From the NCBI GenBank assembly GCA_021845985.1, contig JAJZES010000038.1:62001-126000 (forward strand): 64,000 bases of DNA. The letters run 5' to 3'. Below are positions 1 through 64,000 of this stretch, piece after piece (position 1 is the stretch's first letter; each line of letters begins with the position of its first letter). Both the position numbers and the translations under genes were made by a program. Under the pieces are notes generated by a model. That model searched no databases and was not told where the DNA came from. It was given only the letters and a program-made list of their open reading frames with translations. This DNA is from Pseudomonadota bacterium (GTDB taxonomy: Bacteria > Pseudomonadota > Alphaproteobacteria > Acetobacterales > Acetobacteraceae).

Positions 1-374
1 TCCTCGGCATCGCCGTCGCCCGCCAGCGGCTGCTGTGTTTCGTCATCGCCGCCGCGGTCGCCGCGGTCGCCGGCGCCCTCTATGGACCCTGGCTGCAATT
101 GCTGACGCCCGAACTGGCGCAATGGACATTCTCGGCGCGCCCGATCCTGTTCACCCTGCTGGGCGGGGCGGCGTCGTTCTGGGGGCCGGCGGTCGGCGCG
201 CTCGGTTTCACCGTGCTCGAATACGCCACCCGCACGCTGCACGGCGTCGGCGAGATCACCGTCGGCGGCATCCTGCTGATCGTCGTGCTGATCTTCCCCG
301 GCGGGATCATCGGCGGGATCATCGGCGGTGTGCGCGGCGCCCTGGGGCGTGCGCGGCCGGTGGCGGGCGCATGA
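1..374 (+). CDS. Branched-chain amino acid-type ABC transporter permease (LivM family), C-terminal part
   Basis: The gene enters from the left edge in frame 3 and 123 residues are visible. They include hydrophobic helices and the LivM-like stretch LLGGAASFWGPAVGALGFTV, where LivM proteins carry a conserved Gly-rich loop before the last helices. LivM is an inner-membrane subunit of HAAT-family importers. The stop overlaps the start of the ATPase gene by 4 bp (ATGA at 371-374), so permease, LivG-like and LivF-like subunits are one operon. The substrate cannot be told: these importers carry amino acids, but in catabolic clusters often aromatic or alicyclic acids. The gene is partial only because the window starts here. 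Confidence 0.85.
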   Translation, partial: LGIAVARQRLLCFVIAAAVAAVAGALYGPWLQLLTPELAQWTFSARPILFTLLGGAASFWGPAVGALGFTVLEYATRTLHGVGEITVGGILLIVVLIFPGGIIGGIIGGVRGALGRARPVAGA

Positions 375-1126
375 GCCGCGCGCCGTTCCTGACGGCGCAG
401 GCGCTGCGCAAGAGCTATCCGGCGGTGACGGTGCTGCGCGGCGTCAGCCTGTCGGTGGCGGAGGGCGACAGCTTCGCCGTGATCGGCCCCAACGGTGCCG
501 GCAAGACGACCCTGTTCAAGGTGCTGAGCGGGGAATTGTTTGCCGATGCCGGAACGGTCACCTTCGAGGGCCGGGACGTGACGGCGATGCCGGCGTGGCA
601 GCGGGTGCGCCTCGGCTTCGGCCGGACGTTTCAGGTCGCCCGCGTGTTCCCCGACCTGACCGCCGAAGACAACGCCATCGTCGCCGCCGAGGCGGCACGG
701 CGCGGCGGCGTGTCGCTCGCCTGGTGGCCCGCCCGCTCGGTGCGCGCCGCCGCCCATGCGGCACTCAACGAGGTGGCGCTGTTCGAGCGGCGGTCGCACA
801 TCGCCCGGCTGCTGGCCTATGGCGATCGCAAGCGGCTCGAACTGGCGATGAGTCTCATCCTGCGGCCGCGTCTGCTGATGCTCGACGAGCCGACCGCCGG
901 CATGTCGCCGCCCGACCGCGCCGCCTCGGTCGAACTGATCGCGGCGCTCAAGCAGCGGCACGGCATGACGCTGGTGCTGACCGAGCATGACATGAGCGTC
1001 GTGTTCGGGCTGGCCAACCGGGTTGCCGTGCTCAACCACGGCGAAGTGGTCACCGTCGGCACGCCGGAGGAGGTGCGCGCCAACCCGACCGTGCGCGAGA
1101 TCTATCTGGGGTCCGGTCATGCTTGA
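371..1126 (+). CDS. ABC transporter ATP-binding protein, LivG type
   Basis: This 251-residue cytoplasmic ATPase powers a Liv-type importer. It shows a Walker A motif (GPNGAGKT, about residues 40-47), a Walker B with the following glutamate (LLMLDEPTAGM) and an H-loop (LTEHDM). The signature region is LLAYGDRKRLELA, the relaxed form of LSGGQ usual in LivG subunits. The ATG overlaps the upstream permease stop by 4 bp. A longer in-frame reading from 35 is rejected because it would run through the permease gene. The next ATPase gene starts 8 bp before this one ends. Confidence 0.9.
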   Translation: MSRAPFLTAQALRKSYPAVTVLRGVSLSVAEGDSFAVIGPNGAGKTTLFKVLSGELFADAGTVTFEGRDVTAMPAWQRVRLGFGRTFQVARVFPDLTAEDNAIVAAEAARRGGVSLAWWPARSVRAAAHAALNEVALFERRSHIARLLAYGDRKRLELAMSLILRPRLLMLDEPTAGMSPPDRAASVELIAALKQRHGMTLVLTEHDMSVVFGLANRVAVLNHGEVVTVGTPEEVRANPTVREIYLGSGHA

Positions 1127-1820
1127 GGTCGGCCCGCTCGATGCGTTTTACGGTGACAGCCACGTCGTGCAGTCGGCCAGTCTGCATGTCGCGGCGGGCG
1201 AGGGGGTGGCGCTGCTCGGCCGCAACGGCGCGGGCAAGACGACGCTGCTGAAAAGCATCATGAACGCCGGCCCGACGGTGCGCGGACCGGTGCGCTGCGA
1301 CGGCGCCGAACTCGGCGCCATGCCGGCGGACCGGCGGGCGCGGCTGGGTTTCGCCCTGGTTCCCGAGGATCGCCGCATCTACCCGCATCTGACGGTGCAG
1401 GAGAATCTCGCCATGGGCCGGCACGGGGCGCGGCCGGGGGTGCCACCCCGCAGCACCGACGAGGTGGTGGAGATGTTTCCGCTGCTCAAACAGCTTCAGG
1501 CACGGCGTGGGTTTGAACTCAGCGGCGGCCAGCAGCAGATGCTTGCCATCGCCCGCGCGGTGGTCGCCCGGCCGCGCCTGCTGCTGCTCGACGAGCCGAC
1601 CGAGGGGCTGGCGCCGGTCATCGTCGAGCAACTGGTGGCGCAGATCCAGGCGATCCAGGCGGGCGAGACGCTGGCGCTGCTGGTCGCCGAGCAGAGCATC
1701 TGGTTTGCCCGCGCGTGCACCAGCCGGCTCTATCTGCTCGACAGCGGCCGGGTGGTGTTCGGCGGCACCTGGGCGGCGTTCGACGCCGACCCCGGCCTCA
1801 AGCGGTATCTCGCGCTATGA
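1119..1820 (+). CDS. ABC transporter ATP-binding protein, LivF type
   Basis: This 233-residue protein is the second ATPase of the Liv importer. It has Walker A GRNGAGKTT, the signature LSGGQQQMLAIARA, Walker B LLLLDEPTEGLAP (the -EGLAP ending is characteristic of LivF) and a C-terminal region typical of the family. The start at 1119 overlaps the upstream gene by 8 bp. The stop overlaps the CaiB-like gene by 4 bp (ATGA at 1817-1820), so a CoA-transferase is translationally coupled to this transporter. That coupling suggests the imported compound is handled as a CoA thioester. Confidence 0.9.
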   Translation: MLEVGPLDAFYGDSHVVQSASLHVAAGEGVALLGRNGAGKTTLLKSIMNAGPTVRGPVRCDGAELGAMPADRRARLGFALVPEDRRIYPHLTVQENLAMGRHGARPGVPPRSTDEVVEMFPLLKQLQARRGFELSGGQQQMLAIARAVVARPRLLLLDEPTEGLAPVIVEQLVAQIQAIQAGETLALLVAEQSIWFARACTSRLYLLDSGRVVFGGTWAAFDADPGLKRYLAL

Positions 1821-3052
1821 GCGGCGTTGCAGCCGGGTCCGGCGGCGCATTGGCCGGCGTGCGGGTGCTGGATCTCACCCAGATGCTGGCCGGCCCCTAT
1901 TGCACCATGATGCTGGCCGATCAGGGCGCCACGGTGACCAAGGTGGAACCGATCGGCGGCGATCCGACGCGCCGCTTCGGCCCGTTCCCGCCGGGCGGTG
2001 AGGAGCTTGCGGGTGGCTATGGCGGCTATTTCCAGAGCACCAACCGCGACAAGCGCAGCATCGCCATCGACCTCGCGGCGCCGGAGGGCAAGGCGGTGCT
2101 GCGTGCCCTGGCGCGCGGTTCGGACGTGGTGGTGGAGAACTTCCGCGCCGGGGTAATGGACCTAGGCCTGTCATACGAGAGTCTGGCGCGCGACAACGAA
2201 CGGCTGGTTTATGCCGCCATCCGCGGCTTCGGCGATCCGCGGACCGGCGACAGCCCGTACATGCACTGGCCGGCGTTCGACGTGGTGGCACAGGCGATGG
2301 GCGGCGCCATGGGCGTGACCGGTTCCGGCCCCGGCAGCCCGCTCAAGATCGGACCCGGTATCGGCGACGTGTTCCCGGCGGCGATGGCGGCGTTCGCCAT
2401 CCTGGCGGCGCTGCGCCACGCCGAGCGCACCGGCGCCGGGCAATTCGTCGATGTCGCGATGTATGACGGCATGCTCGCCCTGTGCGAACGGGTCGTCTAT
2501 CAGCGTTCCTACACCGGGGTTGCGCCGGGACCCGAGGGCAACAACCATCCGCTGCTGTGCCCGTTCGGCATGTTCCGCGCCCGCGACGGCCATGTCACGA
2601 TCGCCTGCCCGCGCGACACGTTCTGGCGCGAGCTGAGCACGATCATGGGGCGCGCCGAACTGGCCGACGATCCCCGTTTCCAGACCAACGCCGCCCGGCT
2701 GGCGCATGCGGCGCCGACCAACGCCGCGGTGCAGGCGTGGACGGAGCGGCTGAGCAAACAGGAGATCGGGGCGCGGCTCGGCGGGCGGGTGCCGTTCGGC
2801 CCGGTCAACACCGCCGACGACATCTTCGCCGACCCGCATGTCCTGGGGCGCGGTCTGCTGGCCGAGGTCGAGCACCCCGGCAGCGGCAAGCGCGTGTCGA
2901 TCGCGGCGTCGCCGATCCGCATGACGCTGACCCCGTCGCGGGTGCGGCGACGGGCGCCGTTGCTGGGCGAGGACACCGACGCGGTGCTGCAAGCACTCGG
3001 CACCACGCCGGACGACATCGCCGCGCTGCGCGGGCGGGGAGTCGTGCGGTGA
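1817..3052 (+). CDS. CaiB/BaiF-family CoA-transferase (family III)
   Basis: The 411-residue protein has the family III CoA-transferase layout. The N-terminus reads VRVLDLTQMLAGPYCTMMLAD with a DQGATVTKVEP continuation, then come the RDKRSIAIDL segment and GQFVDVAMYDG. The Asp of the last motif (residue 217) corresponds to the catalytic aspartate of the family. Members move CoA between carboxylic acids (carnitine, formate/oxalate, succinate/benzylsuccinate, mesaconyl types); the acid here is unknown. It is coupled to the Liv importer by a 4-bp overlap, which suggests activation of the imported acid without ATP. Its stop lies inside the first copy of a 17-bp direct repeat. Confidence 0.88.
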   Translation: MSGVAAGSGGALAGVRVLDLTQMLAGPYCTMMLADQGATVTKVEPIGGDPTRRFGPFPPGGEELAGGYGGYFQSTNRDKRSIAIDLAAPEGKAVLRALARGSDVVVENFRAGVMDLGLSYESLARDNERLVYAAIRGFGDPRTGDSPYMHWPAFDVVAQAMGGAMGVTGSGPGSPLKIGPGIGDVFPAAMAAFAILAALRHAERTGAGQFVDVAMYDGMLALCERVVYQRSYTGVAPGPEGNNHPLLCPFGMFRARDGHVTIACPRDTFWRELSTIMGRAELADDPRFQTNAARLAHAAPTNAAVQAWTERLSKQEIGARLGGRVPFGPVNTADDIFADPHVLGRGLLAEVEHPGSGKRVSIAASPIRMTLTPSRVRRRAPLLGEDTDAVLQALGTTPDDIAALRGRGVVR

Positions 3053-3088
3053 GCGCGCGCGTCACAAATGTTGCGGTGAGCGCGCGCG
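3045..3088. repeat. 17-bp direct repeat around the CaiB-like gene stop
   Basis: TGCGGTGAGCGCGCGCG occurs at 3045-3061 and again, exactly, at 3072-3088. The first copy contains the TGA stop of the CoA-transferase gene. It looks like a short tandem duplication in the gap before the convergent NIPSNAP-type gene. No function is evident. Confidence 0.8.
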
Positions 3089-3111
3089 CCGCGTTGGCTG
3101 CCTGGATCGGT

Positions 3112-3426
3112 TCAGCGCAGCGGCGAGAAGCTCGTCGCGATCAGGATGCGGTTCTCCATCCGCTCGACCATTCCGGCCGAGCGCGGCAGGAAGGCGATCC
3201 ACTCGGGATCGGCGTAAAGGCTGGCGCGCCGCGCCGCGCGGTCGGCCATGCTGTCATAGGCCCACATCTGCACGACCTGATTCAGCAAACCGACCTCGGA
3301 GGTGAAGAAGCCGACCAGGCGGCCGAGATGGCGGGTGTGGATGGCCAGCCCCTCGGCCTCGTACATGCGCAGGAAACCCGCCACCGTGCCGGGCTTGAAG
3401 GTGTAGTTCCGCTCTTCCAGAATCAT
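3112..3426 (-). CDS. NIPSNAP-family protein
   Basis: This 104-residue protein matches the small bacterial NIPSNAP form, a ferredoxin-like alpha/beta barrel domain. It begins with MILEERNYTFKPGTVAGFL (the usual Y-x-x-x-PG opening) and continues with the Leu/Val and Trp-containing strand around VVQMWAYDSMADRAARR and the ending WIAFLP. The biochemical role of the family is not established. Small NIPSNAP genes often occur in fatty-acid and aromatic catabolic clusters, as here. It is transcribed opposite to its neighbours, starting 89 bp from the divergent acyl-CoA dehydrogenase. Confidence 0.8.
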   Translation of the reverse strand: MILEERNYTFKPGTVAGFLRMYEAEGLAIHTRHLGRLVGFFTSEVGLLNQVVQMWAYDSMADRAARRASLYADPEWIAFLPRSAGMVERMENRILIATSFSPLR

Positions 3427-3515
3427 TGCCGTGTCGCCTTCGTTGCTGTGTCCGTGACGGCAGGAAAGCCGATCCGCGCGCGCTCCTCCAATGTTGGATT
3501 CGCAGAGGTGTCACC

Positions 3516-4652
3516 ATGATCCCGCGCACACTCTTTGCCGAAGAGCACGAGATCTTCCGGGCCTCGGTCCGCCGCTTTTTCGAGCGCGAACTGGCGCCGC
3601 ATCACGAGAGTTGGGAGGAGGCGGGAGAGGTGCCGCGTTGGGCGTGGCTGAAGGCCGGGGCGCAAGGCTTTCTCTGCGTGGCGATCCCGGAGGAATACGG
3701 CGGCGGCGGCGCCGACCGGCTGTATTCGACGATTTTGATGGAGGAGCAGGCGCGGCTGAATCTGACCGGCCTCGGCTTCCCGCTGCATTCCGACATCGTC
3801 GCGCCGTACATTCTGCATTACGGCACCGAGGAGCAGAAGCGGCAGTGGCTGCCGAAGATGGCGCGCGGCGAACTGGTCGCGGCAATCGCAATGACCGAGC
3901 CGAGCGGCGGATCGGACCTCAAGGCGCTGCGCACCACGGCGCTGCGCGACGGCAACGAGATCGTGATCAGCGGGCAAAAGACATTCATCACCAACGGACA
4001 GACCGCCGACCTTATCCTGGTCGCCTGCAAGACCGATCCAGGCGAGGGGCGGAGCGGCATCAGTCTGGTGATGGTGGAGGCGGACCGGCCGGGGTTTCAG
4101 CGCGGGCGGCGGCTGAAGAAAATGGGCACCAAGGCACAGGACACGTCGGAGCTGTTTTTCGATGCCGTGCGCGTGCCGCCGTCCAACCTGATCGGGCAGG
4201 AGGGCAAGGGCTTTTCCTACATGATGCAGGAACTGGCCTGGGAGCGGATGCATGTCGGCATCTCGGCGATTGCCTGCTGCGAGGCGGCGCTGAGCTGGAC
4301 GGTGGACTATACCCGCTCGCGCGAGGCGTTCGGCAAGCCGGTGCTCGACTTTCAGAACACCCGCTTCCGGCTGGCCGAGGTGAAAACCGAACTCCAGGTC
4401 GGCCGCATCTTCGTCGATCGCTGCCTTGAACTGGTCATGCGCGGCGAACTGGACGCCACCACGGCGGCAATGGTGAAGTGGTGGACCAGCGATTTGCAGG
4501 GACGGGTGTTGGATACCTGCCTGCAGCTGCACGGCGGCTATGGCTTCATGTGGGAATACCCAATCACCCGCGCTTTCGCCGACGCGCGGGTGCAGCGGAT
4601 CTACGCCGGCACCAACGAGATCATGAAGGAGATCATCGGCCGCACGCTGTAG
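3516..4652 (+). CDS. Acyl-CoA dehydrogenase (long-chain/isovaleryl-like subgroup)
   Basis: The 378-residue flavoprotein oxidises an acyl-CoA to the 2-enoyl-CoA and passes electrons to ETF. Visible motifs are AIPEEYGGGGAD, the FAD/substrate-loop signature AIAMTEPSGGSDLKALRT, SREAFGKPV and the QLHGGYGFMWEYPITR block. The C-terminus reads YAGTNEIMKEIIGRTL. At the position where medium-chain enzymes carry the catalytic Glu (YEGT) this protein has Ala, as in long-chain and isovaleryl types, whose base lies elsewhere. The ATG at 3516 has AGAGG seven bases upstream; a longer reading would begin inside the divergent gene. Gap to the next SDR is 27 bp. Confidence 0.9.
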   Translation: MIPRTLFAEEHEIFRASVRRFFERELAPHHESWEEAGEVPRWAWLKAGAQGFLCVAIPEEYGGGGADRLYSTILMEEQARLNLTGLGFPLHSDIVAPYILHYGTEEQKRQWLPKMARGELVAAIAMTEPSGGSDLKALRTTALRDGNEIVISGQKTFITNGQTADLILVACKTDPGEGRSGISLVMVEADRPGFQRGRRLKKMGTKAQDTSELFFDAVRVPPSNLIGQEGKGFSYMMQELAWERMHVGISAIACCEAALSWTVDYTRSREAFGKPVLDFQNTRFRLAEVKTELQVGRIFVDRCLELVMRGELDATTAAMVKWWTSDLQGRVLDTCLQLHGGYGFMWEYPITRAFADARVQRIYAGTNEIMKEIIGRTL

Positions 4653-4679
4653 CGGCCGATGACAGGAAGGACACGCATC

Positions 4680-5435
4680 ATGAAAAGACTCGAGAACAGG
4701 CTTGCGGTGATCACCGGTGCCGCCAACGGGATCGGGCGCGCCAGCGCGATCCGTATGGCGCGCGAGGGGGCGAATCTGGTGATGATCGACCGCGAGGCCG
4801 CGGCGCTGGAACAGGCCGCCGCGGCGGTCGCCGCCGAAGGGGCGAAGACGCTCACCCTGGTCGTGGACTGCACCGACGAGGCGGCGGTGGTCGAGGCCTT
4901 CGGCCGCATCGCGCGGGATCGCGGACCGGTCGATATTCTGATGAACAATGTCGGGCAGAGCGCGCGAGAGCGCGCCGGCCCGTTCCATGAATCGAAATCC
5001 GAAGTGTGGCGCTTCGTGCTCGACATCTCGCTGCTGCCGACGATGACCTGCTCGCGGCAGGTGGTGGCGGCGATGCGGGAGCGCAAATCCGGCCGCATCG
5101 TCAACGTCGCCTCCAATGCCGGGCTGGCCGGCGAGATCGGCATTGCCGACTATGCGGCGGCGAAGATGGGGGTGATCGGCTTCACCCGCTCGCTGGCGCG
5201 CGAACTCGGCCCGTTCGGGGTGAATGTCAACGCGCTCTGCCCCGGCACCACGCGAACCCGTGCGCTGGAGCAGATCACGCCGGATGTGCTGGAGAAAATC
5301 ACCCGCATGATTCCGATGGGATATTGCGCCGAACCGGAGGATATCGCCGCGGTGGCGGCCTTCCTGGCCAGCGACGATGCACGCTACATGACCGGGCAGT
5401 CGGTGGTGGTCGATGGCGGGCGGTGGATGGTGTGA
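4680..5435 (+). CDS. Short-chain dehydrogenase/reductase (SDR)
   Basis: This 251-residue classical SDR has the nucleotide-binding motif TGAANGIG, MNNVG in place of NNAG, a catalytic Ser in NVASNAG and YAAAK (catalytic Tyr and Lys). The C-terminus MTGQSVVVDGGRWMV is a typical SDR ending. It is expected to act on a hydroxyacyl-CoA or cyclic alcohol/ketone, judging only from the acyl-CoA neighbours. The start at 4680 has AGGAAGG upstream. It follows the acyl-CoA dehydrogenase by 27 bp, so the two are probably co-transcribed. Confidence 0.88.
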   Translation: MKRLENRLAVITGAANGIGRASAIRMAREGANLVMIDREAAALEQAAAAVAAEGAKTLTLVVDCTDEAAVVEAFGRIARDRGPVDILMNNVGQSARERAGPFHESKSEVWRFVLDISLLPTMTCSRQVVAAMRERKSGRIVNVASNAGLAGEIGIADYAAAKMGVIGFTRSLARELGPFGVNVNALCPGTTRTRALEQITPDVLEKITRMIPMGYCAEPEDIAAVAAFLASDDARYMTGQSVVVDGGRWMV

Positions 5436-5472
5436 GCCGTCCCGGTTGACGGGACGGATTTGACGGCATAGT

Positions 5473-5486
5473 CTAACAACTGTTCG
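5473..5486 (+). promoter_or_regulatory. Predicted TetR-type operator, site 1 of 5
   Basis: CTAAC-AACT-GTTCG is an inverted repeat matching CKAAC-N4-GTTMG. It lies 15 bp before the GTG of the SDR at 5502. The same motif occurs at 9325, 15002, 25341 and 29781, always just before a transcription unit of this cluster. The likely ligand is the TetR-family protein at 14176-14853. Confidence 0.7.
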
Positions 5487-5501
5487 AAATTGGAGGAAGC
5501 G

Positions 5502-6419
5502 GTGAGCCAGGGTCGCATGCTGGAGGGCAAAGTGGCCCTGATCACCGGCGCAGGCCGGGGAATTGGCCGGGAGATCGCACTGCTGATGGCGCGCCACGGC
5601 GCCTCGGTGGTGGTCAACGATCCGGGGGTGGCGCTCGATGGCAGCCCGGACAGCGATGCGCCGGCGCACGAGGTGGTGGCGCAGATCGTGCTGGCCAACG
5701 GCGCCGCCGAGGCCAATCTCGACAGCGTCACCGACCCGGCCGCCGCCCGCCGGATGGTCGAGCAGGCGATTGCGACGTTTGGCCGGCTCGACATCGTCGT
5801 CAACAACGCCGGCATCCTGCGCGATGTCATCTTTCACAAGATGAGCGACGCCGAATGGAACGACGTGCTGGCGGTGCATCTGAACGGCAGTTTCAACGTC
5901 TCCCGCGCCGCGGCCGAGCATTTCCGCAAGCGTGAGAGCGGCAACTTCATCTTCATGACCTCGACCTCCGGCCTCGTCGGCAACACCGGACAGGCCAACT
6001 ACGCCGCCGCGAAGATGGGGATTGTCGGCCTGTCGAAGTCGGTGGCGCTGGACATGGCGCGGTTCAACGTGCGCTCCAATTGCATCTCGCCGTTCGCCTG
6101 GAGCCGCATGGTCGGCTCGATTCCGAACACCCCCAACCAGGAGGCGCGGCTGAACACGCTGCGCATGCTGACGCCGGACAAGATCGCCCCGGTGGCGGTG
6201 TTCCTGGCCAGCGATGCGGCGCGCGATGTCAACGGGCAGGTGCTCGCCGTGCGCGGCAATGAGGTGTTCGTGATGAGCCAGCCGCGGCCGCTGCGTTCGG
6301 TTCACCGCAGCGAGGGCTGGACCCCGGAGACGCTGGCCGATCACATGTTGCCGGCGCTGCGCTCTTCGCTGGTGCCGCTCGACATGTCGCGCGACGTGTT
6401 CAGTTGGAACCCGGTCTGA
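5502..6419 (+). CDS. SDR resembling the (3R)-hydroxyacyl-CoA dehydrogenase part of multifunctional enzyme 2
   Basis: The 305-residue protein is longer than a classical SDR. It has TGAGRGIG, NNAGILRD and STSGLVGNTGQANYAAAK with the Ser-Tyr-Lys active site. The insert after the second strand (VVVNDPGVALDGS) and the NNAGILRD-x-x-F segment are typical of the dehydrogenase domain of peroxisomal MFE-2 (HSD17B4) and its bacterial relatives. The GTG at 5502 is chosen because GGAGG at 5492-5496 is correctly spaced; a TTG at 5490 is too close to that site. Two hot-dog proteins follow within 3 bp, as hydratase-2 follows the dehydrogenase in MFE-2. It heads the unit controlled by operator site 1. Confidence 0.85.
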   Translation: MSQGRMLEGKVALITGAGRGIGREIALLMARHGASVVVNDPGVALDGSPDSDAPAHEVVAQIVLANGAAEANLDSVTDPAAARRMVEQAIATFGRLDIVVNNAGILRDVIFHKMSDAEWNDVLAVHLNGSFNVSRAAAEHFRKRESGNFIFMTSTSGLVGNTGQANYAAAKMGIVGLSKSVALDMARFNVRSNCISPFAWSRMVGSIPNTPNQEARLNTLRMLTPDKIAPVAVFLASDAARDVNGQVLAVRGNEVFVMSQPRPLRSVHRSEGWTPETLADHMLPALRSSLVPLDMSRDVFSWNPV

Positions 6420-6421
6420 CC

Positions 6422-6823
6422 ATGCCGACATTCCGCGCCTATGCCGATGTGCAGATCGGCGATGTCTGCCCGCCGACGCCGGCGCGTTTTGCGGTAACGC
6501 AGGCGATTGCCGACGCCTTCCGGGCGGCGACGCTGGACGACGAGCCAAACCCGTCCGCGGCGCCGTCGATGCTGGCCGCGGTATATCTGATCCAGGTGCT
6601 GCAAAGCCGTGGCAGCCCGCCCGGCGGGGTGCACGCCAAGCAGAGTGTGCGCTTCCATCGTCGGCTGGCGGTGGGCGACGTGTTGCTGACCAGCGGCACG
6701 GTAACGGACAAGTTCTGGCGCAAGGAGCGGCCCTATGTGGTCATGGCGTTCGAGACGCGAGACGCACAGGGCGCGCTGGTGGCCAGCGGCGTGACCACCT
6801 CGATCTGGGGGGCGGCGGCGTGA
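6422..6823 (+). CDS. Hot-dog-fold MaoC-like protein, possible partner of the next gene
   Basis: The 133-residue protein looks like a FAS1/MaoC dehydratase-like N-terminal hot-dog domain. It has an early GD motif (VQIGDVCPP), a long helix with TQAIADAFRAA and a strand pattern ending FWRKERPYVVMAFETRD. It lacks the catalytic D-x-x-x-x-H motif that the following protein carries. In two-subunit MaoC hydratases one subunit is catalytic and the other structural, so a heteromer is plausible but not shown. Its TGA overlaps the GTG of the next gene by 4 bp. Confidence 0.7.
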   Translation: MPTFRAYADVQIGDVCPPTPARFAVTQAIADAFRAATLDDEPNPSAAPSMLAAVYLIQVLQSRGSPPGGVHAKQSVRFHRRLAVGDVLLTSGTVTDKFWRKERPYVVMAFETRDAQGALVASGVTTSIWGAAA

Positions 6824-7203
6824 GCGGCGCGGCCCCCCCGGTGCTGCGCCGGGTCGTCACCCAGGCGGTCATCGACGCCTATGCCGCGGCCTCGGGCGAC
6901 CATAACCCGATCCATGTCGATCCCGCCTTCGCCCGCTCCGGTCCTTATGGGCGCACCATCGCCCATGGCCTGATGACGCTGGCCTTCGCCGGGCAGATGC
7001 TCAACCGCTGGAGCGATGGGCGGTTCGACGCCGAGGGCGAGATCGAGGTTGCCTTCGTCGGCCCGGTGTTTGCCGGCGACGAGGTCGAGGTGTTCGGCGA
7101 GCTGCAGGGACCGGCCGATGCGCCGGGGCTGACGCTCTCCGTCGGCTGCCGGGTCGGCACCCGGGTCGTGCTGGCCGGAACCGCCCGGATGCCGCGGGCG
7201 TGA
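6820..7203 (+). CDS. MaoC-family (R)-specific enoyl-CoA hydratase
   Basis: The 127-residue single hot-dog protein carries the hydratase-2 motif YAAASGDHNPIHVD with the catalytic Asp and His, then the conserved GRTIAHGLMTLAF helix. It probably hydrates 2-enoyl-CoA to (3R)-hydroxyacyl-CoA, which the SDR two genes upstream would oxidise. The gene is packed between neighbours with 4-bp overlaps on both sides (GTGA at 6820 and at 7200), which argues for tight co-expression with the hot-dog partner and the acyl-CoA synthetase. Confidence 0.88.
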   Translation: MSGAAPPVLRRVVTQAVIDAYAAASGDHNPIHVDPAFARSGPYGRTIAHGLMTLAFAGQMLNRWSDGRFDAEGEIEVAFVGPVFAGDEVEVFGELQGPADAPGLTLSVGCRVGTRVVLAGTARMPRA

Positions 7204-9332
7204 GCGCGGCGAGGCCGTCGCTGGATGTGCTGTTCCGCCCGGCCGCGGTGGCCATTCTCGGCGCGTCGGACAATCCAGACCGGATTTCCGGCCGCCCGCT
7301 GCGCTATCTGCGCGAGGGCGGGTTTGCCGGCGCGATCTATCCGGTCAACCCCAACCGCAGCATGGTGCAGGGGCTGCCAAGCTACCCGAGCGTTGCCGCG
7401 CTGCCGACAGCGCCGGACGTGGCGCTGCTCGCCGTGCCGGCCGAGGCCACCGAACAGGCGGTGCGCGACTGCGTGGCGCGCGGGGTGAAAGCGGCGGTGA
7501 TCTTCTCGGCCGGCTATGCCGAGAGCGATGCCGGCGGGACGGCGTTGCAGGACCGCATCGCCGCCATCGCCGCCGCCGGCGGCATGCGCCTGCTCGGGCC
7601 GAACTGTCTCGGCGCCTGCAACGCCAGGATCGGCTTTTTCGCCACCTTCACCCAGTCCTTCGACCGCGGCGTGCCGGGTCCAGGACCGGTGGCGATCGTC
7701 AGCCAGAGCGGCGCCTACGGCTCGCATCTCGCCTATCTGGTGCGTCAGCGCGGCCTCGGCGCGAGCTACTGGATCACCACCGGCAATGAAGCCGACATCG
7801 ACGTGCCCGAGGCGCTCGAATGGATGGTGCGGCAGGACGAGGTCGGGGTCATCCTGGCCTATGTCGAAGGCGTGCGGGACGGGGCGCGGCTGGTGGCGGC
7901 GCTGCGGGCGGCGCGGGCGGCGCGCAAGCCGGTGGTGATGATGAAGGTTGGCCGCTCCGCCGTCGGCGCGCTGGCGGCGCAGTCGCACACCGCCTCGCTG
8001 GCCGGCGCCGATGAGGTGTACGACGCGGTGTTTCGACAGTTCGGCGTCCACCGCGCCACCACGACCGAGGAGCAGGTGGACATCGCCTATGCCTGCGCGC
8101 GCGGGCTTTACCCGCGCTCGCCGAGGCTCGCCCTGGTCACGCTGTCGGGCGGCGTCGGCGTGCAGATGTCGGACGCGGCCGACCGGCACGGGCTCGAGGT
8201 AACCGCCATGCCGGCGGCGTCGCAGGCCGAGCTGAAGGCGCTGCTGCCCTATGCCGCGGTCGGCAACCCGGTCGATACCACCGCACAGGCGCTCAACGAC
8301 ATGGGCCTGATGGCCCGCAACCTGGAGGTCATTCTCGAAGCCGGCATCTATGATGCGCTGATCGGGTTTTTCTCCACCGTGCCGGCGACCCGCACCCTGT
8401 CCGGCCCGCTGCGCGACGCTATCACCCAGGCGACCGCGCGCTTCCCCGACCGGCTGATGGTGCTGTCGATGGCGGCCGATCGCGAGGTGGTGCGCAGCTA
8501 TGAGGAGCGCGGCTTCCTGGTGTTCGAGGACGTGGACCGCGCGGTTGCCGCGGTCGCCGCGCTGCACCGGTTCGCCGTCGCGTTCGAGCGCGACGCGCCG
8601 GCGGCCGGCGCCGCGGCGGCGTCGCTGCCGCTGGGCGCGGCGGCGCTGAGCGAATACGCGGCAAAGCGGCTGCTGGCTGCGGCCGGCGTCAGCGTGCCGG
8701 TCGAGACGCTGGCGCACAGCGCGGCCGAGGCGGTCGCCGCGGCCGCGGCGATCGACGGGCCGGTGGCGATGAAGCTCGTCTCCGCCGCCATTGCCCACAA
8801 AACCGAGATCGGCGGCGTCATTCTCGGCGTCGTCGGCGCGGATGCGGTGCGGGCGGCCTATGCGACGCTGCTGGCACGCGCCGCGCAGCATCGCCCGGAT
8901 GCGGCGCTGGACGGCGTGCTGGTGACGCCAATGGCCGACAAAGGGGTCGAGGTGATCGTCGGTGTCACCCGCGATCCGGTGTTCGGCCCGGTGCTGATGT
9001 TCGGGCTTGGCGGCATCTTCGTCGAGGTGTTCAAGGATGTGACGTTCCGCCTCGCCCCGGTGGACCTCGCCGAGGCGCAGCGGATGATCGGTGAGGTGCG
9101 TGGCCGGGCGATGCTGGCCGGCGCCCGCGGCGCGCCGCCGGCCGATGTCGATGCGCTGGCCGCGGCGCTGGTGCGGATTTCGCAGATCGCGCATCGCCAT
9201 CGTGACCATCTGGAGAGTCTGGAAATCAACCCGCTGCTGGTGCTGCCGCAGGGGCGCGGCGTGCTGGTGCTCGACGCGCTGGTGCAGCCGCGGCAGGCGG
9301 TGGCACTTGCCGCGCCGCCGCCGTCGAACTAA
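7200..9332 (+). CDS. ADP-forming acyl-CoA synthetase (acetate-CoA ligase family, fused alpha/beta subunits)
   Basis: The 710-residue cytoplasmic enzyme joins the NDP-forming acyl-CoA synthetase domains in one chain. The CoA-binding Rossmann domain (VAILGASDNPDRISGRPL, PVNPN) is followed by succinyl-CoA-ligase-like flavodoxin domains. The phospho-histidine motif SHTASLAG has His263. A C-terminal ATP-grasp domain starts near residue 480 (YAAKRLLAAAGVSVP) and contains VAMKLVSAAIAHKTEIGGV and ISQIAHR..LEINPL. It couples acyl-CoA formation or breakdown to ATP/ADP, and could activate a carboxylate or recover energy from the final acyl-CoA. It ends the operon that begins at 5502; its stop codon lies inside operator site 2. 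Confidence 0.88.
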   Translation: MSAARPSLDVLFRPAAVAILGASDNPDRISGRPLRYLREGGFAGAIYPVNPNRSMVQGLPSYPSVAALPTAPDVALLAVPAEATEQAVRDCVARGVKAAVIFSAGYAESDAGGTALQDRIAAIAAAGGMRLLGPNCLGACNARIGFFATFTQSFDRGVPGPGPVAIVSQSGAYGSHLAYLVRQRGLGASYWITTGNEADIDVPEALEWMVRQDEVGVILAYVEGVRDGARLVAALRAARAARKPVVMMKVGRSAVGALAAQSHTASLAGADEVYDAVFRQFGVHRATTTEEQVDIAYACARGLYPRSPRLALVTLSGGVGVQMSDAADRHGLEVTAMPAASQAELKALLPYAAVGNPVDTTAQALNDMGLMARNLEVILEAGIYDALIGFFSTVPATRTLSGPLRDAITQATARFPDRLMVLSMAADREVVRSYEERGFLVFEDVDRAVAAVAALHRFAVAFERDAPAAGAAAASLPLGAAALSEYAAKRLLAAAGVSVPVETLAHSAAEAVAAAAAIDGPVAMKLVSAAIAHKTEIGGVILGVVGADAVRAAYATLLARAAQHRPDAALDGVLVTPMADKGVEVIVGVTRDPVFGPVLMFGLGGIFVEVFKDVTFRLAPVDLAEAQRMIGEVRGRAMLAGARGAPPADVDALAAALVRISQIAHRHRDHLESLEINPLLVLPQGRGVLVLDALVQPRQAVALAAPPPSN

Positions 9333-9338
9333 TGTTAG
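9325..9338 (+). promoter_or_regulatory. Predicted TetR-type operator, site 2 of 5
   Basis: CGAAC-TAAT-GTTAG matches CKAAC-N4-GTTMG read in either direction. It overlaps the TAA of the acyl-CoA synthetase gene (9330-9332) and ends 37 bp before the ATG at 9376, the position expected for an operator of the second operon. Confidence 0.7.
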
Positions 9339-9375
9339 AATAAGTCTCCGGCACTGCCGGACAGGGAGCGGACCG

Positions 9376-10170
9376 ATGGATTTCAGCCACTACAAGAACA
9401 TCAGCTTCACCCGTCAGGGGCGTATTCTGACGGTGACGCTGGACCGTCCGGCGACGCTGAACGCGATGGATCAGGCGATGCACGAGGAGACCTCGCGCCT
9501 GTTCTATGACGTGGCGATGGACCGGGAGAGCGAGGTCATCATCCTGACCGGCGCCGGCCGCGCCTTCAGCGCCGGCGGCGACATCGCCGGGATGCAGGAA
9601 ATGCTCGACAACCCGGCCCTGTTCGACATCTCGATCACCGAGGCCAAGAAGGTGATCTTCGGCATTCTCGACTGCGAGAAGCCGATCATCTGCAAAATGA
9701 ACGGCGACGCGGTCGGGCTTGGCGCGACCATGGCGCTGTTCTGCGATGTCATCTTCGCCGCCGACCACGCCCGCATCGGCGACCCACATGTCCGGGTCGG
9801 CCTGTCCGCCGGCGATGGCGGCGGGGTGATCTGGCCGCAATTGATCGGCTTCGCGCGGGCCAAGGAATACCTGATGACCGGCGATCTGATCGGCGCCAAG
9901 GAGGCGGCGGCAATGGGGCTGATCAACCATGCCGTGCCGGCCGCCGAACTGGACGCCAAGGTCGAGGCGTTTGCCAGGCGGCTGGAGTCCGGCGCGCTCA
10001 AGTCGATCCGCTGGACCAAGGTGTCGATCAACGTGGCGCTCAAGCAACTCGCCCACACCATGATGGACACCTGCATGGCGTACGAGGCGCTGTCCAACCG
10101 CACCAACGATCACGTCGAAGCGGTCAAGGCGTTCAGCGAGAAGCGCCGTCCGGTGTTCAACGGCACCTAA
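9376..10170 (+). CDS. Enoyl-CoA hydratase/isomerase (crotonase)-family protein with both catalytic Glu replaced
   Basis: The 264-residue protein is clearly crotonase-fold: VTLDRPATLNAMD, ILTGAGRAFSAGGDIAGM (oxyanion-hole region), then FCDVIFAADHARIGDPHVRVGLSAGDGG. Aligned with rat mitochondrial enoyl-CoA hydratase, the two catalytic glutamates (Glu144 and Glu164) correspond to Thr118 and His138. Simple hydration of a 2-enoyl-CoA is therefore doubtful; isomerase, decarboxylase or hydrolase chemistry, all known in this superfamily, are alternatives. It is the first gene after operator site 2, with GGGAG before the ATG, and is followed after 80 bp by an acyl-CoA dehydrogenase. Confidence 0.87.
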   Translation: MDFSHYKNISFTRQGRILTVTLDRPATLNAMDQAMHEETSRLFYDVAMDRESEVIILTGAGRAFSAGGDIAGMQEMLDNPALFDISITEAKKVIFGILDCEKPIICKMNGDAVGLGATMALFCDVIFAADHARIGDPHVRVGLSAGDGGGVIWPQLIGFARAKEYLMTGDLIGAKEAAAMGLINHAVPAAELDAKVEAFARRLESGALKSIRWTKVSINVALKQLAHTMMDTCMAYEALSNRTNDHVEAVKAFSEKRRPVFNGT

Positions 10171-10201
10171 TGGTCCGATGCCGGCGCCCAGGTCCGGGCG
10201 T

Positions 10202-10221
10202 CGGCTGAATCGGCTCAGCCG
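10202..10221 (+). other. Stem-loop between the crotonase and acyl-CoA dehydrogenase genes
   Basis: CGGCTGA at 10202-10208 pairs with TCAGCCG at 10215-10221 around a 6-base loop; an alternative outer pairing GTCGGC/GCCGAC also exists. There is no T-run, so a strong intrinsic terminator is unlikely. It could be an attenuator or mRNA-processing element inside the operon. Confidence 0.35.
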
Positions 10222-10250
10222 CCGACCCGCGGCAGCGTCGGGAGGTTCCC

Positions 10251-11414
10251 ATGTATCAAAGCGATCCCGAGCATATCGCCATGCTGCGGCAGTCCATCCG
10301 CCGCTTCCTTGAGAAGGAGGCGACGCGGGCGCAGATGGCGCAATGGGATGCCGCGGACAAGGTGCCGCGCTCCGTGTTCAGCAAGATCGTCGAGCTCGGC
10401 GTCTGCGGCACGACGATACCGGAGGAGTTCGGCGGCACCGGGCGCGATGTGCTGGCGACGATGGTGACGGTCGAGGAGCTGTCGCGCCGCTCGATGGTGA
10501 TCGGCACGTTCTACCTGATGAACACCTGCTACGGCAGCATGAACATCCTCGCCTCCGGCAGCGACGAACAAAAGGCGCGCCTGCTGCCGCGGCTGGCCAA
10601 CGGCGAGTTGTTGTTTGCCTATGGCCTGTCCGAGCCTGATGTCGGCTCCGACCTTGCCAGCGTCACCACGCGGGCGGAGCGGCGCGGCGACACGGTGGTC
10701 ATCAATGGCGCCAAGCGCTGGTGCTCCGGCGCCGAAATTGCCGACTACATCTACGCCCTGGTCCGTTCGGGCGAACCCGGTGACCGCTATCGCAACCTCG
10801 CGCTGGTGCTGATCCCGCCGACTGCCCCCGGCGTCAGGCTGACGCATATTCCGGCGATCGGCGCACGCGGCCTGAACACCAACGATGTCAGCTTCGACAA
10901 CGTCGAGATTCCGTTCAGCGACGTGATCGGCGGTGCCGAGGGATGGAACAACGGCTGGCCGCGTCTGGTCGGCCCGGCGCTGGAGATCGAGAAGCTGGAG
11001 GTTGCCGCAATGGCGCTTGGCATCGCCGCGCAGGCGGTGGACGACGCCTGGGACTACGCCCAGCAGCGTTCGCAGTTCGGCAAGCGTATCTGCGCGATCC
11101 AGTCGATCCGCCATATGCTGGCCGAGGTGCAGACCAAGCTGCTGGCGTGCCGGCTGATGCTCTACCAGGCCTGCTGGCTGGCCGATAACGGCCGGCCGTG
11201 CAGCGTCGAATCGTCGATGGCGAAGATGTATATCGGCGATGTCGGGGTCGAAATCGTGCTCACCTGCCAGCGGGTCATGGGTGCCTATGGCTACGCCCAG
11301 GGCTTCGATATGGAACGCTACGTGCGCGACATGCTGCTGATGCCGATCATCGGTGGTTCGACCGCGATCCAGAAGAACAACATCGCCAACCGCATGGGCC
11401 TGCCGAAAGCCTGA
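10251..11414 (+). CDS. Acyl-CoA dehydrogenase
   Basis: This 387-residue flavoprotein shows IPEEFGGTGRD, the loop AYGLSEPDVGSDLASVTTRA, RSQFGKRICAIQSIRHMLAE and MGAYGYAQGFDMERYVRDM. The C-terminus carries IIGGSTAIQKNNIANRM, so Gly stands where medium-chain enzymes have the catalytic Glu of YEGT; its base must lie elsewhere or the activity differs. The ATG at 10251 has GGAGG at 10241-10245. It sits between a crotonase-like gene and an acyl-CoA ligase in the operon controlled by operator site 2. Confidence 0.88.
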   Translation: MYQSDPEHIAMLRQSIRRFLEKEATRAQMAQWDAADKVPRSVFSKIVELGVCGTTIPEEFGGTGRDVLATMVTVEELSRRSMVIGTFYLMNTCYGSMNILASGSDEQKARLLPRLANGELLFAYGLSEPDVGSDLASVTTRAERRGDTVVINGAKRWCSGAEIADYIYALVRSGEPGDRYRNLALVLIPPTAPGVRLTHIPAIGARGLNTNDVSFDNVEIPFSDVIGGAEGWNNGWPRLVGPALEIEKLEVAAMALGIAAQAVDDAWDYAQQRSQFGKRICAIQSIRHMLAEVQTKLLACRLMLYQACWLADNGRPCSVESSMAKMYIGDVGVEIVLTCQRVMGAYGYAQGFDMERYVRDMLLMPIIGGSTAIQKNNIANRMGLPKA

Positions 11415-11435
11415 GCGACCCGGGGGGCTGCCTGC

Positions 11436-13004
11436 ATGATCGAAACGCTCGGCGACATCATCCGCAACAACGCGCACAAGTTTCCCGACGAGACGGCGAT
11501 TGTGTTCGAGGGCCGGCGCATCAGCTTCGCCGAGCGCCATGACCGGGCGCAGCGTCTTGCCGGCGGGCTGTACGCGCTCGGCATCCGGCGCCAGGACCGC
11601 GTTGCCATTCTGTCGCAGAACACGCCCGAATATCTAGAGATCTACGGCGCGGCGGAGCTATCCGGCTATATCGCCGCGACGGTCAACTTCCGGCTGGCGC
11701 CGCCGGAGATGAGGCACGTGCTGACCGACAGCGCGCCGCGGATTCTGCTGTTTCAGGCACAGTACGCCGACGCGGTGGCGGCGCTGCGCGCCGATCTGCC
11801 GCATATCGAGCACTATGTCTGCATCGGCGGCGCGGCCGGGCCGTGGGCCGCGGACTATGAGGCATTGGTCGCGGCCGGTTCGCCGGCCGGTCCGCCGATA
11901 CAGGCGCGGCCGGACGACATCCTGCACCTGATCTACACCAGTGGCACCACCGGGCGGCCGAAGGGCGTGATGCGGCGCCACACCGCGGACATCGCGGTCG
12001 CCAATCTGATGGCAACCGAAATCGGTGTGCTGGTCAGCGACCGGATGCAGTTGATGATGCCGCTGTTTCATGTCGGCTCGCGCTTTCTGCAGCTGGGGGC
12101 GAATCTGCGCGGCGCCGGGATCGTGCTGCACCGCAATTTCGATCCGGCCGCGATCGTGCAGACCATCGAGGATGAACGCGTCACCATCACCCATATGGCG
12201 CCGACCATGGTGCAGTCGATGCTGGACGAACAAGAGCAGCGTCCGCGCGACCTGTCGTCGCTGCAGACGCTCTGCTACTCCGCCGCGCCGATGCCGCTGC
12301 CGGTGCTGCGGCGCGGGCTGCGCCTGCTGGGGCCGGTGTTCCTGCAGCTTTACGGCATGACCGAGGGCGGCGGCACCACGCTGCACAAGCGCCAGCACGT
12401 CCCCGACGGCACGCCCGAGCAGGTGGCGCGGCTGGGCTCGATCGGTCAGGCGGCACCGATGGTGGATGTCGCCATCGTCGATGACGAGGGCCGGCCGGTG
12501 CCGGTCGGGCAGCCGGGCGAGATCGTCACCCGCACCGCCTCGGTGATGTCGGGCTACTGGAACAACGGTCCGGCGACCGTCGCCGCGCTGCGCGACGGCT
12601 GGTACCACACCGGCGATGTTGGCCGGCTGGATGAGCAGGGTTTCCTGTTCCTGATGGACCGCAAGAAGGACATGATCATCTCGGGCGGCGAGAACATCTA
12701 TTCGCGCGAGGTCGAGGAAGCCCTGGCAAGCCACCCCTCGGTGCTGGATGTGGCGGTGATCGGGGTGGCCGATCCGTACTGGGGCGAGGCGGTGCGCGCG
12801 GTCATCGTGCTGCGCGCGGGGCCGCCGCCGGGCGAGGCCGAGCTGATCACCCACTGTCTCGGCGCCATCGCGCGCTACAAGAAGCCGCGCTCGATCGTGT
12901 TCACGCCCGAGCTGCCGCGCCTGCCGAGTGGCAAGGTGAACAAGATGGTGCTGCGCGAGATGTTCGGCGCACCGATGTCCGAGACCGGCGGGGACCAGGG
13001 ATGA
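11436..13004 (+). CDS. AMP-forming acyl-CoA ligase (class I adenylate-forming)
   Basis: The 522-residue enzyme would convert a carboxylate, ATP and CoA to acyl-CoA, AMP and PPi. It shows the P-loop-like motif YTSGTTGRPKGV, the adenine-binding region QLYGMTEGGGTT, the hinge GWYHTGDVGRLDEQGFLFLMDRKKDMIISGGENIYS (given as its successive motifs) and the C-terminal catalytic Lys in LPSGKVNKM. Substrate specificity cannot be read from sequence; medium/long-chain or alicyclic acids fit. It is a clear paralogue of the ligase at 22213-23769. Its stop overlaps the next acyl-CoA dehydrogenase by 4 bp. Confidence 0.9.
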   Translation: MIETLGDIIRNNAHKFPDETAIVFEGRRISFAERHDRAQRLAGGLYALGIRRQDRVAILSQNTPEYLEIYGAAELSGYIAATVNFRLAPPEMRHVLTDSAPRILLFQAQYADAVAALRADLPHIEHYVCIGGAAGPWAADYEALVAAGSPAGPPIQARPDDILHLIYTSGTTGRPKGVMRRHTADIAVANLMATEIGVLVSDRMQLMMPLFHVGSRFLQLGANLRGAGIVLHRNFDPAAIVQTIEDERVTITHMAPTMVQSMLDEQEQRPRDLSSLQTLCYSAAPMPLPVLRRGLRLLGPVFLQLYGMTEGGGTTLHKRQHVPDGTPEQVARLGSIGQAAPMVDVAIVDDEGRPVPVGQPGEIVTRTASVMSGYWNNGPATVAALRDGWYHTGDVGRLDEQGFLFLMDRKKDMIISGGENIYSREVEEALASHPSVLDVAVIGVADPYWGEAVRAVIVLRAGPPPGEAELITHCLGAIARYKKPRSIVFTPELPRLPSGKVNKMVLREMFGAPMSETGGDQG

Positions 13005-14167
13005 CCGAACTGACCGCCGAACAGCGGATGATCCGCGACGTTGCCCGCGACTTCACCCGGACGAAAGTGCGGCCGATCGCCGACCGGCTCGATCCGGTGA
13101 AGGGCGAGATTCCGCAGGATCTCGTCGATGCCATGGCGGAGATGGGCTATTTCGGTATCCTGATCCCCGAGGCGTTCGGCGGCCTCGGCCTGGGCGCGGT
13201 CGAATACTGTCTGGTGGCCGAAGAACTGGCGCGCGGCTGGATGAGCGTGGCCAGCCTGATCGCCCGCGGCAACATGCTGATCGGCTCGCTGAAGATGCTG
13301 ACCGAGGCGCAGCAGGCGGTGTATCTGCCGCGCATGGCGGCCGGGAAGTTTCTCGGCGCCTATTCGCTTTCCGAGCCGAATGCCGGGTCCGATCTGGCCA
13401 ATATCTCGTGCCGCGCGGTTCGCGTGGATGGCGGGTGGGAAATCACCGGCAACAAATATTGGTGCACCTACGCCGACCGGGCCGACTTCATCCTGGTGTT
13501 CGCGCGCACCGAGACGGATGCCGATCCGCGCGCCCGGCATCGCGGGCTGACCGCCTTCATGGTCGAGAAGCCGCGCGGCGAACTGCCCCAGGGCGTGGCC
13601 GGAAGCGTAATTCCGAAGATCGGCTATCACGGCTGGACGACGTGGGAACTCGCCTTCGACCGCTGCCGCGTGCCTGAGGCGAACATGGTCGGCGCCGAGG
13701 GACGCGGATTTTACCTCGCCACCGCCGGGCTTGAAACGGCGCGTGCCCACACCGCCGCACGGTCGATCGGTCTGGCGACGGCCGGTCTGGAGGACGCGAT
13801 CGCCTATGCGCGCGAGCGGGCCCAGTTCGGCCGCCCGATCGCCGCGTTGCAGGCGATCCGGTTCAAGATCGCCAACATGGCCACCGAGATCGAGGCGGCG
13901 CGCAGTCTGCTCTATGCCGTCTGTGCCAAGATCGACAGTGGCGTGCGCTGCGACAAGGAGGCGGCGATGGCCAAGCTGTTCGCCAGCGAAATGTCCGAGC
14001 GGGTGACCAGCGAGGCGCTGCAGGTCCACGGCGGCGCCGGCTACACCACGCTGCACGCGGTCGAGCGGCACTGGCGCGACGCCCGGCTGACCAAGATCTT
14101 CGAGGGCACGTCGGAAATCCAGTTGCGCATCATCTCCGACCATCTGCTCGGCCGCGATGCCGGCTGA
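13001..14167 (+). CDS. Acyl-CoA dehydrogenase (canonical catalytic Glu present)
   Basis: The 388-residue enzyme has LIPEAFGGLGLGA, the substrate-loop motif AYSLSEPNAGSDLANI, ERAQFGRPIAALQAIRFKIA and LQVHGGAGYTTLHAVERHWRDAR. Its C-terminus FEGTSEIQLRII has Glu in the canonical medium/short-chain position. It is the third acyl-CoA dehydrogenase of the cluster and the last gene of the operon from 9376. Its ATG overlaps the ligase stop (ATGA at 13001-13004). The convergent TetR gene ends 8 bp downstream. Confidence 0.9.
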   Translation: MTELTAEQRMIRDVARDFTRTKVRPIADRLDPVKGEIPQDLVDAMAEMGYFGILIPEAFGGLGLGAVEYCLVAEELARGWMSVASLIARGNMLIGSLKMLTEAQQAVYLPRMAAGKFLGAYSLSEPNAGSDLANISCRAVRVDGGWEITGNKYWCTYADRADFILVFARTETDADPRARHRGLTAFMVEKPRGELPQGVAGSVIPKIGYHGWTTWELAFDRCRVPEANMVGAEGRGFYLATAGLETARAHTAARSIGLATAGLEDAIAYARERAQFGRPIAALQAIRFKIANMATEIEAARSLLYAVCAKIDSGVRCDKEAAMAKLFASEMSERVTSEALQVHGGAGYTTLHAVERHWRDARLTKIFEGTSEIQLRIISDHLLGRDAG

Positions 14168-14175
14168 CACGGCGT

Positions 14176-14853
14176 TCAGCGGGCGGCGGTGCTGAGCAGG
14201 GCATGGTCGCTCCCTCGTGGCGCCCGCGCCCGGCCGCGGCTGGCCGGTTGCGGCGCCGGCTGGAGCAGCCCGTCGAGAACCAGGGTGCCGAAGGTGCCGG
14301 CAATGTCGTGGATCGAGGCGGCGCCCGGCTTGTACCACTCCGCGGTCCAGTTCAGCGCCCCCAGCACGAACAGCCGGCACAGCTTCAGATCGGCGTCCGG
14401 CCGCATTTCGCCGGCCGCCCGCACGTCCTCGAACAACTGGTCCCAGAATGCGCCATAGGCGTCGCGCAGCCGCATATGGCGGGTGCGGATGGCCTGCGGC
14501 ACCTGCCCGAACACCCGCCGGGTCGCCAGCGTATAGTCGCCCACGGCAATGATGGCGGCGATATGCGCCTCGATCGCGGTCTCGATCCGCTGGCGTCCGG
14601 TCGCCGTCGCCGGCAACGCGGCGAGCGCGTCCTTGACCAGCGTGGCGACCTGGCTGACGCCGCTGTCGAGCACGGCGCTGATCAGTTCGTCCTTGCCCTT
14701 GTAGTGGTAATAGAGGCTGCCCGCCTGCAGACCGGCTTCGTCGGCGACCGCGCGCATGGTTGTTCCAGCATAGCCGGAATCACGAAAGATCCGCGCCGCA
14801 GCGTCGAGCACCCGCCGCTGGGAAATCGACGATTTCGCGCCCTTGACTGCCAT
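14176..14853 (-). CDS. TetR-family transcriptional regulator, likely controller of this cluster
   Basis: The 225-residue protein has the TetR N-terminal DNA-binding domain: VLDAAARIFRDSGYAGTTM, then the HTH VADEAGLQAGSLYYHYKGKDEL. The C-terminal ligand-binding half is all-helical and lacks recognisable sequence identity, as usual. The ATG at 14853 is chosen because GAGG lies about 9 bases upstream and the HTH then begins near residue 15; an upstream start at 14940 has no support. It is divergent from the Liv operon at 15105 with an operator-like palindrome in the shared region, so it probably represses itself and that operon. By analogy with acyl-CoA-responsive TetR proteins (KstR, PsrA/FadR-like) its ligand may be a CoA thioester; this is inference. 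Confidence 0.88.
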   Translation of the reverse strand: MAVKGAKSSISQRRVLDAAARIFRDSGYAGTTMRAVADEAGLQAGSLYYHYKGKDELISAVLDSGVSQVATLVKDALAALPATATGRQRIETAIEAHIAAIIAVGDYTLATRRVFGQVPQAIRTRHMRLRDAYGAFWDQLFEDVRAAGEMRPDADLKLCRLFVLGALNWTAEWYKPGAASIHDIAGTFGTLVLDGLLQPAPQPASRGRARAPRGSDHALLSTAAR

Positions 14854-15001
14854 TCCGGTCAACCTCGTCTTTGCTGGAAGCTGTTGCACATACTGATCCT
14901 GAACACCATTACAACCTGCGCCGCGCCGCCACGGCGGCACACCGGCCGCCGTTGCCGCCGGCGCGCGATTTACGCTGGCGCGGGTCGTGCCATGTGCTAT
15001 T

Positions 15002-15015
15002 CTAACACACGTTAG
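15002..15015 (+). promoter_or_regulatory. Predicted TetR-type operator, site 3 of 5 (perfect palindromic arms)
   Basis: CTAAC-ACAC-GTTAG is the most symmetric of the five sites. It lies in the 251-bp region between the divergent TetR gene and the Liv-type operon, 43 bp before the leader ORF, where it could control both directions. Confidence 0.75.
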
Positions 15016-15057
15016 CTAATGGCGCACCGCGAGAATCGCGCCGGCCAGGGAGGAGCG

Positions 15058-15108
15058 ATGCCAGGCTGCTGCGCAAGGTACCGGCCGGGACGGGGCGGGG
15101 CCGCGTGA
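15058..15108 (+). CDS. Possible 16-residue leader peptide coupled to the livG-like gene
   Basis: An ATG at 15058 follows a strong ribosome-binding site (GGGAGGAG, about 15048-15055). It opens a 16-codon frame, MPGCCARYRPGRGGAA, whose TGA (15106-15108) overlaps the GTG start of the ABC ATPase gene in a GTGA junction. The ATPase start itself has only a weak site (GGGGCGGGG). Ribosomes could therefore load at the leader and re-initiate. No homologue is recognised and the peptide itself may be meaningless. Confidence 0.45.
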   Translation: MPGCCARYRPGRGGAA

Positions 15109-15896
15109 GCGCGCTGGAGGTCTGCGACCTGACCCTGAGCTTTGGCGGCATCTCGGCGCTGAGCGGCGTTTCCATCGTCGCCGCCGACGGGCAGATCACC
15201 GCGGTCATCGGCCCGAACGGGGCGGGCAAGACCAGCTTCTTCAATGTCGTCTCCGGCTTCTATCGGCCGACCGCCGGACGCGTGCTGCTCGACGGGCGGG
15301 ACATCACCGCGTTGCCGCCGCACCGCCGCCCGGCGCTCGGCATCGCCCGCACCTTCCAGAACATCGCCCTGTTTCACGGCATGACGGTGCTCGACAACAT
15401 CAAGCTCGGCGCACATACGCAGTTGCAGACCGGGCTGTTCGGCGCCGGGCTGTTCCTCGGCCACGCCCGCCGAGAGGAGGCCGAACTCACCCGCCGCATC
15501 CAGTCCGACGTGGCCGGGTTCCTCGAACTGGACACCCATGCCGACAAGGAAGTGCAGGATTTGCCGTACGGGCTGCAAAGGCGGGTCGAGTTGGCCCGCG
15601 CGCTGGCGGCGCGGCCGAAGCTGCTGCTGCTCGATGAGCCGGTCGCCGGCATGAACCGCGAGGAGAAGCAGGCGATGAGCCGCCTCATCCTCGACATCCG
15701 CCGGCAATGGGGCACCACCATCCTGTTGATCGAGCATGACATGGGCATGGTGATGGACCTCTCGGACCACGTCGCGGTGCTCAATTTCGGCCGCTGCATC
15801 GCCACCGGCACGCCCGACGAAATGGGCCGCAACCAGGAAGTTATCAGCGCCTATCTCGGCGAGCCCGGCGCGCCGCTGGCCGGGCAGGCGGCATGA
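15105..15896 (+). CDS. ABC transporter ATP-binding protein, LivG type (second Liv system)
   Basis: This 263-residue ATPase has Walker A GPNGAGKTS, the LivG-type signature LPYGLQRRVELARAL in place of LSGGQ, Walker B LLLLDEPVAGMN and the H-loop LIEHDMGMVM. The GTG start sits at the overlap with a 16-codon leader. It begins a five-gene importer set in the order ATPase, permease, permease, substrate-binding protein, ATPase. The operator upstream ties uptake to the acyl-CoA catabolic genes. Coding overlaps with the next permease by 4 bp. Confidence 0.9.
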   Translation: MSALEVCDLTLSFGGISALSGVSIVAADGQITAVIGPNGAGKTSFFNVVSGFYRPTAGRVLLDGRDITALPPHRRPALGIARTFQNIALFHGMTVLDNIKLGAHTQLQTGLFGAGLFLGHARREEAELTRRIQSDVAGFLELDTHADKEVQDLPYGLQRRVELARALAARPKLLLLDEPVAGMNREEKQAMSRLILDIRRQWGTTILLIEHDMGMVMDLSDHVAVLNFGRCIATGTPDEMGRNQEVISAYLGEPGAPLAGQAA

Positions 15897-16774
15897 GCGG
15901 GCTGCAGGTCTTTCTCGAATACACGCTGGCGGGAATCGCCACCGGCGGGGTGTACACCCTGGTCGGGCTCGGCTTCGTGCTCGTGTTCAAGGCGAGCGGC
16001 GTGTTCAATTTCGCCATGGGCGACATGATGATGGCCGGCGCCTACACGTTCTATCTGTGCGCCGTGGTGTTCGATCTGCACTGGGCGGTTGCCCTGCTGA
16101 TCGCCGTCGTCTTCTCCTGCGCGCTGGCCTGGCTCATCGAGCGGACGGTGCTGCGGCGGATGATGGGCCAGCCGGTGATCGCGGTGGTCATGGCCACGTT
16201 CGGGATCGGCTTCGTGCTGCGCGGAATCGCCGCAATCGCCTTCGGCTCGGAGGCTTACCAACTGCCGGCGCTGCTGCCTCGCGCGCCGTTTTTCATCGGC
16301 GACATCATGCTTCCCGGCAAATCCGTGCGCGGCTTCGTGCTGACCACCGGGTTGTGCGGGGCGATCATCCTGTTCCTGCGCTACTCGCGCGCCGGCATCG
16401 CGCTGCGGGCGACGGCGGCGGATCAGATCACCGCCTACGCCATGGGCATCAACGTGCGGCGGGTGTTCGCGCTGACCTGGATGGCGGCGGCGGCGATCGG
16501 CACCGTCGCCGGGGTGATCGCCGCCTCGGTCACCTCGCTGACCCCCGATCTCGGCACGATCGGGCTGAACGTGCTCGGGGTGGTGATCCTGGGCGGGCTG
16601 AACAGCGTCGGCGGGGTGATCGTCGCCGGGCTGTTCATCGGCTGGTTGGAGGCGATGACCGCCGCCTATCTGCCGGGCGACATCCGCGAGATCACGCCCT
16701 ACATCGCCGTGCTGGCGATGCTGATGATCCGCCCCTACGGCCTGTTCGGCACCCGCCCGGTGGAGCGCATCTGA
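15893..16774 (+). CDS. Branched-chain-type ABC transporter permease, LivH type
   Basis: The 293-residue inner-membrane protein has about eight hydrophobic helices. It shows the LivH opening GIATGGVYTLVGLGFVLVFK, FNFAMGDMMMAGAY and the late loop ITAYAMGINVRRVFALTWM, which contacts the ATPase. The conserved VVILGGLNSVGGVIVAG segment precedes the last helices. The start overlaps the ATPase stop by 4 bp, and its TGA shares one base with the ATG of the LivM gene (TGATG). Confidence 0.9.
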   Translation: MSGLQVFLEYTLAGIATGGVYTLVGLGFVLVFKASGVFNFAMGDMMMAGAYTFYLCAVVFDLHWAVALLIAVVFSCALAWLIERTVLRRMMGQPVIAVVMATFGIGFVLRGIAAIAFGSEAYQLPALLPRAPFFIGDIMLPGKSVRGFVLTTGLCGAIILFLRYSRAGIALRATAADQITAYAMGINVRRVFALTWMAAAAIGTVAGVIAASVTSLTPDLGTIGLNVLGVVILGGLNSVGGVIVAGLFIGWLEAMTAAYLPGDIREITPYIAVLAMLMIRPYGLFGTRPVERI

Positions 16775-17808
16775 TGCGCGCGACCCGCCACCGTCGGGCG
16801 CTGGCTGCGGTCCTGGCGCTGCTCGCGCTGCTGCTGCCGCTCTATGCGCCGACGCAATGGATCTATCTCTGCAGCCTGCTCGCCATCAACGTGATCAGCA
16901 CGGTCGGGCTGAACATCGTCACCGGCTACACCGGCCTGCTGTCGCTCGGACACGGCGCCTTCATGGGGGTCGGGGCCTACGCCACCGGCTATTTCGCGAT
17001 CCGGCTCGGGCTGCCGTTTTATCTGGCAATCCCGCTCGGCGGGGTGGTCGCTGCGGTGCTCGGTCTGGCGTTCGGGCTGCCGTCGCTGCGCATCCGCGGG
17101 CTTTATCTGGTCATCGCCACGCTGTCGGCGCAGTTCATCCTGAATTGGGTGTTCAACAACTGGACCGAGGTGACCGGCGGGCTGAACGGGCTCAGTCTGC
17201 AGCCGGCCGCGGCCTTTGGCGTCGTCTTCGACTCCGACGCGCGGCTTTATTTCCTCTGCGCCGTGCCAGCCATCGGGCTGAGCCTGTTCGCCGCCAACCT
17301 GTTCCGCACCCGCGTCGGGCGGGCCTTCATCGCCATCCGCGAACGCGACAGAACCGCCGAGGTGCTGGGGATTTCGCTGGTCCGCTACAAACTCGCGGCG
17401 TTTGCGCTGGGGTCGTTCTATGCCGGCATTGCCGGCGGCCTGATGGCGTATTTTTTCCGCATCGTCACCCCCGGGCAGTATCAGCTCGATGTCTCGGTGT
17501 TCTTTCTGGCGGCGGTGGTCGTCGGCGGCATGGGCTCGATCGCCGGGTCGCTGCTCGGCGCCGCCTTCATGACGCTGCTGCCGGAAGTGCTGCGGCTGCT
17601 GCTGGACGTTGTCGGCCAGTTCTTCGCCCTGCGCGCGGCGCTGATCCTCGTGCCGCTGCGCGAGACGGTGTTCGGCCTGCTGCTGATCCTGTTCCTGATC
17701 TACGAGCCGCGCGGCCTGATCCGCCTGTTGCGACGCGTGTTGGACCGGCGCGGCGCCGCACCGCCGCCACCGCTTATCGCCAGCCTCTCATCCAAGCAGA
17801 CCCGGTGA
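16774..17808 (+). CDS. Branched-chain-type ABC transporter permease, LivM type
   Basis: The 344-residue inner-membrane protein shows the LivM features NIVTGYTGLLSLGHGAFMGV, PSLRIRGLYLVIATLSAQFI, the ATPase-contact loop RAFIAIRERDRTAEVLGISLVRYK and VVVGGMGSIAGSLLGAAF. The C-terminus ends in a basic cytoplasmic tail. It pairs with the preceding LivH-like subunit. The substrate-binding protein gene follows after 28 bp with its own AGGAGGG site. Confidence 0.9.
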   Translation: MRATRHRRALAAVLALLALLLPLYAPTQWIYLCSLLAINVISTVGLNIVTGYTGLLSLGHGAFMGVGAYATGYFAIRLGLPFYLAIPLGGVVAAVLGLAFGLPSLRIRGLYLVIATLSAQFILNWVFNNWTEVTGGLNGLSLQPAAAFGVVFDSDARLYFLCAVPAIGLSLFAANLFRTRVGRAFIAIRERDRTAEVLGISLVRYKLAAFALGSFYAGIAGGLMAYFFRIVTPGQYQLDVSVFFLAAVVVGGMGSIAGSLLGAAFMTLLPEVLRLLLDVVGQFFALRAALILVPLRETVFGLLLILFLIYEPRGLIRLLRRVLDRRGAAPPPPLIASLSSKQTR

Positions 17809-17836
17809 GTCCGGGCGACAGAAACCAGGAGGGACT

Positions 17837-19048
17837 ATGACAAACCTTACCCGCAGAGCCGCGCTGACCATGGCCGGGGCCGCGACGCTGGCGATCGGCA
17901 GCCGCGCCGCCCGCGCCGACACGCCGGCTGATCTGATCTGGACGGTCCAGCTCGGATTGAGCGGCGCCTCCGCCTACGCCGCCAAGTTCCAGCTCGCCGG
18001 CTTCACCGAGTATGTGGACTGGAAGAACGCCAGCGGCGGTATCCGTGGGCGCAAGATCCGGCTGTTCTCCGAGGACACCACGTTCAAAGTCGATGTCGCC
18101 GTCGCCGGCTTCAAGCAACTGATGGCCGATCACCCGGAGGCGAGCTTCGTCTCCGGCGACAGCACCGGCTTCGTGCAGGGCACCACGCCGGAGAACAACG
18201 ACCGCTTCCACAAGCTGATGACCAGCGGCTCGTTCGCCTCGGAGTTTGCCGATACTGCCCGTTTCCCGTATGTGTTCCTGGCCGGTCCATCCTATGCCGA
18301 CATGATCGGCGTGCTGTTGCAGTACATCAAGTCCGACTGGAAGGGCAAGGATGCCCCCCGGCTCGCCATCATGCACAGCAGCGTCGAGTTCGGACGCGAC
18401 CCGATCGAGTTCGCGACCAACAAGGCGAAGGCCATGGGCATGGACCTTGTCCTGGTGGCGCAAACCAAGATCGTCGAGGTCGATGTCAGCGTCGATGCGC
18501 TGCGGCTGCGCGAGGCCAACCCGGATTACGTCATCTTCCACGGCTACGCGTATTCGACCTGGCCGGAGGTGCTGAAACTGGCGCGCGACTATGGCATGAC
18601 GACGAAGTTCATGGGCACGACCTGGGCCTCCGACCTGCCCGCCGTGCGCAAGCTCGGCCCGGATGCCGACGGCTATGTCGCCATGGCGCCCTACAACTAC
18701 CTCACCACCGGGTCCAAGGAGCCGATGCTCGCCACCATCGACATGCTGCGCCGCCGTCAGGACCCGGACTATGACGGCTATCCGACGCATGGCTACATGC
18801 AGTCCTGGCTCAACGCCATGCTGGCGACGCGGGCCACCGAGACGGTGCTCGACGCCGGCAAGCCGCTGAACGGCGAGACCATGGCGGCGGCGCTTGAGGG
18901 GGTGAAGGACTGGGACACCGGCGGCATTTTCGGGGTCCCGGTGACGATCAAGGACCACAAGATCGCGGTCGGCCGGATCTGGCAGTTCAAGGTCGGCAAG
19001 ACCGCGACGGTGGTGCCGATCTCCGACTGGATCCGGCTGGACACCTGA
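17837..19048 (+). CDS. Periplasmic substrate-binding protein of the second Liv-type importer
   Basis: This 403-residue type I periplasmic-binding protein has a Tat-like N-terminal signal: twin Arg at residues 6-7 (TRRAALTMAGAATLAIG) and an ARA-D cleavage region near residue 27. The mature part keeps the Liv-type pattern (GFTEYVDWKNASGGIRGRKIRL, then a periplasmic core with FVSGDS and YVFLAGPSYADM). Binding proteins of this subgroup in catabolic clusters often bind aromatic or hydrophobic carboxylates; the ligand here is unknown. It lies between the LivM and LivF genes, 4 bp before the latter. Confidence 0.88.
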   Translation: MTNLTRRAALTMAGAATLAIGSRAARADTPADLIWTVQLGLSGASAYAAKFQLAGFTEYVDWKNASGGIRGRKIRLFSEDTTFKVDVAVAGFKQLMADHPEASFVSGDSTGFVQGTTPENNDRFHKLMTSGSFASEFADTARFPYVFLAGPSYADMIGVLLQYIKSDWKGKDAPRLAIMHSSVEFGRDPIEFATNKAKAMGMDLVLVAQTKIVEVDVSVDALRLREANPDYVIFHGYAYSTWPEVLKLARDYGMTTKFMGTTWASDLPAVRKLGPDADGYVAMAPYNYLTTGSKEPMLATIDMLRRRQDPDYDGYPTHGYMQSWLNAMLATRATETVLDAGKPLNGETMAAALEGVKDWDTGGIFGVPVTIKDHKIAVGRIWQFKVGKTATVVPISDWIRLDT

Positions 19049-19052
19049 TCCG

Positions 19053-19832
19053 ATGGTGCCGGCCACGTTGGTCCTCACGGGCGTCGATATACGCTATCAG
19101 GCCAGCGTCGATGCGGTGCGCGATCTGTCGCTGACGGTGCCGCGCGGCGGTATCGTGGCGCTGCTCGGCGCCAACGGGGCCGGCAAATCGTCCACCCTGA
19201 ACGCCATCTCCGGCTTCCTGCCGCTGCTGCGCGGCCGGATGATGGCCGGCCGCATCAGCTTCGAGGGCGAGGATACGGCGGGACTCGCCCCGCACGCGCT
19301 GGTGCGGCGCGGGGTGCTGCATGTGCGCGAGGGCCGGCATGTCTTCGCCGACATGACGGTGGAGGAGAACCTTGTCGCCGGGACCTTCGCGCTGACCGGC
19401 CGGCGCGCCGTCCATCGCCGTGGGTTCGACGAGGTGTACGGGTATTTCCCGATCCTGGCGCAGCGCCGCAAGGGTCAGGCCGGCTACCTGTCCGGCGGCG
19501 AGCAGCAGATGCTGGCGATCGGCCGGGCGCTGGTCGCCGAACCGCGGCTGATGCTGCTCGACGAGCCGTCGCTCGGTCTGGCGCCGCGGGTGGTGGCCGA
19601 GATTTTCGCCATCATCGCCCGCATCAACCGCGAGAAGGGCACCTCGATCCTGCTCGTCGAGCAGAACGCGGTGATGGCACTGGGCTGCGCCCAGTATGCC
19701 TATGTGCTGGAGAACGGGCGCGTCGCCGCCGAAGGCAGCGGCGCCAGCCTGGCGGCGGATGCCAGCATCCGCGAACTCTATCTCGGTGTTGGCGCCGATG
19801 GCGCGGCGCGGAGCTTCCGCGACGCGCCCTGA
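19053..19832 (+). CDS. ABC transporter ATP-binding protein, LivF type (second Liv system)
   Basis: The 259-residue ATPase has Walker A GANGAGKSS, signature LSGGEQQMLAIGRAL, Walker B LMLLDEPSLGLAP (LivF-type ending) and H-loop VEQNAV. It closes the importer operon. An acidic/Gly-containing insert (RGRMMAGRISFEGED) follows Walker A. The next genes are convergent, with the SDR ending 37 bp downstream. Confidence 0.9.
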   Translation: MVPATLVLTGVDIRYQASVDAVRDLSLTVPRGGIVALLGANGAGKSSTLNAISGFLPLLRGRMMAGRISFEGEDTAGLAPHALVRRGVLHVREGRHVFADMTVEENLVAGTFALTGRRAVHRRGFDEVYGYFPILAQRRKGQAGYLSGGEQQMLAIGRALVAEPRLMLLDEPSLGLAPRVVAEIFAIIARINREKGTSILLVEQNAVMALGCAQYAYVLENGRVAAEGSGASLAADASIRELYLGVGADGAARSFRDAP

Positions 19833-19869
19833 TGCGGCGGGCGCCGGTCTGCCGTATCGCCGCGCCCGG

Positions 19870-20604
19870 TTACTGTCCGTTGCTGCCGAGCGACTTGCCG
19901 CCATCGACGACCAGCACCTGCCCGGTGCAGTAATGCGCACCGCGGGAGGCGAAGAAGGCGATGGCGTGGGCCAGATCGGCGGGCGCGCCGATCGTGCCGG
20001 AGAGCTGCAGCCGGAGAATATCGCGCTGCCGTTCCGCTGACAGGGAGCGGAACATCGGCGTCTCGACCAGCCCTGGCGCGACCGCATTGACGGTGATCCC
20101 GCGCGGCGCCAGATCGACCGCCATGCCGCGGGTCAGCCCGACCACCGCCGCCTTGGAGGCGGTGTACGCGGCATGCGAGGCGCCGCCCAGATAGGCGCGC
20201 GAGGAGATGTTGACGATCCGCCCGCCACGCTGCATCCGCCGCGCCGCTTCCTGGGCGACGATGAACATGCCGACCACGTTGACCTCGAACATCTCGGTCA
20301 GATCCTTGACCGAGGCCGCCTCGAACGGGCCGTCCCAGAAGATCGCCGCATTGTTCACCACCGCATCGATGCGCGGCATGCTGTCGAGCAATGCCGCGAC
20401 GGCGGACCGGTCGCGGATGTCGAGGGTGGCGCCGCGGGCGGAGCGCCCGCTCGCCGTGATCGCCGCCGCCGCGGCGCGGGCGTCGTCGCCATTCAGGTCG
20501 GCGAGCACGACGTGAAACCCGTCGGCGGCCAGACGCTCGGCGGTGGCGCGCCCGATGCCGCGGGCGGCGCCCGTCACCAGCACGGCTTCTTGATCGCTGC
20601 TCAT
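19870..20604 (-). CDS. Short-chain dehydrogenase (SDR), paralogue of the one at 24572
   Basis: The 244-residue classical SDR has TGAARGIG, NNAAIFWDG, a catalytic Ser in NISSRAYLGG, YTASK (Tyr, Lys) and the ending VVDGGKSLG. It is closely similar along its whole length to the 244-residue SDR at 24572-25306 (shared YLGG, VNAVAPG and DGGKSLG segments). It is the last gene of a six-gene minus-strand operon that begins at 25306. Substrate unknown; a hydroxyacyl-CoA or ring alcohol fits the context. Confidence 0.88.
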   Translation of the reverse strand: MSSDQEAVLVTGAARGIGRATAERLAADGFHVVLADLNGDDARAAAAAITASGRSARGATLDIRDRSAVAALLDSMPRIDAVVNNAAIFWDGPFEAASVKDLTEMFEVNVVGMFIVAQEAARRMQRGGRIVNISSRAYLGGASHAAYTASKAAVVGLTRGMAVDLAPRGITVNAVAPGLVETPMFRSLSAERQRDILRLQLSGTIGAPADLAHAIAFFASRGAHYCTGQVLVVDGGKSLGSNGQ

Positions 20605-20614
20605 GGTGCGACTC

Positions 20615-21406
20615 CTATTCGATCTCGGGAAGCACGAAGGCGGCGCTCAGCCCGCCATCGGCCAGCAGCACATGGCCGGTCACGTAGGAACTCGCCTCCG
20701 AGGCCAGGAACACGACCACGCCGGCCAGTTCGTGCGGGTCGCCCCAGCGGCGCATCGCGATCCGCCCGGTGATGTTCGCCGCCATGCCGCTGACCGAGGT
20801 GAGCGAGTCGTTGATCTCGGTGTTGAAATACCCGGGGGCGAGGCAGTTGCAGGTGATGCCGTGGCGGCCGAACTCGGCGGCGACGGCCTTGCTGAAACCG
20901 GCGACGGCGTGCTTGCTGGCGACGTAGGAGGCGATCTGCTGCCGCCCCATCAGCGACAGCGCCGAGCCGATATTGATGACCCGGCCCCAGCCCTGCGCCA
21001 CCATCGGGCGCAGCGCCTCGCGGGTCAGCACATAGGTCGCGGTCATGTTGGTGTTCATCACGAAATCCCAATCCGCCGCTGTCGAGTCGAGCAGCGGACC
21101 GCGCCGGTTGAGGCCGGCATTGTTGACCAGGATGTCGAGGCGTCCGTGTCGCGCCAGCGTGTCGGCGACAGCCCGCACCCCGGCGGCATGATCGGCGAGG
21201 TCGAAAATCACCGAATGCACCGCGGCGCCCGCGTCGGTCAGCAGATCGACGGTCTGCTGCAGCCGTGCCGCATGGCGTCCGGCGACGACCACCGCGGCGC
21301 CGGCCTGCGCCAGCGCCAGCGCCATGGCGCGGCCCAGCCCGCCCGACGCACCGGTGACGAAGGCGACCTTGCCATGCAACGAAAACAGCGAGGCGATGGA
21401 GGACAT
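20615..21406 (-). CDS. Short-chain dehydrogenase (SDR), paralogue of its upstream neighbour
   Basis: The 263-residue SDR has TGASGGLG, NNAGLNRRG, a Ser in NIGSALSLMG, YVASK and the C-terminal pattern SYVTGHVLLADGGLSAA. The adjacent 265-residue SDR (21419-22216) shares the same start (LFSLHGKVAFVTGAS against VFSLAGRVALVTGAS), YVASKHAV and YFNTEINDS/YFLTEINDS segments. The pair therefore looks like a tandem duplication. It lies 10 bp from the next gene in the minus-strand operon. Confidence 0.88.
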   Translation of the reverse strand: MSSIASLFSLHGKVAFVTGASGGLGRAMALALAQAGAAVVVAGRHAARLQQTVDLLTDAGAAVHSVIFDLADHAAGVRAVADTLARHGRLDILVNNAGLNRRGPLLDSTAADWDFVMNTNMTATYVLTREALRPMVAQGWGRVINIGSALSLMGRQQIASYVASKHAVAGFSKAVAAEFGRHGITCNCLAPGYFNTEINDSLTSVSGMAANITGRIAMRRWGDPHELAGVVVFLASEASSYVTGHVLLADGGLSAAFVLPEIE

Positions 21407-21418
21407 GGGGCTTCCCCG

Positions 21419-22216
21419 TCAGGCCGCAGGCGGCAGGTTCAACGCAGCGGACAGGCCGCCATCGGCGACCAGGACATGCCCGTTCACATATGCACTGGCG
21501 TCGGAGGCGAGAAACACGGCGATGCCGCGCATCTCGCGCGGTTCGCCCCAGCGGCCGACGGCGGTGGCGTCGGCCACCAGCTGCAGCATGCCGGGCCGCG
21601 CCTTCACGCTGTCGTTGATCTCGGTCAGGAAATACCCCGGCGCGATGGCGTTGCAGGTGATGCCGCGCGCCCCGAGTTCGCTGGCCAGCGTCCGCGTCAG
21701 GCCGACCACGGCGTGTTTGCTGGCGACATAGGCCGCTGTGCGCGGCCGGCCGACCAGCGCCAGCAGCGAGGCGACGTTGATGATCCGGCCGTGGCCGTGC
21801 CGCAGCATGACGCCGGCGGCTTCGCGGCACAGCACATAGGTCGCGGTCAGATTGACCTCCAGCGTGCGCCGCCATTCCTCTGTGCTGGACTGGCTGATTG
21901 CGCTCCACGAGATCATCGCGGCGTTGTTGAGCATGATATCGAGCCGGCCGTGCCGGCGGGCGATGTCCGCCACGGCGGCGACGCAGGCGGCCTCGTCTTC
22001 GAGTGCGAAGGCGGCAATCTCGGCCCGCCCGCCGGCGGCCTCGATCTCGCCGCGAACCGCCTCCAGCCGGGCGCGGTCGCGCCCGCCCAGCGCCACCATG
22101 GCGCCGGCCTCGGCCAGCGCCGCGGCCATCTCGCGGCCGAGCCCGCGCGATGCCCCGGTCACCAGCGCCACCCGCCCTGCGAGCGAGAACACCGGCAGCA
22201 GCCGAGGCGTGCTCAT
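21419..22216 (-). CDS. Short-chain dehydrogenase (SDR)
   Basis: The 265-residue SDR has TGASRGLG, NNAAMISWS, VASLLALVG with the catalytic Ser, YVASK and HVLVADGGLSAA near the C-terminus. The ATG at 22216 overlaps the stop of the ligase gene by 4 bp (22213-22216), which fixes the start; longer readings would run through the ligase gene. It belongs to the gluconate-5-dehydrogenase-like SDR subgroup by its LFSLAGRVALVTG opening, but its operon points to CoA-linked substrates. Confidence 0.88.
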   Translation of the reverse strand: MSTPRLLPVFSLAGRVALVTGASRGLGREMAAALAEAGAMVALGGRDRARLEAVRGEIEAAGGRAEIAAFALEDEAACVAAVADIARRHGRLDIMLNNAAMISWSAISQSSTEEWRRTLEVNLTATYVLCREAAGVMLRHGHGRIINVASLLALVGRPRTAAYVASKHAVVGLTRTLASELGARGITCNAIAPGYFLTEINDSVKARPGMLQLVADATAVGRWGEPREMRGIAVFLASDASAYVNGHVLVADGGLSAALNLPPAA

Positions 22217-23769
22217 GTCGGAACGGCCGTGATGTGCTGGCGTCGAAGTTCCACCTTGTTGACCTTTCCGCTCGGCAGTTTCGCGATGGAGTCGACAAAC
22301 ACCACCCGGCGCGGGCGCTTGTAGCGGGCGATCAGGCTGGTGCAGTGCTCGACCAGTTCGTCGCCGGTGACGCTCGCGCCCGGCCTGAGCACGATGACGG
22401 CGCACACCGTCTCGCCCCATTTTGCATCCGGCATGCCGATCACCGCCGCCTCCGACACCGCCGGATGATGTACGAGCGCTTCCTCGACCTCGCGCGAATA
22501 GATGTTCTCGCCGCCGGAGATGATCATGTCCTTCTTGCGGTCCACGAGGTAGAGGAAGTCTTGCTCGTCCAGCCGGCCGATGTCGCCGGTATGGACCCAG
22601 CCGCCGCGCAGCGTTTCGATGGTCGCGGCGGCGTTGTTCCAGTAGCCACGGGTCATCGCGCCGGATTGGATCAGCACCTCGCCCGGCGTGCCGACCGGAC
22701 AGTCCCGCCCCTGCTCATCGACGACGCGAAGGCGCACCGTCGGCGACGCCTGGCCGACCGAGCCGAGCCGCCGCCGTTCCGCCTCGCTGCCTTGCGGCAG
22801 ATGCTGATGGCGCAGCAGCGTCGTCCCCGGCCCCTCGGTCTGGCCGTATTGCTGCTGAAACACCGGGCCGAACACCTCCAGCCCGCGGCGCAACACCGGC
22901 GTCGGCATCGGCGCCGCCGCATAGACGATCATCTCCAGGCTGGAGAGGTCATGCCGACCGATCGCGTCGCACTCCAGCACGCTCTGGATCATCGTCGGCG
23001 CCATGTGGGTGATGGTGACGCGCTCTTCGGCGATGGTGCGCAGGATCAGCGCCGGGTCGAAGCTGCGATGGATGATGGCGGTGCCGCCGCGCCAGTGCTG
23101 CGCCAGTTGCAGGATTTTCGCGCCGATGTGAAACAGCGGCATCATCAGCAGGATGCGGTCGGCCGCCGAGCAGCGCATGTCAGAGCCGAGGATCTGCGCC
23201 GCACAGACCTCCTCGCGCTGGCCCAGAATACAGCCTTTCGGCCGGCCGGTGGTGCCGCTGGTGTAGATCAGATAGGCGATGTCGGCCTCGCTGGCGCGGA
23301 AGCCTGGCCCCGCCGGGTCGCCGGAGGCCATGACCGCCTCGTAGTCCTCGGCCCAGTCCAGATGCCCGCCGATGACGACATAGTGCCGCACCTGCAGTTG
23401 CGGGCGCAGCGTCGCCACCAGCGCCGCGTACTGCGCCTCGAACACCAGCACATCGGGGGCGCTGTCGGTGATGATGAACAGCATCTCCGGTGCGGCGAGG
23501 CGGAAATTGACCGTCGTGGTGATGAAGCCGGCCAACTCGCCAGCGCCGTAGATTTCGGCGAACTCCAGGCAGTTCTGCGCCAGCACCGAAACCCGGTGCT
23601 GCGGCAGCAGGCCGCGAAGCTGCCAGGCGCTGGCCAGACGCCGCGCCCGCTCGGCGAACTGGCGGTGCGTCGGCCGCCGCCCGTCCACGACGAACGCCAC
23701 CTCGTCGGGGAACTTGCGCGCATTGGCCTCGATCATGTCGCCAAGCGTCAGTATCGGGGCGGAATGCAT
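22213..23769 (-). CDS. AMP-forming acyl-CoA ligase, second copy
   Basis: The 518-residue adenylate-forming enzyme has YTSGTTGRPKGC, QQYGQTEGPGTT, the hinge region HTGDIGRLDEQDFLYLVDRK with KKDMIISGGENIYSREVEE, and Lys in LPSGKVNKV. It is a paralogue of the 11436-13004 ligase: both open with GD(I/M)I..NA.KFPDE and share VNFRLA.PEM. The ATG at 23769 is chosen because it begins the family-typical N-terminus 11 bp after the upstream gene's stop; extension to 23853 would overlap the crotonase gene. Two ligases in one regulon suggest two acids or two activation steps. Confidence 0.9.
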   Translation of the reverse strand: MHSAPILTLGDMIEANARKFPDEVAFVVDGRRPTHRQFAERARRLASAWQLRGLLPQHRVSVLAQNCLEFAEIYGAGELAGFITTTVNFRLAAPEMLFIITDSAPDVLVFEAQYAALVATLRPQLQVRHYVVIGGHLDWAEDYEAVMASGDPAGPGFRASEADIAYLIYTSGTTGRPKGCILGQREEVCAAQILGSDMRCSAADRILLMMPLFHIGAKILQLAQHWRGGTAIIHRSFDPALILRTIAEERVTITHMAPTMIQSVLECDAIGRHDLSSLEMIVYAAAPMPTPVLRRGLEVFGPVFQQQYGQTEGPGTTLLRHQHLPQGSEAERRRLGSVGQASPTVRLRVVDEQGRDCPVGTPGEVLIQSGAMTRGYWNNAAATIETLRGGWVHTGDIGRLDEQDFLYLVDRKKDMIISGGENIYSREVEEALVHHPAVSEAAVIGMPDAKWGETVCAVIVLRPGASVTGDELVEHCTSLIARYKRPRRVVFVDSIAKLPSGKVNKVELRRQHITAVPT

Positions 23770-23780
23770 CGTCGCCGCCG

Positions 23781-24575
23781 TCAACGGTGGAAGACCGGCT
23801 TGCGCTTCTCGCGGAAGGCAGCCAGTCCCTCGGTGAATTCGTCGGTCATCCACGACAGCGACTGCGCCATCGCCTCGGTTTCCAGCAGCGCGTCGAGGCT
23901 GCCGGGCAGCGTGGCCAGCATCCGCCGGGTCAGGCTCAGCGCATGCGCCGGCTGTGCGGCAAGCTCGCCGGCCAGCGCCAGGGCGCGGGCGTCCAGCTCG
24001 GCCTCGGCAACCACCTCGTCACACAGCCCGAGGCGCAGCGCCTCGGCGGCGGTATAGGTGCGCGCGTACATCAGCGCCTGACGCGCCACGCCGCGTCCGG
24101 CCCGGTTGGCCAGGGCGTAGGAGACGCCGAAATCGGGGATCAGGCCGACCTTGAGAAACGGAAAGCCGATGCGCGCCCCCTCGGCCATGACCAGCGTGTC
24201 GGCGGCCAGCGCCAGCCCGGCGCCGGCGCCCATCGCATAGCCGCGCACCGCGGCAATCACCGGCTTCTCCGCCCGATCGAGCAGTAAGGCGAGCCGGTGC
24301 GCGCCCTTGATGCGCGCGCGCGCTTGGCTCGGCGTGCGCAATTCGTCCATCTTCGACAGGTCGCCTCCGGCGGAGAAATCGGCGCCGGCGCCGGTCAGGA
24401 TCACCGCCCGCACCGCCGGCTCCGCCAGCGCCGCTTCCAGCGCCGCCTGCACCGCCTCGCGCAGCGCGGCGCCGAGCGCGTTCTTGTTGGCCGGCGTGTT
24501 CATGGCGATGCGCCGCACGGCCGGCGCCGGCGTGTCGGTCAGCACCGCCTCCGGTGTCGTTGCCGTCGCGCTCAT
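23781..24575 (-). CDS. Crotonase-family protein, PaaG-like enoyl-CoA isomerase candidate
   Basis: The 264-residue protein has MNTPANKNALGAAL, LTGAGADFSAGGDLSKMD and RGYAMGAGAGLALAADTLVMAEGARIGFPFLKVGLIPDFG. The two catalytic Glu positions of enoyl-CoA hydratases are Gly and Phe. The Asp in GLIPDFG is where PaaG-type isomerases carry their catalytic Asp. A double-bond isomerase is therefore likelier than a hydratase. It overlaps the SDR stop by 4 bp and is followed by the ligase after 11 bp. Confidence 0.85.
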   Translation of the reverse strand: MSATATTPEAVLTDTPAPAVRRIAMNTPANKNALGAALREAVQAALEAALAEPAVRAVILTGAGADFSAGGDLSKMDELRTPSQARARIKGAHRLALLLDRAEKPVIAAVRGYAMGAGAGLALAADTLVMAEGARIGFPFLKVGLIPDFGVSYALANRAGRGVARQALMYARTYTAAEALRLGLCDEVVAEAELDARALALAGELAAQPAHALSLTRRMLATLPGSLDALLETEAMAQSLSWMTDEFTEGLAAFREKRKPVFHR

Positions 24576-25306
24576 GCCTTTGATCCGCCGAGTGACTTGC
24601 CGCCGTCCACCATCAGGATTTGGCCGGTGATGAAATCGGTCGTCGCGGCGGCAAAAAAAGCGACCGCGTTGGCGATCGAGGAGGGCTGCCCGAAACGGCC
24701 ATCCAGTTGCAGCCGGGCCAGTTCGGCGCGGCGTTCCGCCGAGACCGTGTGGAACATCGCCGTCTCGATCACGCCCGGCGCCACCGCGTTGACGTAGATG
24801 CCGCGTGGCGCAAGGTCGATCGCCATGGCCCGGGTCAGCCCGGCCACCGCGGTCTTGGAGGCGATGTAATGCGCGTGGTTGCGCCCGCCGAGATAGGAGC
24901 GCGAGCCGATATTGATGATCCGCGCGCCGCGGTCCATCCGCTTCGCCGCCTCCTGGGCGGCGACGAACAGACCGACCACATTGACGTCATACATGGCGCG
25001 GAAATCGTCTTCGGTGAGATCGAAGAAGTCGCGATCGGTGAACACCGCCGCGTTGTTGACCAGCACATCCAGCCGCGGCAGCGCATCGAGCCCCGCGGCG
25101 ACGGCCTCCCGGTCGCGGATGTCGAGCGTCACCCCCGCTGCCGACAGGCCCTGCGCCGACAGCGCAGCGGCGGCCTGCTGGGCGGCACCGTCGCGGTTGT
25201 CCGCCAGCACCACATGCATCCCGTCGCGGGCCAGCCGCTCCGCAATCGCCTCGCCGATGCCGCGGCCGGCGCCGGTCACGACGGCTACCCTGGCGTCCTG
25301 GTGCAT
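24572..25306 (-). CDS. Short-chain dehydrogenase (SDR), first gene of the minus-strand operon
   Basis: The 244-residue SDR shows TGAGRGIG, NNAAVFTDR, NIGSRSYLGG with the Ser, YIASK and MVDGGKSLGG. It is the close paralogue of the SDR that ends this operon (19870-20604). Operator site 4 lies 35 bp upstream of its ATG, between it and the divergent CoA-lyase gene. Its stop overlaps the crotonase start by 4 bp. Confidence 0.88.
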   Translation of the reverse strand: MHQDARVAVVTGAGRGIGEAIAERLARDGMHVVLADNRDGAAQQAAAALSAQGLSAAGVTLDIRDREAVAAGLDALPRLDVLVNNAAVFTDRDFFDLTEDDFRAMYDVNVVGLFVAAQEAAKRMDRGARIINIGSRSYLGGRNHAHYIASKTAVAGLTRAMAIDLAPRGIYVNAVAPGVIETAMFHTVSAERRAELARLQLDGRFGQPSSIANAVAFFAAATTDFITGQILMVDGGKSLGGSKA

Positions 25307-25340
25307 GCTCCCCTCCCACGTCCGGCTCTAGGCAAAAAAT

Positions 25341-25354
25341 CGAACGTGCGTTAG
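25341..25354 (+). promoter_or_regulatory. Predicted TetR-type operator, site 4 of 5
   Basis: CGAAC-GTGC-GTTAG matches CKAAC-N4-GTTMG. It lies in the 103-bp region between the divergent minus-strand SDR operon (start 25306) and the plus-strand CoA-lyase operon (start 25410), so one site could control both. Confidence 0.7.
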
Positions 25355-25409
25355 TCTGTTCAGCGGCGGCCCGGTTTGTCAATCGCGGGTCGCGCATGCG
25401 GGGGGCGCG

Positions 25410-26342
25410 GTGACGGACAGGACGCGACGGTTGCGGCGGTGCCAGCTTGCGGTGCCCGCCAGCAGCACCAGAATGATCGCACGCGCCGCCACGCTCGGCG
25501 TCGATCATGTGTTCCTTGATCTTGAGGATGCGGTCGCCCCGAACCAGAAGGACACGGCGCGGGCGCAGGCGGTGGAGGCGCTGAACGGGATCGACTGGGG
25601 CCGCACCGTGCGCTGCGTGCGGATCAACGATCTCGATACGCCGCACGCCTACCGCGACATCATCGACGTGGTCGAGGGCGCCGGCGCCCGGCTCGACACC
25701 ATCATGGTGCCGAAGGTGCGCGGCGCCGGCTGCGTCCAGTTCGTCGCCCGGCTGCTCGGCCAGATCGAATTGCGCATGGGGCTGACACGGCCGATCGGCA
25801 TCGAGGTGCTGATCGAGGAGGCCGAGGCGATGATGCGCGTCGAGGAGATCGCCGCCAGTTCGCCGCGGCTGGAGGCGCTGATTTTTGGCATGGGCGATTT
25901 CTCGGCGTCGCAGGGCATCGACCCGCGCGCCATCGCCGGCGACACCGGCTATCCCGGTGACATCTGGCATTACGGCCGCAACAAGCTGGTGATCGCCGCC
26001 CGCAGCTTCGGTCTCGATCCGGTCGATGGCCCGTTCGTCAATTTCGCCGATCCCGAATACTTCACCGCCGAATGCCGGCGCGCGCGGGCGCTCGGCTGCG
26101 TCGGCAAATGGGCGATCCACCCGAGCCAGGTGCCACTGGCGCAGGCCGGCTTCAGCCCGGACCCCGCCGAGGTGGCGCGCGCCTACAAGGCCCGCGACGC
26201 CTATGCGCAGGCGCAGCGTGACGGGCTTGGCGCGGTGCAGGTCGATGGCCAGCTCGTCGATGTGGCGACGATTCGCCTGCTGCAGCGCAACATCGATCTG
26301 GCCGAACGGGTCGGCATGGGGCGCCCGGCGGCGGCTGGCTGA
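25410..26342 (+). CDS. HpcH/HpaI-family CoA-ester lyase, malyl-CoA/beta-methylmalyl-CoA lyase-like
   Basis: The 310-residue TIM-barrel protein resembles Rhodobacter Mcl1: DHVFLDLEDAVAPNQK, NGIDWGRTVRCVRINDLDTP, DTIMVPKVRG, EVLIEEAEAMM (metal-binding Glu), VEEIAASSPRLEALIFGMGD (Asp ligand) and VGKWAIHPSQVPLAQ. The family cleaves beta-hydroxyacyl-CoAs such as malyl-CoA or beta-methylmalyl-CoA into glyoxylate and an acyl-CoA, with Mg2+. The next gene is a mesaconyl-CoA-hydratase-like protein, the same pairing as in the ethylmalonyl-CoA pathway. Here, though, the pair sits in a catabolic regulon, so a related hydroxyacyl-CoA may be the true substrate. GTG start with a weak site. Confidence 0.82.
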   Translation: MTDRTRRLRRCQLAVPASSTRMIARAATLGVDHVFLDLEDAVAPNQKDTARAQAVEALNGIDWGRTVRCVRINDLDTPHAYRDIIDVVEGAGARLDTIMVPKVRGAGCVQFVARLLGQIELRMGLTRPIGIEVLIEEAEAMMRVEEIAASSPRLEALIFGMGDFSASQGIDPRAIAGDTGYPGDIWHYGRNKLVIAARSFGLDPVDGPFVNFADPEYFTAECRRARALGCVGKWAIHPSQVPLAQAGFSPDPAEVARAYKARDAYAQAQRDGLGAVQVDGQLVDVATIRLLQRNIDLAERVGMGRPAAAG

Positions 26343-26345
26343 GCC

Positions 26346-27398
26346 ATGCAGAAATCCAGCCGCGGCCGCTTCTTCGAGCACTTCAGCATCGGCGAGACGC
26401 TGCACCATCCGGGGTCGCGCACCATCGGCGCCGCCGATGCGACGCTCTACTTGGCGCTGTTCGGCGGCCGGTTCCCGCTGCAGCTCTCCGCTGCGGCGGC
26501 GCAATCCTGCGGTCTCGCCGGCGCGCCGATCGACGAGCTGCTGCTGTTCCATATCGTCTTCGGCAAGACGGTGGCCGACGTGTCGTTCAACGCCGTCGCC
26601 AATCTCGGCTATGCCGATTGCCGCTGGCTGCGGCCGGTGTTTCCCGGCGATACCATTGCCGCCGAATCGCAGGTGATCGGCCTGCGGTCGAACGAGACCG
26701 GCAAGACCGGGATTGTCTATGTCCGCACCACAGGGCGCAACCAGCAGGGCGAAGCGGTGATCGAGTTTGTCCGCTGGGTGATGGTGGCCAAGGCCGATCC
26801 CGCCCACCCCGCGCCGATTGCGGTTGTCCCCGAACTGCCGGCGCGGGTCGATCCGGCGCGCCTGCTGGTGCCCGCCGGCCTCGACCTGTCCGGCTGGGAC
26901 CACCGCCTGACCGGCCAGAAGCTGTGCTGGGAGGACTACGCCGTCGGCGAGCGCATCGACCATATCGAGGGGGTGACGATCGCGGAAAGCGAGCATCGTC
27001 TGGCGACGCGGCTGTTTCAGAACAATGCACGCGCGCATTTCGACGCCGTGCTGCAGCGCGCCAGCCGCTTCGGCCGGCCACTGGTCTATGGCGGGCATAT
27101 CATCAGCCTCGCCCGTGCATTGAGTTTCAACGGTCTCGGCAACGCCGTTCTGCTGGCCGCGATCAATGCCGGGCGACATGTGGCGCCGGCCTTCCCCGGC
27201 GACACGGTCTATTGTTGGTCGGAGGTTGTGGACATGGCGAAATTGCCCGGCCGGGCGGATCTCGGCGCGCTGCGGCTGCTCCTGGTCGCGGTCAAGGACG
27301 CTGCCGGCAGCGCCTTCCCGCGCGCCGGCGGCGATGCCGCGGTGCTGCTCGAACTGGATGTCTGGGTGCTGATGCCGCGACGCGGGCGGCCGGCATGA
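26346..27398 (+). CDS. Double hot-dog MaoC protein, mesaconyl-CoA hydratase (beta-methylmalyl-CoA dehydratase)-like
   Basis: The 350-residue protein has the length and two-domain hot-dog layout of Mch. It shows GRFFEHFSIGETLHHPGSRTI, the central HIVFGKTVADVSFNAVANLGYADCRWLRPVFPGDT region (described by its parts), GKTGIVYVRTTGRNQQGE, and a second repeat from about residue 180 (KLCWEDYAVGERIDH, FGRPLVYGGHIISLARALSFNG, AFPGDTVYCWSEV). Mch interconverts mesaconyl-CoA and beta-methylmalyl-CoA. The gene starts 4 bp after the CoA-lyase-like gene and overlaps the following SDR by 4 bp. A paralogue acting on a different unsaturated acyl-CoA is possible. Confidence 0.78.
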   Translation: MQKSSRGRFFEHFSIGETLHHPGSRTIGAADATLYLALFGGRFPLQLSAAAAQSCGLAGAPIDELLLFHIVFGKTVADVSFNAVANLGYADCRWLRPVFPGDTIAAESQVIGLRSNETGKTGIVYVRTTGRNQQGEAVIEFVRWVMVAKADPAHPAPIAVVPELPARVDPARLLVPAGLDLSGWDHRLTGQKLCWEDYAVGERIDHIEGVTIAESEHRLATRLFQNNARAHFDAVLQRASRFGRPLVYGGHIISLARALSFNGLGNAVLLAAINAGRHVAPAFPGDTVYCWSEVVDMAKLPGRADLGALRLLLVAVKDAAGSAFPRAGGDAAVLLELDVWVLMPRRGRPA

Positions 27399-28165
27399 AC
27401 GATCTGCGCGGCCAGGTCGCGATGGTCGCCGGCGCCAGCGGCGGCATCGGCAGCGCCGTCGCCCTGCTCCTGGCGGAGTGCGGCGCGGATATCGCCCTGT
27501 CCTGCCATGCCAACGCGGCGCGCGCCGGCGAGGTCGCCGACAGCATCGTCGCGATGGGCCGCCGGGTGCGTCTCGACACGCTGGACGCGACCGATGCCGG
27601 CGCGGCGCGCGACTGGGTGGCCGGCACCATCGCCGCCTTCGGCAAGGTCGATGTGCTGGCCAATTGCTGCGGCTGGAGCGGCGCTTTCCAACTGTTCAAG
27701 GATCAGGACCCGGCTGCGTGGTCGCGCATCATCGCCATCGAGCTGACCGCGTGTTTCAACCTGTCGCATGCGGTGCTCCATCACATGGTGGCACGGCGCC
27801 GCGGCCGGATCATCACGCTGGGGTCGGATTCCAGCAAAACCGGGCTGTCCGGCGCGGCGGTCACCGCCGCGGCACGCGGCGGGGTCAACGCGTTCAGCAA
27901 ATCACTCGCCCGCGAACTCGGCCGCTACGGCGTCACGGTGAACGTCGTCTGCCCCGGCCCGACGCAGACGCCCGTGCTCGACATGCTGCGCGCTCAGGGT
28001 GAGACGGGCGAGAAGCTGGTCCAGGGGCTGATCGCGGCCATCCCGATGAAGCGCGTCGGCACGCCGCGCGAGGTCGCCGCCGCGGTGGCGTTCCTGGCCT
28101 CGGAGGAGGGCGGGTTCATCACCGGTCAGGCGATCAGCGTCAGCGGCGGACTGTCGATGGTCTGA
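27395..28165 (+). CDS. BadH-like SDR with a degenerate active site
   Basis: The 256-residue protein is most like 2-hydroxycyclohexanecarboxyl-CoA dehydrogenase (BadH) in its C-terminal half: GRIITLGSDSSKTGLSGAA, VNVVCPGPTQTP, AIPMKRVGTP and FITGQAISVSGGLSMV. The active site is altered. The YxxxK motif reads TAAAR (Thr157, Arg161), the nucleotide motif reads AGASGGIG with Ala for Thr, and NNAG reads NCCG. The frame is open and conserved elsewhere, so this is not simple decay. It may bind a CoA ester or cofactor without classical SDR catalysis. It is the third gene of the CoA-lyase operon. Confidence 0.82.
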   Translation: MNDLRGQVAMVAGASGGIGSAVALLLAECGADIALSCHANAARAGEVADSIVAMGRRVRLDTLDATDAGAARDWVAGTIAAFGKVDVLANCCGWSGAFQLFKDQDPAAWSRIIAIELTACFNLSHAVLHHMVARRRGRIITLGSDSSKTGLSGAAVTAAARGGVNAFSKSLARELGRYGVTVNVVCPGPTQTPVLDMLRAQGETGEKLVQGLIAAIPMKRVGTPREVAAAVAFLASEEGGFITGQAISVSGGLSMV

Positions 28166-28192
28166 ACGCCCGCCGCCCGCCGAACCGCCGCG

Positions 28193-28582
28193 TCAGCCGG
28201 CCGTCGGCCTGAAACACGGCACCAGACTGTCGTCGGTGGCGTGTTTCAGCACCAGCTCGACCGGCTGGCCGATGTGCAGCGCGTCGAAGTCGCACTCGAC
28301 GATATTGGTCATCATCGCCGGGCCTTCCGCCAGACTGACATAGGCCAGCGCGTACGGCGCTGGCACCCGGCGCATGACGGTGTAGCTGTGGATCACCGCC
28401 GCGCCGGAGGCCTGCTCCCACGCCGTCGCGCCGAAACAATACGGGCAGAGCGCGCGGGGGTACCAGTGCGCCCGGTGGCAGGTGGCGCAGCGGCGGATCA
28501 GCAGCCGGCCCTCCCGCATGCCGGCGTGAAACGCCTCGGTCTCCGGCGTCAGCGGAATCGCCTGCATCGGGCGGTCGGTCAT
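28193..28582 (-). CDS. DUF35 (Zn-ribbon plus OB-fold) acyl-CoA-associated protein
   Basis: The 129-residue protein has the DUF35 layout: a short helix (TPETEAFHAGMREGRLLIRR), a rubredoxin-like Zn ribbon CATC...CPYC, then an OB-fold with GAAVIHSYTVMRR, PYALAYVSLAEGPAMMTNIV and a HIGQPVEL turn. DUF35 proteins are obligate partners of thiolase-fold proteins, for example ChsH2 with Ltp2 in steroid side-chain cleavage. The ATG at 28582 overlaps the stop of the thiolase-like gene by 4 bp, so the two should form a complex. Confidence 0.88.
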   Translation of the reverse strand: MTDRPMQAIPLTPETEAFHAGMREGRLLIRRCATCHRAHWYPRALCPYCFGATAWEQASGAAVIHSYTVMRRVPAPYALAYVSLAEGPAMMTNIVECDFDALHIGQPVELVLKHATDDSLVPCFRPTAG

Positions 28583-29763
28583 TGTGCCTGCTCCAGGATG
28601 AGAGTGGCGCCGCCATGGCGGCTGCCGAGGAAGCCGCCGGTGCCGTGCGCCAGGGCGAGGCTGCAATTGGCCACCTGCACCGCCGGGTGCGCCTCGCCGC
28701 GCACTTGGCGGACCGCCTCGATGACCTTGGTGATCCCGCCGCGATTGGCCGGATGATTGTTGCACAGCCCGCCGCCATCGGTGTTGAACGGCAGGCGTCC
28801 CACCCCGGAGATCAGGTTGCCATCGGCGACGAACCGGCCGCCCGCACCCTTGGCGCAGAAGCCGAGGTCTTCGAGCTGGATCAGCACGGTGATGGTGAAA
28901 CTGTCGTAGATCGAGGCGTAGCGGATGTCCTGCGGGGTGACGCCGGCCTGGGCGAAGGCGGCGGGGCCGGAGCGGGCGGCGGCCGAGACGGTGAGGTCGA
29001 GATCGCCGCCGCCCTGGCCCTTCAGCGACTCTCCGGCGCCGAGCACGCGCACCGCCGGCCGACCCCGCTGGTTGGCGAGATCGCGCGCGATTTCCGGCCG
29101 GGTGACGATCAGCGCGCCGCCGCCGTCACTGATGACGCAGCAATCGAGCCGGTGCAGCGGGTCGGAGACCATCGGCGAGGCGAGAACCTCCTCGACAGTG
29201 ACGACATCGCGCAGCATGGCGTTGGGGTTGTGCTGGGCGTGGTGACTGGCGGCGACCTTGATCCAGGCGAGTTGCTCGCTGGTGGTGCCGTACTGGTGCA
29301 TGTGGCGCATCGCGCACATGGCGTAGGAGTTGGCCGTCACCTGGGCGAAGGGTGCCTCCCAGACGCTGTCCGGCTGGTCGGTATTGATCGGCCGCGGCGC
29401 CGTGCCGGTTGCCTGCCCGGCGCTGCGCGGCCGCCCGGCCAGGGTGATCAGCGCGACGTTGCAGGCGCCGAGCGCAATCGCCTGGGCGGCATGCGCGACG
29501 TGCAGCAGGTACGACGAGCCGCCAATATCGGTGCTGTCCATGTGCCGTACGCGCAGGTTCAGGTAGTCGATCATCGAACTCGGGCCCAGTCCCGGCGCGT
29601 CGCCGGCACAGAAATACCCGTCCACGTCGTCCTTGCTCAGCCCGGCATCGGCCAGCGCCCCGGCGGCGCATTCCGCATGAAGCTGCGCCACCGTCTTGTC
29701 CGGCGCCTTGCGGGTCGGGTGTTCCCAGGCCCCTGCGATATAGGCCTTGCCCTTGATCGTCAT
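28579..29763 (-). CDS. Thiolase-fold protein of the SCP2/Ltp type lacking the nucleophilic Cys
   Basis: The 394-residue protein has the thiolase-superfamily layout: YIAGAWEHPTRK opening, GLSKDDVDGYFCAGD, a central DGGGALIVTR segment and a C-terminal HGTGGFLGSRHGGATL. At the place of the thiolase nucleophile (N-x-C-x-T-G-S in SCP2 thiolases) it reads DIGGSS at residues 79-84, so no Cys is present. His occurs in GLCNNHPANRGG. Ltp2-type retro-aldolases with a DUF35 partner also lack the Cys, so aldol cleavage of a beta-hydroxyacyl-CoA is a fair hypothesis. First gene of a two-gene operon behind operator site 5. Confidence 0.83.
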   Translation of the reverse strand: MTIKGKAYIAGAWEHPTRKAPDKTVAQLHAECAAGALADAGLSKDDVDGYFCAGDAPGLGPSSMIDYLNLRVRHMDSTDIGGSSYLLHVAHAAQAIALGACNVALITLAGRPRSAGQATGTAPRPINTDQPDSVWEAPFAQVTANSYAMCAMRHMHQYGTTSEQLAWIKVAASHHAQHNPNAMLRDVVTVEEVLASPMVSDPLHRLDCCVISDGGGALIVTRPEIARDLANQRGRPAVRVLGAGESLKGQGGGDLDLTVSAAARSGPAAFAQAGVTPQDIRYASIYDSFTITVLIQLEDLGFCAKGAGGRFVADGNLISGVGRLPFNTDGGGLCNNHPANRGGITKVIEAVRQVRGEAHPAVQVANCSLALAHGTGGFLGSRHGGATLILEQAQ

Positions 29764-29780
29764 CGTTCCATCCCGAAAAT

Positions 29781-29794
29781 CTAACGCATGTTCG
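29781..29794 (-). promoter_or_regulatory. Predicted TetR-type operator, site 5 of 5
   Basis: CTAAC-GCAT-GTTCG matches CKAAC-N4-GTTMG and lies 17 bp upstream of the thiolase-like gene start (29763, minus strand). It is the rightmost copy found and marks the right border of the presumed regulon. Confidence 0.7.
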
Positions 29795-29923
29795 CCTGAT
29801 TTCCGTCGTCTGGCCAGGGCAAATCATCACCCGCCGGCCGGTCCCGCGCGGGCGGCGCGGGCGCGGCGCGGCTCGACCGGCCGCGATGTGACACGATGAT
29901 TGGCCGGCCGATCGCCGCCCGGT

Positions 29924-30433
29924 TCAGGCCGGGCCGCCGCCGTCGAGGTCGATCACCCGCACCGGCGCGCCCAGCTCGGCCATCAGCCGCATCAGGTCGG
30001 CGGTGGCAATCGACACGCTTTCGGTGTTGACCAGCGGATGACAGACGATGCGCTCGGCCTCCGCGAGGCTGCGGTCGAGCGCGAAGCTGACGGCATGATC
30101 GGTGTCGTTGACCATCGCCAGCGGCGTCACCGCCCCCGGCGTGACGCCAAGCGCCGACAGCAGCGTCTCGGCGCTGGCGAAGGAGAACCGCCTGGCGCCG
30201 AGCAGCGCCGGCAGCGCCTTGAGATCGGCGCGCCGATCCGCCCGCAGCGTGACCAGGAACAGCCCGCCCTTGGCATCCTTGAGCAGCAAGTTTTTGGTCT
30301 CCGCGCCGGGCAGCCCGTGCGGCTGCACCGCCGCCTCCTCCACCGTGAACACCGGCGGATGGAGGGCGTGCAGGACGCTGATGCCGAGTCGATCGAGCAG
30401 GGCGTCGAGCCGCGCGCGGTCCGACTGCGCCAT
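29924..30433 (-). CDS. Prolyl-tRNA editing protein (YbaK/ProX domain, ProXp-ala/PrdX type)
   Basis: The 169-residue free-standing editing domain would deacylate mischarged tRNA(Pro), probably Ala-tRNA(Pro). It shows HPPVFTVEEA, the KNLLLKDAKGGLFLVTLRAD motif with the conserved Lys, and a C-terminal CHPLVNTESVSIATADLM. The order of these motifs matches the single-domain PrdX/ProXp-ala group. It is separated by only 7 bp from an upstream acidic protein gene on the same strand. Confidence 0.88.
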   Translation of the reverse strand: MAQSDRARLDALLDRLGISVLHALHPPVFTVEEAAVQPHGLPGAETKNLLLKDAKGGLFLVTLRADRRADLKALPALLGARRFSFASAETLLSALGVTPGAVTPLAMVNDTDHAVSFALDRSLAEAERIVCHPLVNTESVSIATADLMRLMAELGAPVRVIDLDGGGPA

Positions 30434-30440
30434 GCCGGGA

Positions 30441-30740
30441 CTACTCCTCGTCCTCGCCGGCCGGGCCGTCTTCCTCCTCCTCGTCGTCGTCGTCGTCGTC
30501 CTGGTGTTCGTAATACCAGTCGAGCACGTCGTCGTGGAAATCCGGGTCCTTCAGCAGGCGCATCGCCAGCGCCAGCACGATCTCCGGCGCGGCGGGCAGT
30601 TCCGTCGCGCCTTCGGGCACTTCGCTGCCGGCGACGACGCGCACCGACATGCCGTTCTCATCGTCTTCGCCGATGATCAGGGCGACCTCGCTCTTGTCGA
30701 GATCGACCGATACCGTTTCCGGGCTGCGTCCGAGCGCCAT
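30441..30740 (-). CDS. Uncharacterised small protein with a highly acidic C-terminal tail
   Basis: The 99-residue protein is not recognised. Residues 1-75 look folded (VSVDLDKSEVALIIGEDD, then LPAAPEIVLALAMRLLKDP and a DDVLDWYYEH helix). The last 20 residues are almost all Asp and Glu, encoded by runs of GAC and GAG triplets. No signal peptide or membrane segment is present. It is upstream of the prolyl-tRNA editing gene in a probable operon. The ATG at 30740 is preferred over 30803, which would add a basic N-terminus unlike the rest. Confidence 0.6.
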   Translation of the reverse strand: MALGRSPETVSVDLDKSEVALIIGEDDENGMSVRVVAGSEVPEGATELPAAPEIVLALAMRLLKDPDFHDDVLDWYYEHQDDDDDDEEEEDGPAGEDEE

Positions 30741-30824
30741 GCGCGCGTTCCTCTCTGCTGGCGGAGGCTCCATACCAGCCCGCCAACGCGCTTCCCAGCC
30801 CAAGGTCGCATCTCGCGTGACGGT

Positions 30825-31613
30825 TTACAGACTCTCCTGATTGCCATCGACGCCGAGCGACTGGCCGGAAATGTTGGCGCCGGCCGCGGAGATCAGGAAC
30901 AATACCATCCCGGCGACATCCGCGGCCGTCACCATGCGGCGCAGCGAGATGCGGTTGACATATTGCCGCTCCATCTCGGCATGGCTCACCCCCTCCTGCA
31001 GCGCACGGGCGGCGATGACGCGGTCGATGCGCGGGCCGGCGACGATGCCGGGCAGGATGGCGTTGACCCGGATATTGGCCGGGCCGAGTTCCTTGGCGAG
31101 CGACTGGGTGAAGCCGATCACTCCCCATTTGGCCGCGGCATAGGGTGTGCGCCACGCATAGCCGAAGCGTCCGGCGGCCGACGACAGATTGACGATCGCC
31201 CCGCCGCCGGCCGCCTTGAGCAGCGGCACGGCCAGCCTGGTGCAGAGAAACTGGCCGGTCAGCCCGACATCGAGGCAGCGGCGCCACTCGGCTGGGTCGA
31301 TCGCCTCCACCGCCCCGGTCGGCCCGGCGATCCCGGCATTGTTGACCAGCAGATCGAGGCCGCCGAGCGCCGTCGCGGCGGCGGCGAACAGCCGGCTGAC
31401 ATCGCCTGCGTCGGACACGTCGGCAAGCGTGGCGCCGGCCTGCGGCTGGGCGGCGCGGAAGGCGTCGAGCGCCGCCGGATCGCTGTCGCAGATATGCACA
31501 CGCGCGCCGTGGTCGATCAGCGCATCGGTGATGGCGCGGCCGATCCCGGCGGCGCCGGCGGTGACGACGGCGCGCAGGCCGGGGGCGATGGCGAGGGAAG
31601 CGGCAGCTTGCAT
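30825..31613 (-). CDS. Short-chain dehydrogenase (SDR)
   Basis: The 262-residue SDR has VVTAGAAGIGRA (Ala for the first Gly of TGxxxGIG), NNAGIAGPTG, a Ser in NLSSAAGRFG, YAAAK and the ending SGQSLGVDGN. Its substrate is not evident. The same frame stays open upstream to 33557, but that stretch is the antisense of the metallopeptidase gene. The ATG at 31613 gives the family-typical short N-terminus and is taken as the start. Confidence 0.85.
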   Translation of the reverse strand: MQAAASLAIAPGLRAVVTAGAAGIGRAITDALIDHGARVHICDSDPAALDAFRAAQPQAGATLADVSDAGDVSRLFAAAATALGGLDLLVNNAGIAGPTGAVEAIDPAEWRRCLDVGLTGQFLCTRLAVPLLKAAGGGAIVNLSSAAGRFGYAWRTPYAAAKWGVIGFTQSLAKELGPANIRVNAILPGIVAGPRIDRVIAARALQEGVSHAEMERQYVNRISLRRMVTAADVAGMVLFLISAAGANISGQSLGVDGNQESL

Positions 31614-31719
31614 GCTGATGGTCCTTGGCAGCCGGACGCCAGCCTGCGTCCGCGCCGGCGGCGCCGCAAGTCGGCTGTTGCCGGCGCCATCGCCGCGTCC
31701 GCCCGGGTGCCGCAGAGAT

Positions 31720-31777
31720 CGCCATGCCACCTGCGGCATGGCGCGACACTGCGCCCTGAGGCAGGTTGTATTTGACA
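31720..31777 (+). promoter_or_regulatory. Promoter region of the Hint-domain protein: inverted repeat and -35-like TTGACA
   Basis: CGCCATGCC (31720-31728) is the inverted partner of GGCATGGCG (31735-31743) around a 6-base spacer. Its right arm is part of a roughly 30-bp element that recurs upstream of the toxin-antitoxin/S8 block near 40078. A consensus TTGACA lies at 31772-31777, but no good -10 box is seen at the right spacing. The site is 47-104 bp before the ATG at 31824. Confidence 0.4.
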
Positions 31778-31823
31778 AGCCACCGCCGCGGCCGGAGTCT
31801 CGGCCGATGCGCAGGGGGGCGTC

Positions 31824-33578
31824 ATGACCTTCGCCTATTCGGTCGATCTGAACGATACCGCGGGCGAATCTGCCGCCACCGACACCGCCCTGGTCGCCGA
31901 CCTCAAGGCGGCGCTGGCCGATTGGTCGCAATACCTGACCGGCCTCGGAACGCTGGTGGTGCAACTGGATATTTCCGCGACCACGCGGGCCAGTGGCGGG
32001 CCGAGCGGCATGTATCAGGACGGCACCACCGCCTCCGGTGCCGCCTATGAAGTGCCCGCCGCCGAATACGAGTTCGCCACCGGCCACCACCTCGCCGGCT
32101 ACACCTCCGACATCACCATCTCGCTCGATCCGACCTATCTCGCCGATTATCTGTATCTCGACCCCAACCCGGCGGCCGGCGACACCGTGCCCGCCAACAA
32201 GATCGACGCGATCAGCGTATTCCGCCACGAGATCTGCCATGGCCTGGGGATCAACGGCTATTACGACCAGTCCGGCAGTCTGCTCTATGGCGGGGCCTAT
32301 GAGACGCCGTTTGACACGCTGATTTCCTTCGCCCCCGGCGGCAATGCGTATTTTTCCGGCGCCGCTGCCGTCAAGGTCAATGGCGGCCCGGTCCAGCTCA
32401 CCACCAACAGCACGGCGGGGGAGAATTATTACCACCTGTCCAACAGTCCGACCGATCCGAATTACACCGATTTGATGAACGGCCAGTATTTCGACTATGG
32501 CCAGCAGTATCAAATCTCGAATCTCGACCTCGCCATGCTGTCGGATATCGGCGCGCCGGTGACTTCCTATCTCGACGGCTCGCCCAGCGTGCCGTGCTTT
32601 GCCGCCGGCACCCGTCTCGCCACCGCCGAGGGCGAGATCGCCGTCGAAGCGGTGCTCCCCGGCATGCGCCTGCGCACCCTGTCGGGCGACCTGCGGCCGG
32701 TGCGCTGGGTCGGCCGCCGGACGATCGACCTGCGCCGGCATGCCAACCCCGATGCGGTGCGGCCGATCCGCATTGCCGCGCACGCCCTGGCGCCGGGGCG
32801 GCCGTCGCGCCCGCTGGTGGTCTCGCCCGATCATGCCGTATGGCTCGCCGACGCCCTGATCCCGGCGCGCTGCCTGCTCAACGGCGTCACCATCGCCCCG
32901 CAGAGCGGCGCCGCCCTGGTGCAGTATTTTCATGTTGAACTCGATGCGCACGACATCATCCTCGCCGACGGCGCCGCGGTGGAAAGCTATCTCGACACCG
33001 GCAATCGCGCCGATTTCGACGCAGCCGGGACGGTGCGCCGATTGCACCCGAGGCCGGCGCCGCGCGACTGGCCGGCGCATGCCGTCGCCCCGCTGGTGAC
33101 ATCCGGTCCGGCGCTGGCGGCGGCGCTGCGGCTGGTCGGCGGGCGCGCCCATGCGCTCGGCGTGCGGCCGAGCTGGGACCCTGATCTGCGGATCATTGCC
33201 GATGGCCGGGTGATCCGACCGCGCCTCGCCGACAACCGGATCGAGCTGCACCTGCCGCTGGCCACCGCGAGCCTGACCCTGCAGTCGCGCCGGACGGTGC
33301 CGCGCCATCTGTATCCCGAGCGGTCGGACGCGCGGGTCCTGGGTGTCGCCGTGCGGGCGCTGACGCTCGATGGCGTGGCGGTGGCACGCACCGATCCGGC
33401 TCTGGCCGAAGGCTGGCAGGCGCCGGAGGATGGCTGGCGGTGGACCACCGGCAGCGCCGTGCTCCGGCCACAGCGGCCGGTTCGCAGCATCACCCTCGAC
33501 CTGCTGGCGCTGATCGCCTACCTCGTGCCGCCGCCGCTCGCCGCCGCATCGCGGCATCTGGCGGAGCGTGCCGCATGA
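31824..33578 (+). CDS. Predicted exported zinc metallopeptidase fused to a Hint_2 (hedgehog/intein) domain
   Basis: The 584-residue protein joins two parts. Residues 1-250 carry HEICHGLGI (His135, Glu136, His139), a zinc-peptidase HExxHxxG motif, although the usual third ligand position (145) is Gly. From Cys258 (PCFAAGTRLATAEG) a Hint_2 domain follows: GDLRPVRWVGRRTIDL, LVVSPDHAVWL, LIPARCLLNG, YFHVELDAHDIILADG and ESYLDTGNR. A C-terminal 150-residue module completes it. Hint domains cleave or splice at the Cys, so the peptidase may be released autocatalytically. No N-terminal signal peptide is seen. A small membrane protein gene overlaps its end by 4 bp. Confidence 0.82.
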   Translation: MTFAYSVDLNDTAGESAATDTALVADLKAALADWSQYLTGLGTLVVQLDISATTRASGGPSGMYQDGTTASGAAYEVPAAEYEFATGHHLAGYTSDITISLDPTYLADYLYLDPNPAAGDTVPANKIDAISVFRHEICHGLGINGYYDQSGSLLYGGAYETPFDTLISFAPGGNAYFSGAAAVKVNGGPVQLTTNSTAGENYYHLSNSPTDPNYTDLMNGQYFDYGQQYQISNLDLAMLSDIGAPVTSYLDGSPSVPCFAAGTRLATAEGEIAVEAVLPGMRLRTLSGDLRPVRWVGRRTIDLRRHANPDAVRPIRIAAHALAPGRPSRPLVVSPDHAVWLADALIPARCLLNGVTIAPQSGAALVQYFHVELDAHDIILADGAAVESYLDTGNRADFDAAGTVRRLHPRPAPRDWPAHAVAPLVTSGPALAAALRLVGGRAHALGVRPSWDPDLRIIADGRVIRPRLADNRIELHLPLATASLTLQSRRTVPRHLYPERSDARVLGVAVRALTLDGVAVARTDPALAEGWQAPEDGWRWTTGSAVLRPQRPVRSITLDLLALIAYLVPPPLAAASRHLAERAA

Positions 33579-33982
33579 ACCGCCGCCCCGACGCGGTCGG
33601 CCTGATCTGGCTCTGCGGCATCGCCCTGGCGCTCATCGCCTATGCGGCCGGACCCGAGCACGTCGTTGCCTCGGCGCTGGCGACGTTGCGCGCAATGTCG
33701 TTCTACGTCGACTCGCTGATGCATAGTTTGACCGCGGCGACGCTGGGGCTGGTCCGCGCCGTGGCGATCGGCCTGTTCGGCACCTTCATCGGTCTGTCGC
33801 TGCTCGGCATGCGGCGCGGCGGCCATGGCGCGGGCGGGCTGGTGCTGGTGACGATCATCTTCATCCTGCTGGTGTGGGGCGCCGAGGGCTTCGGGCCGGG
33901 CGCCAATGCGCGCTGGGCGGCGGCGCTGGTGGTCGCTGCGGTCGCCGCCCTGTCAGCGACACGGCGGCTCGGGCGCGCCTAA
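33575..33982 (+). CDS. Small membrane protein of unknown function
   Basis: The 135-residue protein is not recognised. It has about four hydrophobic segments: IWLCGIALALIAYAAG, the middle stretch AATLGLVRAVAIGLFGTFIG, LVLVTIIFILLVWGAEG and WAAALVVAAVAAL. The ATG overlaps the stop of the Hint-domain gene (ATGA at 33575-33578), so it is co-translated with it. It might help export or anchor that protein, or be unrelated; nothing in the sequence decides. Confidence 0.65.
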   Translation: MNRRPDAVGLIWLCGIALALIAYAAGPEHVVASALATLRAMSFYVDSLMHSLTAATLGLVRAVAIGLFGTFIGLSLLGMRRGGHGAGGLVLVTIIFILLVWGAEGFGPGANARWAAALVVAAVAALSATRRLGRA

Positions 33983-34020
33983 TCCGCCGGGCGATGCGGC
34001 GAGTTCGGCCGCGGCCTAGT

Positions 34021-34037
34021 CATTGGAACGACCAATG
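34021..34037. repeat. Short inverted repeat between convergent genes
   Basis: CATTGG (34021-34026) and CCAATG (34032-34037) flank AACGA. It lies in the 143-bp gap between the convergent small membrane protein and Ldh-type genes. It may be a weak terminator hairpin; there is no T-run. Confidence 0.4.
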
Positions 34038-34125
34038 CCGGCGTTCATCGACGCGCGCGCCGCGTCAACCCTGCGGCACAGCAGCGCAGCGTAACCGCGC
34101 GCCGCCAATCAAATCGTCCGTTCCA

Positions 34126-35217
34126 TTACCCCGGCACCGCCACGCCCAGTTCGCGCGCGGTGGCGCAGATCGCCGCCCAGGTTTCGGGCTGCAGCGGCAC
34201 CCCGTTGGCCAGCCGCTCGGCCCGCGTGCGCGCCTCCGTCTCGCCCGGCACCAGCACGCCGGCGCCGCCGGCGACCGGCCGCGAGGCTTTGACGTAGTCG
34301 GCATAGGCGTAGGTGCGGGCGACGAAATCCTGCGCCCCGAAATGCGTCGGATCGAGATAGATCGACAGCATGCCGTTGCTGATGCGCGACCGCTTGCCGC
34401 CCGGCACCGGCCCCGACGTGCCGCCGCCGCTCAGCACGCCGGCCAGAATCTCGCACATGAACGCAAGCCCCGACCCCTTGTGCAGCCCGAACGCCACCAG
34501 CGCCCCGTCGCCGCCCGCCGCGTCGCGCGGGCCGCTCGGGATCAAGGGGCCATACAACGCCGCCGGATCGTCGGTGAAGACGCCGTCGGGGCGTACCAGC
34601 GACCCCGGCGGCACCGGTTTGCCGCCATTGCTCGCCACCAAAACCTTGCCTTCGGCCACCAGCGAGGTGGCGAAATCGAGCAGCAGCATCGGCCGGGTGC
34701 CGTCGCCGGGCGCGCCGATGCACACCGGGTTGGTCGAGAACCGCCGATCGACGCCGCCGAACGGCGCCACCAGCTCACCGCCCTCGACATTGACGAAATG
34801 CAGCGACACCAGCCCCGCTTCCGCCGCCCGTTCGGCCCAGTCGCCGATGCGCCCGAGATGCCCGGAGCGGCGCAGCGCGATCACCGACAGCCCGGCGGCC
34901 CGCGCCTTGGCGATGCCGAGATCGACCGCCAGCGGCCCGATGGTTTGGCCGAAGCCGAAATTGCCATCGACCGTCGCATGCACCGGCCCGTCGCTGACCA
35001 TGCTCAAGTGCTGGCCCGGCAGAACCTTGCCCTCCTGCAGCCACAGGATGTAGCGCGGCGTGCGGATGACGCCGTGGCTGTCGTGGCCGGCGAGATTGGC
35101 CGAGAGCAAATACCGGCCGATGCGCGCCGCCTCATCCTCGGCGCAGCCGGCAGCGGCGAAGATCCCGGCCACGAAGCCGCGCAGCGTCTCCGCCGGAACG
35201 GTGTGCGTCTGGGCCAT
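34126..35217 (-). CDS. Malate/L-lactate dehydrogenase-family (Ldh_2) oxidoreductase
   Basis: The 363-residue NAD(P)-dependent 2-hydroxyacid/imine reductase family protein shows the diagnostic LAGHDSHGVIRTPRY (active-site His), the GNFGFGQ and RRSGHLGRIGDW segments, and the NPVCIGAPG and DFATSLVAEGKV motifs. Family members include malate, ureidoglycolate, 2,3-diketogulonate and delta1-piperideine-2-carboxylate reductases; the substrate here is unclear. The ATG at 35217 has GGAGGAG upstream. The MAPEG gene lies 26 bp upstream on the same strand. Confidence 0.87.
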   Translation of the reverse strand: MAQTHTVPAETLRGFVAGIFAAAGCAEDEAARIGRYLLSANLAGHDSHGVIRTPRYILWLQEGKVLPGQHLSMVSDGPVHATVDGNFGFGQTIGPLAVDLGIAKARAAGLSVIALRRSGHLGRIGDWAERAAEAGLVSLHFVNVEGGELVAPFGGVDRRFSTNPVCIGAPGDGTRPMLLLDFATSLVAEGKVLVASNGGKPVPPGSLVRPDGVFTDDPAALYGPLIPSGPRDAAGGDGALVAFGLHKGSGLAFMCEILAGVLSGGGTSGPVPGGKRSRISNGMLSIYLDPTHFGAQDFVARTYAYADYVKASRPVAGGAGVLVPGETEARTRAERLANGVPLQPETWAAICATARELGVAVPG

Positions 35218-35243
35218 TCTTGCAGCTCCTCCAGTGCGGGCGT

Positions 35244-35642
35244 TTAGACCCTGACGAACAGCGCCAGCGCCACCAGCGCGATGCCGAGCAGGCTCATATG
35301 CCAGGCCAGCTTGCGCACCCAGGGCGGCGCCGCAAGCGCCGCGACCGCATGCCCGAACCGCGCCGCGAAGAACAGCCCGGCGCCGACCCCCGTCATCGCC
35401 CCGCTGCGTCCCGCCGCATGCGCGATCAGCACCAGCACCGCACACGGCACCAGCGTCTCGACCATGTTGACATGTGCCCGCCGCGCCCGCGCCGCCCAGC
35501 CTGTCAGCCCCTCGCCGAGGCCGCGGTCACCGAGGCCGCGCTGCATCGTCTCCGGCGACAGCATCAGCCCGTGGCTGTACGGCAGCGCCTGGGCGACACA
35601 GAGAATGGCCGACAGCGCCAGGAACAGCAGGTCGCTGCTCAT
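35244..35642 (-). CDS. MAPEG-family membrane protein
   Basis: The 132-residue inner-membrane protein has four hydrophobic helices and the MAPEG pattern: RARRAHVNMVETLVPCAVLV (the R-x-x-x-N-x-x-E region) and ARFGHAVAAL. Bacterial MAPEG proteins resemble microsomal glutathione transferases, but their activity is mostly unknown. It lies between an Ldh-type gene and an ABC ATPase gene, with small gaps on the same strand. Confidence 0.82.
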   Translation of the reverse strand: MSSDLLFLALSAILCVAQALPYSHGLMLSPETMQRGLGDRGLGEGLTGWAARARRAHVNMVETLVPCAVLVLIAHAAGRSGAMTGVGAGLFFAARFGHAVAALAAPPWVRKLAWHMSLLGIALVALALFVRV

Positions 35643-35667
35643 CCTGCTGGCGCTGGCCGCGCCGCCG

Positions 35668-36762
<1,095 letters not shown>

Positions 36763-36858
36763 CGGCCCGTTTCCTCGACATTCTTACGCTCAGTTAGGCA
36801 TAAGCGGCGGATGAGGGCAACCGGTCGGACGGCGATTTGCGGGCAAAAACGCATGTTC

Positions 36859-36872
36859 TGAGCGTTTGCTCA
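36859..36872 (+). promoter_or_regulatory. Palindromic operator candidate between ABC ATPase and NCS1 genes
   Basis: TGAGC-GTTT-GCTCA is a perfect 5-bp inverted repeat with a 4-base centre, in the 239-bp divergent intergenic region. It lies inside a wider AAACGC...GCGTTT repeat (36847-36867). Its form fits LacI- or GntR-type operators, but no regulator gene is near. Confidence 0.45.
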
Positions 36873-37001
36873 TCGACGGTGCAGCCAAAGCGAATTGTCA
36901 AGTCGGTAAAAACCCTGGATGCTGGGCGAAACGGCAGCTTGCGCGGGTATCGGTCCGGCCCGGCAAGTTGGCAAGAACAGCCGTTGGAGGGGAAAACGAA
37001 C

Positions 37002-38453
37002 ATGGCAATACCCAACGCATCGCCGCGCCTTTACAACGAAGACCTGGCGCCGGCGCAGAATCGAAACTGGGGCGCGTTCAGCATATTCAATGTCTGGACC
37101 TCGGACGTGCACAGTTTATGGGGATATTATCTGGCTGCAAGCTTGTTTCTGCTTTGCGGAAATCTTGTTAACTTCGTTCTGGCGATCGGCATTGGCTCCA
37201 TCGTCATCTATTTTCTGATGAGCCTGATCGGCAATGCCGGCGTGCGGACCGGCGTGCCCTATCCGGTGCTGGCGCGCGCCTCGTTCGGCATCTGGGGCGC
37301 CAACCTGCCGGCGTTGGTGCGCGCCATCGTCGCCTGTTTCTGGTACGGCGCGCAGACCAGCGCCGCCTCCGGCGCCATCGTCGCGCTGCTGACCCGCTCG
37401 CCGGCGCTGATGAGTTTCCAGCAATCGAGCCACATGCTCGGCCATTCGACGCTGGAGGTGATCTGCTTCGTCGTCGTCTGGGCGCTGCAGCTGCTGATCA
37501 TCCAGCGCGGTATGGAGACGGTGCGCCGCTTTCAGGACTGGGCCGGCCCGGCGGTGTGGGTGATGATGCTGCTGCTCGCCGTGGTGCTCAGCATCAAGGC
37601 CGGCGGCATTTCCTTCGGCAGCACCATCCCGCATCAGGTGCTGCTCGACAAGACCAGCGACGCCGGGGTGCCCGGCACGCCCGGCTCGTTCGCCTCGCTG
37701 ATGGCGGTGGTGGCGACCTGGGTGACCTATTTCGCCGCCCTCTACCTCAATTTCTGCGACTTCTCGCGCTATGCGCCGAACGAGGCGGCGGTGCGCCGCG
37801 GCAATATCTGGGGTCTGCCGGTGAACCTGATCCTGTTCACTCTGGTTGCCGGCGTCACCACCACCGCCGCCTACACCGTCTATGGCGAGGTGCTGCTGCA
37901 CCCCGACCAGATTTCGGCGCGCTTCGACAGTTGGTTCCTGGCCCTGCTGGCGGCCCTGACGTTCGCCATAGCCACGCTCGGCATCAACGTCGTTGCCAAT
38001 TTCGTCTCGCCGGCCTTCGACTTCGCCAACGTGTTTCCCCGCCACATCGACTTCAAACGCGGCGGCTACATCGCCGCCCTGATCGCGCTGGTGCTGTATC
38101 CGTTTGCCCCGTGGCAGGGCAGCGCCGCCGGCTTCGTCGGGCTGATCGGCGCCACGATGGGGCCGATCTTCGGCATCATCCTGGTTGATTACTACCTGAT
38201 CCGCCGAGGCGTCATCGACGTCACCGCGCTGTACATGGAAAATGGCGAGTATCGGTTCCAGGGCGGCTGGAACATCCCCGCGCTCGTTGCCTTCGTCGTC
38301 GGGGCATTGTTTTCCAGCATCCTGCCGAACTTCACCAGCCTGCTGCCGGCATGGTGGGGCGTCTATGGCTGGTTCTTCGGGGTGGCGATCGGCGGCGCCG
38401 TCTATTACGTCGTCGGTCTGGCGGTGCCGCGCCCGGCGCTGACCCGCGCCTGA
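37002..38453 (+). CDS. NCS1-family permease (purine/pyrimidine, allantoin or related)
   Basis: The 483-residue inner-membrane symporter has about 12 helices. It shows the NCS1 opening RLYNEDLAPAQNRNWGAFSIFNVW (given in part as NRNWGAFSIFNVWTSDVHSL), RTGVPYPVLARASFGIWGAN, WYGAQTSAASGAI and FCDFSRYAPNEAAVRRGN. Family substrates are cytosine, uracil, allantoin, hydantoin and purines. The ATG at 37002 has GGAGGGG upstream; a longer frame from 36837 has no support. Its neighbours are sugar-acid genes, so the genomic context does not identify the substrate. Confidence 0.88.
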   Translation: MAIPNASPRLYNEDLAPAQNRNWGAFSIFNVWTSDVHSLWGYYLAASLFLLCGNLVNFVLAIGIGSIVIYFLMSLIGNAGVRTGVPYPVLARASFGIWGANLPALVRAIVACFWYGAQTSAASGAIVALLTRSPALMSFQQSSHMLGHSTLEVICFVVVWALQLLIIQRGMETVRRFQDWAGPAVWVMMLLLAVVLSIKAGGISFGSTIPHQVLLDKTSDAGVPGTPGSFASLMAVVATWVTYFAALYLNFCDFSRYAPNEAAVRRGNIWGLPVNLILFTLVAGVTTTAAYTVYGEVLLHPDQISARFDSWFLALLAALTFAIATLGINVVANFVSPAFDFANVFPRHIDFKRGGYIAALIALVLYPFAPWQGSAAGFVGLIGATMGPIFGIILVDYYLIRRGVIDVTALYMENGEYRFQGGWNIPALVAFVVGALFSSILPNFTSLLPAWWGVYGWFFGVAIGGAVYYVVGLAVPRPALTRA

Positions 38454-38463
38454 GCCATGGCGG

Positions 38464-38494
38464 CGGGCTGCGGTCGTCCTATGACCGCAGCCCG
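38464..38494. terminator. Strong hairpin between convergent NCS1 permease and dgoA genes
   Basis: CGGGCTGCGGTC (38464-38475) pairs perfectly with GACCGCAGCCCG (38483-38494) around a 7-base loop. It lies just after the NCS1 stop and overlaps the last codons of the convergent dgoA gene, so it could terminate transcription from both sides. It lacks a T-run on either side. Confidence 0.55.
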
Positions 38495-39117
38495 GCGACC
38501 AGCGCCGCCGCTTTTTCGGCCACCCGCGCCGGCGTGTCGCCCGGCCGGAAGATCGACGAGCCGATGCCGAAACCCGCCGCCCCGGCCTCGCGCCACGGCT
38601 GCAGCGTGGCGGCATCGACGCCGCCGACCGGCAGCACCAGCGTCCCCGCCGGCAGCACCGCGCGCAGCGCCCGCAGCACCGCCGGCGAGGACGCCTCGGC
38701 CGGGAACAGTTTGATCGCGTCGGCGCCGGCGGCCAGCATGGCGAACGCCTCGGTCGCCGTGGCGATGCCGGGGCAGGCGTGCATGCCGAGCCGCTTCGCC
38801 GCCCGTACCACCTCGGCCGCGGCATGCGGGGTGACGATCAGCCGCCCGCCCGCCGCGGCGATCTCGCCGACCTGCGCCTCGCTCATCACCGTGCCGGCGC
38901 CGATCAGCAACCGCGTGCCGTAGCGGGCGACCAGCCGGCGGATGCTCGCGATCGGCTCGGGCGAGTTGAGCGGCACCTCGACGATGGCGATGCCGTGCGC
39001 CACCAGCACCGCGACCACGCCCTCCACCTCGTCGGGGCGCACGCCGCGCAGGATGGCGACCAGCGGGCAGCGCGCCAGCCAGTCGGCGAAGCCCGGATCG
39101 GCGACGTTCATCCCCAT
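38479..39117 (-). CDS. dgoA: 2-dehydro-3-deoxy-6-phosphogalactonate aldolase
   Basis: The 212-residue class I aldolase of the KDPG/KDPGal family has PLVAILRGVRPDE, IVEVPLNSPEPIASIRRL (the PLNSP form is typical of the galactonate enzyme), GAGTVMSEAQ, IVTPHA and the Schiff-base Lys in DAIKLFPAE. It splits 2-keto-3-deoxy-6-phosphogalactonate into pyruvate and glyceraldehyde 3-phosphate (De Ley-Doudoroff pathway). It overlaps the kinase gene by about 10 bp. A second ATG at 39111 is an equally good start. Confidence 0.9.
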   Translation of the reverse strand: MGMNVADPGFADWLARCPLVAILRGVRPDEVEGVVAVLVAHGIAIVEVPLNSPEPIASIRRLVARYGTRLLIGAGTVMSEAQVGEIAAAGGRLIVTPHAAAEVVRAAKRLGMHACPGIATATEAFAMLAAGADAIKLFPAEASSPAVLRALRAVLPAGTLVLPVGGVDAATLQPWREAGAAGFGIGSSIFRPGDTPARVAEKAAALVAGLRS

Positions 39118-39986
39118 GCCGCCATCTCCCCCAGCCGCGCGAGGCCGCGTGACGCCGCGTCCTCGTCATGGATCACCGTCTGTCCGCCCTGCGCGGCGAT
39201 GGCGCGGGCATAGAGCGCCGCCAGCGCCGCCGCGCCTATCAGATGCACCGTGCCGGCGGACGCGGGCAGGGCGGCGCGCACCTCGTGGCCGATCAGCAGG
39301 CCGGACAAATAGGACGCCGACTCCGCCTCGCCGAGCCGGCCGAACAGGCCGAGCGTGCGCACGCCGAACAACTGATGCAGCAGATGCCCCGGCGCCGCCG
39401 CATGCGCCACCCCGCGGTCGAACGCGGCCGGGTCGGACCGCGCCTCGCGCATCATCCGCCCGAGGATGGTGTGGCCGCGCAGCGCCGCGAACGCCTCGCC
39501 GCTGAGATAGGTCTCGAACCCGGCGATTCTGCCGGCGGCGACGCGCGCCCATTTGGCATGGCTGCCGGGCAGGCAGACCAGCGCGTCGCCGACGCCGTCC
39601 AGCACGCCGACGATCTGGGTTTCCTCGCCGCGCATCACCTCCGGCATGCCGGCGGCGTCCAGGCAGGTCAGGCCGGGCACCAGACGCAGCGCGGCGCAGT
39701 CGAAGGCCACAGTGACCAGCCCGGCGGCGAGTTCGGCCGGGCCGGCGGGGCAGTGCAGATAGGGCGCCTCGACCCAGCCCTGGCGGCTGCCGATCATCCC
39801 GGACATGATGATCCGGGTCTCGCCATCGGCCAGCCAGTCGCCGACTTGACTCAGCAACTCCTCCTCGAACCGGCTGCCCTCGACGGCAAGGATGCCGCGC
39901 GCGGCGGCGCGCCGGTCGCGCAGCGCACCCGCCGCGTCGAGGCGGAACGCCCGGAAACTGCTGGTCCCCCAGTCGATCGCGATCAT
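39108..39986 (-). CDS. dgoK: 2-dehydro-3-deoxygalactonokinase
   Basis: The 292-residue sugar-acid kinase has the DgoK opening MIAIDWGTSSFRAFRLD, the conserved MSGMIGSRQGWVEAPYL motif, LPGSHAKWARV and the AAFDRGVAHAAAPGHLLHQLFGVRTL region (cited by its parts). It phosphorylates 2-keto-3-deoxygalactonate for the aldolase encoded next. No galactonate dehydratase or galactose dehydrogenase gene is in the window, so the upstream steps are encoded elsewhere. Confidence 0.92.
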   Translation of the reverse strand: MIAIDWGTSSFRAFRLDAAGALRDRRAAARGILAVEGSRFEEELLSQVGDWLADGETRIIMSGMIGSRQGWVEAPYLHCPAGPAELAAGLVTVAFDCAALRLVPGLTCLDAAGMPEVMRGEETQIVGVLDGVGDALVCLPGSHAKWARVAAGRIAGFETYLSGEAFAALRGHTILGRMMREARSDPAAFDRGVAHAAAPGHLLHQLFGVRTLGLFGRLGEAESASYLSGLLIGHEVRAALPASAGTVHLIGAAALAALYARAIAAQGGQTVIHDEDAASRGLARLGEMAAWG

Positions 39987-40077
39987 CGCTCCTCCAGCCC
40001 CGGTTCAGCCATCAATCGCCGCGCGATGCAAGCCGGAGCGTACCGCGAACCGTCGCAATATCCAGTACGGCAGCCTC

Positions 40078-40116
40078 GGCACATGCCGCATGGCGCGGCA
40101 ATGCCGCGACTTGACG
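40078..40116 (+). promoter_or_regulatory. Palindrome-containing element upstream of the toxin-antitoxin/S8 block
   Basis: CGCGGCA-A-TGCCGCG (40094-40108) is a perfect palindrome within a roughly 30-bp stretch (40078-40107). That stretch matches the one at 31725-31754 at about 23 of 30 positions in the same orientation (shared core GCATGGCGCG). TTGACG at 40111-40116 could be a -35 box. The rest of the 261-bp gap between dgoK and the toxin gene shows nothing else. Confidence 0.45.
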
Positions 40117-40247
40117 GCACCACGGCAACGCCGTAGCACAGCGTGATCGCCGGCTGCGCATGAAGGCTCAGCCGCTTCTGGTTGACTCCAAATGATCCCG
40201 CGAGATCCGATGACAGGGAGAAACCATGTTCGGTCGCGGAGACACGC

Positions 40248-40619
40248 ATGCGCGAGACCGTCGAGACACCGCGCTATCTCAAGGACGCAAAGCGGGTGCG
40301 ACTGTCCGACGCGAAGCTCCGGGAAATCCGTGACGAATGGCGCCGCGGACCAATTCCGGGCGACATCATTCCGGGCACCGGCGGCGCGCGCAAGGTGCGC
40401 ATCCGCGGTCACGGCAAGGGCAGGAGTGGTGGATACCGGGTCATCGGCTTCGCGCTCGGCAGCGACGGGCCACTTTATCTGCTCGCGTTGTTCGCCAAGA
40501 GTGAGCGTGTCGATCTGACGCAGGCGGAACGCAATGACCTGCGCCGCGAATTGACCGAAATGACCGCTGACTATATCAAGGCAACAGCAGATGACCAAGG
40601 CCGGCAGCAGGATTCTTGA
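40248..40619 (+). CDS. Type II toxin of the RelE/HigB superfamily
   Basis: The 123-residue protein matches RelE/HigB-like mRNA interferases: ARKVRIRGHGKGRSGGYRVIGFAL with its G-x-GG-x-RK-R and GKG-SGGYR-V motifs (shown in part), then YLLALFAKSERVDLTQAERNDLR. The ATG at 40248 is preceded by GGAGA and gives the usual length. The antitoxin gene overlaps its 3' end by 29 bp. The toxin-first order is that of HigBA-type pairs. Confidence 0.87.
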   Translation: MRETVETPRYLKDAKRVRLSDAKLREIRDEWRRGPIPGDIIPGTGGARKVRIRGHGKGRSGGYRVIGFALGSDGPLYLLALFAKSERVDLTQAERNDLRRELTEMTADYIKATADDQGRQQDS

Positions 40620-40890
40620 AGGTGTTCGGCAGGCCCGCAGCTTTGTGCGCGGCGGTGATGCGACGGGTTTTGCGGTGCATGCCGCGCCGGACACCGACGT
40701 ACGCGCCGTCCGCGCCAAACTCGGCCTCAGCCAGGAAGCCTTCGCCGCGCGCTTCGGGCTGAACATCGCCGCCGTGCGCGAGTGGGAACAGCAACGCCGC
40801 CGACCCGAACAGGCGGCGCGCGTGTTGCTGCTGGTGATCGCGCACAACCCTGGCGCGGTCAGCGCGGCGCTGGCCGCCGCATCGTCCTGA
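40591..40890 (+). CDS. HTH (Xre-type) antitoxin, HigA/NadS-like
   Basis: The 99-residue protein has an N-terminal toxin-binding stretch and an Xre-type HTH (VRAVRAKLGLSQEAFAARFG, then NIAAVREWEQQRRRPEQAARVLL). The REWEQ..RRP pattern is typical of antitoxins paired with RelE/HigB toxins. It should bind the toxin and repress the operon promoter. The large S8-like gene starts 6 bp after its stop, so that gene probably shares the operon and its autoregulation. Confidence 0.87.
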   Translation: MTKAGSRILEGVRQARSFVRGGDATGFAVHAAPDTDVRAVRAKLGLSQEAFAARFGLNIAAVREWEQQRRRPEQAARVLLLVIAHNPGAVSAALAAASS

Positions 40891-40896
40891 CATCCG

Positions 40897-43317
40897 ATGC
40901 CGCAATCCGCCGCCAAGCCGCGCACCGCCGCCGCCGCCGTCAACCTCGCCGATCAGGCTCTCGCCGGTCCGCAGGCGCGCGCCGCCTACGGCGTCAGCGG
41001 CGCCGGCATCAAGATCGGCATTCTCTCGGACAGCTATAATCTCAACGGCACCGCCGGCCCGCCGGCCACCATTCTCAAGGAAGGGCCGCCGGGCAGCGGC
41101 GACGAGGGCCGGGCGATGGGCCAGCTCATCGCCGCCACCGCGCCCGCCGCGCAGCTCTATTTCTACAGCGCCGATTATTCCGAACAGGATTTCGCCAACG
41201 GCATCACCGCCCTGGTCGCCGCCGGCTGTCAGGTGATCGTCGATGACATCTCCTGGGAGGACGAGCCGTTCTTCCAGCTTGCCGGCCCGATCGACCAGGC
41301 GGTGCAGGCGGCGCTGGCCAAGGGCGTCGATTACGTCTCCGCCGCCGGCAACCAGGGCAACGCGTTTTATCAGGGCGCCTTCATCCCGCTGGCGACCACT
41401 ATCCCCGGCATCGGCAACGTCACCACCGCGCAGTTCCAGGGCGGCGCGGCCTATCAGTCGGTCGTCATCCCGGCCAATGTCAGCGTCACCCTCAGCCTGC
41501 AATGGTCGGCGCCCTATGCCGCGGCCAATGCGCCGACGCTCAGCGTCGCTGCCGTCGCCACCGATGGCAGCGTCATCCAATCCTTCCAGCAGGGCCAGGA
41601 GCCGACGGCGCTGCTCGATTTCCCGGTGCTGGCGCAAAGCGCGACCTACCGCATCTATATCCCGCTGCTTGCCGGCGCCCCGGCGCCGGCGCAGTTCAAG
41701 TATATCCTGCAGGGCGGCGGCGCCATCAGCGCGCCCGGCGCCGGCGTCGGCAGCGGCTCGATCATCGGCCATGATCTGGTGCCGGGGGTCAACGTGGCCG
41801 GCGCCGTCAATGTCGCGGCAACGCCGGCCGAGGGCGGCACACCGACGCCGGAGACGTTCTCCGGCACCGGACCCGGGACGCTGCTGTATGCCGCCAACGG
41901 CGCCAAACTGGCGACACCGCAGACGCTGAACACGCCCAGTTTCCTTGCCCCGGACGGCGCCTCCACCACCGTCTTTGCGCCGTTCCTCGGCACCTCGGCC
42001 GCGGCCGCCTCGGCGGCGGCGGTGATCGCGCTGATGCTGCAGGCCGACCCGACGCTGAACCATGGCGATGTCTCGACCCTGCTTGCCGACACCGCCATCC
42101 CGGCCGGTGCCGCCAGCGTCGCCGGCGCCGGGCTGATCCAGGCCAACACCGCCGTCGCCGCGGCGCTGACCCGAGATGTCAGCAACAGCGCGCAGCCGTT
42201 GATCATCGGCCTGTCGGTCGCCTGCACCATCGGCAGCGGTGCCGGCGCGCATACCATCCAGGGCGGCGCCGGGCCGGCGCTGCTGCAATCCGGCGGCACC
42301 GATACCGTCATTGCCGGCAGCGGCGCCGATACCGTCGATCTGCTCGGCAGCGCGGCGCTGCTGTTCGGCGCCGCGGCGCCGCTCGATGTGCGGGCGCTGA
42401 ACGGAGCCGATACGGTGATCGGCGGCGCCGGCAGCGTCACCGTGGCCGGCGGCAGCGGCGGCGGGGTGGAATATGGCAGCGCCTCGGGTGACAACTACCT
42501 CGTCGCCGGCAACCGGCCGACGACGCTGGTGCAGGGCGGCGCCGCCGACACGCTGGCGGCGGCCGGCGGCGGCAACGACACGCTGTTCGGCGCCGGCAGC
42601 GGCGCGGCGACGCTGCTCGGCGGCGGCGGCACCGGCAATGTCTTCGTCGCCGGCGGCAGCGGCGCCGATCTGATCCTGCCGGGCCAGGGCAGCAACCTGG
42701 TCTTTCTCAGCAGCGGCGCCGATACGGTGTTCGGCGGCGCCGGCGCGATGGTCGTGCAGGCCGGGTCGGGGCCGCAATGGGTGTTCGGCGGCGCCGCCGG
42801 CGGCAATGCGCTGCTCGCCGGCAGCGGCGCCGCCACCCTGGTCGGCGGCGGAGCCAACGATACGCTGGCCGGCAACGCCGCCGGCGATCTGCTGGTTGCC
42901 GCCGCGGCGGGCAATGCGACGCTGTTCGGCAGCGTCGCCAATGCCGGGCAGGAAACCCTGGTCGGCGGCGCCGCCGGGGTCAACATCTTCGTGCTGCGCG
43001 CCGCCGACGCGGTGGTGGCGCCGGAGGCGGCGACGGCGGTGGTGGCGCTGGGCAGCGGCCAATCGACCGTGGTCGCCGGCAGCGGCACGGACCTGATCAA
43101 CTGCGTCGCCGGGCAGACCGGCGGCGAGGATTTCATCACCGGCTTCGATCCCGCCCGCGACATGCTGCGGCTGGCGGGCTACGGTGCCGGCGCCGCGGCG
43201 GCGGTGTCGGGGCAATATGACATCGCCGGCAATTCCTGGCTGACGCTGCCTGACGGTACGGTGGTGGCGTTCGTCGGGCTGGCCCATCTGAGCGCGGCCA
43301 ACGTCGTCATTGCCTGA
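40897..43317 (+). CDS. Large S8-peptidase-like protein with Gly/Ala-rich repeat (beta-roll-like) C-terminal region
   Basis: The 806-residue protein has an N-terminal subtilase-like domain: Asp45 in GIKIGILSDSYN, Asn152 in SAAGN and Ser367 in LGTSAAAAS. Where subtilases carry the catalytic His (HGTHVAG) it reads EGRAMGQ with Glu70. Residues 420-780 are low-complexity repeats rich in Gly, Ala and Asp (NDTLFGAGSG, GADTVFGGAG), like degenerate RTX or beta-roll repeats. A final TGGEDFITGFDPARDMLRL block resembles the end of type I-secreted proteins. No N-terminal signal peptide is present. It may be an exported protease or a surface protein. Confidence 0.75.
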   Translation: MPQSAAKPRTAAAAVNLADQALAGPQARAAYGVSGAGIKIGILSDSYNLNGTAGPPATILKEGPPGSGDEGRAMGQLIAATAPAAQLYFYSADYSEQDFANGITALVAAGCQVIVDDISWEDEPFFQLAGPIDQAVQAALAKGVDYVSAAGNQGNAFYQGAFIPLATTIPGIGNVTTAQFQGGAAYQSVVIPANVSVTLSLQWSAPYAAANAPTLSVAAVATDGSVIQSFQQGQEPTALLDFPVLAQSATYRIYIPLLAGAPAPAQFKYILQGGGAISAPGAGVGSGSIIGHDLVPGVNVAGAVNVAATPAEGGTPTPETFSGTGPGTLLYAANGAKLATPQTLNTPSFLAPDGASTTVFAPFLGTSAAAASAAAVIALMLQADPTLNHGDVSTLLADTAIPAGAASVAGAGLIQANTAVAAALTRDVSNSAQPLIIGLSVACTIGSGAGAHTIQGGAGPALLQSGGTDTVIAGSGADTVDLLGSAALLFGAAAPLDVRALNGADTVIGGAGSVTVAGGSGGGVEYGSASGDNYLVAGNRPTTLVQGGAADTLAAAGGGNDTLFGAGSGAATLLGGGGTGNVFVAGGSGADLILPGQGSNLVFLSSGADTVFGGAGAMVVQAGSGPQWVFGGAAGGNALLAGSGAATLVGGGANDTLAGNAAGDLLVAAAAGNATLFGSVANAGQETLVGGAAGVNIFVLRAADAVVAPEAATAVVALGSGQSTVVAGSGTDLINCVAGQTGGEDFITGFDPARDMLRLAGYGAGAAAAVSGQYDIAGNSWLTLPDGTVVAFVGLAHLSAANVVIA

Positions 43318-43327
43318 GGAAACGCCG

Positions 43328-45127
43328 ATGGATGAAGCCAGCCCGCTCGCCTACCCGGACGCGCAGATCCGCGACATTCTGGCCCATGCACGCGTCATCG
43401 CCGTGGTCGGCGCCTCGGCCAACTGGAACCGGCCGAGCACCTTCGTGATGAAATACATGCAGGTGAAGGGCTATCGCTGCATCCCGGTCAATCCCGGCCT
43501 TGCCGGGCAGACGCTGCTCGGCGAGACCGTCTATGCCAGCCTGCGCGACATTCCCGGCCCGGTCGATATGGTCGATATTTTCCGCGCGCCGGCGCAGGTC
43601 GGGCCGATCGTCGCCGATGCCATCGCCATCGGCGCCAAGGTGGTGTGGATGCAGCTCGGCGTGCGCAACGATGCGGCGGCGGCGCAGGCGGCGGCGGCCG
43701 GTCTCACGGTCATCATGGACCGCTGCGTCAAGATCGAGTTCGGCCGGCTCGGCGGTGAATTATCCTGGTACGGGGTCAATTCCGGGCTGGTGCGCAACCG
43801 CGCGCCGGAGCCGCCGCGCCGCCGCCCCGAGCGCGACCGGCCGCCGCCGCTGCGCGCCGACGATCTTGGCTTCGAGACCCGCGCCATTCATGCCGGCGCC
43901 GCCCCCGACCTTGCCACCGGCGCCCGCACGACGCCGATCTATCAGACCACCTCCTATGTGTTCGAGGATGTCGAGCAGGCGGCCTCGCTGTTCAACCTGC
44001 ACAGTTTCGGCCATGTCTATACACGCATGTCCAATCCCACCGTCGCGGTGCTGGAGGAGCGGGTTGCGGCGCTCGAGGGCGGGCGCGCGGCGGTGGCGAC
44101 GGCATCCGGCCATGCGGCGCAGTTCGTCACGTTCTTCACCCTGCTGCAGCCGGGCGACGAATTCGTCGCCTCGCGCAATCTCTATGGCGGCTCGCTGACG
44201 CAGTTTGCGCAGTCCTTCCCGAAGCTCGGCTGGCACTGTCATTTCGTCGATCCGACGACACCGGATAATTTCCGCGCCGCGCTGACGCCGCGCTGCCGCG
44301 CCATCTTCGTCGAGAGTCTGGCCAATCCCGGCGGCGTCGTCGTCGATCTCGAAGCGGTGGCGGACATCGCCCATGCCGCCGGGATTCCGCTGATCGTCGA
44401 TAACACACTCGCCTCGCCCTATCTCTGCCGGCCGTTCGAGTGGGGGGCCGACATCGTGCTGCACTCGCTGACCAAGTTTCTCGGTGGGCACGGCACTGCG
44501 CTGGGCGGCATCGTGGTCGAATCCGGCAAGTTCGACTGGTCGCAGGGCGGCCATTTCCCGTCGCTGACCGAGCCGGAGCCGGCCTATCACGGACTGCGCT
44601 TCTACGAGAACTTCGGCGATTTCGCCTTCACCACCAAGGCGCGGGCGGTGGCGCTGCGCGATTTCGGCCCATCGCTGGCGCCGATGAATGCGTTTCTGAT
44701 CCTCAACGGCATCGAGACGCTGCCGCTGCGCATGCAGCGCCATGTCGCCAATGCCCGCGCCGTCGCCGAGTTCCTTGCCGGGCACGACAAGGTTGCCTGG
44801 GTGTCGTATGCCGGTCTGGACCGCAGCCCGTTCCGCGCGCTGGCGGAAAAATACTTGCCGCTCGGTCCCGGCGCGGTGTTCACCTTTGGCCTGAAGGGCG
44901 GCTATGCGGCGGGCACCGCGCTGGTCCAGCGGGTGCGGCTGTTTTCGCATCTCGCCAATGTCGGCGACACACGCAGCCTGATCCTGCATCCGGCGAGCAC
45001 CACGCATCGCCAGTTGACCGAGGACCAGCAGCGCGCCGCCGGCGCCGGCCCGGACGTGATCCGCCTGTCGGTGGGTCTGGAAACCGCGGCCGATCTGGTC
45101 CGCGATCTGGCCGAGGCGCTGGCATAG
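43328..45127 (+). CDS. Fusion: CoA-binding (YccU-type) domain plus O-acetylhomoserine sulfhydrylase (MetY)-like enzyme
   Basis: The 599-residue protein joins two units that are usually separate. Residues 1-150 are a CoA_binding_2 domain (VIAVVGASANWNRPSTFVM, CIPVNPGLAG, VVWMQLGVRNDAA). A Pro/Arg-rich linker (about 153-180) leads to a full PLP enzyme from LGFETRAIHAGA, with TTPIYQTTSYVF, TRMSNPTV, VDNTLASPYLC and the PLP Lys383 in HSLTKFLGGHG. The MetY part would make homocysteine from O-acetylhomoserine and sulfide. GAGGAAA precedes the ATG at 43328. No stop or frame break lies in the linker. Confidence 0.87.
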   Translation: MDEASPLAYPDAQIRDILAHARVIAVVGASANWNRPSTFVMKYMQVKGYRCIPVNPGLAGQTLLGETVYASLRDIPGPVDMVDIFRAPAQVGPIVADAIAIGAKVVWMQLGVRNDAAAAQAAAAGLTVIMDRCVKIEFGRLGGELSWYGVNSGLVRNRAPEPPRRRPERDRPPPLRADDLGFETRAIHAGAAPDLATGARTTPIYQTTSYVFEDVEQAASLFNLHSFGHVYTRMSNPTVAVLEERVAALEGGRAAVATASGHAAQFVTFFTLLQPGDEFVASRNLYGGSLTQFAQSFPKLGWHCHFVDPTTPDNFRAALTPRCRAIFVESLANPGGVVVDLEAVADIAHAAGIPLIVDNTLASPYLCRPFEWGADIVLHSLTKFLGGHGTALGGIVVESGKFDWSQGGHFPSLTEPEPAYHGLRFYENFGDFAFTTKARAVALRDFGPSLAPMNAFLILNGIETLPLRMQRHVANARAVAEFLAGHDKVAWVSYAGLDRSPFRALAEKYLPLGPGAVFTFGLKGGYAAGTALVQRVRLFSHLANVGDTRSLILHPASTTHRQLTEDQQRAAGAGPDVIRLSVGLETAADLVRDLAEALA

Positions 45128-45277
45128 CCGCGGCAAGCCATCACCCCACGCGCGATGCCGCCTTGACGCGGCTCCCGGCTGACCGATCGGTGCGCCGGTC
45201 GGCACTGAAAAGAAAAGGCCCGAGCAGTGCGACGCAAAGCGGCGACCCGTTCGAGGCGCACTGACCCGTCAACGCCC

Positions 45278-46390
45278 ATGACGCGGTCGCCGGGTGACGC
45301 TGCCCTGGTGCTCGCGCTGGGCGTCGCGGTGGCGCTGGCGGCGCTGTCGATCGACCTGATCGCGCCGGGCCTGTTGGCGATCCGTCAGGATCTCGCGATC
45401 AATGCGGCCAGTGCGGGGCTGACCGTCGCCGCCTTCATGCTGGGTCTGGCCGCCGGGCAGCCGGTGTTCGGTTGGCTGTCGGACCGGCTGGGGCGGCGGC
45501 GCATGCTGCGCGCGGGGCTGGTGGTGTTCGTCGCCGCCAGTTTCGGATGCGCGGCCAGCCGCTCGGCCGCGGCGCTGCTCGGATGGCGCATCGCCCAGGG
45601 GTTCGGCGCCGGCGCCTCCGTCGTCATCGCCGGTGCCGTCATCCGCGACCTGTTTCGCGGCGCGCAGGCGCACCGAATCCGCTCGCGGGTCAATCTGATC
45701 TATAGTCTGGCGCCGATCCTCGCGCCTGCCCTGGGCAGCCAGATCGTCCGCTTCGGCGGCTGGCGCCTGGGCTTCGTGCTGCTCGGCTGCTGCGGCGGCG
45801 CGGTCATCATCGCTGCCGGTCTGCTGCCGGCGCAGCAAGACGCATCGGCGGCGCCGCGCCGGCAGACGATCGCGGCGCCGTTTGTCGCGGTCGCCCGCCA
45901 TCGCCCGTTCATCGTGCCGGCGCTGGTCGATGCGCTGGGCTTCGCCGCGGTGTTCGCCATCATCGCCACCGCGCCGCTCGTGCTCATCGGCGCGGACCGC
46001 GTCGCGCCGGTTGTCTATGGCGTGCTCTTTGCCTGCATGGCGGTGGGGCTGTCCGCCGTCGCCGCGGTGGAGACGCTGCTGATCGCGACCGGCGCGGCGG
46101 GGGTCGCTGTGTTCGTGCTGCTGTCCACGCTGCTGCTGTTCACCCGCGGCGTGGTCGCGGTGGCGGCGCAGCACGCGGCGATGGAGGCGATCGAGCGCAG
46201 TGTCGGGGTCGGCGCTGCACTGCTCGGTTTCACCCAGGTCGCGGCGGGAACCCTCTCCAGCGCCATCGCCGCGGCGCTGTATGCCCCGCTGGGCAGCGCC
46301 GCAGCGAGCGGCACCGCCGCGCTGTTCGCCGCCGCCGCCCTCGCGGTCTGGCGGGCGGGCCGGCGCGGCGGTCTCGTCGATGGTCAATAA
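45278..46390 (+). CDS. MFS transporter, Bcr/CflA drug-resistance type
   Basis: The 370-residue inner-membrane protein shows the Bcr/CflA pattern: LSIDLIAPGLLAIRQDL, the MFS loop GQPVFGWLSDRLGRRRML, WRIAQGFGAGASVVIAGAVIRD (motif C region) and YSLAPILAPALG. It is some 25-30 residues shorter than usual. The shortening falls in the second half around VGLSAVAAVETLLI, where the internal loop and part of a helix seem missing. The ATG at 45278 is preferred to a GTG at 45227. Substrate unknown. Confidence 0.83.
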   Translation: MTRSPGDAALVLALGVAVALAALSIDLIAPGLLAIRQDLAINAASAGLTVAAFMLGLAAGQPVFGWLSDRLGRRRMLRAGLVVFVAASFGCAASRSAAALLGWRIAQGFGAGASVVIAGAVIRDLFRGAQAHRIRSRVNLIYSLAPILAPALGSQIVRFGGWRLGFVLLGCCGGAVIIAAGLLPAQQDASAAPRRQTIAAPFVAVARHRPFIVPALVDALGFAAVFAIIATAPLVLIGADRVAPVVYGVLFACMAVGLSAVAAVETLLIATGAAGVAVFVLLSTLLLFTRGVVAVAAQHAAMEAIERSVGVGAALLGFTQVAAGTLSSAIAAALYAPLGSAAASGTAALFAAAALAVWRAGRRGGLVDGQ

Positions 46391-46416
46391 TCAACCGTTC
46401 TGAGGAAATCTCCGCC

Positions 46417-47265
46417 ATGCCCGGTTTCCCGATCATCGACAGCCATGTCCATCTCTACGACCCGACGCGGTTGCGCCATTCCTGGCTGGACGCGGTTCCC
46501 GCCATCAACCGGGCGCATCTGCCGGCCGATTTCGACCGGGCGTGCGGTTCGGTCGCGGTGGACAAACTGGTCTTCGTCGAGGTCGCCGCCGATCCTGGCC
46601 TGCATCTGGCCGAGGCGGCGTTCGTCCAGGGTCTCGCCGATGCCGACCCGCGCATCGCCGCGATCGTCGCCCATGCGCCGGTGGAAAAGGGCGACGCGGT
46701 GGAGCACGACCTCGCCGCCCTGGCGCGGTTCCCGGCGCTGCGCGGCATCCGCCGGCTGATCCAGGGCGAGCCGGACCCCGGCATGTGTCTCGAACCCGGC
46801 TTCCTCGCCGGCGTGCGGCGGGTCGGGCGGCACGGGCTGAGCTTCGACATCTGCGTCAGGCACTGGGGCCTCGGCTGCGCCGTCGAGCTGGTGCGGCGCT
46901 GCCCGGAGGTGATGTTCGTGCTCGACCATATCGGCAAGCCGGACATCCGCCACGCGCTGCGCGAGCCGTGGTGGAGCGACATCGGCCGGCTCGCCGAACT
47001 ACCGAACGTCGTCGTGAAACTTTCGGGTGTCATCACCGAGGCCGCGCCCGGCTGCAGCGATGCCGATCTTGCCCCCTATATCGCCCATGTCATCGACCGC
47101 TTCGGCTTTTCGCGGGTGATGTACGGCAGCGATTGGAGCGTGTCCGAACTCACCCACTGCTACGCCGACTGGGTGGCGATGCTCGACCGCCTGCTGGCGG
47201 GCACCTCGGAGGCCGAGCGGCGGAGTCTCTATCACGATACGGCGACGCGCATTTATCGGCTCTGA
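46417..47265 (+). CDS. Amidohydrolase 2-family hydrolase (lactonase-like TIM barrel)
   Basis: The 282-residue protein has IIDSHVHLYDP (metal-binding HxH), the strand/loop LVFVEVAADP, GIRRLIQGEP, VLDHIGKPD (His) and VMYGSDWSVSEL (Asp). This set is typical of the group with fuconolactonase, rhamnonolactonase and 2-pyrone-4,6-dicarboxylate hydrolase. A sugar-acid lactone is a reasonable substrate guess; there is no direct support from neighbours. The gene follows the MFS pump by 26 bp. Confidence 0.85.
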   Translation: MPGFPIIDSHVHLYDPTRLRHSWLDAVPAINRAHLPADFDRACGSVAVDKLVFVEVAADPGLHLAEAAFVQGLADADPRIAAIVAHAPVEKGDAVEHDLAALARFPALRGIRRLIQGEPDPGMCLEPGFLAGVRRVGRHGLSFDICVRHWGLGCAVELVRRCPEVMFVLDHIGKPDIRHALREPWWSDIGRLAELPNVVVKLSGVITEAAPGCSDADLAPYIAHVIDRFGFSRVMYGSDWSVSELTHCYADWVAMLDRLLAGTSEAERRSLYHDTATRIYRL

Positions 47266-47292
47266 CCGGTAATAAACGCGCCAGATGTGCGA

Positions 47293-47338
47293 AATATGCG
47301 CGCCGGGAATCCCCGTATGGCATGGCCCGGCGCATATT
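47293..47338 (+). other. Stem-loop upstream of cysH
   Basis: AATATGCG-CG-CCGGG (47293-47307) pairs with CCCGGCGCATATT (47326-47338), giving 13 base pairs with a 2-base bulge and an 18-base loop. It lies 41 bp before the cysH ATG and 28 bp after the amidohydrolase stop. It could be an operator, a terminator without T-run, or a leader structure controlling cysH. Confidence 0.45.
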
Positions 47339-47379
47339 CCACCTTCTCAAAACGGAAATACGCCCCATAATCCCACTTC

Positions 47380-48081
47380 ATGACGCACTTATCGGCCGAT
47401 GCCGCCGCTGAACTCCCGCTCGCGTCCGTTGAAGACGCCGGCCTCGCCCTGTTGCGCCGCGCCATTGAGCGCGACCATGCCGGGCGGCTGGCGGTCGTCT
47501 CCTCGTTCGGCGCCGACTCGGCGATGCTGCTGGCGCTGGTCGCTGAGATCGACCGCTCGGTGCCGGTGCTGTTCCTGGAGACCGGGATGCATTTCCCGCA
47601 GACGCTGGCCTATCGCGATGCGCTGATCGAGCGGCTCGGTCTGACCGATGTGCGCGACATCCGGCCCGACCCGGCGCAGGTGGCCGGGCGCGACCCACGC
47701 GGCGACCTGCATCTGTTCATCCCCGATGATTGCTGCACGCTGCGCAAGGTGGCGCCGCTGGCGCGCGCGCTGGCCGGCTTCGACGCCTGGGCCACCGGGC
47801 GGCGGCGGCAGCAATCGGCGACCCGCGCGGCGCTGCCGTTCCGCGAGACGGTCGATGGCCGGGTCAAGTTCAACCCGCTGGCCGACTGGAGCGTCGAGCG
47901 CATCGCCGACGAACTCGCCCGCCGCGGCCTGCCGCGGCATCCGCTGCTGCGCCAGGGCTTTGCCTCGATCGGCTGCGCCCCCTGCACCCGCGCCGTGCGG
48001 CCGGGCGAGGACGCGCGCGCCGGCCGCTGGGCCGGGCAGGGCAAGACCGAGTGCGGCATCCACCGCCCCGCCTTCTTCTAG
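47380..48081 (+). CDS. cysH: Assimilatory adenylylsulfate (APS) reductase
   Basis: The 233-residue enzyme has the PP-loop motif SSFGADSAML, the [4Fe-4S]-binding cysteines Cys118-Cys119 (DDCCTLRK) and Cys199/Cys202 (IGCAPC), and the catalytic Cys225 in ECGIH. The four extra cysteines mark the APS-reducing type rather than the PAPS type without a cluster. It makes sulfite for cysteine and methionine synthesis, in keeping with the sulfhydrylase gene 2.3 kb upstream. The last codons and stop lie in a tandem repeat. Confidence 0.92.
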   Translation: MTHLSADAAAELPLASVEDAGLALLRRAIERDHAGRLAVVSSFGADSAMLLALVAEIDRSVPVLFLETGMHFPQTLAYRDALIERLGLTDVRDIRPDPAQVAGRDPRGDLHLFIPDDCCTLRKVAPLARALAGFDAWATGRRRQQSATRAALPFRETVDGRVKFNPLADWSVERIADELARRGLPRHPLLRQGFASIGCAPCTRAVRPGEDARAGRWAGQGKTECGIHRPAFF

Positions 48082-48117
48082 CCCCCCGCCTTCTTCTAGC
48101 CCCCCGCCTTCTTCTGG
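48066..48117 (+). repeat. 18-bp tandem repeat, three copies, at the end of cysH
   Basis: The unit CCCCCCGCCTTCTTCTAG occurs at 48082-48099 and, with one change (TGG), at 48100-48117. The cysH end at 48066-48081 supplies a 16-bp first copy. Each copy repeats the final Pro-Ala-Phe-Phe-stop coding sequence, indicating slippage or unequal crossing-over at the gene end. Confidence 0.85.
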
Positions 48118-48165
48118 TGACGCGCATCGCCTACACTCGGCGGTGCAATCAACGCCGGGCCTGCC

Positions 48166-49419
48166 ATGCCTCACCGCCATGCGCCGCAGATGGACGGGCG
48201 CGCCATCACCGCGCGCATCAACGCACTCGCCGCGATCACCGCCGAGCCGCCCGGACTGACCCGCGTGTTCGCCAGCCCCGAGCAGTTGCGGGCGAGCGCC
48301 CTGGTGCTCGGCTGGATGCGTGACGCCGGCATGGCGGTGCATACCGACGCCATCGGCAATGTCGTCGGCCGCTACGAGGGCGCCACACCGGGGGCGCCGG
48401 CGCTGCTGCTCGGCTCGCATCTCGACAGCGTGCGCGACGCCGGCCGCTGGGACGGGCCGCTCGGCGTCGTCTGCGCCATCGCCTGCGTCGAGGCGCTGCA
48501 TCTGGAGCAGCGGCGGCTGCCCTATGCGATCGAGGTGATCGGCTTTGCCGACGAGGAAGGCACCCGCTTCGGCGCCACCATGCTTGGCAGCCGGGCACTG
48601 ACCGGGCGTTTCGACCCGCTGCTGCTGGAGCGACCGGACGATGCCGGGATCACCATGGCCGAGGCGCTGCGCAGCATCGGTCTCGATCCCGCGGCGATTG
48701 CCGGCGCGGCGCGGCCGGCGGCGGAGATCGCCGCTTATCTCGAACTGCATATCGAGCAGGGACCGGTGCTGGAACAGCGCGACCTGCCGGTCGGCTGCGT
48801 CATCGCGATCGACGGGCAGACGCGGCTCAGCGTCACCCTGCACGGTATGGCCGGGCATGCCGGCACGGTACCGATGGGCGGCCGGCGGCAGGACGCGCTG
48901 GCCGCCGCCGCCGCCTGCATCCTGGCGATCGAGGAACTGGCCGGGCGCGAGGACGGCGCCGTCGCCACGGTCGGCCGGTTGGAGGCATGGCCGGGCGCGG
49001 TCAATGTGATCGCCGGGCGCGTCACCTTCTCCGTCGATGTGCGGGCGCCGGAGGATCCGCAGCGGCTGCGGCTGGTGGCCGCCATCCGCGCCGCCATTCT
49101 GCGCATCGGCACCAATCGCGGCGTGCGCGCGGCGATCGAGCAGACCCATGAACTGCCGGCCTCGCCCTGCGACCCGGCGCTGCGGCGGCGCATCGCCGCC
49201 GCCATCGCGGCCGAGGGCCATGAGGTGATCGATCTGCCGAGTGGCGCCGGGCATGACGCCATGGCATTGGCGCAGCTCGTACCGATCGGCATGATTTTCG
49301 TGCGTTGCCGCAACGGCATCAGCCACCACCCGGACGAACACGTCGCCACCGCCGATGCCGAGGCCGGTGCGCGCGTGCTGCATCGCGTATTGCTCGGCTT
49401 TGCGGAGACCACGCCATGA
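48166..49419 (+). CDS. M20-family Zn amidohydrolase (allantoate/N-carbamoyl-L-amino acid amidohydrolase type)
   Basis: The 417-residue protein shows the HyuC/AllC pattern: LLLGSHLDSVRDAGRWDGPLG (metal-binding His and Asp), FADEEGTRFG (Glu pair), YLELHIEQGPVLE, HGMAGHAGTVPM and a C-terminal SGAGHDAMALA with SHHPDEH. It hydrolyses N-carbamoyl groups or allantoate. The nearest NCS1 permease is 10 kb away, so no link can be claimed. The next M20 gene overlaps it by 4 bp. Confidence 0.87.
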   Translation: MPHRHAPQMDGRAITARINALAAITAEPPGLTRVFASPEQLRASALVLGWMRDAGMAVHTDAIGNVVGRYEGATPGAPALLLGSHLDSVRDAGRWDGPLGVVCAIACVEALHLEQRRLPYAIEVIGFADEEGTRFGATMLGSRALTGRFDPLLLERPDDAGITMAEALRSIGLDPAAIAGAARPAAEIAAYLELHIEQGPVLEQRDLPVGCVIAIDGQTRLSVTLHGMAGHAGTVPMGGRRQDALAAAAACILAIEELAGREDGAVATVGRLEAWPGAVNVIAGRVTFSVDVRAPEDPQRLRLVAAIRAAILRIGTNRGVRAAIEQTHELPASPCDPALRRRIAAAIAAEGHEVIDLPSGAGHDAMALAQLVPIGMIFVRCRNGISHHPDEHVATADAEAGARVLHRVLLGFAETTP

Positions 49420-50645
49420 CGCCCACCGACCGCCCGGCGTTGCGCGCCTTCCTCGACGGTGCCGCGGCGCGCCAGGTGGCGCTGCTCGCCGACCTCGTGC
49501 GCATCCCGACCGACAACCCGCCCGGCGACTGCGCTCCCGCCGCCGAGCGTGTGGCGCGGCTGCTGGAGGGGCTGGGGTTCACCGTCGAGCGCCACCCGGT
49601 CGCGGCCGAGCTGGTGCGCGCGGCGGGGATGCTGTCGGCGACCAATCTCGTCGTCCGGCGGCGCTTTGGCGAGGGCAAGGTGGTGGCGCTGAACGCCCAT
49701 GCCGACGTGGTGCCGCCGGGCGACGGCTGGACCACCGATCCGTACGGCGCCGAAATCCGCGATGGCTGGATGTACGGGCGCGGCGCCGCGGTGTCGAAAT
49801 CCGACATCGCCACCTATGCGTTCGCCATCCTCGCGCTCGATCATGCCGGCGCCGGGCTGCGCGGCAGCGTCGAACTGCATGTCACCTGTGACGAGGAGAC
49901 GGGCGGCGAGATCGGCCCGCGTTTGCTGCTGGAACAGCGGATCACGCGGCCGGATCTGGCGGTCGGCGCCGGGTTTTCGTACGCCGTGGTGAACGCCCAT
50001 AACGGCTGCCTGCATCTCGAGGTCGAGGTCGGCGGACGCTCGGCGCATGCGGCGCGGCCGTGGACCGGCATCGACGCGCTGGCCGGGGCGACGCGCATCC
50101 TGTCGGCGCTCTATGCTTGGCGCGAGGGGCTGGCGGCGCGGCAGTCGGCCATCGCCGGCATTGGCGCGCCGCAACTGACCATCGGTCTGATTGCCGGCGG
50201 CATCAATACCAATGTGGTGCCTGACCGGGTGACCTTCCGGCTCGACCGGCGCATCGTGCCGGAGGAGCAGCCGGAGGCGGTGGAGGCGGAGTTGCGCGGC
50301 CTGATCGCCGCCGCCGCGGCGCAGACGCCCGGCTTGACGGCGACGGTGCGCCGGATTCTGCTGGCGGCGCCGCTGACGCCACTGCCCGGCGGCGCGGCGC
50401 TGAGCGAATTGCTCTGCGCCCATGCCAGCCGGGTGATGGGCGAGACGATTCGCACCGGCGGCGTGCCGCTCTACACCGATGCCCGGCACTATGCCGCCGC
50501 CGGGGTGCCGATCGTGCTCTACGGCGCCGGGCCGCGCAGCATCGAGGAGGCCAACGCCCACCGCGCCGACGAACGGGTGCCGCTGGCCGACCTGCATCGC
50601 GCGACCCAGGCGGTGGCGCTGACCCTGGCCGATCTGCTGCGTTAG
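49416..50645 (+). CDS. M20-family peptidase/deacylase (ArgE/DapE type)
   Basis: The 409-residue protein has VVALNAHADVVPPGDGW (His, Asp), GRGAAVSKSDIATY, HVTCDEETGGEIG (catalytic Glu and ligand) and a dimerisation lid with VGGRSAHAARPWTG. The C-terminus holds TGGVPLYTDARHY. The exact substrate (N-acyl amino acid, dipeptide or carbamoyl compound) is open. The ATG overlaps the upstream amidohydrolase by 4 bp, so the two probably act in sequence. Its end overlaps the convergent cobC gene by 4 bp. Confidence 0.86.
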   Translation: MTPTDRPALRAFLDGAAARQVALLADLVRIPTDNPPGDCAPAAERVARLLEGLGFTVERHPVAAELVRAAGMLSATNLVVRRRFGEGKVVALNAHADVVPPGDGWTTDPYGAEIRDGWMYGRGAAVSKSDIATYAFAILALDHAGAGLRGSVELHVTCDEETGGEIGPRLLLEQRITRPDLAVGAGFSYAVVNAHNGCLHLEVEVGGRSAHAARPWTGIDALAGATRILSALYAWREGLAARQSAIAGIGAPQLTIGLIAGGINTNVVPDRVTFRLDRRIVPEEQPEAVEAELRGLIAAAAAQTPGLTATVRRILLAAPLTPLPGGAALSELLCAHASRVMGETIRTGGVPLYTDARHYAAAGVPIVLYGAGPRSIEEANAHRADERVPLADLHRATQAVALTLADLLR

Positions 50646-51577
50646 AGGGCGGCGGCGAGGCGGGCGAGGCCGTCCGGCGTCGCTGGCAAGCCGAATCGCA
50701 GCGTCCCCGGCCGGTCGGCAAACGCCCGCACCAGAATGCCGGCGCGGCCGAGATCATCGGCCAGATCGTCGCGGCGGCTGTCGGCGAGGCGGAACAGGGT
50801 GGTGCCGCCGCGCACACGCAGCCCGCCGGCGGTCAGGCAGGCATCGAGCGAAGCCGCCTCGGCGGCGAGTTGCCGACCCATCGCCTCGCGCCACGCGCTG
50901 TCGGCCAGGGCGGCGCAGCCGATGGCGATGGCCGGGCCGGACACCGCCCACGGGCCAAGCGCTGCGCGGATCGCCGCCGCTTCCTCTGCCGCCGCCAGGG
51001 CAAACCCGAGTCGCACCCCGGCCAGCCCATAGGCCTTGCCGAACGAGCGCAGCACGATCACGCCAGGGCGCGGCAGATGGGGGGCCAGACTGACCCCGTC
51101 GGCGGCGAAATCGGCGAACGCCTCATCGACGATCAGCCGGCGCGCCGGCAGGGCCAGCACCTCGGCGGCCGGGCGGACCCGGCCATCGGGGTTGTTGGGA
51201 TTGCACAGCACCAGCGTCGCCGCACCCGCGGCGATCTCGGCGCCGGACTGGCGCCACGCATGGGCATGTTCGGCATAGGTCGGGCCGACGACGGCGACCT
51301 GGGCGGCGGGGAACAGGCGGGGCAGGAGCTGGATCAGCGCCTGCGTGCCGGGTGCAGCGGCGACCATCGCCGGGTCGGCAACGCCATAGGCGTGCGCCGC
51401 CGCCGCCTCCAGCGCCGCCACCTCCTCGGGTTCGGGCAGCCGGGCGAACGCCGCGTCGGGCAGGGCGGGAATCGGCCAGGGATGCGGGTTGATGCCGGTC
51501 GAGAGGTCGAGGAACGGCGCCGGCGCCGCCGGCCAGCGCCGCCGCGCCGCGGCCAGCCGGCCGCCATGGGCGATCAT
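50642..51577 (-). CDS. cobC: CobC-type PLP enzyme (L-threonine-O-3-phosphate decarboxylase)
   Basis: The 311-residue class I aminotransferase-fold protein has IAHGGRLAAARRRWP, FLDLSTGINPHPWP (the STGINP signature of CobC/CobD decarboxylases), LCNPNNPDGR, VDEAFADFA and the PLP Lys in RSFGKAYGLAGVRLG. It makes (R)-1-amino-2-propanol phosphate for the cobalamin side chain. It overlaps its upstream neighbour by 4 bp. No other cobalamin gene is in the window. The MttB-like gene 8 kb away would need corrinoid, if it is active. Confidence 0.86.
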   Translation of the reverse strand: MIAHGGRLAAARRRWPAAPAPFLDLSTGINPHPWPIPALPDAAFARLPEPEEVAALEAAAAHAYGVADPAMVAAAPGTQALIQLLPRLFPAAQVAVVGPTYAEHAHAWRQSGAEIAAGAATLVLCNPNNPDGRVRPAAEVLALPARRLIVDEAFADFAADGVSLAPHLPRPGVIVLRSFGKAYGLAGVRLGFALAAAEEAAAIRAALGPWAVSGPAIAIGCAALADSAWREAMGRQLAAEAASLDACLTAGGLRVRGGTTLFRLADSRRDDLADDLGRAGILVRAFADRPGTLRFGLPATPDGLARLAAAL

Positions 51578-52014
51578 CCAAAAAACGTCAGAAACAGCCC
51601 GAGCACCGCCAGCGCGAACACCACCGGGCTGACCACCATCAGCAGCCCGCGCAGCCGCATGACGTTCGCCGGCTTGTCCATGCGGCCGGGATAATAAGCG
51701 ATCAGGTCGTTGTCGTAGTTGGGCGGAAACGCCAGCCGGCTGGTGACGATCGGCCGCACCGTCGGATCGGGGTCGGGCAGTTCGGCGAGCCAGCCTTCGT
51801 TCAGCGGTCCGACGAAGTCGGTGCCGGTCATCTGCACCGGCACCGCCGGCACGCCCTCGCCGCGGACGAGATCAAAGTCCATGATAATGAGTTCGCCGAA
51901 GTCGCAGACGCCGATGCTGCGGCGCACATTGGCGATCTGGCCGCGCACCATGCCGGCGCGCACCGGCGCCAGGCCCCACTGGTCAGGTTTGCGCTTCACC
52001 GCGGCGTCGCTCAA
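51574..52014 (-). CDS. Uncharacterised protein with one C-terminal membrane helix
   Basis: The 146-residue protein is not recognised. The first 115 residues look soluble (RRSIGVCDFGELIIMDFDLV, a YDNDLIAYYPGRMDKP segment). The end is a single hydrophobic helix (GLLMVVSPVVFALAVLGLFL), so the protein is tail-anchored with the bulk in the cytoplasm or periplasm. Its stop overlaps the cobC start by 4 bp, suggesting a shared transcript. Confidence 0.6.
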   Translation of the reverse strand: MSDAAVKRKPDQWGLAPVRAGMVRGQIANVRRSIGVCDFGELIIMDFDLVRGEGVPAVPVQMTGTDFVGPLNEGWLAELPDPDPTVRPIVTSRLAFPPNYDNDLIAYYPGRMDKPANVMRLRGLLMVVSPVVFALAVLGLFLTFFG

Positions 52015-52031
52015 TGCTCATGCGGCGGGTT

Positions 52032-52562
52032 TTAGACCAGCGGCGGCGGATAGTCGATTGCCACCACCTCCAGCTCGGTCAGCCCCGCCGGGGTGCGCAG
52101 CGTCACCGCATCGCCGACCCGCGCGCGCAGCAGGGCGCGGGCGATCGGCGCATAGAGGCTGACCGCGCCGCGCCCGAGATCGGCTTCGTCGGCGCCGAGG
52201 ATGGTGATGCGGCGCGGCGCGTCCTGCGCCGTGATGTAGGTCACGGTGGCGCCGAAAAACACCCGGTCGCGCTGCGTCTGCCGGGCCGGATCGACGATCT
52301 CGGCGGCGTCGAGGCGCTTGGTCAGGAAACGGGCGCGGCGGTCGATCTCGCGCAGCCGCTTCTTGCCATATTGGTAATCGCCGTTCTCCGAGCGGTCGCC
52401 GTTGCCGGCGGCCCAGGAGACGATCTCCACCACTTTCGGCCGCTCGACGCGCAACAGCGCGTGCAGCTCGGCGCGCAGCCGGTCATGGCCATCCTGCGTC
52501 ATATAGTTCGGTGCACCCGGCGGGATCGGCGGGGCGCCAAATTCGTCGTCATCGTCGTCCAA
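52032..52562 (-). CDS. greB: Transcript cleavage factor GreB
   Basis: The 176-residue protein contains the N-terminal coiled coil with NYMTQDGHDRLRAELHALL, the basic GNGDRSENGDYQYGKKRLREIDRRARFL region (cited in parts) and the C-terminal FKBP-like domain (GDAVTLRTPAGLTELEVVAID). These identify a Gre factor, and the acidic tip residues favour GreB. GreB rescues backtracked RNA polymerase. I choose a TTG start at 52562 because GGGAGG lies 4 bases upstream and gives the acidic, Pro-rich N-terminus (LDDDDDEFGAPPIPPG); the ATG at 52502 lacks such a site. Confidence 0.85.
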   Translation of the reverse strand: MDDDDDEFGAPPIPPGAPNYMTQDGHDRLRAELHALLRVERPKVVEIVSWAAGNGDRSENGDYQYGKKRLREIDRRARFLTKRLDAAEIVDPARQTQRDRVFFGATVTYITAQDAPRRITILGADEADLGRGAVSLYAPIARALLRARVGDAVTLRTPAGLTELEVVAIDYPPPLV

Positions 52563-52695
52563 CGTGCCTCCCCCCCGGCCTGCGCCGCGCACCGTCGCGC
52601 CGCCGACAACCGCTTCGCGCGTTCTTGACAGTTCTGCAACCCGACGGTAGCAACCGGCCGCCTTCCGGCAGGGCAACTTGCCGAGGAACGCGCGA

Positions 52696-53028
52696 ATGAG
52701 CGGAACACAGGGCGGCCCAGGCCAGTCGGAGGAACCATCCTTCGAGCAACGGCTGAACGCCGCCCGGCAGCGGCAGCGGCCTGATCCCGCGCCGTCCGCC
52801 GGCCGCGATCTCGGCTCCCCCGGGTCCGCCCTGGGAGTTGGGATGCGGGTGGGGGTGGAGCTGGTTGCAGCACTCGCGGTGGCGGTGGCCATCGGTTGGG
52901 CGCTCGACCGCTGGCTGCACACCATGCCGGTGTTCATCGCGCTGTTCGTGCTGCTGGGGGGCGCGGCCGGGGTGGCCAATGTCTGGCGCCTGATGGGCGC
53001 GGGGCAGCCGCCCGGCCGACGGCACTGA
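52696..53028 (+). CDS. atpI: ATP synthase protein I
   Basis: The 110-residue protein has a hydrophilic N-terminal half and two membrane helices (VGVELVAALAVAVAIGWALD and MPVFIALFVLLGGAAGVANV), with the AtpI_2 pattern ending NVWRLM. It aids assembly of the c-ring. It opens the F0 operon, divergent from greB with a 133-bp gap. GAGGAA precedes the ATG at 52696. Confidence 0.87.
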   Translation: MSGTQGGPGQSEEPSFEQRLNAARQRQRPDPAPSAGRDLGSPGSALGVGMRVGVELVAALAVAVAIGWALDRWLHTMPVFIALFVLLGGAAGVANVWRLMGAGQPPGRRH

Positions 53029-53065
53029 ACCGGGCGACGCAGCCCAGAGGGTGAAGGACAGGACC

Positions 53066-53824
53066 GTGGCGGCCGAAGTGCCATCAATCGACGCCTTGGG
53101 GCAGTTCAAGCTGCATACCGTGCTCGGCCCGATCGGCGGGTCGGTGAACTTTACCCAGTCAAACCTGATGATGGTGGTGGCCGGCGGGCTGCTGCTGGCG
53201 ATGCTGTATGTCGGCGCCCGGCCGCGCGCGGTGGTGCCGGGGCGGCTGCAGGCGCTGGCCGAGCTCAGCTACGACTTCATCTATGGCATGTGCGCCGAAC
53301 AGATCGGCGACGCCGGCAAGAAGTTTTTCCCGCTGGTGTTCACGCTGTTCTTCTTCATCCTGTTCGGCAACGTGCTCGGCCTGTTGCCGTTCAGCTTCAC
53401 CTTCACCAGCCATATCGCGGTGACGGCGGCGCTGGCGATCATGGTCATCGTGCTCGTCACCGTCGTCGCGCTGGCCTATCACGGGCTGCACTTCTTCACC
53501 TATTTCTTCCCCGCCGGGGCGCCCAAGCTGCTGGCGCCGATCATCGTGCCGGTGGAAATCATCTCCTACCTGTCGCGGCCGGTCAGCCTGTCGATCCGTC
53601 TGTTCGCCAACATGGTGGCCGGCCACGTCATGCTGGAGGTGTTCGCCAGCTTCATGGTGATGATGGCGGGGGCGCTTGGCGCCATCGGCGTGATCGGTGC
53701 GGTCGGGCCGCTGGCGCTGAATGTCGCGCTGATCGGTTTCGAACTGCTGGTGGCGTTCCTGCAGGCCTATGTGTTCGCCATCCTGACCTGCATCTACCTG
53801 CACGACGCGGTGCATCTGCACTGA
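53066..53824 (+). CDS. atpB: F0F1 ATP synthase subunit a
   Basis: The 252-residue membrane protein carries the proton half-channels, with SIRLFANMVAGHVMLE (essential Arg) and the C-terminal FELLVAFLQAYVFAILTCIYLHD motif (given in part). GTG at 53066 is chosen because AAGGA sits 7 bases upstream; the GTG at 53051 has its AGAGG directly abutting it. The ORF reads through both starts, so 257 residues are also possible. It follows atpI by 37 bp. Confidence 0.9.
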   Translation: MAAEVPSIDALGQFKLHTVLGPIGGSVNFTQSNLMMVVAGGLLLAMLYVGARPRAVVPGRLQALAELSYDFIYGMCAEQIGDAGKKFFPLVFTLFFFILFGNVLGLLPFSFTFTSHIAVTAALAIMVIVLVTVVALAYHGLHFFTYFFPAGAPKLLAPIIVPVEIISYLSRPVSLSIRLFANMVAGHVMLEVFASFMVMMAGALGAIGVIGAVGPLALNVALIGFELLVAFLQAYVFAILTCIYLHDAVHLH

Positions 53825-53875
53825 CCGCCGGGTTGTCTGCCGTTTCTGCAATCGTTAACTGGAAGGACTGATCCC

Positions 53876-54100
53876 ATGGACGTGGCTGCCGCGAAGGCTC
53901 TCGGAGCCGGCATTGCCGTCATTGCGCTGGCCGGCGTCGGCATCGGCATCGGCAACATCTTCTCCGCGCTGGTCAACAGCGTGGCGCGCAACCCCTCGGC
54001 GCGCGACCAGGTGTTCGGTATCGGCATTCTCGGTTTTGCACTGACCGAGGCGGTGGCGCTGTTCGCGCTGCTGATCGCGTTCCTGATCCTGTTCACCTGA
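53876..54100 (+). CDS. atpE: F0F1 ATP synthase subunit c
   Basis: The 74-residue hairpin protein forms the proton-translocating ring. Two helices flank the polar loop [11 protein letters not shown], and the proton-binding carboxylate is Glu58 in [12 protein letters not shown]. The Gly-rich first helix ([11 protein letters not shown]) is typical. It is 51 bp downstream of atpB and 5 bp upstream of the b' subunit. Confidence 0.95.
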
Positions 54101-54105
54101 TCGCC

Positions 54106-54705
54106 GTGCGCGCGCGCCCTGTCGCTTGCAGAGCGGCCTTCGCCTCGGCTGGCGGCCTCGCTCTTGCCCTGTGCGCCGCCGGCGCCCAGGCGGCGGAGGG
54201 CATGCCGCAGCTCGATTTCGCCAACGAGCTGACGCTGGCGCAGGTCGTCTGGCTGGTGCTGATCTTCCTGGCGCTCTACCTGCTGCTGTCGCGCTGGGCG
54301 CTGCCGATGGTCGGCGCGGTGCTCGAACACCGCGCCGCCACCATCGCCACCGACCTCGACGCGGCGCGGCAGTCCAAGGACGCGGCGGATGCCGCGGTGG
54401 CGGAGCTGACCGCAGCGACGCGCTCGGCGCAGGCGACGGCGACGGCGCAAATCGCCGGCGCCGTGGCAACCGCCAAGGAGGCGGCAGCGGCGCAGGCGGG
54501 CGTGCTGAATGAGCGGCTCGATGCGCAGATCGCCGCGGCGGAGCAGCGCATCGCGGCGGCCCGCGCCGCCGCCCTCGGGGCGCTCGGGCAGGTGGCCGGC
54601 GACACTGCCGAGGCGGTGGTGTCGCGGCTGACCGGCAATACCATCGACCGCGCCATCGTTGCGCGGGCCGTCGCGTCGGCGATGACGGCGCGGCGCGCGG
54701 CTTAG
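54106..54705 (+). CDS. F0F1 ATP synthase subunit b'
   Basis: The 199-residue stator subunit has a cleavable-looking N-terminus (GLALALCAAGAQA), one membrane helix (LAQVVWLVLIFLALYLLLSR) and a long Ala-rich helix for the dimeric stalk. A signal-like N-terminus and position directly after atpE mark it as b' (atpF', often called atpG or atpX in alphaproteobacteria). GTG start with little Shine-Dalgarno sequence, 5 bp after atpE, suggesting coupling. Confidence 0.88.
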   Translation: MRARPVACRAAFASAGGLALALCAAGAQAAEGMPQLDFANELTLAQVVWLVLIFLALYLLLSRWALPMVGAVLEHRAATIATDLDAARQSKDAADAAVAELTAATRSAQATATAQIAGAVATAKEAAAAQAGVLNERLDAQIAAAEQRIAAARAAALGALGQVAGDTAEAVVSRLTGNTIDRAIVARAVASAMTARRAA

Positions 54706-54716
54706 GGGATCGGCCG

Positions 54717-55232
54717 ATGCATCACGAGGCAGGACTGCTCTCCGATCCGCCGTTCTGGGTGGCGGTGGCGTTCGTCATCTTCTTCGTCCTGTTCGGGCGC
54801 AAGATCTGGCAGGTGCTGGTCGCCATGCTGGACAAGCGGACCACGACGGTGCGGGCCGAACTGGCCGAGGCGCAGCGGCTGCGCCACGAAGCCGAGGCAA
54901 TGCTGCGCGATGCCTCGGCCCGCCGTGAGCAGGCGCTGGCCGATGCCAGGACCATGCTCGACAACGCCCAGGCGCAGGCGGCGAAGCTGGCGCAGGACGC
55001 GGCGGCCGAGGCCGAACATGCGGCGCAGCGGCGCGAGCGGATGGCGATGGACCGCATCGCCGCGGCCGAGAAGGCCGCAGTCGATGAGGTGCGCCACTCC
55101 GCCGCCGAGATCGCCACCGTGGCGGCCGAGCAGGCGATCCGCGAAGGCTTGTCGGCCGAGGCGGATGGTCAGTTGATCGACCATGCGATCGGCGGCCTGC
55201 CGGCGGCGCTGGTCGGGCGCCGCGCCGCCTGA
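54717..55232 (+). CDS. atpF: F0F1 ATP synthase subunit b
   Basis: The 171-residue stator subunit has an N-terminal membrane helix (FWVAVAFVIFFVLFGRKIW) and a long charged helix (LAEAQRLRHEAEAMLRDASA) for the peripheral stalk. It forms a heterodimer with b'. It is the last gene of the F0 operon; no F1 genes (atpHAGDC) follow, as is normal in alphaproteobacteria where the operons are split. Confidence 0.92.
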   Translation: MHHEAGLLSDPPFWVAVAFVIFFVLFGRKIWQVLVAMLDKRTTTVRAELAEAQRLRHEAEAMLRDASARREQALADARTMLDNAQAQAAKLAQDAAAEAEHAAQRRERMAMDRIAAAEKAAVDEVRHSAAEIATVAAEQAIREGLSAEADGQLIDHAIGGLPAALVGRRAA

Positions 55233-55879
55233 AATCCCGACTGGCGCGCGGCGGTCACCCTTCGCGGTAGATCGCCGCGCCGCTTGGCGTGCCCCGGCGT
55301 CCTGCGATACGCGGCGCTGCCGAGCATGCTGTTTCCCGATCTACAGCCGCGCCGCGGAATCCGACACGATACGATCGTGTTGCGACCGGCAGACTGCCGC
55401 CCAGTCGTCAATTTAGCCTCAGCCCGGCAAATTACTGCTGGAACCGATGCTGCGGACGGGGTATTGATTCAACACGCATACAAAACGTTCGCTCGCTCAA
55501 CCGTTGCCTTACAAGACACGATGCGTCTGAGCATCTGCATACTGGCCGCGGACTTAGGAGGTGCGATTTGACCATCACGTTGATCTGGCGATCGCCATCG
55601 TGGCTGATGCTCGGCGGGGCAACGGCGGACGCGCCGACCGGCACGATTGCCAATTTCAACAACCCATGCCGGCCCGCATCGGCATGCCGATGGCGGACCG
55701 GCTGGAGCCGGAGACGCGGGTGACGAATACCGCATGGCAGGCAGCGCCTAAGCCGGCTCCCGGGATGCGGCGTCGCTTGGTCGGCTGTCGGTTCGGCAGC
55801 AATCCGGCGGTGCCGCAGGGCAAGGTTGCCGTCGATTCGCTCCGCCGGCCTGCCGCAGCCGATGTCAGGTAGCGGCGTC
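55233..55879. other. Intergenic stretch without a convincing gene
   Basis: This 647-bp stretch between atpF and the GGDEF-EAL gene has lower GC than its surroundings between 55330 and 55570. Short open frames exist, for example from a TTG at 55568 after TTAGGAGG (51 codons), but they show no recognisable product. A perfect 7-bp inverted repeat lies at 55364-55380. It probably holds the promoter of the downstream gene; no RNA gene was recognised. Confidence 0.5.
55364..55380. repeat. Inverted repeat ACACGAT-ACG-ATCGTGT
   Basis: Perfect 7-bp arms with a 3-base centre, inside the low-GC intergenic region before the GGDEF-EAL gene. The form suggests a repressor or activator site. No matching second copy was found in the window. 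Confidence 0.5.
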
Positions 55880-58354
55880 ATGCCCGCATCCGTGGCAGAA
55901 GCAAAGCCGGGCTGGGCGGAGTCGCTGCCGCTCAAGCCGGTGCTGCTGGTCGTCATCGCCACCCTGGCCATCGCCGCCGCCTACACCAGTATGCTGATCG
56001 TCGATCGCCAACGGGCGCTGTCCGGCGTCTCGCGCTACACCACCACCTGGGACGCCAGCCAGTCGCTCACCGAATTGCTGCGGCTGGAAACCACCGTCGC
56101 CGCCTATGCCGTGCCGGGCAGCGGCAGCAGCAAGCCGCAGGTGGATCTGTGGCTGCAGATTGTCGCCAATCGCGCCCGGCTGCTGACCAACGGCCAGGTC
56201 AATGCCGTGCTGGCGCGCGAGCCGAATTTGGCGGCGGCGGTGCGCCGCTTCGTCGCCGCCATCGACCGCGCCACCGTCCTGGCGCAGGACCTCGATGCCC
56301 CCGGCCAGGTCGGCCGCATCCTGTCGCAGCTGACGCCGCTGAACGGACCGATGACGCGGCTGACGGCGCTGGCCAATGTGCTTGGCGCCGCCGATGTCGC
56401 CGCCGACCAGCAGGAGCTGAGCCGCATCCACTGGTTGTTTTCCTCGCTGCTCGGCGGCCTGATCCTGAGCGCCGCCGGTCTGGTGGTGATGCTGCTGCGG
56501 CATAACGATCTGCTGGGTCGGGCGCAGCACGACCTGCGGAAGCTGGCGCGCAATCTGGAGTGTACCGGCCGCGACCTCGCCGCCGCCAACGATGCGGTGG
56601 GCGCGGCCAATGTCGGGCTGCAGCAGCAGAACCTGATCCTGCAGCAGCGCGACCGCGAGCGCCGGGTGCAGACCGAGCGCTTCGACGCGGCGCTGAACAA
56701 TATGTCGCAGGGCCTGTGCATGGTCGATGCCGACGGCAACGTCATCGTCTGCAACCGCCGCTTTGCCGAACTGTTCGGCCTGCCGGTGGAGGGCATCCTG
56801 GCCGGCGACGCGGTGGCCGAGGTAGTGCGGGCGGCAGGGCTGGCCAACGCCGCCGACGCGGCGCTGTTCAACGCCGTCGCGGCGCGCCAGCATGCGTTGG
56901 CGCGGCAGGGCCGGTCCGGCGACTTCTTCTGCGAGGGCGATGACGGGCGGGCGCTGGCGGTGCTGCAGCGGCCGATGCTGGATGGCGGCTGGGTTGCCAC
57001 CTATGAGGACATCACCGAGCGGCGGCGCGTCGATGCGCGCATCCGCCACATGGCGCACCATGACGCGCTGACCAACCTGCCGAACCGGGTGCTGTTCCGC
57101 GAGCGCATGGACGACGCGCTGCGCCTCGCCCGCCACACCGGCGAGGAACCCGCGGTGCTGCTGCTCGACCTTGATTTCTTCAAGGACGTCAACGACACGC
57201 TCGGCCATCCGGCGGGCGATGCGCTGCTCGACATGGTGGCGCAGCGGCTGCGCGCCTGTGTCGGGCGGGAGGATGTGGTGGCGCGACTCGGCGGCGACGA
57301 ATTCGCCGTGCTGCAGATGTCGGCGCCGCGCCGCGCCCACAGCGCCGCCCTGGCCGAACGCATCGTCGGCGTGCTGCAGCAGCCCTATGATCTCGATGGC
57401 CAGTTGGTCACCGTCACCGCCAGCATCGGCATCGCCAGCGCGCCGGCCGATGGGCTCAATCCCGACCAGTTGATGAAGGCCGCCGACATGGCGCTCTATC
57501 GTGCCAAGGCGCGCGGCCGGGCGACGCATTGCTTCTTCGACGCCGACATGGAAGCCGATATCCAGCAGCGCCGGCAGCTCGGCCTCGATCTACGCGAGGC
57601 GCTGATGCGGCAGGATTTCGAGGTGTTCTATCAGCCGATCGTCAATCTGGAAGACGGCGCGCCGACCGGCTTCGAGGCGCTGCTGCGCTGGCGCCATCGT
57701 GAGCACGGGCTGATCCTGCCGGGACGCTTCATCGGGGTGGCCGAGGAGATCGGGCTGATCGGGGCGCTCGGCGAATGGACGCTCAAGCAGGCCTGCCGCG
57801 ATTGCGCCGGCTGGCCCGAAGTGCTGCGCGTCTCGGTCAATCTTTCGCCGCGCCAGTTCAACGGCACCGATCTGGTGCAGGTGGTGCATGAGGCGCTGCT
57901 GGAGGCCGACCTGCCGGCCGAACGGCTGCAGCTTGAAGTCACCGAATCGGTGCTGCTGGCCGACAGCGAGGCCAATGTGGCGATGCTCTACGGCCTGCGC
58001 GCGCTCGGCATCCGCACCGCGCTCGATGATTTCGGCACCGGCTATTCCAGCCTCAGCTATCTGCGCCGCTTCCCGTTCGACAAGATCAAGATCGACCGCT
58101 CCTTCGTCCAGGGCATGGCCGACGATGCCGACGCGCTGGCCATCGTCACCTCGATCGCCGAACTGGCACCCAAGCTCGGCATGGTCACCACCGCCGAGGG
58201 CATCGAGACCAGTCGGGAACTGGAGCAGGTGCGCGCCGCCGGCTGCGCCGAGGGGCAGGGCTATTATTTCGGCCGGCCGATGCGGCTGGCCGATATCGCG
58301 CCGTATCTGGCGGCCGGCCGGCGCATCGTGCAGCCGGTGCGGCTGCGCGCATGA
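55880..58354 (+). CDS. Membrane-bound diguanylate cyclase/phosphodiesterase (PAS-GGDEF-EAL)
   Basis: The 824-residue protein has two membrane helices (VLLVVIATLAIAAAYTSMLI near the N-terminus and LLGGLILSAAGLVVMLL near residue 200) around a periplasmic sensor. A coiled coil and a PAS-like domain follow (ALNNMSQGLCMVDADGNVIV). The GGDEF domain is intact (RLGGDEFAV, residues 471-475), as is the EAL domain (GFEALLRW with Glu599, DDFGTGYSSL). Both synthesis and breakdown of c-di-GMP are possible. ATG at 55880 is chosen; starts at 55862 or 55826 are possible and no start has a clear ribosome site. Confidence 0.9.
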   Translation: MPASVAEAKPGWAESLPLKPVLLVVIATLAIAAAYTSMLIVDRQRALSGVSRYTTTWDASQSLTELLRLETTVAAYAVPGSGSSKPQVDLWLQIVANRARLLTNGQVNAVLAREPNLAAAVRRFVAAIDRATVLAQDLDAPGQVGRILSQLTPLNGPMTRLTALANVLGAADVAADQQELSRIHWLFSSLLGGLILSAAGLVVMLLRHNDLLGRAQHDLRKLARNLECTGRDLAAANDAVGAANVGLQQQNLILQQRDRERRVQTERFDAALNNMSQGLCMVDADGNVIVCNRRFAELFGLPVEGILAGDAVAEVVRAAGLANAADAALFNAVAARQHALARQGRSGDFFCEGDDGRALAVLQRPMLDGGWVATYEDITERRRVDARIRHMAHHDALTNLPNRVLFRERMDDALRLARHTGEEPAVLLLDLDFFKDVNDTLGHPAGDALLDMVAQRLRACVGREDVVARLGGDEFAVLQMSAPRRAHSAALAERIVGVLQQPYDLDGQLVTVTASIGIASAPADGLNPDQLMKAADMALYRAKARGRATHCFFDADMEADIQQRRQLGLDLREALMRQDFEVFYQPIVNLEDGAPTGFEALLRWRHREHGLILPGRFIGVAEEIGLIGALGEWTLKQACRDCAGWPEVLRVSVNLSPRQFNGTDLVQVVHEALLEADLPAERLQLEVTESVLLADSEANVAMLYGLRALGIRTALDDFGTGYSSLSYLRRFPFDKIKIDRSFVQGMADDADALAIVTSIAELAPKLGMVTTAEGIETSRELEQVRAAGCAEGQGYYFGRPMRLADIAPYLAAGRRIVQPVRLRA

Positions 58355-58409
58355 GCGTCGTGCCGGTGCCGCGGCCGACACGCCGCCGGGTGGCGGCCGC
58401 GGCGCGACG

Positions 58410-59207
58410 ATGATCCCGCACAGCATCCCGCGTGTCGCCTTCATCTCCGGCGCGGCGCGGCGGCTCGGCCGGGCGACGGCGCTGGCGCTGGCCGAGGCCG
58501 GCTTTGCCATCGCCGTGCATTACCGCGGCAGCGCCGAAGCGGCCGCGGCGCTGGTCGCCGACATCCGCGCCCGCGGCAGCGACGCGGCAGCGATCGACGG
58601 CGATCTCGCCGACGAAGCGGCGCTGCACAGCCTGATCGGCCGCGCCGCCGCCGCGCTCGGGCCGGTCGGCGTGCTGGTCAACAACGCCAGCACCTTCACC
58701 CGCGACGAATGGGACGATGCGACGGCGGCGAGCTGGCAGCACCACATGGCGCCCAATCTGCGCGCGCCGTTCGTGCTGACGCAGCACTTCGCCCGCGATC
58801 TGCCGGCCGCCGCCGAGGGGGTGGTGGTCAACATGCTGGACGCGCGGGTCTGGGCGCCGTCCGGGCATCTGCTGACTTATGCGCTGTCGAAATCGGCGCT
58901 GTGGGCGCTGACCCAGCAACTGGCCCTGGCGCTGGCGCCGCGCATCCGGGTCAACGGCATCGGACCGGGGCCGGCGTTGCAGAGCAGGCTCGAATCGGCC
59001 GAGCAATTCGCCGCCGATGCGCGCGCCCTGCCGCTCGGCCGGCCGACCTCGCCCGAGGAGATCGCCCGTGCGGTGCTGATGATCCTCGGCCTGCCGTCGC
59101 TGACCGGGCAGATGCTGGCGCTCGATGGCGGCATGCATCTGTCGCGCAGCGCGCTCGGGCTGGACGGTCATGTGGGCATGAGTTTTTCCGCACCCGCCGG
59201 CGATTGA
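58410..59207 (+). CDS. SDR of the pteridine reductase/FolM type
   Basis: The 265-residue SDR has ISGAARRLGRATALALAEAG (the GA-RR-GRA motif typical of pteridine and dihydromonapterin reductases), VLVNNASTF, NMLDARVWAPS, YALSK (Tyr, Lys) and GQMLALDGGMHL. It probably reduces a pterin or dihydrofolate, but the usual folate neighbours (folB, folK) are absent. The ATG at 58410 follows the GGDEF-EAL stop by 55 bp. Confidence 0.8.
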   Translation: MIPHSIPRVAFISGAARRLGRATALALAEAGFAIAVHYRGSAEAAAALVADIRARGSDAAAIDGDLADEAALHSLIGRAAAALGPVGVLVNNASTFTRDEWDDATAASWQHHMAPNLRAPFVLTQHFARDLPAAAEGVVVNMLDARVWAPSGHLLTYALSKSALWALTQQLALALAPRIRVNGIGPGPALQSRLESAEQFAADARALPLGRPTSPEEIARAVLMILGLPSLTGQMLALDGGMHLSRSALGLDGHVGMSFSAPAGD

Positions 59208-59260
59208 CCGGCCGGCGGGTGCCGCCCATCCTCCGCGACCGCAACGCGCGAGCATCCGCC

Positions 59261-60820
59261 ATGACCGAGCCGACACACGACGCCCAGCCGGCCGCCCGCC
59301 GCGGCGGACGCAGCGCACGCGGCGGCCGCCCGAGCGCCATCGCCCAAAAGCCGTTTCGCCAGCCGCGGCGGATGTTTCCGCCGATGCGCATCGTCTCCGA
59401 TGACGCGCTGGAGGCGATCCATCGCACCTCGCTGACCATTCTCGAAGAAATCGGCATGGATTTTCTCAATGCCGAGGCGCGCGCGCTGCTCAAACAGGCC
59501 GGCGCCGATGTGCGCGCCGACAGTCTGCGGGTGCGTTTCGACCGCGCCCTGATCGAACAATCGATCGCCACGGCGCCGGCGGAGTTCACCCTGCATGCGC
59601 GCAACCCGGCGCATGACGTGCGGCTCGGCGCCGACTGGATGGCGTTTCCGATGATGGCGAGCGCGCCCAACTGCAGCGACGCCGATCGCGGCCGGCGCCC
59701 CGGCAGCCAGCAGGATTTCCGCGATTTCGTCAAACTCGCGCAATTGTTCAACATCCTGCATCTGACCGCCGGCTATCCGGTCGAGCCGGTGGACCTGCAC
59801 GCCTCGGTGCGCCATCTCGATTGCCTCGCCGATTTCGTGCGGCTGACCGACAAGGCGTTCCATGCCTATTCGCTCGGCCGCGAGCGCATCCTCGACGGCA
59901 TCGAGATCGCCCGCATCGGCCGCGGCATTTCCGAGGCGCAGATGGCGCGCGAGCCGTCGCTGCTGACGGTCATCAACTCGTCCTCGCCGCTGCGTCTGGA
60001 CGATCCGATGCTGCAGGGCATGATGGAGATGTCGAGCCGCAACCAGATCGTGGTGATGACCCCGTTCACGCTGGCCGGGGCGATGGCGCCGGTGACGGTG
60101 GCCGGCGCGCTGGCGCAGCAGAACGCCGAGGCGCTGGCCGGCATCGCCTTCTGCCAGATGGTGCGGCCGGGGTCGCCGGTGATGTATGGCGGCTTCACCT
60201 CCAATGTCGATATGAAGTCGGGGGCGCCGGCGTTCGGCACGCCGGAATACATGAAGGCGCAGATCGTCGGCGGCCAGCTCGCCCGGCGCTATCATCTGCC
60301 CTACCGCACCTCCAATGTCTGCGCCGCCAACACCGTCGATGCCCAGGCGGCGTATGAAAGCGGGTTTTCACTGTGGGGCGCGACGATGGGCGGCGGCAAC
60401 CTGATCAAGCACGCCGCCGGCTGGCTGGAGGGCGGGCTGACCTGCTCGTTCGAGAAGATGATCGTCGATGTCGATATGCTGCAGATGGTCGCGGCGTTTC
60501 TCGAACCGCTGACGGTGGACGACGACACGCTGGCGATGGAGGCGATCCGCGATGTCGGGCCGGGCGGGCATTATTTCGGCACCCCGCATACCCAGGCGCG
60601 CTACCGCGATGCGTTCTATGCGCCGCTGATCTCCGACTGGCGCAATTTCGAGAGCTGGCAGGAGGCCGGCAGCCCGACGGCGATGACGAAAGCCAACCGG
60701 CTGTGGAAAGAGGCGCTGGCCGGCTACGAGGCGCCGCCGCTCGACCCGGCGGTGGAGGAGGAGCTTGCGGCGTTCGTCACCAAACGCAAGGCGGAGGGCG
60801 GTTTCAAGACCGATTTCTGA
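59261..60820 (+). CDS. Trimethylamine methyltransferase (MttB)-family protein, non-pyrrolysine type
   Basis: The 519-residue protein fits the MttB superfamily: ALEAIHRTSLTILEEIGMDF, the mid-region FRDFVKLAQLFNILH, and a C-terminal GATMGGGNLIKHAAGWLEGG with HYFGTPHTQARYR. No in-frame amber codon is present, so it is the non-Pyl type, whose studied members demethylate glycine betaine or other quaternary amines to a corrinoid protein. No corrinoid protein or activating gene is near. The N-terminal 40 residues are basic and low in complexity. Confidence 0.85.
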   Translation: MTEPTHDAQPAARRGGRSARGGRPSAIAQKPFRQPRRMFPPMRIVSDDALEAIHRTSLTILEEIGMDFLNAEARALLKQAGADVRADSLRVRFDRALIEQSIATAPAEFTLHARNPAHDVRLGADWMAFPMMASAPNCSDADRGRRPGSQQDFRDFVKLAQLFNILHLTAGYPVEPVDLHASVRHLDCLADFVRLTDKAFHAYSLGRERILDGIEIARIGRGISEAQMAREPSLLTVINSSSPLRLDDPMLQGMMEMSSRNQIVVMTPFTLAGAMAPVTVAGALAQQNAEALAGIAFCQMVRPGSPVMYGGFTSNVDMKSGAPAFGTPEYMKAQIVGGQLARRYHLPYRTSNVCAANTVDAQAAYESGFSLWGATMGGGNLIKHAAGWLEGGLTCSFEKMIVDVDMLQMVAAFLEPLTVDDDTLAMEAIRDVGPGGHYFGTPHTQARYRDAFYAPLISDWRNFESWQEAGSPTAMTKANRLWKEALAGYEAPPLDPAVEEELAAFVTKRKAEGGFKTDF

Positions 60821-60930
60821 GCCGCCGCGCGCAGGCCACGATGCAACGGCGCCGGGCATGCCGCGTATCAGCCCCGAGCAGGCCGTGCCGCCGTCCCGGG
60901 TGCGGCTGCCAGAACCGAGGAGGCATTTCA

Positions 60931-61182
60931 ATGAGCGCGAGCCAGGCAGAAGGCACCATCCGCAACGTCGCCGGCAAGGCCGAGGAAGCGATCGGCAGCA
61001 TGACCGGCGACACCAACACCGAGCTGCGCGGCAAGACCCGGCAGGCCGCCGGGCAGGCACAGGCGGCGGTGGGCGATGCCATCGAAACGGTGCGCCACAT
61101 CGCCAGCGATCAGCCGATTATGGCGATCCTGCTCGCCGCCGGCATCGGCTTCATCGCCGGCATGCTGGTCGCCCGCAACTGA
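60931..61182 (+). CDS. CsbD-like stress protein with C-terminal membrane anchor
   Basis: The 83-residue protein starts with a CsbD-type segment (AEGTIRNVAGKAEEAIGSMTG and KTRQAAGQAQ) and ends with a hydrophobic helix plus Arg (MAILLAAGIGFIAGMLVARN), as in ElaB/DUF883-like proteins. Such proteins are usually stress-induced; function is unknown. GAGGAGG at 60917-60923 supports the ATG at 60931. Confidence 0.83.
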   Translation: MSASQAEGTIRNVAGKAEEAIGSMTGDTNTELRGKTRQAAGQAQAAVGDAIETVRHIASDQPIMAILLAAGIGFIAGMLVARN

Positions 61183-61194
61183 TCGGCAAGCGGG

Positions 61195-61228
61195 CGGGGC
61201 GATCGGCGGACCGCTGACCATCGCCCCG
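61195..61228 (+). terminator. Hairpin after the CsbD-like gene
   Basis: CGGGGCGAT (61195-61203) pairs with ATCGCCCCG (61220-61228) around a 16-base loop, 12 bp after the stop. A C-rich, T-poor tail follows, so it is a weak intrinsic terminator at best. Confidence 0.45.
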
Positions 61229-61288
61229 TCCCCCTTGCCCTGACCCGGCAATGGTCCCTACAGCCCCGGCTTTCCTCTGCGGGGCCGC

Positions 61289-62449
61289 ATGCTCAAGGAC
61301 CTTTCCGCCCAGGCCGTCGCCGCCGGGCTGCTCGCCGCCTTTGTCGGTTTCGCCAGTTCCTTCGCCGTCATCCTGCGCGGTCTCGGCGCCGTCGGCGCCA
61401 GCGAGGCGCAGGCGGCGTCGGGCCTGATGGTGCTGTCGATCGCCATGGGGGCGGGTGGGGTGGTGCTGGCGCTGCGCCACCGCGAGCCGATCGGCGTCGC
61501 GTGGTCCACCCCCGGCGCCGCCCTGCTGGCCAGCACCGGCGCCGTCGCCGGCGGATTTCCCGCCGCCGTCGGGGCGTTCCTGGTGGCCGGCGGGCTGATC
61601 GTGCTGGCCGGGCTGTGGCGCCCGCTCGGCCGCGCCGTTGCCGCCATCCCGGCGCCGCTGGCCAATGCCATGCTGGCCGGGGTGCTGGCCGGGTTCTGCG
61701 CCGCGCCGGTGCGCGCGGTCGCCGCCCTGCCGGCGCTGGCGCTGCCGATGGTCCTCGTCTGGGCGGTGGTGGCGCGGCTGAAGCGGCCGTTCGCCGTGCC
61801 GGCGGCGGTGCTCGCCGCGGCCGTTGCCGTGCTGGCGACGCAGCGCTTCACCCCGGCGCCGCCGCTGTTGCTGCTGCCCTCGGCGCATCTGCTGTGGCCG
61901 GTGCTGTCCGGGCCGGCGGTGATCGGCATTTCGCTGCCGCTGTTCCTGGTGACCATGGCGTCGCAGAACATTCCCGGCATCGCGGTGCTCAACGCCAACG
62001 GCTACCATCCGGCGCCGGCGCCGCTGTTTCGCGCCACCGGTCTGCTCAGTCTGCTGGCGGCGCCGTTCGGTGGCCATGCGGTCAATCTGTCGGCGATCAC
62101 CGCGGCGATGTGCGCCGGCAGCGATGCCCATCCCGATCCGCGCCGCCGCTACTGGGCGGCGGTGTCGGCCGGGCTGACCTATATCGTATTCGGCCTGCTC
62201 GCCGGCGGCGTCACCGAAGCCGCCGCCGCGGCGCCGCCGCTGCTGATCGAGGCGGTGGCCGGTCTGGCCCTGCTCGGGGCGTTCGGCGCGGCGCTGCTGG
62301 CGGCGCTGGCCGATCCGGCGGCGCGCGAGGCGGCGGTGATCTGCTTTCTGGTGACCTTCTCGGGCATCGCCTTTTTCGGCATCGGCGCCGCCGCCTGGGG
62401 GCTGCTCGCCGGCGGCGTGGTGCTGGCGCTGGGGCGCTGGCGGCGGTGA
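61289..62449 (+). CDS. BenE-family transporter (benzoate/H+ symporter type)
   Basis: The 386-residue inner-membrane protein has about 12 helices and the BenE pattern: AAFVGFASSFAVILRGLGAVGA, WSTPGAALLAS, MASQNIPGIAVLNANGYHP and FGGHAVNLSAITAAMCAG (each a BenE landmark). The family carries benzoate or related acids. No benzoate degradation gene lies beside it, so the substrate is uncertain. Confidence 0.88.
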   Translation: MLKDLSAQAVAAGLLAAFVGFASSFAVILRGLGAVGASEAQAASGLMVLSIAMGAGGVVLALRHREPIGVAWSTPGAALLASTGAVAGGFPAAVGAFLVAGGLIVLAGLWRPLGRAVAAIPAPLANAMLAGVLAGFCAAPVRAVAALPALALPMVLVWAVVARLKRPFAVPAAVLAAAVAVLATQRFTPAPPLLLLPSAHLLWPVLSGPAVIGISLPLFLVTMASQNIPGIAVLNANGYHPAPAPLFRATGLLSLLAAPFGGHAVNLSAITAAMCAGSDAHPDPRRRYWAAVSAGLTYIVFGLLAGGVTEAAAAAPPLLIEAVAGLALLGAFGAALLAALADPAAREAAVICFLVTFSGIAFFGIGAAAWGLLAGGVVLALGRWRR

Positions 62450-62459
62450 ATCATGCCGT

Positions 62460-63242
62460 TTATTCTGCCGTCGCGGGCACCAGATCGTAGCTGCCCGCGG
62501 CCGCTTCGCCGCTCGCCTCGGCATCGCTCAGCAGCCGCCAAGCGCCGCCGGCCAGCACCTCGGCCGGGCGGAAGCGCGCCTTATAGGCCATCTTGCGGCT
62601 CTCCGGCACCCAATAGCCGAGATAGACATAGGGCAGCCCAAGCCCGCGCGCCCGCTCGACCAGCCACAGGATCGTATAGGTGCCGAGCGAGCGCCGATCG
62701 AGGCCGGGCAGGAAGAACGAATAGACCGCCGACAACCCGTCGCTCAGCCGGTCGGTCAGGCAGGCGCCGACCAGACGGTCATCGGGATCGCGGAACTCGA
62801 TGATGAACGTCTCGATCGGGGTATCCTCGATCATCGCCCGATAGTCGTAGAAACTCATCGTCGCCATGTCGCCGTCGCCGTGGCGGGCCTGCTGGTAGCG
62901 CTGAAACAACTGGAACTGCTCGGCGGTGGCGCGCGCCGGCACCTCGAACCCCTCGACGCCGAGATTGGCCCGGCCGATGCGGCGCAGCGTGCGGTCGGGC
63001 TGGAAACCGGCGGCGGGAATGCGGATCGGCACGCAGGCATTGCAGTTCGGGCAGACCGGGGCATAAGCGATATTGTGGCTGCGGCGGAAGCCGGCGCGCG
63101 ACAGCCGGTCGTGCAGCGCATCGGCGTCGGGGCCGGTGATCTCCGTCACCACCTTCCGCTCGGTGCGGCCGGGCACGTAGGGGCAGGGCAGCGGCGCGGT
63201 CGTATAGAAGAACTGCGGCCGGCGAGGCGGCTTGTAGCTCAT
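62460..63242 (-). CDS. bpt: Aspartate/glutamate leucyltransferase (Bpt), N-degron pathway
   Basis: The 260-residue aminoacyl-tRNA-protein transferase has QFFYTTAPLPCPYVPGR (N-terminal motif), the Cys cluster CPNCNACVPIRIP and a GNAT-like C-terminal half (SFYDYRAMIEDTP, GLSAVYSFFLPG, YVYLGYWVPESRKMAYKARF). It attaches Leu to N-terminal Asp or Glu and so marks proteins for ClpS/ClpAP. The ATG at 63242 is chosen because the family begins close to this point; an upstream start at 63308 is possible. Confidence 0.92.
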   Translation of the reverse strand: MSYKPPRRPQFFYTTAPLPCPYVPGRTERKVVTEITGPDADALHDRLSRAGFRRSHNIAYAPVCPNCNACVPIRIPAAGFQPDRTLRRIGRANLGVEGFEVPARATAEQFQLFQRYQQARHGDGDMATMSFYDYRAMIEDTPIETFIIEFRDPDDRLVGACLTDRLSDGLSAVYSFFLPGLDRRSLGTYTILWLVERARGLGLPYVYLGYWVPESRKMAYKARFRPAEVLAGGAWRLLSDAEASGEAAAGSYDLVPATAE

Positions 63243-63312
63243 GCTGCGGCTGACCCTCCCGCCACCATGTTCCCGATCCGCAGCCACCGGGTCAACGTCC
63301 GTCGGCACATCG

Positions 63313-64000
63313 TTACATTCCCCCGGCCGGGCGCAGCACGATCCGCACCGCGACGGGTGCCGCCTGCGGCCCGATCGTCACGCTGTCGCCGTCGCGCCAG
63401 CGGGTGAGGAAGTTGCGCGCCAGCCGGCTGAACGGATTGCCCGACTGGCCGGGCGCCATGACGAACAGGCTGCGGTCGAGGTTCGACAGGTCATAGACGC
63501 CGCGGAACTCCGGCCCGTGGACGGACACCAGCGACCCCGTCGCGACGCCGCCGCGGTCGAGGGTGACATCGTCGCCCGGCGCGGCGATGGCGGCTTCGGC
63601 CAGGGCGCGGAGCAGCGGCAGGGTGCGCAGCACCGGATGGGCGAACACCGCCTGATGCGCCGCGCCCCAGCGCCATGCGGCGGGATCGGCGCCGAAGCGG
63701 GCGGCGAGGTCGGCGGCGGCGCGGTCGAGACTGTCGGCCAGCAGCCCGGCGCAGTCGCCGCCGCACCAATGCGCGCCGGCCGGCGACAGCGCATAGGGCA
63801 GCAATTGCGGCCACGGCGCCACCGCCGCCGCGCCCTCCGGCGGCACCCCGATCCGCTCCAGCAGCATGGCGTAGAGGCGCTGCATCCAGGCGTTGAACAC
63901 CAGCGGCTGCGGCGCCTCGCGGGCGGCGGTGCCGTCCCAGTCGGCGAGCAGCGCCAGCGCGGCGCGGCCGAGCGGCGTTGCCGGGGTGGCGGCGCGCAGC
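63313..64000 (-). CDS. Penicillin acylase (S45) family protein, C-terminal part
   Basis: The gene enters from the right edge; about 229 residues are visible. They show the S45 landmarks LLADWDG, PLVFNAWMQRLY, VHGPEFRGVYDLSNLDRSLF and FVMAPGQSGNPFSRLARNFL (the GQSGNP block lies near the C-terminus in this family). S45 Ntn-hydrolases cleave amide bonds, including acyl-homoserine lactones. The nucleophilic Ser region lies outside the window, so the true substrate cannot be judged. Confidence 0.82.
   Translation of the reverse strand, partial: LRAATPATPLGRAALALLADWDGTAAREAPQPLVFNAWMQRLYAMLLERIGVPPEGAAAVAPWPQLLPYALSPAGAHWCGGDCAGLLADSLDRAAADLAARFGADPAAWRWGAAHQAVFAHPVLRTLPLLRALAEAAIAAPGDDVTLDRGGVATGSLVSVHGPEFRGVYDLSNLDRSLFVMAPGQSGNPFSRLARNFLTRWRDGDSVTIGPQAAPVAVRIVLRPAGGM

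Follow-up and report, generated by a model that had tools for sequence, protein, structure and literature searches.

PsrA of Pseudomonas is a TetR fatty-acid regulator whose operator is given as GAAAC-N4-GTTTC in the part of the report drawn on here (PMC13104628). PaaR of Thermus thermophilus (TTHA0973), a TetR repressor of phenylacetate genes, is described in the relevant sections of two reports (PMC6651687, PMC9493321) with the operator CNAACGNNCGTTNG and with an acyl-CoA, phenylacetyl-CoA, as its effector. The locus analysed here, which lies in a window of 64,000 nucleotides (the whole stretch of DNA under study), resembles several further systems in outline. It would share with KstR of mycobacteria a TetR regulon of CoA-dependent catabolism and AAC and GTT half-sites, with BkaR of mycobacteria a TetR protein, an acyl-CoA gene operon and the words GTTA and TAAC, and with BadR (MarR) and AtuR (TetR), which act on alicyclic acid and acyclic terpenes, respectively, the repression of CoA-dependent catabolism.

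Results

A preliminary description of the window proposed that five copies of a 14-bp operator, CKAAC-N4-GTTMG, define a TetR regulon over about 24 kb. Our search of the window for this pattern found all five as exact matches, each where it had been placed. The first, CTAACAACTGTTCG (5473..5486), stands ahead of an operon for an MFE-2-like SDR, a MaoC-like protein (without a Pfam match), a MaoC hydratase and an NDP-forming acyl-CoA ligase (5502..9332, plus strand; Pfam and NCBIfam), 15 bp from the GTG at 5502 or 30 bp from the alternative start tried. The second, CGAACTAATGTTAG (9325..9338), precedes a crotonase, acyl-CoA dehydrogenase (ACAD), AMP-forming ligase and ACAD operon (9376..14167, plus strand; Pfam) and covers the final 8 bases, including the stop codon, of the CoA-ligase gene at 7200-9332; given this overlap, the site presumably indicates a promoter internal to an array of co-directional genes. 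The remaining five operators of the block lie outside called genes. CTAACACACGTTAG (15002..15015) is located between the tetR gene and an operon for a Liv-type ABC importer (15105..19832, plus strand; Pfam) comprising an ATPase, a permease, a second permease (no Pfam match, assigned by position only), a binding protein and an ATPase. CGAACGTGCGTTAG (25341..25354) separates two divergent operons, one with three SDRs, an AMP-forming ligase, a crotonase and a further SDR (19870..25306, minus strand; Pfam) and the other with an HpcH/HpaI-type CoA lyase, a double MaoC hydratase and an SDR at 27395-28165 (25410..28165, plus strand; Pfam and translation). CTAACGCATGTTCG (29781..29794) lies 17 bp ahead of the start codon of a thiolase (28579-29763) that is paired with a DUF35/ChsH2-like OB-fold protein (28193-28582; the pair spans 28193..29763, minus strand; Pfam and translation, with the models OB_ChsH2_C, zf-ChsH2 and Thiolase_C_1).

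The extent of the block had been underestimated. A pattern search of the genome placed a sixth operator, CTAACTCATGTTAG, to the left of the window (contig C40:59185, window position -2815), 27 bp ahead of the Liv substrate-binding gene of another Liv operon, so the block holds six sites over 32.6 kb rather than five over 24 kb. The binding protein and permease of this first Liv operon are left of the window; within it the operon continues with two Liv ATPases and a CoA-transferase III at 1715-3052 (35..3052, plus strand; Pfam), and this run of genes ends with an acyl-CoA dehydrogenase and an SDR (3426..5435, plus strand; Pfam). All six copies stand ahead of a gene start, as proposed for the original five. 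The tetR-adjacent copy is fully symmetric, although it is one of two such copies and not the single most symmetric one, the sixth site being equally perfect. Among the 12 half-sites of the block, 8 read CTAAC and 4 read CGAAC.

The proposed regulator is a protein of 225 aa encoded at 14176..14853 (minus strand), which has a TetR_N helix-turn-helix domain (PF00440, 58.8 bits) and a TetR-type C-terminal domain (TetR_C_24, PF17932, 72.9 bits), both above cut-off. The description of this gene as the only TetR gene in the block was borne out: the TetR_N search found no other on the contig, and it is one of 14 in the genome (counted at E 1e-4). At the sequence level, the candidate palindromic operator beside its own gene is that at 15002-15015, 148 bp from the tetR start codon, a greater distance than in close relatives. 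The best NCBIfam match of the protein is an ScbR-type model, which it matches below the cut-off (64 versus 150 bits). Its structure model is of moderate quality (mean pLDDT 72); solved folds close to the model include FadR with stearoyl-CoA and KstR2 and, further down the ranking, AibR with isovaleryl-CoA. The predicted fold does not by itself imply an acyl-CoA ligand, because the top matches also take in DarR (a c-di-AMP sensor) and PfiT.

The five exact matches in the window compare with a mean of 0.07 and a maximum of 1 in dinucleotide shuffles. When one mismatch was allowed, the window gave 11 matches against a shuffle mean of 3.72, for which reason we consider the six one-mismatch copies unconvincing. 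The preliminary description had proposed scanning the genome for the five sites, and we did so with the pattern. The 3.78 Mb genome contains 18 matches, which fall into two classes: the 6 copies with a CTAAC arm are all inside the 32.6 kb block and each ahead of a gene start, whereas the 12 copies of the form CGAAC-N4-GTTCG are all outside the block and inside ORFs (11 called by script, the twelfth inside an SLT-domain ORF). A relaxed match, CTAACATCGGTTTG, also occurs outside the block (C7:12271). That the sites are an artefact of chance or composition in a GC-rich genome could draw on these intragenic copies and on a reversed-pattern control with 11 matches in the source genome. It is nevertheless a practically negligible explanation, since the CTAAC-arm copies occur in the block only, where six randomly placed sites would fall so close with a probability of about 3e-10, and since shuffles and matched control patterns stay near zero. 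A palindromic mobile repeat or REP-like element was also rejected: conservation is limited to the arms and a few AT-rich bases around them, and the cores vary.

We then considered related regulators. All eight family genomes with a TetR of 37–64% identity carry CKAAC-N4-GTTMG within 5 kb of tetR, although in three of these the site is 2–4.6 kb away and not directly upstream. In the four closest relatives (TetR 57–64% identical; three of one genus and one of another), a site is found upstream of tetR in 4/4 and of the Liv operon in 4/4, and the orthologous crotonase gene or operon is preceded by one in three, with one lacking it. Gene orders are rearranged among these four. The sites are conserved next to related regulators and at two target operons. 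Two of the four carry CGAAC-N4-GTTCG at tetR, a form found only within ORFs in the source genome. The stretches from the four genomes contain 19 sites, 8 of them away from the cluster, and one off-cluster site, CTAACAGGGGTTCG, has identical flanks in three close-relative genomes.

Across 43 homologue loci the motif was matched 22 times, as compared with 0–5 times for each of 12 control patterns, and all five TetRs of the window's clade carry it. Bases flanking the arms, which lie outside the search pattern, are kept as well (34 half-sites): the base immediately outside the arm is T in 79%, and A or T stands at -3 in 97%. For the window's clade the operator can be written in 20 bp as WNT-CKAAC-N4-GTTMG-ANW. 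Counting CTAAC-N4-GTTAG together with its clade variants CGAAC and CAAAC, the motif was seen ahead of tetR in no fewer than eight families of the class to which the window belongs, and also on plasmids of alpha- and betaproteobacteria; among the plasmid relatives examined, it was present in 5/5 from proteobacteria and 0/2 from Rhodococcus. ACAD relatives on plasmids of Neorhizobium (one), Sphingobium (two) and Rhodococcus (one) had no CTAAC-arm site in the stretches searched, and tblastn found no relative of the TetR in the Neorhizobium plasmid stretch.

As a negative set we used distant TetRs from a scan of named genomes with the TetR protein, alike mostly in the HTH region (among the matches listed, these were solely distant TetRs). 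None of the 34 genes in the upstream check, out of 38 loci, had an exact site within 300 bp upstream, and all 38 loci together (621 kb) contained 1 CTAAC-arm site and 10 C-N-AAC-N4-GTT-N-G sites. CTAAC-arm sites were also found in 13 of the 23 searched genomes without a TetR of at least 37% identity (0–7 per genome), and the reversed-pattern control was frequently higher than the pattern count in the genomes searched. For these reasons the motif alone is not proof elsewhere, its genome-wide count was discarded as too noisy a marker of TetR presence, and sites are informative only through their nearness to tetR and to orthologous operons.

These comparisons bear on whether the operators, if real, serve chiefly another TetR encoded elsewhere, such as a PsrA- or FadR-like global regulator, with the local TetR being incidental. 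The genome has 13 other TetR_N genes besides this one, and PsrA-type regulators use AAC-N4-GTT cores. We consider this very unlikely, as the motif accompanies relatives of this TetR, often directly upstream of them, and a global regulator would be expected to have sites ahead of genes in other parts of the genome, yet 0/12 exact off-block matches are outside ORFs.

The arrangement of sites and promoters is relevant to the mode of regulation. TTGACG or TTGACA boxes lie 13–28 bp upstream of 3/6 operators, including TTGACG -35-like boxes 13 and 27 bp upstream of operator 5473 and a TTGACA box 28 bp upstream, on the minus-strand side, of operator 25341. The position of the operator relative to the promoter differs between sites and several other promoters are unrecognisable, which leaves some room for an activator, or for a protein of mixed function, repressing its own gene while activating the operons. 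This seems very unlikely to us, since at the three sites with a TTGAC-type box the operator follows the box and covers the -10 or start region, a position consistent with occlusion.

The enzyme set would be compatible with an alicyclic or branched carboxylic acid as the substrate, although this is a guess. BadH, of the bad-ali type cluster for alicyclic acids, was rejected (SDR 4659-5435 at 182 versus a 431-bit equivalog cut-off), as was cyclohexanecarboxyl-CoA dehydrogenase (three ACADs at 177–243 versus cut-offs of 575–650 bits). More generally, for the part of the block's enzymes compared and among the matches listed, no NCBIfam equivalog cut-off was reached, so a known steroid or cyclohexanecarboxylate pathway was set aside; subfamily cut-offs were reached, among these matches, only for the thiolase (PRK08142) and both AMP-forming ligases (PRK06187).

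Discussion

The proposed TetR regulon is supported by the genome-wide pattern, in which CTAAC-arm sites occur in the block alone, by the footprints at orthologous tetR genes and by the matched control patterns. The six sites are in all probability operators of the 14176-14853 TetR, acting as the repressor of a CoA-dependent catabolic cluster. Given that six copies precede gene groups and that close relatives retain the motif next to the same regulator gene, we regard the arrangement as very likely to be a local genetic switch of a well-known type, for uptake and breakdown of a CoA-linked carbon compound. We infer that the protein binds these sites, that it represses rather than activates, and that a CoA thioester made in the pathway releases it. 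A TetR dimer would bind each CKAAC-N4-GTTMG palindrome, over or just beside the promoter, and the bound dimer would block transcription of seven catabolic or transport units: the two Liv-type importers (the first with CoA-transferase, ACAD and SDR), the SDR/MaoC/ligase, crotonase/ACAD/ligase and SDR/crotonase/ligase operons, the CoA-lyase/MaoC/SDR operon and the thiolase-DUF35 pair. The TetR probably represses its own gene too, and repression would probably be relieved by an acyl-CoA formed in the pathway.

Some 30 genes for catabolism and transport, spread over about 32 kb, would thereby be tied to one regulator, so that the units can be treated as a single pathway and one purified protein can serve in the search for the inducer. 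There is a somewhat better than even chance that CTAAC-N4-GTTAG, with the clade variants CGAAC and CAAAC, is the operator of a whole proteobacterial TetR subfamily and that this operator flags uncharacterised clusters for CoA-dependent catabolism, equipped with Liv-type importers, AtuA/carboxylase genes or P450/alcohol-dehydrogenase front ends. If so, the regulator and its 20-bp operator would be a tag for finding such pathways and building sensors. Because the pair is found again on plasmids and in distant families, it could also be useful for delimiting other, unassigned CoA-thioester pathways.

AtuR, BadR, BkaR, KstR and PsrA were each ruled out as the same regulator by operator sequence or family scores. 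The TetR scores 42.3 against the 300-bit cut-off of NCBIfam model NF053516 for PsrA, 30.4 against the 280-bit equivalog cut-off for KstR and 48.9 against the 200-bit NCBIfam equivalog cut-off for Bacillus FadR. In the cited parts of the respective reports, the KstR half-sites are two bases apart (TnnAACnnGTTnnA; PMC1995591) rather than four, the BkaR arms are in reverse order (GTTA-N-T-N4-A-N-TAAC; PMC3920632), and neither the BadR operator CAAN4TTG (PMC9795900) nor the AtuR operator AGCAAGCGCTTGG (PMC9973270) matches the block sites. Among the literature matches listed, we found no description of CTAAC-N4-GTTAG as a TetR operator. The preliminary description had regarded the motif as distinct in arms or spacing from known acyl-CoA-responsive operators; this is true only in part, since PsrA and PaaR, as given in the sections cited above, have AAC-N4-GTT with identical spacing and depart from the motif only in the adjacent bases. 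The second arm base is A in the PsrA operator, CAAAC occurs in 0/12 half-sites here, and the block sites do not fit the PsrA-type operator (G/C)AAAC-N2-4-GTTT(G/C). PaaR, compared here on its operator, has a different target pathway, and its G-NN-C spacer core is found in only 1/6 sites (GTGC); the outer C/G, AAC, GTT and four-base spacing are common to both, with C-N-AAC-N4-GTT-N-G in 6/6 sites. As a kind of system, a local acyl-CoA-type TetR regulon is already well known, and its operator here is, on the published operators just compared, not wholly distinct from those of PsrA and Thermus PaaR.

Motif copies in the window and the source genome

All five 14-bp CKAAC-N4-GTTMG copies named in the preliminary description (5473, 9325, 15002, 25341 and 29781) are exact and correctly placed, compared with a mean of 0.07 and a maximum of 1 in dinucleotide-shuffled windows. 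As a one-mismatch search gave 11 matches against 3.72 expected, only exact sites were used. The source genome (3.78 Mb, 45 contigs; the window is C40:62001-126000) holds 18 exact matches. Twelve have the form CGAAC-N4-GTTCG, all on contigs other than C40; 11 are inside called ORFs and the twelfth is within an ORF encoding an SLT transglycosylase domain. The other six, which carry at least one CTAAC arm, all lie before gene starts within C40:59185-91794 (hereafter the block), and random placement would put six sites in one stretch of this length with a probability of about 3e-10. The sixth, CTAACTCATGTTAG at window position -2815, makes the regulon larger than first described. Five of the six are outside called genes; the description of the sites as directly preceding transcription units holds for gene starts, although 9325-9338 shares 8 bases with the 3' end of the gene before it. 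A relaxed search (CTAAC-N4-GTTNG) added one match outside the block (C7:12271). Because the reversed-pattern control gave 11 matches for each of the two patterns, raw counts alone are unconvincing; clustering and placement before gene starts are what make the motif convincing here. Together with conservation, they support the proposed TetR regulon with a shared operator well, and we consider this reading of the six-site block very likely.

Units behind the probable operators

Since 15002 and 25341 each face two units, the six sites serve eight, including the regulator gene (tetR, 14176-14853), with contents assigned by Pfam. A Liv substrate-binding gene starts 27 bp downstream of the -2815 site and heads a run of Liv-type ABC importer genes (importer 1), CoA-transferase III, acyl-CoA dehydrogenase (ACAD) and SDR. 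Operator 5473 precedes SDR, MaoC and NDP-forming ligase genes; 9325 precedes crotonase, ACAD, AMP ligase and a further ACAD; 15002 lies between tetR and Liv importer 2; 25341 has SDRs, ligase and crotonase on one side and CoA lyase, double MaoC and SDR on the other; and 29781 precedes a thiolase and a DUF35/ChsH2-like OB-fold protein. Among the matches listed, no NCBIfam equivalog cut-off naming a substrate was attained, and the sole subfamily cut-offs reached were those of the thiolase and both AMP-forming ligases. The closest listed models were succinyl-CoA:mesaconate CoA-transferase for the CoA-transferase (443.6 of 700 bits) and CitE for the CoA lyase (155.9 of 443.4 bits); the SDR at 4659-5435 matches BadH and ChcB2, both below cut-off. 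Our guess at the substrate is an alicyclic or branched acid entering via CoA ligation. Immediately right of the regulon, 31824-33578 encodes a Hint_2-domain protein of 584 aa (PF13403, 148.7 bits). A stand-alone aminoacyl-tRNA editing domain protein (PF04073; 29924-30433) adjoins the thiolase operator and is considered outside the regulon because of its minus-strand orientation.

Operators lie 15-55 bp before the start codon at all target units except those of 15002 (89 bp to Liv, 148 bp to tetR). Three of the six (-2815, 5473 and the minus-strand side of 25341) have a TTGACG or TTGACA box 13-28 bp upstream, so that the operator would span the -10 or start region there. This geometry fits promoter occlusion, the promoters being consensus matches only.

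Conservation in related genomes

A match at 1e-20 was found in 15 of 200 family genomes, the source included, and in none of the three same-genus genomes drawn, which makes the cluster patchy. In all eight relatives whose TetR is 37-64% identical, the motif occurs within 5 kb of tetR; in three (G078, G006, G017) the site is 2-4.6 kb away, at a different promoter. The closest four (57-64%; G150, G089 and G193 of one genus, G165 of another) all have a site before tetR, two as CGAAC-N4-GTTCG, and before the Liv operon; three have one before the crotonase operon, G165 being the exception. Their tetR is divergent from a ligase gene, not from Liv as in the window. The stretches fetched from these four hold 19 sites. 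Eight of them fall away from the cluster and are not directly followed by one of its operons; chance may account for most. Among the eight is a conserved CTAACAGGGGTTCG site far from the cluster, which has identical 12-bp flanks in G150, G089 and G193 and likewise precedes no cluster operon. In G006, a site on contig C87 precedes a CoA-transferase homologue by ~190 bp.

At least one CTAAC-arm site occurs in 21 of 31 genomes searched (8/8 with TetR of at least 37% identity, 13/23 others), and the reversed-pattern control frequently exceeds the motif count, so presence alone means little. One family genome (G042, C1:472001-492000) has three such sites. Two are separated by 204 bp, and one shows full symmetry; they lie close to an ACAD homologue and to a TetR of only ~27% identity. 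This may be a paralogous regulon using the same operator word. Another (G015, C19:7747-7876 and C52:18-60) has seven CTAACTCGCGTTCG matches with an exact 29-bp period, suggesting a tandem repeat and not operators.

CTAAC and CGAAC half-sites number 8 and 4 in the block and 9 and 13 across 11 close-clade sites; 30 hand-selected sites beside other TetR homologues gave 45 CTAAC, 9 CAAAC and 6 CGAAC. From these counts, tolerance of CGAAC looks clade-specific. Over 34 half-sites from the block and close clade, omitting the eight sites away from the cluster, the flank adjoining the arm is T in 79% and position -3 is A/T in 97%.

The wider TetR subfamily

Across 43 homologue loci from family and class searches, C-N-AAC-N4-GTT-N-G gave 22 matches, spread over 19 loci (two overlapping G537 loci count a single site twice, and two matches overlap within one locus). 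Twelve control patterns, of which eight changed the spacing, one swapped the arms and three permuted them, gave 0-5 each. For 15 of the 22, the tetR match follows at 40-110 bp, and near-variants such as CTAATGCTAGTTAG occur in several loci without an exact site. None of 34 distant TetR genes has an exact site within 300 bp upstream, and CTAAC-arm sites number one in 38 distant-TetR loci (621 kb) versus 15 in 151 kb of homologue loci. On a tree of 45 TetRs, 17 rows of which were hand-labelled for an upstream site, the labelled rows cluster (9 changes versus 13.8 in shuffles, attained by 1/500) without forming a single clade; in the window's clade (100/100 support) all five TetRs carry the label. 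Upstream sites occur in eight families of the class, including the window's own.

Seven of 77 plasmid records with TetR matches were examined. Those of Polaromonas, Roseibium, Frigidibacter, Paracoccus and Nitratireductor hold 16 sites: two within Polaromonas genes and 14 outside annotated genes, mainly before tetR, Liv, thiolase-type, CoA-transferase, aldehyde dehydrogenase or SDR genes. The two Rhodococcus plasmids had no site. Four alphaproteobacterial plasmid stretches share a conserved module encoding carboxyl transferase, crotonase, biotin carboxylase and ACAD; two of the stretches also have AtuA-family genes. The same operator stands 27-90 bp before the module's TetR.

The regulator and known operators

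Described as the only TetR gene in the block, tetR proved to be the sole TetR_N gene found on C40, and one of 14 in the genome. Its TetR_N and TetR_C_24 domains both exceed cut-off; family scores do not place it with PsrA, KstR or FadR. The closest PDB sequences include PfiT (4mxm, 4mo7), DarR and KstR2. A structure model (28 distant homologues; mean pLDDT 72, 88-96 over residues 11-60) has DarR, Bacillus FadR (also stearoyl-CoA-bound) and PfmR as nearest folds, with PfiT, KstR2 and AibR-isovaleryl-CoA further down. These sequences and folds make an acyl-CoA a plausible ligand, and the inducer is probably a pathway CoA thioester.

No description of an operator for the wider subfamily was found among the matches listed in the literature searched. 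KstR operators have a two-base spacing, unlike the four here (PMC1995591), BkaR has its arms in the opposite order (PMC3920632), and the operator words of AtuR (PMC9973270) and BadR (PMC9795900) differ. PsrA (GAAAC-N4-GTTTC; PMC13104628) and Thermus thermophilus PaaR (CNAACGNNCGTTNG; PMC6651687, PMC9493321) both have AAC-N4-GTT and the spacing in common with the window sites, and one of the six block sites matches the PaaR core. The motif, initially called distinct, is so in its exact arms but not in its spacing. The regulator would work like acyl-CoA-responsive TetR repressors, in a well-supported local regulon of this familiar kind, with an operator common to a wider proteobacterial TetR subfamily.
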